Below the pieces are notes generated by a model. The model was not told the DNA's origin. It saw nothing but the letters and a program-made list of their open reading frames with translations, and ran no database searches. A program made the translations under genes and the position numbers. A stretch of DNA of 37,354 bases from a virus, in the IMG/VR virus record IMGVR_UViG_3300043775_004752, positions 1-37,354 of that record; one strand, 5' to 3'. Shown in pieces: positions 1 through 37,354 of the stretch; the first letter of the stretch is position 1, and each line of letters begins with the position of its first letter.

Positions 1-195
1 AATAGGTACATGAAGACCATTTCTCATAATAGTGCGGCCATCATCTGTCTCATCAGAATATTTTACTAACAATATATCATCAAGCACTTTTTTAAGGTTG
101 TAACCGTAAAAAACTGAATTGAACGAGTTCTTCGGTAACTCAGAAAAATCAATAAGGCTTCTCTGTGTAGGTAGTGAGTCAATAGATGCAGGCAT
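1..195 (-). CDS. Partial small protein, possibly GroES/gp31-like co-chaperonin (N-terminal part)
   Basis: The first 65 codons read openly from an ATG at 195 to the window edge, so the gene continues outside. The N-terminus is MPASIDSLPTQRS, followed by a segment reading DDILLVKYSDETDDGR and then NGLHVPI. That second part has the rhythm of a GroES/gp31 barrel entry (a VLVK-like strand, an acidic turn, then a GGI-LP-like strand). This is pattern resemblance only; it could equally be an unrelated conserved phage protein. It lies 15 bp after the gp62-like gene on the same strand and probably shares its transcript from the promoter near 1158-1185. A weak late-like octamer (AATAAATC) lies just upstream of the ATG. 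Confidence 0.55.
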   Translation of the reverse strand, partial: MPASIDSLPTQRSLIDFSELPKNSFNSVFYGYNLKKVLDDILLVKYSDETDDGRTIMRNGLHVPI

Positions 196-210
196 AGAAT
201 GATTTATTAG

Positions 211-564
211 TTATTTTAATAAATCAATATAGTATTTTACTTCTCTCGTTGATAATTCTTTATTTTTTGCGATTAAAGATAATTCTGTATTCTCTTCTTC
301 ACTTTTCTTTTTCTTTATATATTCTATCTTTTTTTGAGACATTTTAGGAAAAATAGCACTCATAAACTTATAGCAATCACTTTTATTGCTGAATATTTGA
401 GAGTATTTGTTAGCTGTATCACATGCTGTCACAGTACTCTTACCATACATACTCAGCCATCTATTAATAAGGTAAGGAGAAAATTGCTTCTCGTCATCAA
501 GTGTAGAGAAGCAATTTTCTTTTTTAGTAAAGAGTATATTTGAAATATAATCAAATATGGTCAC
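211..564 (-). CDS. 62: Clamp-loader small subunit, gp62-like
   Basis: 117 aa. The opening FDYISNILFTKK, then DDEKQFSPYLINRWLS and NKYSQIFSNKSDCYKFM, follow the pattern I know for the short gp62 of marine T4-like phages; T4 gp62 itself is about 187 aa. In T4, gp62 with the gp44 ATPase loads the gp45 sliding clamp for gp43 polymerase. The basic IEYIKKKK stretch near residue 80 fits a DNA/partner-binding role. The start is GTG at 564, because the next in-frame Met is at residue 39. It overlaps the stop of the upstream DUF366 gene as GTGA, suggesting translational coupling. gp44 and gp45 are not in the window. The call rests on sequence pattern, not on a search. Confidence 0.62.
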   Translation of the reverse strand: MTIFDYISNILFTKKENCFSTLDDEKQFSPYLINRWLSMYGKSTVTACDTANKYSQIFSNKSDCYKFMSAIFPKMSQKKIEYIKKKKSEEENTELSLIAKNKELSTREVKYYIDLLK

Positions 565-1148
565 GAAATAACCTTTGTCGTTGCGATAAAGATGTCTTCG
601 TTCATTTTATAAAAAAGCTCAATCACATCCTTCATGAATTTCTCAGCATTATCATCATCAAGGTTTGTTGAATATGCAAATGCGGGTGCTTTTTTACCTG
701 CAGTAATATTGATACCTGTATGTCCAAGTGCTACATTATTTTTTGAATACGTAATACTCACGCTACATTTGCCTTTTATTTGCGTAACACCGCCTTGTGA
801 ATGCTCTTTATGTACAATAAGATCATCACCATCAACTTCAATAGGTGCTTTAACGTATTTAAAGCTTAGGATGTTTGCTATCTGCGAATTAAACAGCCTC
901 TGCCATGAGACAGCACCGAATGGATCGAGATATGGTATCTCCCAAAGAAAATTTATAGCATCCTGGCTGTAGATAAAGTCATTATTGAGTACATCTTCAG
1001 TATCAATCATACCCTCAGCTTCAACATGCATAGGAGCTCTAAATGCGATAATATTACCGATCGGTAATGTTCTATCTCTGAAATATTTGTAAGCGAATCT
1101 ACTATGGAGAATCTTACCGTCATAATTTTTAATATCAGTTATAATCAT
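561..1148 (-). CDS. DUF366-family protein
   Basis: 195 aa. Characters I associate with the DUF366 family (PF04017/COG2029, mostly archaeal, function unknown) appear in order: an early YDG (residues 9-11), AFRAPMHVEAEGMIDTEDVL, FIYSQDAINFLWEIP, a QRLFNSQI segment, GKCSVSITY, and ALGHTGINI. The length matches the family (about 190 aa). The conserved acidic and His/Arg residues suggest an enzyme, but I cannot give a reaction. It is first in a three-gene operon with gp62, behind a good sigma70-like promoter whose -10 ends 9 nt before the ATG, so it is probably early. A link to the preQ0 genes elsewhere in the window is possible but not shown. Confidence 0.72.
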   Translation of the reverse strand: MIITDIKNYDGKILHSRFAYKYFRDRTLPIGNIIAFRAPMHVEAEGMIDTEDVLNNDFIYSQDAINFLWEIPYLDPFGAVSWQRLFNSQIANILSFKYVKAPIEVDGDDLIVHKEHSQGGVTQIKGKCSVSITYSKNNVALGHTGINITAGKKAPAFAYSTNLDDDNAEKFMKDVIELFYKMNEDIFIATTKVIS

Positions 1149-1157
1149 ACAAGCGAT

Positions 1158-1185
1158 AGTATAACTGATGCTTGTATAAATTCAA
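1158..1185 (-). promoter_or_regulatory. Early sigma70-like promoter for DUF366-gp62 operon
   Basis: On the - strand: TTGAAT (1185-1180), a 16-nt spacer, TATACT (1163-1158), then 9 nt to the ATG at 1148. Both hexamers are near consensus. Transcription would begin within about two nucleotides of the start codon, and no Shine-Dalgarno is visible. It sits in the only real gap between this operon and the glycan cluster. Confidence 0.6.
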
Positions 1186-1187
1186 GT

Positions 1188-1943
1188 CTATCTACCGTGA
1201 ATAAGCAATTGACCCCACTCTTTTTCTTCACCTTGCCTATAATTATTACCATGTTGTGTAAGATCCGTATAAGCTTTTAAATTATGCCTCTTTACAAGCA
1301 GACTATAAGCGGATTGATCGTGTCTATGGCATACAAATTCCGGGTAATTTGGTAAACCTTGTGTATTATCGCATTCGGTAATGATGCGCTCATCTTCGCA
1401 AAACACTAACCAGTCATTAACAAATTTTATAGACAGTGGGTCTTTTTTTAAAAAAATATGACTTGCATTGAGCTGTCCAGACAGGTCACCGGTCCAGTAC
1501 TTCTCTTCATCACACCCCATGAGTACAAACGCATCTCTTTTTGTTGCATCACGCTCATTACCTTTACCGTCATTAATTTTAAATGGTACAATACTCTGCC
1601 CTAACAGCTTTTTAAAAACCGGTTGCAAGCTACTTTTCTGTAAGATAGTAGCATCTACATAAACGAGAATATCATTATCATCCATTCTCTCTAAACACCG
1701 CTTTATAAAATATGGCTTCCACAGCCAAAAATTTGCTCTTAAAGCCCCAACGCCACCGTTTTTGCTCTCAAATATATGTCTATTTTTTTCTTTAAAATCA
1801 GACTGTATATTCGTTTCGTTACATTGATATATAGTATTAAATTCACCATGCCTAGTAAACGACTGAATACATAGCTGCTGATATGCAGAATAGTGATTAT
1901 TCGTTGTTGCGTATGTCAGTAATATTTTTTTCGGATCAGCCAT
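1188..1943 (-). CDS. GT-A-type glycosyltransferase, last gene of glycan cluster
   Basis: 251 aa. Starts with KKILLTYATTNN and contains GGVGALRANFWLWKPYFI, then an acidic NDILVYVDATI motif (around residues 90-100) that fits the metal-binding end of a GT-A nucleotide-sugar domain. A late HRHDQSAYSLL segment (around 206-216) is typical of this family of capsule/LPS-type transferases. Donor and acceptor are unknown. It overlaps the end of the GDP-mannose epimerase gene by 8 nt (ATGGCTGA), so it is probably co-translated; GDP-L-galactose or a related product could be its donor, but that is guesswork. No signal peptide or membrane segment is visible, so it should act in the cytoplasm. Confidence 0.75.
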   Translation of the reverse strand: MADPKKILLTYATTNNHYSAYQQLCIQSFTRHGEFNTIYQCNETNIQSDFKEKNRHIFESKNGGVGALRANFWLWKPYFIKRCLERMDDNDILVYVDATILQKSSLQPVFKKLLGQSIVPFKINDGKGNERDATKRDAFVLMGCDEEKYWTGDLSGQLNASHIFLKKDPLSIKFVNDWLVFCEDERIITECDNTQGLPNYPEFVCHRHDQSAYSLLVKRHNLKAYTDLTQHGNNYRQGEEKEWGQLLIHGR

Positions 1944-2937
1944 TTAGTTGATGGTTGATCCATTCATATGACTTTGCAATACCTGTCTCGAGAGGTTGAG
2001 AAGGCTTCCAACCAATTTCTTTATATATGAGTTTATTATCGGAATTACGGCCACGTACACCTATCGGTCCATCGATATGCTTTATTGTAATATTTTTATT
2101 AGCAATCTTGGCAGTCATGGAGACAAGCTGATTGATAGTTACCATTTCCTCGGACCCGATATTTACAGGGTAAATATATTCGGAGTTCATTAACCGCATG
2201 ACTCCGTCGATACATTCATCGATATAAAGAAAGCTACGTGTCTGCTCTCCATCACCCCATATTTCTATTTCCCCGCCATCTTTCGCTTCTGCAACCTTGC
2301 GGCAAACAGCAGCTGGCGCTTTCTCTTTACCGTTATTCCACGAGCAGTGAGTACCAAATATATTGTGAAATCTCCCTATACGCACATCAAGACCGTAATT
2401 ACGGTTGTAAGCGAGGTATAGTCTTTCACTAAATAATTTCTCCCAACCATATTCAGAATCTGGATTTGCAGGATATGCAGAACTTTCTTCACAGTTAGGA
2501 TTATTTGGATCTAATTGATTGTGTCCTGGGTACATGCAAGCACTACTACTATAAAAAAGCTTCTTAACACCATGTGTACGCGCTATTTCCGCAACATTGA
2601 GATTTATAAGTGCGGAATTATGCATTACATCTGCATCATGCTCACCTGTAAAAATATAACCTGCACCACCCATATCGGCGGCGAGCTGATAGACCTCATC
2701 AACAGAATTTATGCTATCCTTGCCTGCTACAGATCTTTGATCAGGTCCATATAGAGCTCTCGTAACCAAACTGTTATCACGCAAATCACCAACTATAAAT
2801 TCGTCAGCATTTGTAGTTGAAAATTCTGGTAATTTTAGATCAACTCCTCTTACCCAATAACCTTCATTTTTTAATCTGTTTACTAAATGATTACCGATAA
2901 ATCCGCCGGCACCGAGAACAACTGCTACTTTTTTCAT
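1936..2937 (-). CDS. GDP-mannose 3,5-epimerase
   Basis: 333 aa extended short-chain dehydrogenase/reductase. The Rossmann motif GAGGFIG is at residues 9-15. The catalytic residues of plant GME (Arabidopsis Cys145, Tyr174, Lys178, Lys217) have matches here at Cys134 (SSACMYP), Tyr163/Lys167 (YGWEK) and Lys206 (KEKAPAA) with exactly the same spacing. Also diagnostic are RIGRFHNIFG, IWGDGEQTRSFLYIDEC, and GPIGVRGRNSDN near the C-terminus. The known reaction converts GDP-D-mannose to GDP-L-galactose and GDP-L-gulose. It supplies an activated sugar to the surrounding transferases. The length is slightly below that of plant GME, which has an N-terminal extension. It may have its own promoter (2944-2971). 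Confidence 0.9.
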   Translation of the reverse strand: MKKVAVVLGAGGFIGNHLVNRLKNEGYWVRGVDLKLPEFSTTNADEFIVGDLRDNSLVTRALYGPDQRSVAGKDSINSVDEVYQLAADMGGAGYIFTGEHDADVMHNSALINLNVAEIARTHGVKKLFYSSSACMYPGHNQLDPNNPNCEESSAYPANPDSEYGWEKLFSERLYLAYNRNYGLDVRIGRFHNIFGTHCSWNNGKEKAPAAVCRKVAEAKDGGEIEIWGDGEQTRSFLYIDECIDGVMRLMNSEYIYPVNIGSEEMVTINQLVSMTAKIANKNITIKHIDGPIGVRGRNSDNKLIYKEIGWKPSQPLETGIAKSYEWINHQLNG

Positions 2938-2943
2938 ATAAGT

Positions 2944-2971
2944 ATATTAGTAATTCAATTAAAAAAATCAA
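2944..2971 (-). promoter_or_regulatory. Possible internal sigma70-like promoter before epimerase
   Basis: On the - strand: TTGATT (2971-2966), 16 nt, TAATAT (2949-2944), 6 nt, ATG at 2937. The -35 overlaps the stop of the upstream gene. The -35 matches those before queE and gp43. The 30-bp gap here is one of the few in the glycan operon, which supports a secondary promoter. The -10 is imperfect. Confidence 0.4.
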
Positions 2972-4329
2972 TTAATAATTTTTATCCACGAAAAATCATC
3001 GAAAGTAAAATCTGGTTCACCGATTGCGTCAAGTACTGCACGCTTCACGTCACTATTATTAATATCGTGTCCACCAAGAGTGCCACCAGGCTTCAAGCAG
3101 CGTAACCATGCCTTGATATCTGCTACCACGTCGTCATATTTGTGTGATGCATCGATGTAAATAAAATCAAAAGTCTCACGTAAAAAAAGCTTACTTACGT
3201 CAACGCTATTACCTTTTATCTTCTCAATTTTTCTATTACTCTTTATATTAGCATCAAACATCTCTTCCACTTGCTTCATATTACCACGCTCCGAAGCGAG
3301 GTCACTTTTATCGTAAAAATTCTCCCATCTATCTACTGCAACAACTTTCTCAATCTTATCACTGCTAGCCCATATAAGTGTTGATTCGCCGTAATAGCAA
3401 CCTATTTCCGCCATAACGGTACCTGGATTAAGCTTCTCGATAATATCACGCATACCTCTATCATGATCAGGGCGCATTTCTGTGCCTCTTATTAATTGTA
3501 TATCATTTTTCATTTTAAAGTTTTTATCAGTAATTTTATGTAACCAATCCTTTACCTCACCCGTAAAAAAACGATCGAAATCTTGCTTCGGATACCCGGT
3601 AGATGATCCTCCCGCTACGTGTAGCACTTTTGTAAGTAAAGGTGTACCGAATCCATTATCAATGTATAATTGATTATTGCAAAGATAACTCTCACGCCAA
3701 CTATCCCAGTGTGTGTATTTGCCCCAGGCATTACACAACCCGTACGAAATACCAGATCCTACAGGATCAAGATATCTTACATTATATTTTTCACTATTAA
3801 CTATACAATTGAGTATGTCTTGTTCAATACTCGGAAAGTTATTGCCGTGTTTCTTATTTGCTTTTACCCAATCATGCCATACGTCTTTATTTTTTATAAC
3901 ATAAAGACCAGCATTGATATACTTCATTAAAGGTATATCTTCATGTTTAAAAGGATCGTGAATAGTTATTCCTTTGTCCTTACCAGCAGTACCTAAATCA
4001 GAATTATTTCTTACGACCGCAAGATCATACTCGCCTTCAAATATATCACTTAAGTCACCTGTAACAGTACTGTCAGCATCTATAAATGCAATAGCATCAT
4101 ATTCGTTACAAAGACCGAGACCTATTATTGATTTATAATAATATGCACTATGTCTACTGTCACTGGCCGGCCATCCTTCTTCATCAAGTAATGATTTTAA
4201 TTTTTCACTATCAAAAACAATAACCGGTATATCAGGGTGAAAGTAATTGAGACTATTAATGAGATAATCGATACGAACATTTTTACCATAATTTTCATCA
4301 GTACATACAGTAGCGAAACACTTTTTCAT
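2968..4329 (-). CDS. Bifunctional glycosyltransferase-methyltransferase fusion
   Basis: 453 aa with two domains. Residues 1 to about 280 look like a GT-A transferase of the GT8-like kind: an N-terminal KKCFATVCTDENYG strand, then DAIAFIDADS with the Asp-x-Asp at residues 84/86, and GLYVIKNKDVWHDW. From about residue 300 there is a class I SAM methyltransferase (Methyltransf_24 type): TVMAEIGCYYGES (SAM-binding Gly loop), KVVAVDRW, FDFIYIDASHKYDDV, and LKPGGTLGGHDINN. It probably transfers a sugar and methylates it or the acceptor. The start ATG overlaps the upstream methyltransferase stop as ATGA. A similar fusion lies at 8835-10295, but the two share domains rather than close sequence. Confidence 0.83.
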   Translation of the reverse strand: MKKCFATVCTDENYGKNVRIDYLINSLNYFHPDIPVIVFDSEKLKSLLDEEGWPASDSRHSAYYYKSIIGLGLCNEYDAIAFIDADSTVTGDLSDIFEGEYDLAVVRNNSDLGTAGKDKGITIHDPFKHEDIPLMKYINAGLYVIKNKDVWHDWVKANKKHGNNFPSIEQDILNCIVNSEKYNVRYLDPVGSGISYGLCNAWGKYTHWDSWRESYLCNNQLYIDNGFGTPLLTKVLHVAGGSSTGYPKQDFDRFFTGEVKDWLHKITDKNFKMKNDIQLIRGTEMRPDHDRGMRDIIEKLNPGTVMAEIGCYYGESTLIWASSDKIEKVVAVDRWENFYDKSDLASERGNMKQVEEMFDANIKSNRKIEKIKGNSVDVSKLFLRETFDFIYIDASHKYDDVVADIKAWLRCLKPGGTLGGHDINNSDVKRAVLDAIGEPDFTFDDFSWIKIIN

Positions 4330-4820
4330 ATTTTTTCTCCTACTGCAATAAAAGCGCTATTTAAATCCTTTTCACTTACGAAGACATTAGTGTAGCCGTT
4401 ATCATTCATATAGTCGCGAATAAAAGTAGGTAGAAATATAGATTTATGCTTGGTATTATGCCAGGGCCTCCAATACTCTTGATCGTAGTGCGGTAAATAC
4501 AGAAACAATACACCACCCCTCTTAAGTTTACTTTTCCAATATTCAAGAACCTGCACCCAATTATCAAGATGCTCTAAGCAATGACTCGAAAAAATATAAT
4601 CTACACTTTCCTCTGGTAAATTAGTAGCACTATATCCATCATTATAACACAAATCAATACCACGTGCACCTGGTAACTTCCAATCCTCTCTATTGCACCC
4701 TATATCATAGCCCGTACCGCGACACATCCACCTCGCATACGGTATTGCAAACTGTGCTGCATTTCCTTGCGCCTGGAAGTAAGGGTATTTTTTGTTTTTA
4801 AATTCTATTGTATCTATCAT
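4326..4820 (-). CDS. SAM-dependent methyltransferase (Methyltransf_11 type)
   Basis: 164 aa, a minimal class I methyltransferase. YDIGCNREDW forms the SAM-binding loop, ARGIDLCYNDG carries the acidic residue that would hold the ribose, VDYIFSSHCLEHL is the usual motif IV region, and LKRGGVLFLYLPHYD is the post-motif strand. This variant is common in LPS and capsule loci and would methylate a sugar or glycan precursor; the substrate is unknown. It has 4-nt overlaps with both neighbours (ATGA on each side), so it is tightly coupled within the glycan operon. Confidence 0.8.
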   Translation of the reverse strand: MIDTIEFKNKKYPYFQAQGNAAQFAIPYARWMCRGTGYDIGCNREDWKLPGARGIDLCYNDGYSATNLPEESVDYIFSSHCLEHLDNWVQVLEYWKSKLKRGGVLFLYLPHYDQEYWRPWHNTKHKSIFLPTFIRDYMNDNGYTNVFVSEKDLNSAFIAVGEKI

Positions 4821-5551
4821 AATTGCTTATATTGCCATGGTTTTCTCCAGATAAACTTTGTCTGCGAATATGAAGGTGGGTGCGGCTTTGTTGCTCTAGA
4901 GTAAAGAGTGAGATCTTTTGCCTGCATATCTAAAGTCTCACAAATATATGTGAAGCATGTATCAACAAGATGAATGCTTGATGCGTGCTCTATAACTTTA
5001 CACCAATCAAAAACTGTAAATCCTTTTTTTGTTTCAATAAATACTGAGCGTGTATTTTCTCTCGGTATTTCAACATGCGCTGTTTTTGTATTAGGCGGTG
5101 AACCGTAACTTGTACTTATTAAAGTATACTCTTCGTTGTCCTTAAGTTTAAGGACATTATAATATAGATCGTCTTCTTTTTGTTTATTTCTTTCGTAAGT
5201 AAAGAAATTATACCAGTCACCCCACTTTGCACCTATAATGTTATATTTTGATTTAAGGATGAGATCGCCGTCCATCTCATCTGCTCGCTGTAAGGGTAGA
5301 TACAGCAAATCAGGACGATGTATTACTTCTCTTGGATCATCACTATAAACATCTTTATGCGGAAAATCTTCATCTATACTGCAAAATACAATATTATCAC
5401 TTTTTATATAATCCTTTATAAAAAGAAATTGTGGTATAACGGGCCAATACACTACATTAGCAACACATCCTTGCAGTATCTTTTTTGCTATTTTTAATGT
5501 AAAAAAGATATCACCTAATCCAGCAGGCTGTCTAATTAAGCATGTCTTCAT
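4817..5551 (-). CDS. Short GT-B (heptosyltransferase/GT9-like) transferase
   Basis: 244 aa. It opens with CLIRQPAGLGDIFFTLKIAKK, the N-terminal pattern of ADP-heptose:LPS heptosyltransferases (R-x-x-GxGD). The C-terminal part VIEHASSIHLVDTCFTYICETL matches the donor-binding side of GT-B enzymes, where a phosphate loop precedes a helix. Typical GT9 proteins are 320-350 residues, so this one is shortened, mainly in the middle. It may still be active, as many phage transferases are reduced. It abuts the upstream GT10-like gene with no gap (stop at 5552, start at 5551). Confidence 0.62.
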   Translation of the reverse strand: MKTCLIRQPAGLGDIFFTLKIAKKILQGCVANVVYWPVIPQFLFIKDYIKSDNIVFCSIDEDFPHKDVYSDDPREVIHRPDLLYLPLQRADEMDGDLILKSKYNIIGAKWGDWYNFFTYERNKQKEDDLYYNVLKLKDNEEYTLISTSYGSPPNTKTAHVEIPRENTRSVFIETKKGFTVFDWCKVIEHASSIHLVDTCFTYICETLDMQAKDLTLYSRATKPHPPSYSQTKFIWRKPWQYKQL

Positions 5552-6364
5552 TTAATCAAATAAAAATGGATATTTTTCAAAAAGCCAATCTTCTGGTATT
5601 TCATATTTTTCTTTTTTAATTAACTCGTAATTATTCTCCATATAAGGTATAAGCTCGTTATATTTCTCAATAGTAAGATTTTTGATTATATCTTCAAGAT
5701 CCTCTATTGTATCAAACGTGATGATACCTCTCATATCAAAAAACTTTGTTACATCGCTACCCCAATAAATGGGTATAGTACGTGATGCAAAGCAGTCAAG
5801 TATTTTCTCGGAAAAATAATAATCAGTTCTCGAATTTTCGAGTACTATAGAAAAATGATAATCTCTTAACCCCTCTTCCTTATGTTCGACAAACTTAAAG
5901 CCGCGCCCGAAGTGATCAACCTTGTCATTAAATTTACGAATTACTTCTTGTCTAAACGTGTGACCTGGCGTAAATTGCTTATCAGACGCAATCATCGAGC
6001 ACATTTTTGATTTTACAGGTTTTGAGAAATCTTTTATCCAGCATGCACCAAACGGATAAAACAGAAAATTTCTGCCTGATTCGAGCAACTCTCTGTCGAA
6101 AGTTAAGATATAATCAAATTTTTTGTAATGCTCATCAACAAATTTATATATATCAGGCAGGATAGCTGGCGGCTCTATAAGCATACCGATTTTGCGCTTA
6201 GCATTACATTTATCTACTAAATGTAGATATCTATCAGTAATAAAGCAGCTATTACTAACAACTTTGTTTTCACGGCACCATTTAAAATGTGATGCTTTCT
6301 TTTCATGAGTCATTGACTCTGGGTGATGCTGAAAATTAAAATCGCGTATATTTATTTCTTTCAT
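5552..6364 (-). CDS. GT10-like (alpha-1,3/1,4-fucosyltransferase type) glycosyltransferase
   Basis: 270 aa. The C-terminal half has the GT10 donor-site signature: FSIVLENSRTDYYFSEKILD, then CFASRTIPIYWGS, followed by an IITFDTIEDL segment. In known GT10 enzymes this region binds GDP-fucose; because a GDP-mannose 3,5-epimerase is in the operon, GDP-L-galactose (which differs from GDP-L-fucose only at C6) is a conceivable donor, but that is inference. The N-terminal half, with RKIGMLIEPPAILPDIYKF, is the acceptor-binding domain. The start ATG overlaps nothing upstream, while its 3' end abuts the heptosyltransferase-like gene. No membrane anchor is seen. Confidence 0.8.
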   Translation of the reverse strand: MKEINIRDFNFQHHPESMTHEKKASHFKWCRENKVVSNSCFITDRYLHLVDKCNAKRKIGMLIEPPAILPDIYKFVDEHYKKFDYILTFDRELLESGRNFLFYPFGACWIKDFSKPVKSKMCSMIASDKQFTPGHTFRQEVIRKFNDKVDHFGRGFKFVEHKEEGLRDYHFSIVLENSRTDYYFSEKILDCFASRTIPIYWGSDVTKFFDMRGIITFDTIEDLEDIIKNLTIEKYNELIPYMENNYELIKKEKYEIPEDWLFEKYPFLFD

Positions 6365-7179
6365 ATTACATTAACAATTCTTTCAATACCGTCACGTATT
6401 GACGTCTTAGGCTGCCAGTAGTTAAGTATATCTCCTTTTGGTTCATTCTTAATACCATTTTGCACTTTATCACTGACTTTACCGGGTATTATTTTAGTAC
6501 CTGGTAAAAGTGATGCAACTATTTCTGCAACTTCTTTAATTTTTGTCCAGTGAAAGCTTGTAATATGCAATTGAGTTGACATATCGATAGTATCATAACA
6601 TAGAGATAACTTATACAGACATTCTGAACAATCATCAGCAAAAAGAAACTGTCTTTCCTCTTCACCATCAGTTAACATTTGTATTATACCTGTATTACGT
6701 GCTTTTTTAATAAAATCAGTTATTACATGAAATTTTTCTTCATCATGCTCTACACCGTAAACATTCCAGAATTTTACAGTTTTACCACCGAGTATCTCTG
6801 TGTAGTGTTCGCCAAGAAGCTTACATGCACCGTACGGTGAATGTCCCATGGAAGCCATCTGCGATGATGCAAAGATAAATTTTTTATTGTATTTTTGCAA
6901 AAGTGTAAAAACAGTGTCCATCATTCTTGTATTATTAAGAATAAGTTGTATAGATTTTTGATTCTTTGCGAGATATCTTGATCCACCGACATCATAAGCA
7001 AGAAAATACACAAAATCAGACTGCTGTATTTTTTTCTCTATAAGAGAAGTTTTATACCGTAAATCTTCTTGATCATTTCGTAAAATATCCAACTCTTCTA
7101 CTTCAGCTCCTATCTGTAAAAGATAGGAAGTAAGTGATGTGCCTATTTGCCCTTTTGATCCTAGTACGAGATATTTCAT
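6361..7179 (-). CDS. NAD-dependent sugar epimerase/dehydratase
   Basis: 272 aa extended SDR. GSKGQIG near the N-terminus is the dinucleotide loop; FIFASSQMASMG carries the active-site Ser and SPYGACKLLGEHY the Tyr-xxx-Lys pair (residues 116 and 120). FWNVYGVEHDEE and EERQFLFADDCSECL match the substrate-side motifs of NDP-sugar epimerases. The exact substrate is unknown. I chose ATG 7179 (MKYLVLG) over the ATG at 7197 because it makes the 4-nt ATGA overlap used through this operon and places the first beta strand at the start. It is a second sugar-nucleotide enzyme beside the GME and clearly different from it. Confidence 0.8.
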   Translation of the reverse strand: MKYLVLGSKGQIGTSLTSYLLQIGAEVEELDILRNDQEDLRYKTSLIEKKIQQSDFVYFLAYDVGGSRYLAKNQKSIQLILNNTRMMDTVFTLLQKYNKKFIFASSQMASMGHSPYGACKLLGEHYTEILGGKTVKFWNVYGVEHDEEKFHVITDFIKKARNTGIIQMLTDGEEERQFLFADDCSECLYKLSLCYDTIDMSTQLHITSFHWTKIKEVAEIVASLLPGTKIIPGKVSDKVQNGIKNEPKGDILNYWQPKTSIRDGIERIVNVI

Positions 7180-8021
7180 ATTTTTATTTTTGTCCATGAC
7201 TCCGGTAAGAATGTTGAGAGATTTAAATTGAGGTTTTTACCAAACCACATATTTTCCTCCATTGCTATAACCTGCTTATCCTTATTACCGTTCAGCCATG
7301 CACCCCACCACCCGAAAGTTGAAGATGTTAGTATGTTGTGCTTACATTTTGACATTAAAAATAATTCAATTACGTTTGGATAATATGTCTTATCTGTTAT
7401 AAGACCGAGGTGTAAGTTATCGCACGCTTGTTCATTATCTATAAATGTAAAATCATAATCTTTAAACCACTTCTTAACAAGCTGTATATTATCTGAAAAA
7501 ATAACATATCGATAATTTTTACCGAATTCTTTAAATGCTTTCTGTAAGTATTCTGTAGGCGGAGGTATATGATTAACAGGATCATCATCCTTTGATCTCG
7601 TTTGTGTTCTTACATGTACTGCAACAGTATCAGACGCTGATATTATATCACCATATTGAGCTGCCAATAAGCTACTTATTTCATCAGATGGTACGAACAA
7701 TTCATTTCGGATATAATCCTCACAATCCTTGAAATACAATTCAGATTGAAAATATCCCTCTATCGACATATTTTCTTGAAAAGGTATCGCTTCGTAGTTA
7801 TGTGCTTTTTCTTTAAAAATAGTGCTTATATCCTGCTGGTTAAGCGTCTCACAAAGTGGTGTTTTGAGTATATGCGAGTAAACTTTAAGTTGCTTGCCGC
7901 ATACCCACTTCGGAAAGACAGCATTAGTATTATTACGCTTTGCGAGTGCAGTAGTTGCTGCTATTTGAAATAATTGATTGCCTAGCTCACCATATCTGCC
8001 GAGCATATGAAAAGTGACCAT
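7176..8021 (-). CDS. GT11-like alpha-1,2-fucosyltransferase
   Basis: 281 aa. The N-terminal GRYGELGNQLFQIAATTALA is the hallmark of GT11 fucosyltransferases. AVHVRTQTRS near residue 140 corresponds to the HxRRGD donor motif, but its Gly-Asp is missing. HNILTSSTFGWWGAWLNGN near the C-terminus is the conserved SSFSWWGAWL-type motif. The known reaction transfers fucose from GDP-fucose to a galactose 2-OH. The altered HxR motif may mean a different donor. It lies 5 bp after the upstream gene and overlaps the downstream dehydratase by 4 nt. Confidence 0.87.
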   Translation of the reverse strand: MVTFHMLGRYGELGNQLFQIAATTALAKRNNTNAVFPKWVCGKQLKVYSHILKTPLCETLNQQDISTIFKEKAHNYEAIPFQENMSIEGYFQSELYFKDCEDYIRNELFVPSDEISSLLAAQYGDIISASDTVAVHVRTQTRSKDDDPVNHIPPPTEYLQKAFKEFGKNYRYVIFSDNIQLVKKWFKDYDFTFIDNEQACDNLHLGLITDKTYYPNVIELFLMSKCKHNILTSSTFGWWGAWLNGNKDKQVIAMEENMWFGKNLNLNLSTFLPESWTKIKI

Positions 8022-8026
8022 ATATG

Positions 8027-8833
8027 TTATATATCCCAGGTTTTAATATAATCTTCTAAAATATGTTTAGGTTGTGTCTCAACCCATCCGCAAAGTAAGC
8101 GATTTTTTTCATAGTGCTCGTGTTTATCCTTCGCACTCGCACCTTCACCGTCGTGTGGTAAATGCCACATCGGTCTATCGTTAATACGTTCTACATCATA
8201 CCCAAGAATGTGTACACGTTTCGCTATTTCATCGTCCTCATACCCCCAGCCTCTAAAATTCGGATTATAACCTTTAAATTTATTAAAAATATCTTTTCTC
8301 GACATAACGCACCCACCAACAGAATTATTATGAACTATCCATACATTTTCGTTTTGAAAATATACCTGTCTTGTATTGGGTAAGTGTGTCATTAAATCGT
8401 TGTAATCAAGTGTATTTTCGAACTTGTTCTTTACAGGTAATTTCGTGTATATAAAAAGACCATCATACGGGTAAACTAAACCGGTATTTGTTGACTCTAC
8501 TAATCTTTTGCGTCCTTGTATTATTTGTTCAGGGTGAAGAATAATATCTGTATCATGAAAAATAAGAATATTATTATCACTTAATTTAGCTCCCGCATTA
8601 AATCCTCGTGCCTTTATCCATTCACCGGTATTGACCATATGTACATATTTGTCTACATCATGCAGGTTTATGTGTTGTAATAAAACAGGCTTAGTTGTAT
8701 CTTCAAAAAAGATATACTGAAAGTTTGTACAATGTTTACGATAATAATCGGTAACGATTTTAATATTACGTAAGCGCTCGTATGTATCAATGCGAACATG
8801 GAAACAGAATGTCGTGCCTTCAAGATCGTACAT
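8027..8833 (-). CDS. GT-A glycosyltransferase with galactosyltransferase-like C-terminal motif
   Basis: 268 aa. IFHDTDIILHP carries an Asp-x-Asp at residues 94/96, and AGAKLSDNNIL precedes it as in GT-A enzymes. Later, NSVGGCVMSRKDIFNKF and FRGWGYEDDEIAKRV match the C-terminal motif of beta-1,4-galactosyltransferase and GalNAc-transferase families (GWGGEDDD-like, with acceptor/catalytic acids). The WHLPHDGEG segment fits the metal-binding His of that fold. It probably adds a hexose or N-acetylhexosamine. It starts 1 nt after the stop of the large fusion gene upstream, in the same operon. Confidence 0.8.
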   Translation of the reverse strand: MYDLEGTTFCFHVRIDTYERLRNIKIVTDYYRKHCTNFQYIFFEDTTKPVLLQHINLHDVDKYVHMVNTGEWIKARGFNAGAKLSDNNILIFHDTDIILHPEQIIQGRKRLVESTNTGLVYPYDGLFIYTKLPVKNKFENTLDYNDLMTHLPNTRQVYFQNENVWIVHNNSVGGCVMSRKDIFNKFKGYNPNFRGWGYEDDEIAKRVHILGYDVERINDRPMWHLPHDGEGASAKDKHEHYEKNRLLCGWVETQPKHILEDYIKTWDI

Positions 8834-8834
8834 A

Positions 8835-10295
8835 TTACTTAATTATAACACCTATCCCCATTTTTCCCTCTGGTGATTTGAGAATTTCTTTATACTCATA
8901 ATTGCCTTTAATTTCTGTCCAGAATCTATGGCCTCCACCTTCCTCATTAACAGCAATATCATGAAAAGCGATAACACCACCTTTACGCACTAGTGAACCG
9001 TACGTATTGAAATCGTGTCTTATAGCTTCATACATATGATTTCCGTCAATAAACAGAAAATCTAGCTCTGGTGTAATACTGCGTGTCATACCTGCAGTAT
9101 ATTGTTCAAGACTTGAGAATGGTAATACGTGTAAATTTACATTCTTCTGTTTTGCCCATTTTTTCCAAAGAATCAGATGCCCGTATTCCTGTTGATTAAC
9201 TCTTGGATCTTGCGGTCCTGTAAAAAATCTAACCGGTAAGTCGATGGATACTATTGTGGTTCCGGGTGATGAAGCATCAATATATCGACCGAGCGTCCAG
9301 CCGAGAAGTGATCCGATTTCACATACGTTCTTTGGATTTAATTTTTTATAAATTTTTAATAATTCACTAAACTCTTCCTCGACTTGTGATCCAGGTTGTA
9401 TTACATCAACTACCTTCTCGTCCGCTGCAAGCTGTTGTAGTTTATCACGTCTTTTAATTATAGATAGCTGGTTAACTACTGTTTGATCGGTTGCAATAGG
9501 TGGCTGATTGGGGTAATGTCCGTGTTTTTTGAGGTACTTCTCTCTTCCCCCGTAGACATTTTTTTCCCACTCTTTAGACTTAGATGCAATGCTACTCTTG
9601 TCAATAGCACCCGGTGCTTCAGTAAGGTAAGATTCTGAATCAACAATATCAGCAAACCACCAAAAAGGTGGATGGTAACCAGCTTTTGCAATTCTGTATG
9701 TAAGATCTACATGCTCCCATGCATTGTAAAATTGCTCATCATGTAGACCGACCTCTTCTATGACGTCACGGTGAAAATAAGAGAACATTGCGACTGTGTG
9801 CTCGTATAGCGCTATTTTTACGCCGTTAGGGTATTCTATAATTTTTTTTGGGTTTGGTTCAGAATCTTGCTTACATAAATGTCTATTGTGTAGATCAAAT
9901 TGAAAATCTTGCCTTCTATTAAATGGACTACCAGGTCCGTAGTTAAAGTGTAATATACCAGATGTTTTTGAAGCATTTATATACACTTCAAAAACATCTT
10001 GTTTTAATAATATTATATCATCTTCTAGGACAAATAGATGCTCGACATTTTTTTCAAGAAGTGCTTTTAAGCAATCATTTTTTGAAATGCCAACACCTGT
10101 ATTATGTTCGTGATGTATGATTGTAATGTTTTTCTTACAATTAAAAAGTTCCTCATCAATTTTATTCTTACCATCATTTACAATGACAAGTGGTATATCG
10201 TTACCAACATTTGCAGGTAACGATTCTATACATAGTTTTAGAAAGTCAGGTCGATCACAAGTTACAATGCCAACTCCAAAGTTTATCGTATTCAT
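8835..10295 (-). CDS. GT2-type glycosyltransferase-methyltransferase fusion, first gene of glycan operon
   Basis: 486 aa. Residues 1 to about 260 form a GT-A domain: NFGVGIVTCDRPDFLKLCIE, the nucleotide-binding VIVNDGKN, the family-2 signature GVGISKNDCLKAL, and LFVLEDDIIL as the Asp-rich metal site; NAWEHVDLTYRIAKAGY is the catalytic-base region. From about residue 310 there is a Methyltransf_24-type domain: VCEIGSLLGWTLGR, TIVSIDLP, LDFLFIDGNHMYEAIRHD and KGGVIAFHDI. It probably elongates and methylates a glycan chain. It is first in a ten-gene - strand operon and faces a virion gene at 10333, with a promoter inside that gene's 5' end. Confidence 0.85.
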   Translation of the reverse strand: MNTINFGVGIVTCDRPDFLKLCIESLPANVGNDIPLVIVNDGKNKIDEELFNCKKNITIIHHEHNTGVGISKNDCLKALLEKNVEHLFVLEDDIILLKQDVFEVYINASKTSGILHFNYGPGSPFNRRQDFQFDLHNRHLCKQDSEPNPKKIIEYPNGVKIALYEHTVAMFSYFHRDVIEEVGLHDEQFYNAWEHVDLTYRIAKAGYHPPFWWFADIVDSESYLTEAPGAIDKSSIASKSKEWEKNVYGGREKYLKKHGHYPNQPPIATDQTVVNQLSIIKRRDKLQQLAADEKVVDVIQPGSQVEEEFSELLKIYKKLNPKNVCEIGSLLGWTLGRYIDASSPGTTIVSIDLPVRFFTGPQDPRVNQQEYGHLILWKKWAKQKNVNLHVLPFSSLEQYTAGMTRSITPELDFLFIDGNHMYEAIRHDFNTYGSLVRKGGVIAFHDIAVNEEGGGHRFWTEIKGNYEYKEILKSPEGKMGIGVIIK

Positions 10296-10314
10296 TATTG
10301 ATTAATACGATATT

Positions 10315-10343
10315 TTAATATAAATATTGTTAATGGCAATCAA
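10315..10343 (-). promoter_or_regulatory. Sigma70-like promoter for the glycan operon
   Basis: On the - strand: TTGATT (10343-10338), 17 nt, TATTAA (10320-10315), then 19 nt to ATG 10295. The -35 overlaps the first codons of the divergent fibre-like gene, and the spacer overlaps that gene's late promoter at 10319-10326. Early and late transcription would therefore compete at one site. The -35 matches others in the window; the -10 is moderate. Confidence 0.42.
10319..10326 (+). promoter_or_regulatory. T4-type late promoter (TATAAATA), 6 nt from ATG
   Basis: An exact TATAAATA octamer, the box read by T4 gp55-RNA polymerase, ends 6 nt before ATG 10333. In T4 the box covers about -13 to -6, so transcription would start at or next to the A of the start codon. 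No Shine-Dalgarno fits in between. Confidence 0.75.
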
Positions 10344-11028
10344 TCCGTCAAATAGTAATGCAATTAATGTTGTTAACTTACCGTCAGCTCAGCTCGCCGT
10401 AGCTGGAGATTATTTAATTTTGCAGACAAATAACGGTACGCAAAAAATAAATTTTAATGATTTTAACGTTGTGCGTACAGATATACTAGGCAACGCAACT
10501 GTAATCGGTAATTTAACAGGTAATGATGTAGTTGTTGACAATGTCGTAACAGCGAACATTACGGCGAGCAACTTCTTTACGACAAACGGTCAGGGCATTA
10601 ATGGTTCAAACGGTTTTTATGATAGGTTTACAATTCAAGACGGGCTTATCCTAAGTGCTGACCTAAACACTAAAAATAATCCCGTATATACAGAAATTAC
10701 AAACACTGTCCTGCCTGCACTTACGTCAAATCTGTCTAACATTTTTTTAAAGATATATGATTATAGCAATACAGCTGTAATTCCTGCAGGGTCAAATACC
10801 ACATCGACAATTTCAATAAATCAATTTTTTGCAAACTACCCTATTACTGTTACACAAATAACACGTGATAAATTTACCGTTGTGCCGCAAGTCGGTACAC
10901 TAGCTCAGGTTCCTACAATAACCAACATATTACAAATTGGTCAGAATTTACAGTTTCAAATTGCTGTTGGTTCAAATCTCACAAATAATACAACGTTTAA
11001 TTGGCGATTGCTTGTAACTTACAATTAA
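10333..11028 (+). CDS. Fibre-like virion structural protein
   Basis: 231 aa. It is rich in Asn, Thr, Val, Ile and Ser with short repeated beta units (for example NATVIGNLTGNDVVVDNVVT), which is typical of phage fibres and fibritin-like proteins. A long N-terminal stretch of this kind runs to about residue 100, then a compact C-terminal part ends in FNWRLLVTYN. The exact T4 late promoter supports a virion role. ATG 10333 (MAINPSN) is preferred to the in-frame TTG at 10327, because the latter lies inside the promoter-to-start interval. I cannot assign a T4 counterpart. It overlaps the convergent small gene at 11025 by 4 nt. Its location beside the glycan cluster makes it a possible glycan acceptor, which is speculation. 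Confidence 0.65.
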   Translation: MAINPSNSNAINVVNLPSAQLAVAGDYLILQTNNGTQKINFNDFNVVRTDILGNATVIGNLTGNDVVVDNVVTANITASNFFTTNGQGINGSNGFYDRFTIQDGLILSADLNTKNNPVYTEITNTVLPALTSNLSNIFLKIYDYSNTAVIPAGSNTTSTISINQFFANYPITVTQITRDKFTVVPQVGTLAQVPTITNILQIGQNLQFQIAVGSNLTNNTTFNWRLLVTYN

Positions 11029-11240
11029 TCGCGTACGTGAAATAGTAAAGCTTTAGTAATTCTACCTAAAGCTTTATTTGGATTTACACCTTCATCAACT
11101 AGACGTTTATACTCGAGCTTAAACGAATTAATAAATTCTTCTGATAATTGAAAGTTTCTTGGATAAAAACTACGCTTTACCGTTTTAATAGGCGAAAAAT
11201 TTTCTTTTATTTGTAATATGGTTCTATCAAAAGAGTTCAC
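11025..11240 (-). CDS. Small hypothetical protein, late promoter
   Basis: 71 aa, beginning MNSFDRTILQIKENFSPIK from a GTG at 11240. It is basic, probably helical (FINSFKLEYKRLVDEGVNP, KALGRITKALLF), with no recognisable domain. Support for a real gene comes from the late-like box AATAAATA placed exactly 6 nt before the GTG, inside the end of the upstream kinase gene, the same spacing as at 10333, 12058 and 18190. It ends against the fibre-like gene, with stops overlapping. The function is unknown. Confidence 0.6.
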   Translation of the reverse strand: MNSFDRTILQIKENFSPIKTVKRSFYPRNFQLSEEFINSFKLEYKRLVDEGVNPNKALGRITKALLFHVRD

Positions 11241-11245
11241 AAATA

Positions 11246-11983
11246 TTATTTATTGCCGCGTATAATATCGTTGAGTATTTTTTTCTCCTCTTTCTCTTCT
11301 TTTTCAACCTTCTTTTGAGCTTTTAAGATTGATTCCATCATATCTAAATTTTCAGTATTAAAAATGCCGTTATCTTCAACTAAACTACCTGTATCACTAA
11401 TATATAGATTGACCATCTGTATTCGTTCTTCTGGAGAGCCGAAGATTTCAATAATAGGCGGTCTATCTTCATCGGGGAAAAACGGTGATTTGCCTGTATG
11501 ATAGAAGCCGTGCGAAATAACTTTAAAAATATTATCTATTTCTGCGATGTACGCTGTATCTATCTCTCTACCTTCTCTCTCTACAATAGGTACCGGCGCA
11601 ACGTTAGTTATGGGAAGAAAAAATATGACGTCAAGATAATGCATACTCTCCTTAACGAGCGGTATACATTCACGAATAAAATCATCATCAATATCTGATG
11701 CATTTTTTGCGTTACTCCAGAGTGAATATACAATATTATCCAAACAGCATCTGTCGAAAATAATATTATCATTTTTTGATGTACTCTTAATATCTGACAG
11801 TAATAATTTTAAAATTTCAAGTTGCGATTCTTTTGCTACTTCTTTATTAAGCTTAATATTATTTTCTTTAATGTATGTCCTGTATGACTCTTTTGACCGT
11901 TTATACATTGACCATTTTGCAAGAATATCATTGACAAGTGTTGTCTTACCTTGACAGGCAGATCCGGAAATAGCAATTCTCAT
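11246..11983 (-). CDS. NadR-like P-loop kinase (AAA_28 family)
   Basis: 245 aa. It starts MRIAISGSACQGKTTL, so the Walker A loop (GSACQGKTT) is at residues 7-15. NIIFDRCCLDNIVYSLWSNA is the Walker B-like/LID region, and YLDVIFFLPITNVAPVP plus EREGREIDTAYIAEIDNIF match the nucleotide kinase-like family that includes the NadR kinase domain. The substrate (nicotinamide riboside, a deoxynucleotide or another small molecule) cannot be told. The C-terminus is a Lys/Glu-rich coiled tail. An upstream ATG at 12139 would add 52 residues of unlike sequence and run over the divergent gene, so I use ATG 11983. It lies 5 bp before the small gene that follows. Confidence 0.75.
   Translation of the reverse strand: MRIAISGSACQGKTTLVNDILAKWSMYKRSKESYRTYIKENNIKLNKEVAKESQLEILKLLLSDIKSTSKNDNIIFDRCCLDNIVYSLWSNAKNASDIDDDFIRECIPLVKESMHYLDVIFFLPITNVAPVPIVEREGREIDTAYIAEIDNIFKVISHGFYHTGKSPFFPDEDRPPIIEIFGSPEERIQMVNLYISDTGSLVEDNGIFNTENLDMMESILKAQKKVEKEEKEEKKILNDIIRGNK
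11247..11254 (-). promoter_or_regulatory. Late-like promoter (AATAAATA) 6 nt before GTG
   Basis: On the - strand AATAAATA is followed by 6 nt and GTG 11240. It differs from TATAAATA in one base and overlaps the last codons of the kinase gene. The identical spacing to the exact boxes is the main support. Confidence 0.5.
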
Positions 11984-12043
11984 AAAATATAACTTATAAA
12001 CATTTTCTAACATTTCAATAATGTTTCTTTTTATTAAGACATG

Positions 12044-12051
12044 TATAAATA
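12044..12051 (+). promoter_or_regulatory. T4-type late promoter (TATAAATA), 6 nt from ATG
   Basis: An exact octamer ends 6 nt before ATG 12058, with only A residues between. The geometry equals that at 10319. It puts a glycosyltransferase under late control. Confidence 0.75.
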
Positions 12052-12057
12052 AAAAAA

Positions 12058-13305
12058 ATGTTATTTTTTGCCAAACAAATTCCTCACTCACCACATGCGT
12101 TAAAATATCTGGTACGTAATGATTCAGCACACATGACATTTTTTGATTTATGTAAAAGTGTTAATCCTGACACAAAGCAGGCGCGATTATCAAAAATACC
12201 GTTTAATGAGAAATTTGTCTATGAAATACATTTACGTTACTCAATTGATCATCTGGCTGATGGTATTTGTTCATTTACTGAAATACTACCAGAAATAATA
12301 ATAGATAAATTACAAAATAATAAATGCTTATTATTAATATCACACAGCCATGAAGGTTATTCGTGCAGCGGTAATACTGTTAAAAGGATTAAAGAGCTCT
12401 TAGAGAAAGATAGTATTGAGATGCATAATGTAATACTTTTCTGTAATAGTACGACGCCGTCACCACGTATCGTGGCAGATAGTAACGGCGTATATTGCGG
12501 GTTTAATTATTTTGAGTCAACAGCAAGAAATAAATTTGCATTAGAAAATATCGCAGAATATAAATCACTGCGACTTGATAATATACTTGCATGCAATATT
12601 AAAAATAAATTTCTCTGTTTAAATCGCGTACCGCGTGAGCACAGAGTAATGTTCTTAATGCTGCTAAATAGAGAAAATCTGTTGAGTAATTTCCTGTGGA
12701 GCCTACCCGACATTGACGTTGTAAACGCTAGTGATATAACAAAATTTGACGTTTCGGAAATATGGGGTCAGACTAACACGGCCTGTGTGTTTAAGAATAC
12801 GACACCGGTTGAGCGTGTGGAATTTAAGCGACTTCTCCCAAGTGTCGTTGATGTAAGGGCATTTGAATATAATCAGTGGAATACCTTAAATAAAAAATTT
12901 ATAACTTCTACAGGGATATATGTAGTTACAGAGACGCTTTTTGGTGGTGCTAATACACCATGTTTTTTTACTGAAAAAATATTTAAACCGATCTACTATA
13001 AGATGCCCTTTATAGTAGTAGGTACACCAGGGTACCTTAAGCATATGCGCACGTGCGGCTATAAGACTTTTAGTAATTTATGGTCTGAAGATTATGATGA
13101 TGTTATTGATGAGTATGGTAGACTTTCGCGAATAATTAAACTAATTGAATATATAAGCCGTCTAGATACAGAAGAATTTCACAAGCTGCTAGCCGAAGCT
13201 CTGTATATTACTGCATGCAATTATTCACGTCTTATGAGCCGTAGTAGTGACAAGTATATCGCAGATTTTATTGCAGAAAAATTATCTGCCCGCATTACAC
13301 TTTAA
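12058..13305 (+). CDS. Late-expressed glycosyltransferase-like protein (exostosin/GT-B type)
   Basis: 415 aa. The C-terminal third has CFFTEKIFKPIYYKMPFIVVG, then PGYLKHMRTCGYKTF and LWSEDYD. This TEKIFKPI-PFI-G-L-GYKTF pattern marks a phage/bacterial glycosyltransferase family and resembles the donor-binding end of GT10/exostosin-like enzymes. Around residue 185, NKFLCLNRVPREHRVMFL fits the N-terminal sugar-binding side. The 408-aa gene at 18886 is a diverged paralogue. It stands alone between genes of the opposite strand and has an exact late promoter, so it probably acts during virion assembly or late host modification. The ends of this gene and queE overlap by 11 bp. Confidence 0.65.
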   Translation: MLFFAKQIPHSPHALKYLVRNDSAHMTFFDLCKSVNPDTKQARLSKIPFNEKFVYEIHLRYSIDHLADGICSFTEILPEIIIDKLQNNKCLLLISHSHEGYSCSGNTVKRIKELLEKDSIEMHNVILFCNSTTPSPRIVADSNGVYCGFNYFESTARNKFALENIAEYKSLRLDNILACNIKNKFLCLNRVPREHRVMFLMLLNRENLLSNFLWSLPDIDVVNASDITKFDVSEIWGQTNTACVFKNTTPVERVEFKRLLPSVVDVRAFEYNQWNTLNKKFITSTGIYVVTETLFGGANTPCFFTEKIFKPIYYKMPFIVVGTPGYLKHMRTCGYKTFSNLWSEDYDDVIDEYGRLSRIIKLIEYISRLDTEEFHKLLAEALYITACNYSRLMSRSSDKYIADFIAEKLSARITL

Positions 13306-14053
13306 GCGCTTTATCCCAAATTACTAGCTGTAAGCGTGGGCTAAACTTTACACCCATATACTTAGCATATTCTGCTACCGCAGCTGCTTTCTGTGTATGT
13401 TCATCACGCGAGCCGCAACACGGCATGAACCATATACGATGTGTAGGAATGTTTATACCTTCGTCATCCCTTACGTACTTGTTCCAAATCTCCTCAATAT
13501 CACTATCTACGGTTATAACAAACTTAAACCCCGAATTATTCGCTACATGCCATTTGAGAACTTCAGGTTTATATGTCTTCTCCTCTGGGTCACCGTTTGT
13601 TGATAGCTTAGGTGATGTAGTGAATGTAGCTCTATAATATGCTACCCATTCATTTGCAGGTAAAATTGTAGCGTTCGTCTCAAAATCTATTCTCGGTAAA
13701 AACCCATAGCGAGTAATAAAGCACTCTATAAATTTTAAAAGCTGTTTCTGTTGTACAAGGGGCTCACCGCCTGTAATCTTTAAAATACTACCACTCTGAA
13801 GATGATTAATATGATATCCCTTCTCAAGCATCGTAAAAATCTCCTGAAATGTCATCTTGTTTTTTACCGACCACGATACATACGAATCACAACCATGCGG
13901 AGAGTCTGCAGATTCAAATTTACTGCACGTTAAATTACACATTGATAGTCGCATAAAAACTGAAGGTGTACCGATATGTTCACCCTCTCCTTCAATTGTA
14001 TAAAATATCTTATCATCACTTAAAAATAGCGTTTCTTCATCTATGTTTATCAT
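13295..14053 (-). CDS. queE: 7-carboxy-7-deazaguanine synthase, radical SAM
   Basis: 252 aa. QueE converts 6-carboxytetrahydropterin to 7-carboxy-7-deazaguanine, third step to preQ0. Seen here: FYTIEGEGEHIGTPSVFMRL at residues 17-36, the family's substrate-binding opening; the [4Fe-4S] cysteines C39, C43 and C55; and ILKITGGEPLVQQ, the GGEP SAM-binding motif. The cluster motif is Cx3Cx11C rather than Cx3Cx2C, with an 11-residue insert between the second and third Cys; altered spacing is known in some QueE proteins. RIDFETNAT and FTTSPKL follow as usual. The start is ATG 14053, 9 nt after a clear sigma70-like -10. It faces phoH and overlaps the end of the late glycosyltransferase by 11 bp. Confidence 0.9.
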   Translation of the reverse strand: MINIDEETLFLSDDKIFYTIEGEGEHIGTPSVFMRLSMCNLTCSKFESADSPHGCDSYVSWSVKNKMTFQEIFTMLEKGYHINHLQSGSILKITGGEPLVQQKQLLKFIECFITRYGFLPRIDFETNATILPANEWVAYYRATFTTSPKLSTNGDPEEKTYKPEVLKWHVANNSGFKFVITVDSDIEEIWNKYVRDDEGINIPTHRIWFMPCCGSRDEHTQKAAAVAEYAKYMGVKFSPRLQLVIWDKALKV

Positions 14054-14062
14054 ACATGGTAG

Positions 14063-14090
14063 ATTGTAACTGTTGTCTATGGTTAATCAA
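14063..14090 (-). promoter_or_regulatory. Sigma70-like promoter for queE
   Basis: On the - strand: TTGATT (14090-14085), 16 nt, TACAAT (14068-14063), 9 nt, ATG 14053. The -35 lies within the first codons of phoH. Transcription would begin at or just before the start codon. Confidence 0.58.
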
Positions 14091-14903
14091 GAGAAATATA
14101 ATAAGTACTTGCACATGAGTAAAGCTAAAAAAAATAGTGTTGCTAGCAATAACATCACTAACGAAATACCAACAGATAGTTCACCCTATATAGCACAACG
14201 TGAAAAAATTGATTTTGAGCTAAAAATAAAAGAACTTCCATGGACTGAAAAACAAAAAGAAATTATAAATTTATTTCTCAATAAAAAAACAAAGTTAATG
14301 CTGCTTAAGGGGCCTGCTGGTACTAGTAAGACTATTTTATCAATGTATCTCGGGTTACAGCTCTTAAATGCAAAGAAGGTATCTGACATAGTTCTCGTGC
14401 GATCTGCTGTTGAAAGCTCAGAATCAAAACTTGGCTATTTACCGGGTGATATGATGGAAAAATTCGGTGTATATCTTACACCGTTTAACGAAAAATTTAA
14501 TGAATTAATTGCTGAGCCTCAAATAAAACGTCTCGAAAAAGATAATAGAATTGCTGTATGCCCGATAAACTTCGCTCGCGGCTTACATTTTTCTGTTAAA
14601 TTCGTTTGTTGTGATGAAAGTCAAAATTTAACCATACGCGAATTACAGACACTCTTTACACGAATCGGTGAATTTAGTAAGGTTATGATTTGTGGTGATC
14701 CTGATCAAAGTGACTTGCCAGCCGGTAAGTCCGGCTTTAATGCCGTATATAATGCGTTTAATAATGATGATGCAAGAGCTCACGGCATACAGTGTATTGA
14801 ATTAACAGAGGATCATATCGTGAGATCCGAGCTCTGCAAGTACGTAACACACGTATTCAAGCAAATGCCCTGCAATACTACAAAACAGCTCCTGCACTCT
14901 TAA
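14079..14903 (+). CDS. phoH: PhoH-like ATPase
   Basis: 274 aa. PhoH proteins are P-loop ATPases related to the N-terminal half of superfamily 1 helicases and are very common in marine phages; their role in infection is unclear. LMLLKGPAGTSKTILSMYL carries Walker A (GPAGTSKT, residues 78-85), VSDIVLVRSAVESSESKLGYLPG is the family motif after it, and KFVCCDESQN is Walker B, usually DEAQN. FSKVMICGDPDQSDLP is motif III, and the final ITLTEDHIVR-like segment (CIELTEDHIVRSE) holds the arginine. The first 50 residues are a loose basic extension. ATG 14079 is used instead of TTG 14073. The 3' end overlaps a convergent gene by 26 bp. Confidence 0.92.
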   Translation: MVNQEKYNKYLHMSKAKKNSVASNNITNEIPTDSSPYIAQREKIDFELKIKELPWTEKQKEIINLFLNKKTKLMLLKGPAGTSKTILSMYLGLQLLNAKKVSDIVLVRSAVESSESKLGYLPGDMMEKFGVYLTPFNEKFNELIAEPQIKRLEKDNRIAVCPINFARGLHFSVKFVCCDESQNLTIRELQTLFTRIGEFSKVMICGDPDQSDLPAGKSGFNAVYNAFNNDDARAHGIQCIELTEDHIVRSELCKYVTHVFKQMPCNTTKQLLHS

Positions 14904-15297
14904 GCTCTTCTATAGCCTTAAGTACACTATTATTTGCAGTAGCAATATCTGCTGCAGTTTGATCCTTAAGCGCTATTGTTGTAGGCTGGAGTACTGCTGT
15001 GCCGTCATTATCATTTAAGCCTATTTGCTGTGCAATAGCGTTTAATGTTGCGGACAAGTTATCTTGTATTTTACAAAAATGTGGATCACGATCAAATTTA
15101 GGTAATATGCTTCCTGTTGATATAAGACCTGTTGTATCTATATTAGGCTTACCTTTTATTTGTTTTTCGTAGATGTTAGATAGGTCATCTTGACCTATAT
15201 CAAATGGCAACTGAATTTGAGCTTGTTTCTGATTATTATTAATAATATAGTCAGATATATCACCACCGTAAAATTGATGTCTGTGCTCTGGAGACAT
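14878..15297 (-). CDS. Hypothetical protein downstream of queD
   Basis: 139 aa, no recognised domain. It begins MSPEHRHQFYGGDISDYI, has a Gln/Asn-rich middle, and ends in a probable helix (TAADIATANNSVLKAIEELK). It is coupled to queD: the queD stop and this ATG share one base (TAATG). Its 3' end overlaps phoH by 26 bp in the opposite direction. The low-complexity composition and helical tail are more like a virion or scaffold protein than an enzyme, but there is no (L/I)-x-E peptide at the N-terminus. The function is unknown. Confidence 0.6.
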   Translation of the reverse strand: MSPEHRHQFYGGDISDYIINNNQKQAQIQLPFDIGQDDLSNIYEKQIKGKPNIDTTGLISTGSILPKFDRDPHFCKIQDNLSATLNAIAQQIGLNDNDGTAVLQPTTIALKDQTAADIATANNSVLKAIEELKSAGAVL

Positions 15298-15896
15298 TAA
15301 ACACCCCAGCTAGTTCCAGCGAACGGATTTGACCACCCTGAACTAACCTGATTACCAATGCGTGCAGGTATCGGCTCATTTCCTGGTTCTTGTTGTACCG
15401 GTTCTTGTTGTACCGGTTCTTGTTTCGATGTTAATTCTTCTTTACAAGGAGTTATATTACCTACATACAGTGCAGAATTTTTTTCATGCTCCCATACCTC
15501 TACCTTACTTGTCCAGCATCGATTGTTTGTTATTCTACGAACATATTCGTCAGCAGCTTTAAAGCACCACTCCGCTGTCTTCTCAATACCTACACCTTCT
15601 GGCATTATGCGTAGATCACAACCACCGTGTTTATGTAAATCAGTAAAGTACGGTAATAAAGGATCATCAGCAGCTACACATAATGTATGATCAAATTGCT
15701 TCTCGAGAATTATCTTTAATTCTTTAAGATTACCGAAATCGACTACCCAGTTCTTTTCATCAAGCTCACTGCAGCTAAACCAAAATTTAGCAACCAATCT
15801 ATAACCATGAATAAACTTACAGTGACTATGATCTGCTCTCCATTGACGAAATGCGCAACTACCTAAATCAATTATTTTTGTACTCTCGAAACTCAT
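15297..15896 (-). CDS. queD: QueD-type 6-carboxytetrahydropterin synthase with C-terminal tail
   Basis: 199 aa. QueD turns dihydroneopterin triphosphate into 6-carboxytetrahydropterin, the second step to preQ0. CAFRQWRADHSHCKFIHGY (residues 14-32) aligns with the E. coli QueD active site: C26 fits the catalytic Cys and H30 one zinc ligand, but the other two zinc histidines are replaced (R/Q near 17-18 and Y32). WVVDFGNLKELK, FDHTLC and GIEKTAEWCFKA follow as in the family. Residues after about 150 form an extra tail with EPVQQ repeats, ending SSGWSNPFAGTSWGV. The start at 15896 (MSFES) is set by the promoter 7 nt upstream; an ATG at 15917 would lie within that promoter. Confidence 0.85.
   Translation of the reverse strand: MSFESTKIIDLGSCAFRQWRADHSHCKFIHGYRLVAKFWFSCSELDEKNWVVDFGNLKELKIILEKQFDHTLCVAADDPLLPYFTDLHKHGGCDLRIMPEGVGIEKTAEWCFKAADEYVRRITNNRCWTSKVEVWEHEKNSALYVGNITPCKEELTSKQEPVQQEPVQQEPGNEPIPARIGNQVSSGWSNPFAGTSWGV
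15385..15424 (-). repeat. 15-bp tandem repeat in queD 3' end
   Basis: The unit GGTTCTTGTTGTACC occurs at 15385-15399 and 15400-15414, with a partial third copy to 15424. On the coding strand it gives EPVQQ repeats in the QueD tail. The perfect identity points to recent slippage. Confidence 0.85.
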
Positions 15897-15903
15897 AAAA
15901 ATT

Positions 15904-15931
15904 ATTATATACAACAAGCTGCTGCATTCAA
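15904..15931 (-). promoter_or_regulatory. Sigma70-like promoter for queD
   Basis: On the - strand: TTGAAT (15931-15926), 16 nt, a perfect TATAAT (15909-15904), 7 nt, ATG 15896. One of the best promoters in the window. The mRNA should have no leader or almost none. Confidence 0.68.
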
Positions 15932-16019
15932 CTGTTTTATTAATCTTTTCTAATATCTAAAATCAATACCTAAGAATATTTTAATACCTGTGGTTTTGAA
16001 ATCAACTATTTTTTTACAA
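15918..16019. other. Non-coding gap between queD and the 187-aa gene
   Basis: About 100 bp, AT-rich. Apart from the queD -35 at its left edge I see no gene. The stretch at 15980-16019 is the probable 3' end zone for the - strand operon from 17002, but no convincing hairpin terminator is visible. Confidence 0.5.
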
Positions 16020-16583
16020 TTATTTGAGTGTTGCAACCCAGTGTCTCTTTTTACTATTATATGTAATTACAGCCTTTGCATTTGCGACATAACGCGACTT
16101 ACCTTTTGGTAATTTTTCTTTATAAAAGAATAGTTCCGGTACACGCTGATTGACAAGTGCAACAATACTGCCATATTGCGGGTGTTTGAATAATTTTACG
16201 AAAACATAAGCGCCTGCTATTTTTATTATTTTTCCCGCAAATGCCTTGCCGTTTATTACTACATTAAAATAATCCCGGTCATTAAATTTCGGTACTGCAG
16301 CAGTTTTGCCTGAGGACTTAAGTGATGCTGGCTCCTCAGGTTTTGACCATGCGTTGCTTGGATCCGGGCTTATAATATTAGCAGCACCTTTAAGAGCTCT
16401 AGAGACAGCTTCCGGACCTGCAGGTTTATAAGGATCCTTTAAGACACCAGCAACATTGCCTGCACCGTGTAATGTTTTTGCTATACCGCGACGCCAGCTT
16501 TTAGGTGAAACAAGGCTTTTTGCATACGAGCTTAAAGGTGCTTCATTGAGTAATACCTTTGTGAGATCATTAAATTTACTCAT
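16020..16583 (-). CDS. Putative internal head protein
   Basis: 187 aa. The N-terminus MSKFNDLTKVLLNE ends in L-N-E and is followed by an abrupt change to Ala/Pro/Gly-rich sequence (to about residue 95); this fits a T4-like capsid-targeting peptide cut after Glu by the gp21 protease. From about residue 100 there is a compact basic beta-rich domain (YFNVVINGKAFAGKIIKI, AYVFVKLFKH) and a Lys/Arg-rich C-terminus, which could bind DNA. No named domain is recognised. The ATG overlaps the stop of the upstream gene (ATGA), and both would come from the late promoter at 17008-17015. Confidence 0.6.
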   Translation of the reverse strand: MSKFNDLTKVLLNEAPLSSYAKSLVSPKSWRRGIAKTLHGAGNVAGVLKDPYKPAGPEAVSRALKGAANIISPDPSNAWSKPEEPASLKSSGKTAAVPKFNDRDYFNVVINGKAFAGKIIKIAGAYVFVKLFKHPQYGSIVALVNQRVPELFFYKEKLPKGKSRYVANAKAVITYNSKKRHWVATLK

Positions 16584-17002
16584 AATACTATAAACTCCTT
16601 ATACAATTCCATTATATCACCTTCACCGAGACCTGATTGTTGCAAGAATATCTCAACTTCATCTAGACTAGTACAATTAAGTATTTGATCAAACAACGGA
16701 TCACTTTCTTGTAAATTTAAATGTTGTAAAATAAACCGTTTGAGTTCATCAAGTATATTTGAATCACATCCATCATCTACCGGCTCAACGCTCGCTGCAG
16801 GAATTGTCTCGACGCCGACATTAGGCTGTATCATTAATACTTTGACTACGCCATCATTTTCTTCTAATACATAACCTTCATATGACGGACATTCACTCAA
16901 ATCACTTGCATACGGTATTGTTGATGGGTCTACTTTTACACGTACTCGCTGTAATGCAGTAAGCTTATTAAAGCATGTCTCAAGCAATAAATCGAATCTC
17001 AC
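16580..17002 (-). CDS. Putative late virion protein
   Basis: 140 aa from GTG 17002 (151 aa from ATG 17035). I prefer the GTG because an exact late box TATAAATA ends 5 nt before it, the geometry seen at other late genes, and because the protein then starts MRFDLLLE, a short peptide ending in L-L-E like a capsid-targeting sequence. The rest is acidic: a beta-rich middle (YEGYVLEENDGVVKVLMI) and a helical end (DELKRFILQHLNLQ, LQQSGLGEGDIMELYKEF). No family is recognised. The downstream 187-aa gene is coupled by a 4-nt overlap. Confidence 0.58.
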   Translation of the reverse strand: MRFDLLLETCFNKLTALQRVRVKVDPSTIPYASDLSECPSYEGYVLEENDGVVKVLMIQPNVGVETIPAASVEPVDDGCDSNILDELKRFILQHLNLQESDPLFDQILNCTSLDEVEIFLQQSGLGEGDIMELYKEFIVL

Positions 17003-17007
17003 ACTAT

Positions 17008-17015
17008 TATTTATA
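17008..17015 (-). promoter_or_regulatory. T4-type late promoter (TATAAATA) 5 nt before GTG
   Basis: An exact octamer on the - strand, followed by 5 nt and GTG 17002. It is immediately next to the divergent folE promoter (-35 at 17017). If ATG 17035 were the start, the box would be inside the gene. Confidence 0.55.
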
Positions 17016-17016
17016 G

Positions 17017-17045
17017 TTGATAACGTAATATTCATATAATATAAT
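17017..17045 (+). promoter_or_regulatory. Sigma70-like promoter for folE
   Basis: TTGATA (17017-17022), a 17-nt spacer, a perfect TATAAT (17040-17045), then 11 nt to ATG 17057. The predicted leader is only about 4-5 nt. Confidence 0.65.
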
Positions 17046-17056
17046 CACATCATACT

Positions 17057-17710
17057 ATGGAAGAATACATAAAGGAAGTGCGTATACAATATGCTAATGG
17101 CAATCACCCTCACACAGATGAAGAAAAGCGAATTATAATTGAGCGAGCAGCGAAAGCATACGAAACATATCTCGATGCACTCGGCTTCGACTGGCGCAAT
17201 GATCCGAATAGTACCAATACACCTCTACGGGTTGCAAAGGCGTTTGTTAATGACTTAGCATCAGGCTGCTACAATGAGCCACCTAAGGTTACATCATTTC
17301 CAAGCAACGGCTATGATGGTATAGTATTCCAGGGAGGCATTCCGGTTAAGAGCATGTGTAGTCATCATCACCTCGCATTTACCGGTGTAGCACACGTTGC
17401 ATACATACCATCACTTGATGGTCGAGTCATTGGGCTTTCGAAATTAAATAGAATTGTTGAATTTTATGCACGTCGTCCACAGATTCAAGAAGGGCTAACA
17501 ATTCAGATTCATGATGCAATTCATGAGGTGTGCGAAAAAAATCGCGGTGTAGCGGTAGTAGTGAGTGCAACACATACATGTGCATGCAATCGCGGAGTAA
17601 AGCATGATGGTTGCGAAATGAAGACAAGTAAGTTGAGCGGTGATTTTATGTCTGATGCTGCAACGCGTGCAGAATTTTATACGTTCGTCGCTAATATGAA
17701 GCGTCTATAA
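17057..17710 (+). CDS. folE: GTP cyclohydrolase I
   Basis: 217 aa. FolE converts GTP to dihydroneopterin triphosphate, first step for both folate and preQ0. The catalytic zinc ligands are visible: C101 and H104 in MCSHHHLAF, and C175 in THTCACNRG. IGLSKLNRIVEFYARRPQIQEGL is the central family motif, and the length is close to the usual 200-225. TPLRVAKAFVNDLASGCY near residue 60 is the N-terminal helix motif. In this phage it most likely feeds QueD, QueE and QueC. It is a single-gene + strand transcript between late - strand genes. Its end overlaps the convergent retropepsin-like gene by 6 bp. Confidence 0.94.
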   Translation: MEEYIKEVRIQYANGNHPHTDEEKRIIIERAAKAYETYLDALGFDWRNDPNSTNTPLRVAKAFVNDLASGCYNEPPKVTSFPSNGYDGIVFQGGIPVKSMCSHHHLAFTGVAHVAYIPSLDGRVIGLSKLNRIVEFYARRPQIQEGLTIQIHDAIHEVCEKNRGVAVVVSATHTCACNRGVKHDGCEMKTSKLSGDFMSDAATRAEFYTFVANMKRL

Positions 17711-18190
17711 GCTTACGTCTATAAGAGCATTGATATCACGTATAAACGGTTCACCTACTAGAACGGGCTCATCATTTTCTGAGCGATCTGCAAGACTAAA
17801 TGGTATGTTGCGGTAGATTTTATCTTTTAGTTTGATATTAAGTGCTACAACAGGTCTTTCCTCCTTTACACCGCTGCCTATATGTATCACCGTAGTATCA
17901 ACAAGCGGCGCAGTTACGCGCTTATCATTCACAGTTATAAATGACACTTCATTACCGGCAATATTAGTGTTTATACCGTGTAAAACATTATAGGCTTCAT
18001 TGCCGCTATCTATTTTTGCGCTTACGCTTCCAATGCCCTCTATAAAAATATTCTCTATAACTGAAAGAACCATCTTACCTTCGGCTTCTTTTACGCAGTT
18101 ATTTACAAGCTTGTTACCTTTCTTTTTAATGCCGCGCTTTACATAGCCTCTCCAACAATTCTTTTCATAAAAATATTCTCTAAATGTCAT
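17705..18190 (-). CDS. Retropepsin-like aspartic protease-family protein with virion-type N-terminus
   Basis: 161 aa. Residues 40-161 match the retropepsin-like 'ATP-dependent zinc protease'/RimB group: AKIDSGNEAYNVLHG (active-site D61-S-G63), the TAPLVD region (here VTAPLVDTTVI), RPVVALNIKL, FSLADRSENDEPVLVGEPFI. Before it comes a Cys-bounded basic motif (C12 to C32, pattern CWxGYxxxGxKKKGxxxxxNCV) that I know as a recurring segment in marine T4-like phage proteins. The N-terminus MTFREYFYE resembles a capsid-targeting peptide. An exact late promoter sits 6 nt upstream. It may be a head-associated protease; a standard active-site DTG reads DSG here, which retropepsins accept. Confidence 0.7.
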   Translation of the reverse strand: MTFREYFYEKNCWRGYVKRGIKKKGNKLVNNCVKEAEGKMVLSVIENIFIEGIGSVSAKIDSGNEAYNVLHGINTNIAGNEVSFITVNDKRVTAPLVDTTVIHIGSGVKEERPVVALNIKLKDKIYRNIPFSLADRSENDEPVLVGEPFIRDINALIDVSL

Positions 18191-18196
18191 TTACTA

Positions 18197-18204
18197 TATT
18201 TATA
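18197..18204 (-). promoter_or_regulatory. T4-type late promoter (TATAAATA), 6 nt from ATG
   Basis: An exact octamer on the - strand, followed by 6 nt and ATG 18190. Same geometry as 10319 and 12044. Confidence 0.75.
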
Positions 18205-18256
18205 CAAAATATAAATGTGCTGGCATTGTTGTAACTAATAAATTATCATTAATAAA

Positions 18257-18889
18257 ATGATATTACCAGATGTATCACTAAATGTAATAAAAGAACCGCT
18301 ACTTATTGCGTATATAGATAATGTTTTATCAGAAAATTCGCTAAAAGATATTGATGTTGAGATCGAAACAATAGAATGGCCGAGACTATTTGACCGTGCT
18401 GGCTCGTATATGCTCGAATGTAATAATATTACCAGATATACGCAGCTTAGAAAATTATATTTTGAATGTTCTTCTTCAAAATTTATCGAACAACTCGAAC
18501 AAATAACCGGTATAAATTACCTTATACCGGATCCACATATGATAGGTGCAGGTTACAGTCAGATTAAAGATAGCGGTGATTTAAAGCCGCATATTGATTT
18601 TAATTGGAATGATCGACTTAAATTGTATAGAGCATGTACTGTAATGATATACCTTACAACACCGGAGTCAGGCGGCGAGATAGAGTTTATTGATGTAGTG
18701 AAATTACCCGTAAAAAGAAATAGAGTTGTGATTTTTAATCATAGTGAATCAATTAGACATTTCGTGCACCCTGTTGTCGGCGTAAGAAACGCAGTAAGAT
18801 TTTTCTACTATACATCTAATGTATCTACACCATCTACACGTCACAAGAGCCTGTATGGTATCAAGGAAGATATACCTTGTGACATATGA
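18257..18889 (+). CDS. 2-oxoglutarate/Fe(II) oxygenase (prolyl hydroxylase-like)
   Basis: 210 aa. The double-stranded beta-helix iron triad is visible: H112 and D114 in DLKPHIDFNW, and H171 (or H168) in IRHFVHPV, followed by R181 (AVRFFYYTS), which would bind 2-oxoglutarate. CTVMIYLTTPESGGEIEFID is the family's central strand pair. Such oxygenases are common in T4-like aquatic phages and hydroxylate protein, nucleic acid or sugar substrates; the substrate is unknown. It is the first gene of a + strand operon with a glycosyltransferase (ATGA overlap) and a DegT-like protein, so a sugar or glycan target is plausible. A -10-like TATCAT lies 7 nt before the ATG with a poor -35. Confidence 0.85.
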   Translation: MILPDVSLNVIKEPLLIAYIDNVLSENSLKDIDVEIETIEWPRLFDRAGSYMLECNNITRYTQLRKLYFECSSSKFIEQLEQITGINYLIPDPHMIGAGYSQIKDSGDLKPHIDFNWNDRLKLYRACTVMIYLTTPESGGEIEFIDVVKLPVKRNRVVIFNHSESIRHFVHPVVGVRNAVRFFYYTSNVSTPSTRHKSLYGIKEDIPCDI

Positions 18890-20112
18890 CTACGAAGCCG
18901 GAAATTTACATATGGGTTAATAAGAGCGGCGAATGTCCAGTTACTTTTTTACCTGAATTCATATATCATCGAAGTACAGAGAGTAGCGGAAGCGTAGTTT
19001 ATACTTATAATGATAAACCCATATACGAAAAAAGAAAAGAAATAATAAACAGCTTTAATGATGCCGTAACAGATTATTTTACAGTACATACACGCACAAT
19101 TAATGTCGACATACCTATACACGAACACACTAACATTATATTGGTACCATGTATTGACTTTGTAATGTTACTTCACTGTATTACATCAATTCCGCAATAC
19201 TTGTATAATTTCTGTGAACAACATAATATAAGAATATGTCTCAACTACATTCGCGAATGTATTACTGAATTACAGCGGGAAAAAATCAATGAGTATATAG
19301 AGAAATTTTATATTAAAAAAGGATATAATAAAAAATATATTAAAATACTAATTAACGCATTTGAAATAGTTAATGATTGTTGTCTTGTACATACAAACGT
19401 ATTTGATAAATTTTTATTTAAAAAAATAAAAAATAAACATTATACTTTTTTGCAAAAAAGACAATATAAATTTTCAGTACTGTATGGACTATTATATGAG
19501 AGACCGCACAGAATAAATTTTTTATACGAATGTAAAAAAAATAATCTTATTAATAATTTTTATTTTTATAGTATTATTTGTATGAATTACGATAGTACAC
19601 ATCGTTATGTACAAAATTACCTGACACCTGAAAGGTACAGTATTATTAAAGACTTAATTTATCACAAAGTATATAACAACGAGGGTATTTTGCTTAAAAA
19701 GCAAGAGCATATCTATAATGACGGTCATGAATATGACATACCTATACAGGTACTCGACAGCTACATTAATATAGTACTTGAAACTAATACCGATACGCCG
19801 AGCATTACAGAGAAAATATATAAGCCTATTCTGTGCGGAATACCTTTTATATGGTTAGGATACAAGAATATCAGCAATCATTTAATAAATCAGGGGTATA
19901 AACTGTACCCGTTTATTAACTATGAATTTGACAAAGGTGAAACAGAAAGCGAGAGAATAAAACTGTTAATTAAAGAGATGTTACGACTTAGTAATATTGA
20001 TCTCGAATATTGGGTAAACGAAACAAAAGATATAGCTTTGCATAACACTAACAATTTTTTAACACAACAATATACTGCGAATGATTTATATAACCAATTA
20101 AAATATGAGTGA
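18886..20112 (+). CDS. Glycosyltransferase-like protein, paralogue of the 12058 gene
   Basis: 408 aa. The C-terminal region reads PSITEKIYKPILCGIPFIWLG, then NISNHLINQGYKLYPF and NYEFDKGETES, which parallels TEKIFKPI-PFIVVG-GYKTF in the gene at 12058. The two are therefore diverged members of one family. The N-terminal and middle parts are very Lys/Ile/Tyr/Asn-rich (YIEKFYIKKGYNKKYIKILI), more AT-driven than the neighbours. The start overlaps the oxygenase stop (ATGA), and the end overlaps the DegT-like start by 8 nt. It is likely a sugar transferase of unknown specificity. Confidence 0.6.
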   Translation: MTTKPEIYIWVNKSGECPVTFLPEFIYHRSTESSGSVVYTYNDKPIYEKRKEIINSFNDAVTDYFTVHTRTINVDIPIHEHTNIILVPCIDFVMLLHCITSIPQYLYNFCEQHNIRICLNYIRECITELQREKINEYIEKFYIKKGYNKKYIKILINAFEIVNDCCLVHTNVFDKFLFKKIKNKHYTFLQKRQYKFSVLYGLLYERPHRINFLYECKKNNLINNFYFYSIICMNYDSTHRYVQNYLTPERYSIIKDLIYHKVYNNEGILLKKQEHIYNDGHEYDIPIQVLDSYINIVLETNTDTPSITEKIYKPILCGIPFIWLGYKNISNHLINQGYKLYPFINYEFDKGETESERIKLLIKEMLRLSNIDLEYWVNETKDIALHNTNNFLTQQYTANDLYNQLKYE

Positions 20113-20713
20113 ATTTAATAAATTACTAGAATTTGAAAAACAAATTGCACATTTTTTTGGTGCTCCTTATGCATTAGCCGTTGATTGCTGTACACATGGT
20201 TTAGAGATGTGTATAAAGTTATGCAGTGAACAGCAAATAATATGCCCGAAGCAAACATACATTTCAATTCCATTCATGCTCGAAAAAATATCATCAAAAT
20301 ATATATTTGATGATATCTTATGGCAAGAGTATTATTATCTTACACCGAGTATTATTGACGCAGCAACATTATGGAGACGCAATAGTTACATACCTAATAC
20401 ATGTATGGGAATTTCTTTTCATATTAAAAAGCATATTAATATAGGTCGCGGCGGGATGATATTGTTAGATAATAAAGTGTGGTATGAACGTCTTAAAAAA
20501 ATGAGATATGATGGTAGATCAATATATGATGATGTCATGTATATTGATGACAATATAGCAGATATAGGCTATCATTATTATATGACACCAGAGACTGCTG
20601 CAGAAGGAATAAAAATTTTTCAGCAAAAAAAAGATATACCACCAAAGATTTTATCTTATAAAGATTACTCAGATATTACGCAATTTAGCTACTTTAAAAA
20701 TAAATATACATAG
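20105..20713 (+). CDS. Compact DegT/DnrJ/EryC1-like PLP protein
   Basis: 202 aa, about half the usual 370-400. It follows the DegT order: FEKQIAHFFGAPYALAVDCC (N-terminal helix and strand), PKQTYISIPF (the TYIAT-like loop), IIDAATLW with D85 in the place of the Asp that holds the PLP pyridine nitrogen, and FHIKKHINIGRGGMILL with Lys108/109 in place of the PLP-binding lysine. About 40-50 residues between the first two motifs are missing, and the C-terminal domain is reduced to a short tail (GYHYYMTPETAAEGI). It may be a degenerate or scaffold protein or a minimal enzyme. It is coupled to the glycosyltransferase upstream by an 8-nt overlap. Confidence 0.7.
   Translation: MSEFNKLLEFEKQIAHFFGAPYALAVDCCTHGLEMCIKLCSEQQIICPKQTYISIPFMLEKISSKYIFDDILWQEYYYLTPSIIDAATLWRRNSYIPNTCMGISFHIKKHINIGRGGMILLDNKVWYERLKKMRYDGRSIYDDVMYIDDNIADIGYHYYMTPETAAEGIKIFQQKKDIPPKILSYKDYSDITQFSYFKNKYT
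20699..20706 (+). promoter_or_regulatory. Late-like promoter (AATAAATA) 9 nt before ATG
   Basis: AATAAATA, one base from consensus, lies inside the last codons of the DegT-like gene, 9 nt before ATG 20716. The same box and spacing occur before the gene at 35880. Confidence 0.35.
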
Positions 20714-20715
20714 CT

Positions 20716-21261
20716 ATGTTTGCAAAAGATATCGAACTACTTAACGAAGTTTACGTACAAAAAATTACAGAGATGAATCTCGGTCCACGAGGTGATAATG
20801 GCAGTATCCAGCCATCTACGACAAAAATGCAGCAAATTGACATGACGTCTGAGCCTTGTGGGAAATGTGGTACAGAGGAAGACTGCGAAGGTATGGAAAA
20901 TCATGAAGATACGAATGCAGGTATGGTTAGACAGAGTTTATTTCGGTTAGTCAAACTATCAGCTATGCTGCATGATTTAGTTGCAAAACACGGTAGTGCT
21001 GAACCGTGGGTGTTAAGTAAAGTAACAGAGGCATTAAATCACGTTGAATCTGTATATGGCTATATGGATTATGAGAACTACCGCCAGCAAGTTGATACAG
21101 ATATTGAAAATATAGAAGAAGAAACAGAACAAGATCTTTATAGCTCTATTTCGAGTGGCGGTGAATCAATAGTTAATAAACTACGTACTGTACTGTCAAA
21201 AGAATCACGGGAGCAGGTTGAGAGCTTTATATATGAAGCAATAACAATACTTGAAAAATAA
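20716..21261 (+). CDS. Putative virion/internal head protein
   Basis: 181 aa. The first 11 residues, MFAKDIELLNE, end in L-N-E as in a capsid-targeting peptide. A CGKCGTEEDCEG cluster near residue 48 could bind a metal. The C-terminal half is helical and acidic, and contains AEPWVLSKVTEALNHVESVYG, a segment type seen in several T4-like phage proteins (W-V-x-S-K-x-T-x-A). No enzyme motif is seen. Unlike most other proteins in this class, it is on the + strand. It stops 3 bp from the convergent gene at 21265. Confidence 0.62.
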   Translation: MFAKDIELLNEVYVQKITEMNLGPRGDNGSIQPSTTKMQQIDMTSEPCGKCGTEEDCEGMENHEDTNAGMVRQSLFRLVKLSAMLHDLVAKHGSAEPWVLSKVTEALNHVESVYGYMDYENYRQQVDTDIENIEEETEQDLYSSISSGGESIVNKLRTVLSKESREQVESFIYEAITILEK

Positions 21262-21264
21262 TAA

Positions 21265-21714
21265 TCACTGTACGTACGGGCTTTTCTTTTTCATATAGTC
21301 AACGATAACATTATACCTTTGCATAAAATTATTTTCATTAACTGAATTAATGAATTTTTGGTAATTAGAATTATTAAGTCTCTCGATGTTATCTGACTTC
21401 ACTTCATTCTCATTCATTACAAGCTTAAGTTTGTTTTGAATATCAAATGCATTCTCTTTACTAATCGCGTTACCTGTAAATATGGCATCAATTTCCCCTG
21501 CCGGTATATCCATAACAAGCGCTTTCGCTAGCATCTTTACAACACTTACATAACCTTCAGGAGCAACGGCCTGTGGCTCATTATCAGCAGCAGGCTCAGG
21601 TTGTGCTGCTGGATCAGGTGTTGTAGCATCTTGCGGTGCTGTAGCAGGTGCAGGTTGATCTTGCTCTGATATTACATACGACATAATGTCATTATACTTT
21701 TTTAAAAACGCCAT
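21265..21714 (-). CDS. Putative internal head protein with Pro/Ala linker
   Basis: 149 aa. The N-terminus MAFLKKYNDIMSYVISE ends in I-S-E, then comes a Pro/Ala/Gln/Asp low-complexity linker to about residue 50. This is the abrupt transition expected after a cleaved targeting peptide. The C-terminal half (VSVVKMLAKALVMDIPAGEI, then Asn-rich helices to the end) has no recognised domain. It has a late-like box CATAAATA 5 nt before its ATG. It is the last gene of a four-gene - strand group from 22965. Confidence 0.6.
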   Translation of the reverse strand: MAFLKKYNDIMSYVISEQDQPAPATAPQDATTPDPAAQPEPAADNEPQAVAPEGYVSVVKMLAKALVMDIPAGEIDAIFTGNAISKENAFDIQNKLKLVMNENEVKSDNIERLNNSNYQKFINSVNENNFMQRYNVIVDYMKKKSPYVQ

Positions 21715-21719
21715 GTAAT

Positions 21720-21727
21720 TATTTATG
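21720..21727 (-). promoter_or_regulatory. Late-like promoter (CATAAATA) 5 nt before ATG
   Basis: On the - strand CATAAATA, one base from consensus, is followed by 5 nt and ATG 21714. It falls in the 16-bp gap between two - strand genes. Confidence 0.5.
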
Positions 21728-21730
21728 TTA

Positions 21731-22285
21731 CTAGGCTAATAAAAGCTGTCTCGCTTTAAGATCAGTAAGTAGCTGTGTATCTAACAAATATAGATTATGT
21801 CTTCTTATGAATGATAGCGTTTTACTAAAAGTAAAAGACGTAAAATCACAGCTATTAACGTAATTAAATAACCTTAACATATGCTCACGTGACATGCCAC
21901 TAGCATTTTCTTGTAGCATTTTTTTATATTCACTAAATATTATCTTTTCGATAGAATATACCTTTATAGGTAAAACTTTAATTATTTTTTTAATAATTTT
22001 TTGCAAAAATGTGTGTGAAACGAGAGTGTGTAACGATGAGGATGTAAAGGTATCATCATAATAAAAAACAACTTTTAAACCTTGACGGGTGTTTGTAGTA
22101 AATTTACATATCTCATATATTGTATAATGTAAAAATATATTTTTTATATCGCTAGATATCTTTGCTTTAGGCTGAATATTATACAGATTGAAGCTATTGT
22201 ATATTTCGTCATAACATGCATCTATCACTGACCATATATCAACAACGCAGAGATCGTATTTATCAATAGAAAAACTATCAGCCAT
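21731..22285 (-). CDS. Unrecognised protein (184 aa)
   Basis: 184 aa. I do not recognise the family. It begins MADSFSIDKYDLCVVDIWSV, with hydrophobic-strand/Asp spacing (CVVDIWSVIDACYDE) that is reminiscent of a PIN- or HAD-like first strand, but later acidic residues are too sparse to confirm it. The rest is Lys/Ile/Phe/Tyr-rich and mostly helical (FLQKIIKKIIKVLPIKVYSI). It overlaps the end of the GIY-YIG gene by 8 nt (ATGGCTGA), the same junction as at 1936-1943. No membrane segment or signal peptide is seen. Confidence 0.6.
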   Translation of the reverse strand: MADSFSIDKYDLCVVDIWSVIDACYDEIYNSFNLYNIQPKAKISSDIKNIFLHYTIYEICKFTTNTRQGLKVVFYYDDTFTSSSLHTLVSHTFLQKIIKKIIKVLPIKVYSIEKIIFSEYKKMLQENASGMSREHMLRLFNYVNSCDFTSFTFSKTLSFIRRHNLYLLDTQLLTDLKARQLLLA

Positions 22286-22727
22286 TAACTACAATTGTAG
22301 TATCATTTTTATGTTTTTCAAATTCACCCTTCGGTGGTCGACCAATTCTTACATTTAAAATACCATTATAGTATGTATCACTCATAATGACATCGCGTTT
22401 AATTTGCTCTTTTATTTCATAATAAGCAAGCGCCCACTTTGAATCACAAACTCTTATAATAGTAAAAACAAATCTTTCTTTACCGTATTTTAAAATATCC
22501 TCATTAAGATCTGTAGAAGAACCAGTATAAGTACGCCAATCTGACACTTTATAATCTATTCGACTACGCTTTTTACCTTTTAGTGGCTTCCGTCTTACCT
22601 TAGAATTACATTGCTTTTTACCTATATACATCCTACCGGTTGCAGTATTTTTTATTTCATAAATAAAACCAAACGTATTAGCCGTAACGTCCACTCCTTC
22701 ACTTAATATCCAGTGACCTAAATCCAT
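22278..22727 (-). CDS. GIY-YIG nuclease-like protein
   Basis: 149 aa. The GIY-YIG core is visible: GFIYEI (residues 20-25) and, 10 residues on, MYIGKKQ (33-39). KVRRKPLKGKKRSR gives the basic stretch with candidate catalytic Arg, SDWRTYTGSSTDLNEDI follows, and YYEIKEQIKRDVI carries the candidate metal-binding Glu. Such single-domain proteins are common in T4-like phages and may be free-standing homing endonucleases or repair/packaging nucleases. The start MDLGHWILSE also ends in L-S-E like the putative head proteins around it, perhaps by chance. It lies 1 bp after the preceding gene and shares 8 nt with the next. Confidence 0.8.
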   Translation of the reverse strand: MDLGHWILSEGVDVTANTFGFIYEIKNTATGRMYIGKKQCNSKVRRKPLKGKKRSRIDYKVSDWRTYTGSSTDLNEDILKYGKERFVFTIIRVCDSKWALAYYEIKEQIKRDVIMSDTYYNGILNVRIGRPPKGEFEKHKNDTTIVVNG

Positions 22728-22728
22728 A

Positions 22729-22965
22729 CTACATACCTGCAGGTTTGCGTCTCGCTATTTTAAATTTGATCTTACCTTTTTTCTTCTTGCTACCGAGAAT
22801 AGCATTAAAAGGATTAATAGGCCTGTTATCGCCGGGATTGTGTGCATTGCTATTTTGACTCGGAAACTGATTGCCAAATTCACCGGTAGCGTTAGCCCCA
22901 AACACATTACTTGCTGCGTTATCTTCGCTAAGTAATGACTCAAAAATCTTATGAAAAATACTCAT
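22729..22965 (-). CDS. Small putative head protein
   Basis: 78 aa from ATG 22965; an in-frame TTG at 22971 is a less likely start, although a TATAGATA box stands 7 nt before it. MSIFHKIFESLLSE ends in L-S-E and is followed by Asn/Gly/Ala/Ser-rich sequence, fitting a targeting peptide plus a flexible body. The last 18 residues are strongly basic (KKKKGKIKFKIARRKPAGM), suitable for DNA or scaffold contact. No domain is recognised. It faces uvsY across a 39-bp gap. Confidence 0.6.
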   Translation of the reverse strand: MSIFHKIFESLLSEDNAASNVFGANATGEFGNQFPSQNSNAHNPGDNRPINPFNAILGSKKKKGKIKFKIARRKPAGM

Positions 22966-22993
22966 TTGCAAATTTGTATATCTATACTATTAT
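22966..22993 (+). promoter_or_regulatory. Weak sigma70-like promoter before uvsY
   Basis: TTGCAA (22966-22971), 16 nt, TATTAT (22988-22993), 11 nt, ATG 23005. The spacing is good and the hexamers are imperfect. It would drive the recombination block. Confidence 0.3.
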
Positions 22994-23004
22994 TTAATAA
23001 AAAA

Positions 23005-23394
23005 ATGCTTGAAGACTACATAAAAGAGTTAGAACGTGACCTTAAAATTGATGAACTTAACTTAAAGGATTATCAATTAAGACTTCCTGCACTTAAGCAT
23101 AAGTGGGCTGGAAGAGCTATACGGTTAAAACTCGATGTAGCGAAAGATGCAAAAGATTGTGATAGTTTAAAAAAACTTCTTACTGAAGAAATACAAAAAA
23201 ATGCTCCTGTTAAATTATCTCTTGCAGCAATTAGCTCAGCTGTTGAGAAGCATACAGAATATAAACAGCTTGTAGAAAGAATAAGCCATAAAAAACTCGT
23301 AATTGAACTGCTTGAAAAAACGGAAAAAACACTTAGCAGTACAACATATGATATAAAAAACTTAATCGAGATTATGAAGCTCGAATTAACATAA
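23005..23394 (+). CDS. uvsY: Recombination mediator UvsY-like
   Basis: 129 aa (T4 UvsY 137). In T4 it loads the UvsX recombinase onto gp32-coated single strands. MLEDYIKELERDLKIDELNL matches the start of T4-like UvsY proteins, and ALKHKWAGR corresponds to the conserved SKW segment. The remainder is Lys-rich helix (coiled-coil-like) as expected for a hexameric helical protein. ATG 23005 is taken rather than an upstream ATG at 22951, which lies across the divergent gene. The context is decisive: its stop shares one base with the uvsW start (TAATG), and gp55, gp47 and gp46 follow. Confidence 0.75.
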   Translation: MLEDYIKELERDLKIDELNLKDYQLRLPALKHKWAGRAIRLKLDVAKDAKDCDSLKKLLTEEIQKNAPVKLSLAAISSAVEKHTEYKQLVERISHKKLVIELLEKTEKTLSSTTYDIKNLIEIMKLELT

Positions 23395-24842
23395 TGATAC
23401 ACGTTGGCTATGATAAATCAAAAAAGCTCGGTATTATATCGGGAGATTTATTTCAAGAAATGCGTGAGTACTTTTCAGTAAAAAATGATGCGGCTCGTTT
23501 TGCAAAACGTTTCAATAGATTTATACCCTCAAGATTGTATGCAATAACCCCGAATGGCCGCTTTGAGCCTGGAATGTACAATGAAATACGTCAATTTATC
23601 TTGAGTAAAGATTATGTAGGTGATATAGTTGTTGAAAAAGAATTTACTGATTTTCTTGTACCTGCAATATCAACATGGTATACATCACCGAAGTATACAC
23701 ATGAGCCGCTGCCCTTAATGATACCGTTACGTGATTATCAGCGCGAAATAGTTAAGCGCAGCCTGCAGTACGGTCGCGGTACCATTTTGCTAGCAACCGC
23801 AGGTGGCAAGACACTTACTGCAGCATCTATTCTTACTAATATATTCTTTATATACGGTAACAAGTTTAAGTGCTTGTTTATTGTACCCGATAGAGGTCTT
23901 GTGGAGCAAACAAGCTCTGATTTCGAGCAATACGGTGTACCGTTCTCTGTATCAAAATGGACCGGTGATGATATTTTAAATCGCGATACAAATATTATTG
24001 TTGCAAATATCGGTATAATGCAGAGCAAAAATACTGATTTATCGTGGCTTAGCGAGGTTGATGTACTCTTTATTGACGAGTGCCATCGGTTGAGGAAAGG
24101 TAATGAAATAAATAGTATCTTTAAACAATTAAAGACGCCGCATAGATTTGGTCTTACAGGTACAATGCCGGAGGGATTGCTTGATCAGTGGAATATTACA
24201 GGAAAGATAGGGCCGGTAATTTTTAAAAAAGAGAGTATAGATCTACGCAATGAGAGTTATATCTCAGGTGTCGAGATTCAAATACTTAAGCTTAAACATC
24301 AAGCACATAAATTAAACTTAACATACAGGGAAGAGATAGAGACATTAATAACAAGCGATTATAGAAACACAACAATAAGCACCATATCTTCGCGTGTTCA
24401 AAAAAATACTCTTGTACTTGTCGATTACATTGAGCACGGAAAGCGGTTGTATGACTGCATAACAAAAGCATCTCCAGAGAAGCAAGTATTTTTTATACAT
24501 GGTGATATAAGTGTTGAAGAGAGAGAAAAAGTAAGACAGCTAATGGAGATTGCTGATAATGTAGTCGTTGTCGCAATTTCAAAAATATTTTCAACTGGTA
24601 TTAACATTAAAAATTTACATTATATTATTTTCGCATGTGGCGGTAAAGCAAAAGTAAAAATAGTGCAATCAATTGGCCGCGGCCTCCGGCTACACAAAGA
24701 CAAGGACAAGCTAGTAATATTTGATATTGCTGATTCATATCATTACAGTCTGAGTCATCTCGAAAAACGAATTTTATTATATGAAAAAGAGCACATTAAA
24801 TTCTCAATCAAAGAAATTGAAGAGAAAAAACCAGGAAACTGA
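23394..24842 (+). CDS. uvsW: UvsW-type superfamily 2 helicase
   Basis: 482 aa (T4 UvsW about 500). In T4 it unwinds R-loops and remodels branched DNA, switching replication from origins to recombination. Motifs in order: LRDYQREIV (Q-like), LLATAGGKTLT (Walker A, K139), LFIDECHRL (DECH box), GLTGTMP (motif III), HGDISVEEREKV, ISKIFSTGINI, and VQSIGRGLRLH (motif VI). Residues 1-100 are the small N-terminal DNA-binding domain typical of UvsW. The last 62 nt overlap the gp55 gene in another frame. Confidence 0.93.
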   Translation: MIHVGYDKSKKLGIISGDLFQEMREYFSVKNDAARFAKRFNRFIPSRLYAITPNGRFEPGMYNEIRQFILSKDYVGDIVVEKEFTDFLVPAISTWYTSPKYTHEPLPLMIPLRDYQREIVKRSLQYGRGTILLATAGGKTLTAASILTNIFFIYGNKFKCLFIVPDRGLVEQTSSDFEQYGVPFSVSKWTGDDILNRDTNIIVANIGIMQSKNTDLSWLSEVDVLFIDECHRLRKGNEINSIFKQLKTPHRFGLTGTMPEGLLDQWNITGKIGPVIFKKESIDLRNESYISGVEIQILKLKHQAHKLNLTYREEIETLITSDYRNTTISTISSRVQKNTLVLVDYIEHGKRLYDCITKASPEKQVFFIHGDISVEEREKVRQLMEIADNVVVVAISKIFSTGINIKNLHYIIFACGGKAKVKIVQSIGRGLRLHKDKDKLVIFDIADSYHYSLSHLEKRILLYEKEHIKFSIKEIEEKKPGN

Positions 24843-25392
24843 ACCACCAAAATTAACAAAACTAAAAGCGACGATTGCATCAAGTACTCGTCGCAAAGAG
24901 GTTGTATTGCGGGGTGTTGATGCAGAGAAAGTATCTGTACAGGACAAGGTCAAAAAAATTAAACCACGTGACAAGGAGCATTATGTCAATGGAAAAGAAT
25001 TTGAGGAAGAAATACGTAAATATTATACCACCGGTGAAATCTCTATAAAGCTCGGCGAAAGTATAAACAAGATAGCTAGTGGCCTTTCATACGCTACAAA
25101 TTTTATTAACTATTCATATAAGGAAGACATGGTAGGTGACGCTATTGTAAAGATGTTTTCTGCACTTAAAAATAAAAGTTTTAGACTCGATTCAGGCTTT
25201 AGCCCGTTTTCATACTTTACTACTATTGCATTCCATGCATTCATTAATAGAATTAAAAAAGAAAAAAAACATCATGAAGCTCTCAATGACTACAGAGATA
25301 AAGTTTATACTGAATTAATGATAGATACTAATGATATTAACGGTACACATGTATATGTGGACCCTACCTACAGTAATGATGACGATTACTGA
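24781..25392 (+). CDS. 55: Late-transcription sigma factor, gp55-like
   Basis: 203 aa (T4 gp55 185). gp55 directs host RNA polymerase to TATAAATA late promoters, several of which are in this window. The conserved core includes NFINYSYKEDMVGDAI (sigma region 2-like), FSPFSYFTTIAFHAFINRIKKEKK, which parallels the T4 PFAYFTQI-FIRRIQKEKK segment. The first 60 residues are basic and low in complexity, and overlap uvsW; an internal TTG at 24907 is an alternative start. The acidic C-terminus (NDDDY) fits the clamp-binding tail region. It overlaps gp47 by 17 nt. Confidence 0.88.
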   Translation: MKKSTLNSQSKKLKRKNQETEPPKLTKLKATIASSTRRKEVVLRGVDAEKVSVQDKVKKIKPRDKEHYVNGKEFEEEIRKYYTTGEISIKLGESINKIASGLSYATNFINYSYKEDMVGDAIVKMFSALKNKSFRLDSGFSPFSYFTTIAFHAFINRIKKEKKHHEALNDYRDKVYTELMIDTNDINGTHVYVDPTYSNDDDY

Positions 25393-26437
25393 CCTCAATA
25401 CGCAAACATCAAAGATCTGCTGCATTGCAGATCTTCATATCGGGGTACATCAAAATAATTCTTTATGGCATGATATTGCTCTTAAGTGGGCATCCTGGCT
25501 CAAGGCTGATTTAGAGAAAAAAAATATAAGCGATATTTTTATACTAGGTGATGTTTACCACTACCGCGATGAAGTGGCGGTTAACACAATGCATATTGTA
25601 AACCAGATATTCTCTCTCTGGAAGGACTTTAATATCACTATACTTGTAGGTAATCACGATGCTTACTATAAGGATAATTCAACAGTAAACTCACTCTCAC
25701 TACTTAACGGTAAGAATAAAATACGTGTAATAGATACCACACAGACCTTTACTCTTTACGGTAGAACCGTAACATTTTTACCGTGGGGTGCACCGCTTAA
25801 TGATGTACCTAAATCCGACGTACTGTTTGGACATCTTGAAGTAGAAAGCTTTAAGATGAACAGCTACAAACTTTGCGATCATGGCATAAAGACGCAGTCA
25901 CTTCTTGACAAAGCTAAGCTTATAATGACAGGTCATTTCCATCTAAGGGAAGAGCGGTCTTATGAAAAAGGTACTATAATATACGTCGGGAATCCGTATG
26001 AAATGGATTACGGTGATTACAATTCAAAAAAGGGGTATTATATCCTAGATATAGATACTTTAAAATATGATTTTTACGAAAATAAAATATCACCTCGACA
26101 TAGTAAAATATCTGTAACTGAACTACAGCAGTACAGAGAAGGTAATAAGAACATTGATGCTCTATTCAATAACAATATCGTCCGTGTAGTTGTTGATGGT
26201 AAGCATACTGCTGACGAGATCGACGGAGCCATCAAGTATGCATCAGGATTTAAGCCTGTCAATTTATCAATCGATTATTCTCTGCATGATACTACAATAG
26301 GTACATCTGAAATTATATCATCTTCTGATAGTGTAGATCTCGAACAAACAATAACGGAGTTTATAGAGACGCTAGATATACAAAATAAGAAAGCAGTACA
26401 ATTATACTGCATAGATGTGTTTAAAAAAGTAAAATGA
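25376..26437 (+). CDS. 47: SbcD-like nuclease subunit gp47
   Basis: 353 aa (T4 gp47 339). With gp46 it forms the Mre11-Rad50-type nuclease that resects DNA ends for recombination-dependent replication. Metallophosphoesterase motifs: IADLHIG (D19, H21), ILGDVYHYRD, LVGNHDAYY, FGHLEVESF, and MTGHFHLREE. The starts MM at 25376/25379 are used; an ATG at 25331 would lie within gp55 and add unlike sequence. The stop overlaps the gp46 ATG (ATGA). Confidence 0.92.
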   Translation: MMTITDLNTQTSKICCIADLHIGVHQNNSLWHDIALKWASWLKADLEKKNISDIFILGDVYHYRDEVAVNTMHIVNQIFSLWKDFNITILVGNHDAYYKDNSTVNSLSLLNGKNKIRVIDTTQTFTLYGRTVTFLPWGAPLNDVPKSDVLFGHLEVESFKMNSYKLCDHGIKTQSLLDKAKLIMTGHFHLREERSYEKGTIIYVGNPYEMDYGDYNSKKGYYILDIDTLKYDFYENKISPRHSKISVTELQQYREGNKNIDALFNNNIVRVVVDGKHTADEIDGAIKYASGFKPVNLSIDYSLHDTTIGTSEIISSSDSVDLEQTITEFIETLDIQNKKAVQLYCIDVFKKVK

Positions 26438-28245
26438 AAAATATCGTTTTTAGTAGTGTAAAGATACAAAATTTTTTATCTGTAGGTAATGAGCCTGTTA
26501 TCATAGATTTTAAACCTGGTCTGCATATTATTACAGGTGTTAATAAAGATAAGGAGGATAGACGCAATGGTGTCGGAAAGTCTACCATAGCAGATGCAGT
26601 ATATTTTGCAGTCTTTGGCGAGACGTTACGCGACGTCAAGAAAGAGCATATTGTAAATAGCATTACAAAGAAAGGCTGTGCAGTAGAGTTGGAGATACAA
26701 GTAAAAAATAGTACTGAAAATATTAATCTCAAAATTGTCAGAACAATAGAACCATCGAAGTGTTATATTTTTATAAACGGTGAAGACAAAACATTAGATA
26801 GTATTTCTAATACTAATAACTTTATACGAACACTTCTCTCCTGTACACCTGAGGTATTTCAAAATTGTGTTATAATGACAATTAATAACACCACGCCATT
26901 TATGGCTAAAAAGAAGCAAGAAAAGCGTGAGTTTATCGAGAATATTTTTAATTTAAGCATGTTTAGTGAAGCTCTTACTTTTCTTAAAAGCGATTTAACA
27001 GAAAAAAGAAAAGTATATGATATTGAGCTAGCAAAATATGAAGAAAATGACCGTTCTTTAAAAAGACAAGAGAAGCAACATCTTGAGATTAATACCGAAA
27101 AAGAACGTAAGAAAAAATTACTTGAAGATAGAAAAAAACAAAATAGTGCAGATATAGAGAATTTACAAAAAAAAGCTAATAGCTTAATCATTGAATCGAC
27201 GGATACAATAAAAAAATCAGTTGATGATTTATGTGGCGGTATTATTAAGATTGATAATATTATACTGGAACTTAATCAGTCAAAAGCAGTACACAACGTT
27301 AATATACAGCAATCTAATAAGCAGCTTAAGCAGATCGGTACCGATGAATATAAGTGTCCTGTCTGTTTAAGAGCTATAGAGACACATGATAAAGAACACA
27401 TTGACAAAGAAAAACAAAAGCTAACAACAGCAATTACTGAAAATCTTCAAGGTGTTGAAGAGCACGATAAAAAAATTACCGATTACAGAACAAAGCGCAA
27501 TAAAATTGATACAAAGATAACAGAGTTAAAGGCAAATATTCATAAAACTGAACTAGTGATACAGGAGAAAGCTAACCTGACCGTTCGTATTAAGCAACTC
27601 ATAGATATACTCACGACTATAGAAAGTGATATAAAGGATATTGACAATTCTATTGTCAGTGTTGATCTTAATCTTGATGAGCAAAGAGAAGATCTTAAAC
27701 GCTCACTGCAAACGATCGATATATTAAAGAATGAATTATCAGTTATTGAAGCTGCAAAATTTGTCTTTTCTGAGGAAGGGGTGAAATCAATTGTCATTAA
27801 AAAAATTCTACAGCTCTTTAATAGCAAACTTGCATACTATTTGAAGAAAATGGATGCAAACTGCACATGTACTTTTAACGAATATTTTGAAGAAGAAATA
27901 AAAGACATAAAAGGTAAAATGTGCTCATATTTTAATTTTAGTGGTGCAGAGCGTAAGAACATAGATCTCGCTTGTCTTTTTGCATTTATGGATATGCGTA
28001 GATTGCAAGGTGATGTCTGCTTTAATTTTAGTATATATGATGAATTATTTGACTCGAGCCTCGATGAAAGAGGTGTCGATCTCGTTATTGATATTCTTAA
28101 TGAACGTGTTGAACAATTTAAAGAGTGTATTATGGTAATAAGTCATCGTAAAGAAAGTATAAAAGCTGCAACCGGGGATATTATCTTTTTAGAAAAGAAA
28201 AACGGTATAACCTGTAAAGTTGATTTTACAAATACAACTACATAA
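26434..28245 (+). CDS. 46: SbcC/Rad50-like ATPase subunit gp46
   Basis: 603 aa (T4 gp46 560). An ABC-type ATPase with long coiled coil. The Walker A region is split by an insert, as in other gp46: GVNKDKEDRRNGVGKST (residues 35-51). The zinc hook CPVC is at 308-311 between two Lys/Glu-rich coiled coils (about 170-300 and 315-430). FSGAERKNIDLACLFAFMD is the signature region, and YDELFDSSLDERGVDLVID the Walker B/D-loop. MVISHRKES holds the switch His. Co-translated with gp47. Confidence 0.93.
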   Translation: MKNIVFSSVKIQNFLSVGNEPVIIDFKPGLHIITGVNKDKEDRRNGVGKSTIADAVYFAVFGETLRDVKKEHIVNSITKKGCAVELEIQVKNSTENINLKIVRTIEPSKCYIFINGEDKTLDSISNTNNFIRTLLSCTPEVFQNCVIMTINNTTPFMAKKKQEKREFIENIFNLSMFSEALTFLKSDLTEKRKVYDIELAKYEENDRSLKRQEKQHLEINTEKERKKKLLEDRKKQNSADIENLQKKANSLIIESTDTIKKSVDDLCGGIIKIDNIILELNQSKAVHNVNIQQSNKQLKQIGTDEYKCPVCLRAIETHDKEHIDKEKQKLTTAITENLQGVEEHDKKITDYRTKRNKIDTKITELKANIHKTELVIQEKANLTVRIKQLIDILTTIESDIKDIDNSIVSVDLNLDEQREDLKRSLQTIDILKNELSVIEAAKFVFSEEGVKSIVIKKILQLFNSKLAYYLKKMDANCTCTFNEYFEEEIKDIKGKMCSYFNFSGAERKNIDLACLFAFMDMRRLQGDVCFNFSIYDELFDSSLDERGVDLVIDILNERVEQFKECIMVISHRKESIKAATGDIIFLEKKNGITCKVDFTNTTT

Positions 28246-28248
28246 TTA
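28220..28248 (+). promoter_or_regulatory. Weak sigma70-like promoter before GT gene
   Basis: TTGATT (28220-28225), 17 nt, TAATTA (28243-28248), 11 nt, ATG 28260. A CATAAT at 28241-28246 with 15-nt spacing is an alternative -10. The -35 matches others in the window; the -10 is poor. Confidence 0.28.
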
Positions 28249-28259
28249 CAAGCAATATC

Positions 28260-29468
28260 ATGATTGTTTCACCTTTCGTTTCACCTTTTCCGAGTCCTTT
28301 TGGCGGGTATGCACCTACAGCACCACAGCAACAAAATACACTTCCGCCCCCACCGGAACTTAGCTTACAACGTGGATTAAATTATTATGCTGATTATAGT
28401 GGTTGTGGTTTCTGGCGTATGATATGGCCAGAGCACTTACTTAATGCACATCAAAAAATGACAGTACATGGCAGCACTGTCATGTGTTTTGATCCTAACT
28501 ATTTTAGAAATGTAACAGCAGTACGCATTCAAAGACAAGCTACAGCTCATCAATTACGTTTTATTCAATATTTAAAAGAACTGAGTAAAGAACACAAATT
28601 TCGTATTATTTACGAAATCGACGATCTTGTTTTTAGCGAGGATATTCCAGATTATAACAAGTATAAACCTGCATTTACAGATCCTGAGATACGTAGAGTA
28701 GCGCAATCTATTATGGAGCTATGTGATGAGATTACAGTCACATGTGACTTTATGAAAGATTATTACATGAGTAAGACTGGTAATAAAAATATTACAGTTA
28801 TACCTAATTATCCCCCTAAATTCTGGATGGGCAATTATTACAGCGAGAAAAAGCTTTCTGAAAATTACGATAAATTTCACAAAAGACCGAGGGTGTTATA
28901 TGCGGGGTCAGGAGCACATTTTGACGTTGATAATAGAGTAGGTCAAAATGACGACTTCGCGCATGTGTGTAAAGTAATTGAGGCTACAAAACACAAGTAT
29001 CAGTGGGTGTTCCTTGGAGCATACCCGCTACCTCTTACACATCTCGTACGCAGCGGTGAGGTAGAATTTCACCCTTGGGAGAGATTATACACATACCCTG
29101 AAAAAATTTCAAAATTAAATATTAATGCAATGGTCGCGCCGTTACAGGATAATACTTTTAATAAAGCGAAGAGCGATCTTAAATTAATAGAAGCAAGTTG
29201 CTACGGTATACCTATCGTATGTCAAGATCTCGTAACATACGAAAATGCACCTTACAAGTTTAAGACAGGTGATGAAATGATCGATCAGCTCGACGAAATA
29301 CTCGGTAAAAAAGGCAAATACATGAATATATCATCAAAATTTAGAAAAATTGCAGAGACAAGATGGCTTGAGCTTGATGAAAATATTGACAAATATAAAG
29401 AGCTTTACACCTTACCGTATGCACACCCGGATCGCAAGTTACTAAATAGTATAAATCGAATAAGATAA
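28260..29468 (+). CDS. GT4-like (GT-B) glycosyltransferase
   Basis: 402 aa. A Pro-rich N-terminal tail (residues 1-40, SPFPSPFGGYAPTAPQQQ) precedes a GT-B fold. RIIYEIDDLVF and DEITVTCDFMKDYY are the N-terminal Rossmann part, then ITVIPNYPPKFW and RPRVLYAGSGAHFD start the second. SDLKLIEASCYGIPIVCQDL carries the E-x-x-Y-G-x-P donor-phosphate motif of GT4-like enzymes. It sits between gp46 and DNA polymerase, away from the glycan cluster, and might glycosylate DNA, a virion protein or LPS. In T4, DNA glycosyltransferases are unrelated in sequence, so no specific substrate is claimed. Confidence 0.82.
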   Translation: MIVSPFVSPFPSPFGGYAPTAPQQQNTLPPPPELSLQRGLNYYADYSGCGFWRMIWPEHLLNAHQKMTVHGSTVMCFDPNYFRNVTAVRIQRQATAHQLRFIQYLKELSKEHKFRIIYEIDDLVFSEDIPDYNKYKPAFTDPEIRRVAQSIMELCDEITVTCDFMKDYYMSKTGNKNITVIPNYPPKFWMGNYYSEKKLSENYDKFHKRPRVLYAGSGAHFDVDNRVGQNDDFAHVCKVIEATKHKYQWVFLGAYPLPLTHLVRSGEVEFHPWERLYTYPEKISKLNINAMVAPLQDNTFNKAKSDLKLIEASCYGIPIVCQDLVTYENAPYKFKTGDEMIDQLDEILGKKGKYMNISSKFRKIAETRWLELDENIDKYKELYTLPYAHPDRKLLNSINRIR

Positions 29469-29471
29469 TAT

Positions 29472-29500
29472 TTGATTTCATGCTCTATTTCATGTACCAT
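29472..29500 (+). promoter_or_regulatory. Sigma70-like promoter for DNA polymerase
   Basis: TTGATT (29472-29477), 17 nt, TACCAT (29495-29500), 8 nt, ATG 29509. It lies within the 40-bp gap before gp43. The -10 is four of six, but the spacing and -35 match the other early promoters. Confidence 0.45.
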
Positions 29501-29508
29501 AATGGTAT

Positions 29509-32100
29509 ATGTTTAGAAATTGCGCTTATATTCCAAAAGACCAAGCCATGCGTCTTTATACATGGGATGAGAATGGTCAACGAATATCTATAGATTCAAC
29601 ATACGAGCCGTACGTATACCTAGAGACAACTCATAACGAAGATTGTCTCAGTATCTTTAATACAAAATTAAAAAAACGACGTTTTCGTAATCAATCTGAT
29701 AGGGCTCAATACTTTAAAGATAATAATATTGTCCGTGTTTTCGAAAATTTTGGTGTACAACAACAGTTTTTGATTGACAATTTTGGTAGTCAGAATGAAG
29801 AGCCGGATTTTGCTAAATACCCCTTGAAGGTATTTTTTCTTGATATAGAAACATATAGTTTAGATAGTTTTCCGAATATTGAAGAAGCAAACCACGCTAT
29901 TAATGTCATTACAATTTATGACACCTTGTTAAAGAAATTTAAAACATTCGGCACTAAACCACATATTCCCGATGATAATAGCATAGAATACATATACTGT
30001 AAGACAGAGAAAGAACTGTTGAGCAAATTTATTGATTTCTTTGTAAGTGATTATCCGGATATATTATCAGGTTGGAACAGCGAATTTTTTGATATACCTT
30101 ATATTGTTCACAGAACAATAAGGTTACTTGGAGAAGGTGAAGCAAACAGACTATCTCCTATCGGCAGAGTTAGGTCGAGAGTCTTTATGGGTAAGTTCGG
30201 TAAAGAGCAAAAGAGATGGTATATAGAAGGTATATCATGTGTTGACTACTTGCAGATTTATAAACGCTTTTGCCCCGTACTGCGCGAGCGATACAAATTA
30301 GGATATATTGGCGAAGTTGAGCTCGGTGAAAGTAAGATCGATTATGGTGACATTGATCTCGCAACACTCGCAGATACTGACTGGAATCTCTTTGTAAAAT
30401 ATAACATACAAGACGTTAATCTTCTTGTAGAGCTAGAAAAAAAATTGCAGTATATCCAATTATTACGCATGATAGCGTATGCAGGTCTCACAACATTCGA
30501 AGGTGCACTTGGCTCGTTGAGTGTAATTACAGGGTTATGTGCAATCCGAGCGAGATCACGTAATCAACGTATCCCTACTTTTAATAAAGGTAAGGTGATT
30601 GAGAATGACGAACAGAACGCTGGAGCATATGTTGGTGAGCCACAGCAAGGGTTTCAAGAACATATAGTATCATTTGACGCCAACAGTCTGTACCCCAACG
30701 TGATGATTACATTAAATCTATCACCAGAAACAAAAATAGGCACAATAACTGACATGACGGGCGATGAGATAACGATCAAGCATGTTAACGGCTCACACTT
30801 TACTCTTACAAGAGAAAAATTTTCAACATTCGTTAAGCAAGAAGAGATTGCTATATCAAAAGCAAAGGTACTCTTTTCACAAAAAACAAAAGGCATTATA
30901 CCTGAAGCGGTTGATCATTATTATAAGAAACGCGTCGAGATTAAAAAGCAGCTTACTGCTGCAAAGCACGAACAATTAAATTGTAAAAAAGATACAATTG
31001 AATATGCTGAGATGCAAAAAAATATTGAAAATCTCAATATCACTCAACATACGATAAAAATTCTTATTAATACCATTTATGGCTATTTCGGCAATAAGCA
31101 TAGCCCTCTTGGTGATGACGAGCTAGCGGAATCTATTACGCTTACAGGTCAAGCGACCATCAAGCAATCGAACCAACTTCTGCTTGACTATATATGTGAA
31201 CATACAGGTATAGCCCAAGATGAACTCGAGAAGGATACACCGATTATCTATAATGATACTGATAGTTCGTATATTTCTATTAGGCATCTTATCAAACATA
31301 AAGGTATAGAGATGTTTAATAAGAGCGGCAAGATTACAAAAGAGTATTACAATGCTGTAAAGGATATTGAAGATTTTCTCAACAAAGGTATACAGGAGTG
31401 GGGATGTAAATCTCTCGGCTCAAAAGACTGTAGACTTAATTTTAAAAGAGAGCGTATTGCCGACACAGGCCTGTTCTTACAGAAGAAGAGATACGTTCTA
31501 CATGTTCTTGATGAAGAGGGTATACCGTGTAGTAAGTTTAAGTATACAGGCGTCGAGGTAGTAAGAACAACAATGCCAGCAACAATTAAGGAGCACGTCA
31601 AGAAGATTATTGAGACAATGCTTATAACAAAGTCAAGATCGGAAACTGACAAGGCGTTTATAGAAGCATATGATATTTTTAAGACACTGAGTATAGATGA
31701 TATTTCTTCTGTTATGGGTATAAAAAATTATGAGAAGTACGCATCACAGTGTGAAGACTTCAGAACTGTGAAAGGTATGCCGATACATGTAAAGGCTGCT
31801 TACTTCTATAACATGTTTGTAAAAAAATTAGGTATCGAGAGAAAATATGAAACTATTTCTTCTGGAGATCATATTCGATATTTTTACGTTAGAAAACCAA
31901 ATCGGTATGGATTGAATGCTATTGGTTATAAATATGAATATCCGAAAGAGTTTGAAGGTATTTTTGATCCTGATTATGAGATAATTTTTGAGAAAATGAT
32001 ACATTCAGTTATACAGCGTTTTTATGAGGCTGTAAAGTGGAAGCTAAAAACACCTAGTCAGCAAGGTCAAACAGATTTATTTGATTTATTAGGTGTATAG
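29509..32100 (+). CDS. 43: Family B DNA polymerase gp43
   Basis: 863 aa (T4 gp43 898). The replicative polymerase with 3'-5' exonuclease. Exo I FFLDIETY has D112 and E114, the same numbers as in T4; Exo II is LSGWNSEFFDIPYI; Exo III is YNIQDVNLL. Polymerase motif A is FDANSLYPNVM (D390), motif B is KILINTIYGYFGN, and motif C is YNDTDSSY (D583, D585). The last residues QTDLFDLLGV look like the sliding-clamp-binding tail. A TATAAATA within the gene at 31927-31934 is likely chance. No insertion or intein is seen. Confidence 0.97.
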   Translation: MFRNCAYIPKDQAMRLYTWDENGQRISIDSTYEPYVYLETTHNEDCLSIFNTKLKKRRFRNQSDRAQYFKDNNIVRVFENFGVQQQFLIDNFGSQNEEPDFAKYPLKVFFLDIETYSLDSFPNIEEANHAINVITIYDTLLKKFKTFGTKPHIPDDNSIEYIYCKTEKELLSKFIDFFVSDYPDILSGWNSEFFDIPYIVHRTIRLLGEGEANRLSPIGRVRSRVFMGKFGKEQKRWYIEGISCVDYLQIYKRFCPVLRERYKLGYIGEVELGESKIDYGDIDLATLADTDWNLFVKYNIQDVNLLVELEKKLQYIQLLRMIAYAGLTTFEGALGSLSVITGLCAIRARSRNQRIPTFNKGKVIENDEQNAGAYVGEPQQGFQEHIVSFDANSLYPNVMITLNLSPETKIGTITDMTGDEITIKHVNGSHFTLTREKFSTFVKQEEIAISKAKVLFSQKTKGIIPEAVDHYYKKRVEIKKQLTAAKHEQLNCKKDTIEYAEMQKNIENLNITQHTIKILINTIYGYFGNKHSPLGDDELAESITLTGQATIKQSNQLLLDYICEHTGIAQDELEKDTPIIYNDTDSSYISIRHLIKHKGIEMFNKSGKITKEYYNAVKDIEDFLNKGIQEWGCKSLGSKDCRLNFKRERIADTGLFLQKKRYVLHVLDEEGIPCSKFKYTGVEVVRTTMPATIKEHVKKIIETMLITKSRSETDKAFIEAYDIFKTLSIDDISSVMGIKNYEKYASQCEDFRTVKGMPIHVKAAYFYNMFVKKLGIERKYETISSGDHIRYFYVRKPNRYGLNAIGYKYEYPKEFEGIFDPDYEIIFEKMIHSVIQRFYEAVKWKLKTPSQQGQTDLFDLLGV

Positions 32101-32141
32101 TGGATTTTATTGTAGTTTAATATAAAATAATATTTGAAATT

Positions 32142-32504
32142 ATGGAACAACAATTAATCACTTTCGTCGATCATATCGGCAGAACACTCATCGGACTTCA
32201 TCAAGGAGACACAGAAGATAAACAGTCATTTCTTGTAAAGAATCCTGCTATTATTCATGTACAACCGACTCAGAACGGACAGCTTAATGTACAGACGATT
32301 CCTCTCTATTTTCGAGAATTCGTAGGTGAAAAAAGTAAAGTGGATGGCACAACGTGGAAATTTCATTACTCCTCTGTGGTGCTCGGCGTAGAAGTAGATA
32401 ATGACGCACGTCTTGTAGAGCAGTATCACAGGCTCTTTACAGCTGCTCCAGCAGCAGCTCCCACCAACTCTGGTGATAAAGTTGTCAAGCTGTTTGATGA
32501 GTAA
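32142..32504 (+). CDS. Conserved small protein between gp43 and uvsX
   Basis: 120 aa. It begins MEQQLITFVDHIGRTLIG, beta-rich, with NPAIIHVQPTQNGQLNVQTIP, an Ala/Pro linker at about 101-107 and an acidic end KVVKLFDE. The strand-turn pattern resembles Sm-like small barrels, but I cannot assign it. Small conserved genes in the same position occur in cyanophage-type T4-like genomes, as far as I remember. The acidic, hydrophobic C-terminal tail might contact another replication protein. A strong terminator follows. Confidence 0.7.
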   Translation: MEQQLITFVDHIGRTLIGLHQGDTEDKQSFLVKNPAIIHVQPTQNGQLNVQTIPLYFREFVGEKSKVDGTTWKFHYSSVVLGVEVDNDARLVEQYHRLFTAAPAAAPTNSGDKVVKLFDE

Positions 32505-32526
32505 AATAAATAAAAATTATGCAAAG

Positions 32527-32557
32527 AAAAGCGAAGATTAATTTCTTCGCTTTTTTT
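32527..32557 (+). terminator. Rho-independent terminator
   Basis: A perfect 11-bp stem: AAAAGCGAAGA (32527-32537) and TCTTCGCTTTT (32544-32554), with a 6-nt TTAATT loop and a T-run to 32557. It ends the gp43 transcript just before the uvsX promoter. The A-tract on the left would give a weaker terminator on the - strand as well, but no - strand gene needs it. Confidence 0.9.
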
Positions 32558-32559
32558 AT

Positions 32560-32587
32560 TTGATAAGCAGCATTTTTCATATATACT
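32560..32587 (+). promoter_or_regulatory. Sigma70-like promoter for uvsX
   Basis: TTGATA (32560-32565), 16 nt, TATACT (32582-32587), 7 nt, ATG 32595. It directly follows the terminator, so uvsX-queC forms its own transcription unit. The mRNA would be leaderless or nearly so. Confidence 0.62.
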
Positions 32588-32594
32588 CGTTTTT

Positions 32595-33740
32595 ATGGAA
32601 AAAGAAATCGATAATATATTTAAAAAGCTAGATTCTCTCAACAGTGAGGCAACTTTTCTTAACGAAAATGCTCTGTCAAATGTTGACACCTGGTACGATA
32701 CGGGGTGTTATGCACTCAATGCGATACTTGGTGGTAGTTGTAGAGAGGGTGGTGTACCGAAAGGTAGAATTGTAGGCTTTTCCGGTGAATCGATGACAGG
32801 CAAGACATACATTGTGAATAAGATTCTTGCTAACGCTCAAAAGCAAGGTGTATATCCGGTCATTTTTGATACAGAATTTGCAATCGACGAAGCTTCAACG
32901 AAGGGTGTAGGACTCGACCCATCAAAGACGAAATACGTACCTGTGTATACTGTCGATCAGTGTAGAAATCAACTATCTGCATTTCTTGATAGTGTAATTG
33001 AAAATAAGCAAGAAGGTAAGTTTATTATCAGTATTGATAGTCTCGGTAACCTCTCATCACAAAAAGAAATTGATGATATCGCTAAGGATAAATCTGCAGC
33101 TGATATGGGATTGAGAGCTAAATCACTGAAGAGCTTGCTACGTACATTAACATACAAAGCAGGTCGTGCTGGTGTAACAATACTGTTTACAAACCATACT
33201 TACGCTGATCCAGGTGCCATGTATCCGTCTCTCGTGAAGACACAGGCTGGTGGGTCTGGACCGGTATATATGGCAAGTATTCTCGTACAGCTTGCAAAAC
33301 GCAATGAGAAGGAAGGCGAGGGTGATGCTGGTAATATTAACACTACAAAGCTTGCAGAGGCGAACAAATATTCAGGTACCACGTTGCGTGCACTAACAGT
33401 GAAGAACCGCTTCGTCCCACCGTTTCTCGAAGCAGAAATGTATCTCTCTTTCAAGTCAGGTCTTAACAAGTATAGTGGATTATTACAGATGGCAGCAGCA
33501 CGAGGCATTGTTGAGCAAACAGGCTCAACGTATGTCATAGGTCTTGATAGCGGTAAGTATAAAAAAGGTGAAAAACTGGGATATGCAAAGAATTTCGTTA
33601 AAGACATCTCGTTTTTTGAAGACTTCCTGATACCAGAACTCGATAAAAGACTGGCTGAAGATTACAAATATAATAGCAACGATAGTGATGGCAGCGAAAC
33701 ACAACCAAAAATTGAAGATGAATTTAATGACAAAGAATAA
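32595..33740 (+). CDS. uvsX: RecA-like recombinase UvsX
   Basis: 381 aa (T4 UvsX about 390). It catalyses strand exchange and works with UvsY, gp46/47 and gp43. Walker A is GESMTGKT (residues 64-71), and GVYPVIFDTEFAID follows with the catalytic acid. KFIISIDSLGNLSS is Walker B, and GVTILFTNHTYADPGAMYPSL is the L1-type DNA loop region, followed by GGSGPVYMASILVQL. The acidic C-terminal tail (NDSDGSETQPKIEDEF) matches UvsX/RecA tails. Its end overlaps queC by 14 nt. Confidence 0.95.
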   Translation: MEKEIDNIFKKLDSLNSEATFLNENALSNVDTWYDTGCYALNAILGGSCREGGVPKGRIVGFSGESMTGKTYIVNKILANAQKQGVYPVIFDTEFAIDEASTKGVGLDPSKTKYVPVYTVDQCRNQLSAFLDSVIENKQEGKFIISIDSLGNLSSQKEIDDIAKDKSAADMGLRAKSLKSLLRTLTYKAGRAGVTILFTNHTYADPGAMYPSLVKTQAGGSGPVYMASILVQLAKRNEKEGEGDAGNINTTKLAEANKYSGTTLRALTVKNRFVPPFLEAEMYLSFKSGLNKYSGLLQMAAARGIVEQTGSTYVIGLDSGKYKKGEKLGYAKNFVKDISFFEDFLIPELDKRLAEDYKYNSNDSDGSETQPKIEDEFNDKE

Positions 33741-34443
33741 GGTAGTTTTATCATATTCTGGTGGGATGGACTCAACTGTTCTACTGTATAAAGCGTTACG
33801 TGATTTTGATGTTGTACACACGGTAACCTTTAATTACGGTCAGAGACACCAGAAAGAAATAGAGATAGTAAAGCAACAAGTACTACAGTATTCAGACAAA
33901 AAATTAACGAATATTGTACTTGATTTACCGTTTTTTCAGCAATTTAAAGGATCATCATTACTCGATAGTACCATTGATGTAGCCAAGGCAAGAGAGGCTA
34001 TGGGTGATCCACAGACAGTAAATTACGTACCATTTAGAAACACAATTTTTCTGTCAATTCTTGCTGGATATGCAGAAAGTGTAGGTGCTAAGACTGTCTG
34101 GTACGGTGCTGCACAAGCAGATAGCGTAGCTGGCTTTTATGATGGTAGCACCGAATATCTGGAGCAGATCAACAATATTACACGACTCAATAGACGTAAC
34201 GTCATCACCATTGAAGCACCGCTTATCACACTGTCAAAAAAAGAAATCATTGAGCTCGGGATATCATATGGTGTTGATTATAATAACACATGGACATGTT
34301 ATGAGGGCAAAGAAATGGCATGTGGTGAATGTACAGCATGTGCATTAAGACTTAAGGGGTTTGTTGATGTAGGCATGCCTGACCCTGTAAAATATTCAAA
34401 AAATATACCTTGGGATAAACTTATTAAGACTGTTGCCAAATAG
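33727..34443 (+). CDS. queC: 7-cyano-7-deazaguanine (preQ0) synthase
   Basis: 238 aa. QueC uses ATP and ammonia to make preQ0 from 7-carboxy-7-deazaguanine. The PP-loop VVLSYSGGMDSTVLLYKA is at residues 6-23 (SGGMDS). TFNYGQRHQKEIEIVK and VPFRNTIFLSILAGYAES are family motifs, and the zinc cysteines C191, C199, C202 and C205 are in TWTCYEG and ACGECTACALR. ATG 33727 is used; ATGs at 33685, 33688 and 33718 would extend further into uvsX with unlike sequence. It is coupled to uvsX by overlap and so expressed early. Its end overlaps a convergent head-protein gene by 20 bp. Confidence 0.94.
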   Translation: MTKNKVVLSYSGGMDSTVLLYKALRDFDVVHTVTFNYGQRHQKEIEIVKQQVLQYSDKKLTNIVLDLPFFQQFKGSSLLDSTIDVAKAREAMGDPQTVNYVPFRNTIFLSILAGYAESVGAKTVWYGAAQADSVAGFYDGSTEYLEQINNITRLNRRNVITIEAPLITLSKKEIIELGISYGVDYNNTWTCYEGKEMACGECTACALRLKGFVDVGMPDPVKYSKNIPWDKLIKTVAK

Positions 34444-34924
34444 CGGTGATCTGTTGCTGTAACGGTCTAGGAGCGTATTTACCCGCTTTCTTTGTAGTAG
34501 GGTTATATTTTGCCCAGCCAGTACCAGACCATATGTACGGTTCATTTTTGAACATTACAGTATCATCATTCTCTGGTGTACCTTTACCTGCAAGATCGCC
34601 TGACTGTAGCAGTTCACCGAGAGACGCTTGCACTCTAGTTATGGTTGACTGCCTCACATCACCGTCGGGTATAAATCCAAGTTTTTGAAGATCTTTAATT
34701 AAATTGCTAGAGGCAGATTTAATTATATAATTTAACTTACCTGAGGCATATGCATCACCTGCGCTAGCAGTAGCTTTACCAATAAGCGATCTACCTACGT
34801 TCTTTGCATACGTACCAACCGCAGTACGTGCACCTGCTACACGGGCTCCAGCACGCGATAACATACCCTCATTAACAATTTTTGATTCATACAATAATGC
34901 AATGTGATTGTTATCGCTTGTCAT
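34424..34924 (-). CDS. Putative internal head protein
   Basis: 166 aa from ATG 34924 (174 from ATG 34948). The later start is chosen because it falls after the upstream stop and gives MTSDNNHIALLYESKIVNE, a 19-residue peptide ending in V-N-E, matching the 20-residue one of the gene just upstream. The body is Ala/Gly-rich and basic (AGARVAGARTAVGTYAKNVG), then a short winged-type or helical region and a C-terminal segment with PYIWSGTGWAKYNPTTKKAG, a small beta motif. No enzyme motifs are seen. It is in an operon with 34930-35880. Confidence 0.6.
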   Translation of the reverse strand: MTSDNNHIALLYESKIVNEGMLSRAGARVAGARTAVGTYAKNVGRSLIGKATASAGDAYASGKLNYIIKSASSNLIKDLQKLGFIPDGDVRQSTITRVQASLGELLQSGDLAGKGTPENDDTVMFKNEPYIWSGTGWAKYNPTTKKAGKYAPRPLQQQITAIWQQS

Positions 34925-34929
34925 TTTTA

Positions 34930-35880
34930 TTAATTTTGCTGATTCCAATATGATCTACCGGTTTGCGGCATAAAGTGCTTTGATGCATACTCCTCTGGAT
35001 CGAGATTTACATCAGTAGTGTCACCTGCATCTTCTAAATCGTCACCTGCCTCACCAGGTATAACTCTAGATCCATCGGTATCAAAAATACCTCTGTTTAT
35101 AAGACCTTTAATTAAGCCTGTAGCACGCACTTCAGCACTCTTGCTTGAAATCTCTGGATCACCCTGAACATAGAGTTGACCAATTTCTTTCGCGAGCTCT
35201 GACATCTCCATACCACCCTCAATAGAATAAACGAGTTTCTTTGCAGCTTCTATATACTTGTTACTTGCAGGTTCTGCTGTCGGTGCATTAGATGATGGTG
35301 TACTTACAGCGGGCTCACTGCCAGATGATTGTGGCTCAGCTGATGGCGCAGGTTTACTTACAGCTTGCTGCACAGCTGTAGTAACAGCATTCTGTACTTC
35401 ACCTTCTGAAGGCGGCTCATCACCTTGGGATTCATCCTCTAGTGCTTGGACTACATCTTGTATAAAACCTCTAAAGATACGCGCAGTGTAACCGTGTATA
35501 GCACTTGACGATAAGCCTTTTACTTTTTCAAGCTCAGGGTATGATGACTTAAGCTGTTGAATTATTTCTGGTAATTTTTGCTGTATAGCGTTTTGAAGTT
35601 TGCCTAACTGCTCTCTTTTATCCCCTGAAGCTGCAAATCGGCCACCTGGAAATAATTCATCATAAATCGGTTTTGAAAGAATATCAGCAACTTCTTCAGC
35701 AGATTTATTCAATGCGCTTTTTAATACCTTAAAAATATAGGTATCATTAGTTTTTTCACGCTCTCCTACACCTTTTGATACTGCAGCACCAAAGGTACCG
35801 TATTCAGCACCGAGGTCAAGTTCATTCAATATAATGTGATTTTTATATTGTTCAAAAATTAAATTACAATCATTATTCAT
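34930..35880 (-). CDS. Putative internal head/scaffold protein
   Basis: 316 aa. The N-terminus ends YKNHIILNE (L-N-E at residues 18-20) and changes to LDLGAEYGTFG, as in a cleaved targeting peptide. Residues about 40-150 are helical (KSALNKSAEEVADILSK, AIQQKLPEIIQQLK). Residues 150-205 are a Ser/Pro/Ala/Glu linker, then a helical acidic part, and the end is HFMPQTGRSYWNQQN. No known domain is seen. A late-like AATAAATA box lies 9 nt before the ATG. It is divergent from the glutamine amidotransferase gene. Confidence 0.62.
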   Translation of the reverse strand: MNNDCNLIFEQYKNHIILNELDLGAEYGTFGAAVSKGVGEREKTNDTYIFKVLKSALNKSAEEVADILSKPIYDELFPGGRFAASGDKREQLGKLQNAIQQKLPEIIQQLKSSYPELEKVKGLSSSAIHGYTARIFRGFIQDVVQALEDESQGDEPPSEGEVQNAVTTAVQQAVSKPAPSAEPQSSGSEPAVSTPSSNAPTAEPASNKYIEAAKKLVYSIEGGMEMSELAKEIGQLYVQGDPEISSKSAEVRATGLIKGLINRGIFDTDGSRVIPGEAGDDLEDAGDTTDVNLDPEEYASKHFMPQTGRSYWNQQN

Positions 35881-35889
35881 GGCTTGAAA

Positions 35890-35897
35890 TATTTATT
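35890..35897 (-). promoter_or_regulatory. Late-like promoter (AATAAATA) 9 nt before ATG
   Basis: On the - strand AATAAATA is followed by 9 nt and ATG 35880. One base from consensus; the same box and spacing as at 20699. Confidence 0.4.
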
Positions 35898-35918
35898 CTC
35901 TCATATATATTTATTACA

Positions 35919-35925
35919 GGGAGGT
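35919..35925 (+). promoter_or_regulatory. Strong Shine-Dalgarno before an ATT start
   Basis: GGGAGGT, near-perfect anti-16S complement, 8 nt before ATT 35934. It is the only strong ribosome-binding site I see in the window, and decides the start of the amidotransferase. Confidence 0.7.
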
Positions 35926-35933
35926 ATAAAATT

Positions 35934-36620
35934 ATTTGCTCAATATTTGGTTCCACAAAGTTTACAACTTATAAAAAATTATACGAAAAAGGTCAAACTA
36001 GAGGCGATTTTTCATACGGTGGCCTCTTTGTTCGTAGTAGAAATCTAGTTGTAACTATAAAAGCAGAAGGTACGATTGATCTAGACAAGACAGATATACT
36101 TGTCAGTGATAGTCACGAGGTTGCTGTCAACGATTTTAATCTATATCTCGGACATACACAAGCACCGACAAGCTGTCAACGTACTTATACATACGATACT
36201 ACGCACCCGTTTTGCTGTAATGAGTGGGTTGTAGCACATAACGGTGTACTTACTAATTGCGAGAAAATAAAGAAGAGAATAAATGATAATACGCTGTATA
36301 ACGCTGTCGATACATCTCTCATTCCCGCTCTTATGCACACCTTAAGCAATGAGGGGTATGAAGAAGTAGAATCTATAATTGAAACACTTTCTTTTATTGA
36401 AGGTACATACGGGGTATGGATACATAACAAGCTATCATGTAATACATATATAGCACGCTGCGGTAGTACACTTTATAGTAATTTCCTAACTAATGATTTC
36501 TCTTCAGTTGATACAAAAGGCATGCAGCCGCTTACCGAAGGCTCCCTCTTTCTGCTAACCGCTGAAGGTGTCACCGAAGTCGGTTACTTCGATACCAACT
36601 CACCGTTTCTTGTAATATGA
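35934..36620 (+). CDS. Stand-alone class II glutamine amidotransferase, ATT start
   Basis: 228 aa. An open frame runs upstream of ATG 36333 to 35934 and beyond; that ATG is far inside the domain. From ATT 35934 the protein reads (M)CSIFGSTKFTTYKKL, giving the N-terminal nucleophile Cys2 needed in class II amidotransferases. Further motifs: GDFSYGGLFVRS, LGHTQAPTS (usually GHTR-T), EWVVAHNGVLTN (H-N-G), and NAVDTSLIPALM. It releases ammonia from glutamine for a partner. No synthetase domain is attached. The nearest ATP-using amide/nitrile-type partner is QueC at 33727-34443. Its stop overlaps the next ATG (ATGA). Confidence 0.82.
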   Translation: MCSIFGSTKFTTYKKLYEKGQTRGDFSYGGLFVRSRNLVVTIKAEGTIDLDKTDILVSDSHEVAVNDFNLYLGHTQAPTSCQRTYTYDTTHPFCCNEWVVAHNGVLTNCEKIKKRINDNTLYNAVDTSLIPALMHTLSNEGYEEVESIIETLSFIEGTYGVWIHNKLSCNTYIARCGSTLYSNFLTNDFSSVDTKGMQPLTEGSLFLLTAEGVTEVGYFDTNSPFLVI

Positions 36621-37300
36621 AAAAAATTCGAATCGTATCTTGTACACAAAAAAAAGACTATAAAGAAACTGATCTTTACAAAAGCATACAACAAATACAA
36701 ACATGTACGGAAGTTTTTTTTGATTCTGTACATTTTTATACTGAAAATAAAGAAGGCCTGAGTAAGCGATATAACCAGTACCTCAAAGAGTGTGATGTTG
36801 ATTCAGTAGTAGCATTTGTGCATGATGATGTAGTCATAGAAGATGCGATGGTAATTTCAAAGCTACGTAACTACCATGACCAGTATGATATTGTAGGCGT
36901 AGCTGGTGGTACTAATATGCAGATTAAGGCGCCGGCATTATGGCATATAATGTGTGGTGGGTTCGGCCCAAATCTAAGAGGATTTGCAGGACATTTCGTT
37001 AATGAAACAAATCAGAGCTCTATCACTAATTTTGGCTATACACCTGCAAGAGTAGCTGTCGTAGACGGGCTCTTTATGTCTGTAAATGTTGCTACTGCGA
37101 GGCAAAATAACTGGCAGTTTAATGAGAATTACACATTCCATCACTACGATATTGCAAGCTGTCTGGATGCAAATAAGAAAAAACTAAAAGTAGGAGTTGT
37201 GCCTATATGGCTTACACATCGCTCACCAGGCCTACGCGAATACAATCAGTTATTTGTTGATAGTCAAAAAACTTTCCTCGAAGAGTATAAGAATTATTGA
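36617..37300 (+). CDS. GT-A glycosyltransferase-like protein
   Basis: 227 aa. KKIRIVSCTQKKDYKETDLY opens it, VVAFVHDDVVIEDAMVISKL is an Asp-rich metal site of the GT2-like type, and YDIVGVAGGTNM follows. VAVVDGLFMSVNVATAR and FHHYDIASCLDANKKKLKVG are the acceptor/base part. The family is common in phages and capsule loci. The specific role is unknown. Co-translated with the amidotransferase (ATGA), which might point to amino-sugar or amide chemistry on the same substrate; this is inference. Confidence 0.75.
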   Translation: MKKIRIVSCTQKKDYKETDLYKSIQQIQTCTEVFFDSVHFYTENKEGLSKRYNQYLKECDVDSVVAFVHDDVVIEDAMVISKLRNYHDQYDIVGVAGGTNMQIKAPALWHIMCGGFGPNLRGFAGHFVNETNQSSITNFGYTPARVAVVDGLFMSVNVATARQNNWQFNENYTFHHYDIASCLDANKKKLKVGVVPIWLTHRSPGLREYNQLFVDSQKTFLEEYKNY

Positions 37301-37325
37301 TTGCCGTTAAAGCTGATCGTATAAT
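37297..37325 (+). promoter_or_regulatory. Sigma70-like promoter for next gene
   Basis: TTGATT (37297-37302), 17 nt, a perfect TATAAT (37320-37325), 8 nt, ATG 37334. Overlaps the stop of the preceding gene. Confidence 0.6.
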
Positions 37326-37333
37326 ACGCTAAC

Positions 37334-37354
37334 ATGTCGAAGATAGATTTAAAT
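37334..37354 (+). CDS. Start of a gene cut by the window edge
   Basis: Only seven codons (MSKIDLN) are in the window. The start is supported by a strong promoter 8 nt upstream with the same geometry as at uvsX and gp43. The product is unknown. Confidence 0.4.

Follow-up and report, generated by a model that had tools for sequence, protein, structure and literature searches.

Start-adjacent T4-type late boxes and sigma70 promoters suggest leaderless messages in a family of T4-like phages

Late transcription in T4 is a textbook system with leadered messages driven by Shine-Dalgarno (SD) sites. In our counts, the T4 late box peaks 22-29 nt upstream of the start and SD-like words precede 53% of genes, which agrees with what the original prediction had assumed of T4 late genes. 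The window described here, by which we mean the whole 37,354-nt stretch of IMG/VR virus record IMGVR_UViG_3300043775_004752, carries T4-type late boxes only a few bases before start codons, and raises the question of whether late messages of this phage would have any leader at all.

Late boxes and start codons in the window

All eight boxes that had been read from the letters of the window were confirmed in their positions and in their distances from the starts (Table 1), with the start codons being checked against orthologues. For the box at 11247, a counterpart is present in 7/8 orthologues, five of these at 5 nt, and for the one at 20699 in 22/28, with 17 at exactly 5 nt. Upstream of the 35880 start, AATAAATAATTCAAG is retained at 7-10 nt in several relatives. 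It is the closest relative, and no other, that supports the 18190 site (in G001, a box stands 5 nt upstream of an in-frame GTG), and the 12044 box is absent from the sole detected relative of the 12058 gene (G001, 32% identity).

Table 1. Promoter elements and genes in the window (gap, nucleotides between element and start codon)
Feature	Position	Strand	Remarks
Late box TATAAATA	10319..10326	+	gap 6 nt to ATG 10333; box and 6-nt gap in 8/8 orthologues
Gene downstream of 10319 box	10333..11028	+	231 aa; without PHROG match; ATG 10333 is the conserved start
Late box AATAAATA	11247..11254	-	gap 6 nt to GTG 11240; overlaps end of upstream gene
Gene from GTG 11240	11025..11240	-	71 aa; GTG 11240 is the conserved start
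Late box TATAAATA	12044..12051	+	gap 6 nt to ATG 12058
Gene downstream of 12044 box	12058..13305	+	415 aa; without PHROG match
Late box TATAAATA	17008..17015	-	gap 5 nt to GTG 17002; box at 5-6 nt in 24/27 orthologues
Gene from GTG 17002	16580..17002	-	140 aa; orthologues fix the start as GTG 17002, not ATG 17035
Late box TATAAATA	18197..18204	-	gap 6 nt to ATG 18190
Gene downstream of 18197 box	17705..18190	-	161 aa; a short stretch at the N-terminus matches PHROG families without known function
Late box AATAAATA	20699..20706	+	gap 9 nt to ATG 20716
Gene downstream of 20699 box	20716..21261	+	181 aa; ATG 20716 is the conserved start
Late box CATAAATA	21720..21727	-	gap 5 nt to ATG 21714; box at 5-6 nt in 36/41 orthologues
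Gene downstream of 21720 box	21265..21714	-	149 aa; ATG 21714 is the conserved start
gp55-like late sigma gene	24781..25392	+	phrog_234, E 1.1e-25
uvsX sigma70-type promoter, TTGATA - 16 bp - TATACT	32560..32587	+	read from sequence; ends 7 nt before ATG 32595
uvsX, recombination gene	32595..33740	+	start-adjacent sigma70 promoter
Late box AATAAATA	35890..35897	-	gap 9 nt to ATG 35880
Gene downstream of 35890 box	34930..35880	-	316 aa; ATG 35880 is the conserved start

The box itself is not over-represented, with five exact copies of TATAAATA in the window versus 9.0 +/- 3.0 in shuffles. Four of these five lie 5-6 nt upstream of a start against a background of 1.3% (binomial 1.5e-7), and the fifth (31927) is within the DNA polymerase gene with no start nearby. 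In fact, when the starts are taken as those of ORFs of at least 60 aa, TATAAATA ranks first of the 256 A/T-only 8-mers for copies placed 5-6 nt before them in the window. The shorter ATAAATA is found there at a gap of 5-7 nt in 6/16 cases (p 1.9e-9). That the repeated spacing is unlikely by chance, as had been argued, is thus borne out in the window, and the placement is enriched in relatives as well.

A gp55-like late sigma is indeed encoded in the window (Table 1), with 423 relatives in IMG/VR and presence in 9/9 family contigs searched. Its partners in T4, gp33 and gp45, went undetected when single cyanophage proteins served as phmmer queries, while the clamp loader (gp44 and gp62) was found; the gp45 clamp profile (PF02916) matched nothing anywhere, and is hence uninformative on the family.

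Spacing, gene classes and Shine-Dalgarno signal in related contigs

Running the gap-distance distribution on ~1.1 Mb of related contigs gave late-box gaps of 4 nt (0 sites), 5 nt (92), 6 nt (51), and 7 nt (24), followed by a low tail, where the pooled counts contain orthologues and so are not all independent. A peak at 5-6 nt, the absence of which had been set beforehand as refuting, is therefore present; the predicted range stands, though the mode is 5 nt and not 6. Across eight long relatives (contigs of 74-199 kb), the share of ATAAATA sites falling 5-7 nt before a called start is 28-46%, and the start-adjacent enrichment per contig is 27-64 fold versus other A/T 7-mers (p 1e-9 to 1e-43), with ATAAATA at gap 5 as rank one among 128 A/T 7-mers. 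The same test returned 0 start-adjacent late-box sites in T4, S-PM2, RM378, and BUCT-ZZ01.

The late-box consensus in the family is A[A/T]TAAATA, its first base being free as in S-PM2, and both box and spacing are retained in orthologues down to ~30% protein identity while the flanks diverge. Over 212 late sites, TTG does not favour any one spacing, indicating that there is no -35 element, as in T4. Among the genes behind the late box are homologues of the tail sheath (gp18), tail tube (gp19), sheath stabiliser (gp15), neck, and head protease (gp21), and the box marks 35% of divergent first genes versus 9% of operon-internal ones.

No SD site had been visible before the box-bearing genes, and this extends to the family contigs, where the signal is near background in every gene class: SD-like words occur at 2-10% versus a 3-7% background for first, internal, and other genes, against 43-57% in T4. 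Most operon-internal genes have neither promoter nor SD.

Sigma70 promoters, promoter geometry and competing explanations

Replication genes (pol, uvsX, gp41, and primase) carry a sigma70 promoter of the form TTGA-N16/17-TATAAT, with the -10 element ending 6 nt before the start. Across the family contigs, TATAAT at its gap mode of 6 was observed 42 times versus 2.8 expected, and TTG lies 16 or 17 bp upstream at 89/115 start-adjacent -10 sites. The -10 element is 5-7 nt upstream of the start in 23/33 uvsX orthologues and start-adjacent in 38/40 DNA polymerase orthologues, but in only 0-4 of the 48-60 orthologues of the operon-internal gp46, gp47, uvsW, and gp55. Helicases, primase, UvsX, QueD, and QueE are included among the -10 genes. 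Start-adjacent promoters had been proposed as a late feature, which holds for the late boxes; the layout is not confined to late genes, however, since sigma70 promoters share it. The split between gene classes is imperfect, with nrdB found behind one late box and a tail fibre behind one -10 element. Bacteroidetes-type promoters (TAnnTTTG) were also considered, and none appeared among the top words of an unbiased 6-mer ranking.

The sigma70 -10 element covers -12 to -7. The T4 late box, in turn, covers -13 to -6 (PMC2988020). With elements ending at -7 and -6, the modal gaps of 6 nt (sigma70) and 5 nt (late box) would put +1 on the start codon for both promoter types. Judged from this geometry, leaderless messages are the most likely outcome, and we give a probability of roughly 87% to the reading that both types stand so close to the start that first-cistron messages would lack a leader in a T4-type programme. 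Late genes would then be transcribed from the T4-type box A[A/T]TAAATA (TATAAATA included), recognised by the phage gp55 sigma on host RNA polymerase, and early and replication genes from the sigma70 promoter, with transcription predicted to start on the start codon or up to about four bases upstream. From either promoter type, the first gene of each transcript would yield a leaderless message, whose 5'-terminal AUG or GUG 70S ribosomes could bind directly with no SD needed, while downstream operon genes would be reached via coupling. Counting against this reading are the undetected gp33 and gp45, the divergent first genes with neither motif, the capsid gene g23 (both taken up below), and the imperfect split between gene classes.

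The strongest of the competing explanations, in our view an unlikely one, is that the promoters are real but minor, and that much expression comes from leadered read-through of promoters further upstream. Dense gene packing would suit this, as would the many first genes without a recognisable motif (by strict motif forms, about half of the divergent ones have neither) and the major capsid gene g23, which is necessarily strongly expressed and lacks an abutting box in all eight contigs examined. Yet a good number of the genes with a box are divergent and have no called same-strand gene directly upstream, and SD sites would be missing from the read-through messages too. Distinctly less probable is that the A/T-rich element is no promoter but a translation signal replacing the SD. 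While it does sit at the ribosome-contact position where SD is absent, and while a marine Far-T4-like genome has been linked to Bacteroidetes (PMC7198788), many of which have genes neither SD-led nor leaderless (PMC3160421), the element matches the T4 late-promoter consensus in a genome that carries gp55, and it favours divergent first genes over operon-internal ones. Moreover, the non-late genes have a two-part sigma70 promoter at a matching distance, with a fixed 16-17 bp spacer that a ribosome signal would not need, and on this counterpart and the operon context we rejected a ribosome-binding signal.

That the start codons are misassigned, with the true ones downstream behind ordinary leaders, is very improbable. 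The gene calls are ORF-based and the T4 box lies well upstream of its start, but orthologues of 30-45% identity align from the codon right behind the box with a nearly constant gap, and in the isolate HTVC008M the annotated tape measure, tail tube cap, and baseplate starts follow a late box by exactly 5 nt. Least credible is chance placement in an A/T-rich genome, for although the window is 65% A+T and its TATAAATA total is under expectation, it is the placement and not the number that is unusual, already in the window alone, and relatives refute chance with p 1e-22 to 1e-43 in each.

Known systems, possible hosts and meaning

The family resembles T4 in its 8-base box, lack of a -35 element, gp55 homologue, and tail and head gene targets, and differs from it in having the box 5-7 nt from the start and no SD, where T4 has the more distant box and common SD sites. 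Marine T4-like cyanophages (S-PM2, P-HM1) have the late motif NATAAATA, which is the same motif with the first base free (PMC2984593), and a gp55 that is ~38% identical, but their boxes are mostly 19-25 and 34-38 nt upstream, and SD is weak but present. The pelagimyophages, through the HTVC008M sites above, share the late-promoter half of the pattern; in 80 pelagimyophage-related contigs, the box stood at gap 5 in 44 cases and never at gap 6. Here, in contrast to the family, SD is found at 33-44% elsewhere in the genomes and no clear sigma70 peak is seen at gap 6. The alphaproteobacterial T4-like phages Cr30, phiM12, phiM9, and Atu_ph04 have no TAAATA 5 nt before ATG.

In Deinococcus-Thermus and Actinobacteria, a -10 element ~10 bp before the start codon is a mark of leaderless genes (PMC3160421), and the promoter elements of the family likewise lie ~10 bp before the start without SD; the difference is that the cellular cases are sigma70 promoters, whereas in the phage one layout serves both a late sigma and sigma70, with no SD in any gene class. 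Similar to the Far-T4 phages (Roux et al. 2015, PMC4360716), the family consists of freshwater T4-like contigs, mostly with phoH, and gp23 (PF07068) is present in 8/8 family contigs. The window is part of a freshwater T4-like phage, probably of the Far-T4 kind. RM378, an isolate grouped with Far-T4, is without such spacing, and the Far-T4 paper (Roux et al. 2015, PMC4360716) does not use the word promoter. A search of the open-access literature turned up no account of T4-like phages whose late messages are leaderless.

No relative emerged when a gp55 profile was run against 84,980 genomes of bacteria and archaea. The epimerase of the window has a mixed list of matches with Patescibacteria on top, and many Patescibacteria show a clear enrichment of TATAAT at 6 nt from the ATG, whereas in most of the other genomes tested the enrichment is slight or missing. 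We regard the Patescibacteria signal as a lead, and make no host assignment from it.

A T4 promoter class would thus be fixed at a leader-removing distance in a common freshwater branch and, in part, in SAR11 phages. This start-adjacent spacing may explain why a published late-promoter search in pelagimyophages was unsuccessful (PMC7029224), and the boxes offer gene callers a strong start-site signal. The pattern also suggests that translation in the host is independent of SD sites, which is a clue to what these phages infect. On balance, and by a narrow lean, we think that this is a whole T4-like lineage without SD initiation, in which early and late transcription alike would start on the start codon and infection would depend fully on the host ribosome initiating without a leader, possibly as a consequence of a host that mainly translates leaderless messages.

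Late boxes in the window and its relatives

The original prediction placed eight boxes resembling the T4 late promoter 5-9 nt before start codons, and all of these are present at their sites. Although the copy number of the exact late box, TATAAATA, is not raised in the window (5 versus 9 expected), 4 of the 5 copies lie 5-6 nt before the start of an ORF of at least 60 aa, and none of the other A/T 8-mers in the window is placed before starts in this manner. Where divergent promoters overlap (see the table), TTCAACATAAATA, which is conserved in relatives, can be read in both directions: one strand gives the late box, and the opposite strand gives TTGAA, the -35 of the sigma70 promoter of folE.

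Using the window gp55, we gathered 80 related loci, and fully read eight long contigs (74-199 kb) of this family together with T4, S-PM2, P-HM1, HTVC008M, RM378, and BUCT-ZZ01, with the ORF-based procedure being identical for family contigs and comparison phages. In the family contigs, the gap from ATAAATA to ATG was 4 nt at 0 sites, 5 nt at 92, 6 nt at 51, and 7 nt at 24, followed by a tail, these pooled counts including orthologues that are not all independent. The expected distance peak at 5-6 nt is thus found, and, independently of pooling, every family contig is significant by itself (27-64 fold over other A/T 7-mers). In contrast to the 5 nt of the family, the box-to-start peak is at 22-29 nt in T4, and boxes peak about 19-25 and 34-38 nt upstream of starts in S-PM2 and P-HM1, while RM378 has no ATAAATA gap peak.

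Among orthologues of the box-bearing genes, named here by start coordinate, box and distance are kept while the flanks diverge: g10333 (8/8), g21714 (36/41), g17002 (24/27), g20716 (22/28; gap of 9 in the window versus 5 in most relatives), and g11240 (7/8). The 12058 and 18190 sites find little or no support beyond the window and its closest relative. Because the orthologues keep both box and distance, the starts are fixed, with GTG 17002 and GTG 11240 being real and ATG 17035 being ruled out.

In the cultured SAR11 phage HTVC008M, 8 starts, mostly of annotated tail and baseplate genes, have a box at a gap of exactly 5 nt, and 80 related contigs gave 44 sites at gap 5 and 0 at gap 6, with a few orthologous genes dominating. 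Unlike in the window family, Shine-Dalgarno (SD) sites are common in this group, for which late-promoter prediction was reported as unsuccessful (PMC7029224). As HTVC008M clusters with cyanophages rather than with the window family in a polymerase tree, two distinct branches carry this layout. The window family is probably the Far-T4 group, whose paper makes no mention of promoters (PMC4360716).

Sigma70 promoters and gene classes

Once late-box genes had been removed, words at set distances from starts were searched for without bias, which brought up TATAAT with a gap of 6 nt to the start (42 versus 2.8 expected) and TTGATT with one of 28 nt (28 versus 1.4 expected). Of the 115 sites with a -10 at this distance, 89 have a TTG 16 or 17 bp ahead of it. 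These elements make up sigma70 promoters. A -35 of this kind is absent from late sites, as expected of T4 late promoters.

The start-adjacent -10 is found among orthologues of DNA polymerase (38/40), uvsX (23/33), and folE (22/29), and also at gp41 helicase and primase, whereas late boxes precede tail sheath, tail tube, sheath stabiliser, neck, and prohead protease genes; nrdB (late box) and one tail fibre gene (-10) depart from this split. Operon-internal gp46, gp47, uvsW, and gp55 mostly have neither. The major capsid gene g23 has no abutting promoter in the G001-G016 family contigs (e.g., L372, L373, and L376); in most of these, the region before its start holds a common AGGTCGACA at a distance of about 25-40 nt and a purine patch at about 13 nt.

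Gene content and host leads

The window, a viral record of IMG/VR with 37,354 bases (35% G+C), contains no tRNAs. Its T4-like genes are gp43, uvsX, a UvsY-like gene, and gp55, along with phoH; gp46, gp47, and uvsW were assigned from sequence and position, and gene names with no listed match are our reading of the translations. Glycosyltransferase-like genes are many, and a near-complete 7-deazaguanine pathway suggests modified phage DNA or tRNA changes.

Features located in the window
Feature	Position	Strand	Remarks
Match to gp62 clamp-loader subunit	211-564	-	weak, to gp62 of cyanophage P-HM1, E 0.003
Long operon	561-10295	-	glycosyltransferase-, methyltransferase-, and sugar-epimerase-like genes, most of which overlap or almost do
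queE-like	13295-14053		7-deazaguanine set
queD-like	15297-15917		7-deazaguanine set
Divergent promoters	17002-17057		overlapping, also at orthologous loci
folE-like	17057-17710		7-deazaguanine set
Fifth exact TATAAATA	31927-31934	+	within DNA polymerase gene and distant from all called starts
queC-like	33685-34443		7-deazaguanine set
uvsX promoter			TTGATA-16 bp-TATACT-7 nt-ATG

The window gp55 has no relative in the bacterial genomes searched. TATAAT 6 nt before ATG stands well above the reversed control in many Patescibacteria genomes; TATAATNNNNNNATG is often at 2-7 times its reversed-pattern control (genomes G017, G018, G020, and G039-G096), which suggests a phylum where sigma70 promoters next to start codons are widespread. 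The window epimerase is nearest to Patescibacteria proteins. Patescibacteria as the phage host are a lead only.

Promoter geometry and probable leaderless messages

The sigma70 -10 hexamer spans -12 to -7, so that, with a gap of 6, the start codon begins at +1. The T4 late box has its first base at -13 (PMC2988020) and spans -13 to -6, and here a gap of 5 does the same. The observed modes, 5 for the late box and 6 for the -10, are exactly the values predicted by geometry. Nothing argues more strongly than this agreement between the two classes that it is the transcription start, rather than some other feature, that would be kept at the start codon. SD-like words, found before 43-57% of genes in T4, are near control in the family (2-10% versus 3-7% for first, operon-internal, and other genes); being so in every class, they point to a leader that is absent, with its function not provided elsewhere.

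From this observed anatomy, we infer where transcription starts and how translation proceeds. Presumably, gp55 would bring the host polymerase to the late box, with transcription running from the start codon. In leaderless messages, the ribosome binds a 5'-terminal AUG or GUG directly (PMC9031893), and first-gene messages of the family may be bound likewise. Many later operon genes overlap or follow within 15 nt, and these would be translated by coupling. The prediction of leaderless late messages is supported, and the interpretation widens to sigma70 promoters: the family combines T4-type late promoters, fixed at a leaderless distance, with sigma70 promoters of the same layout.
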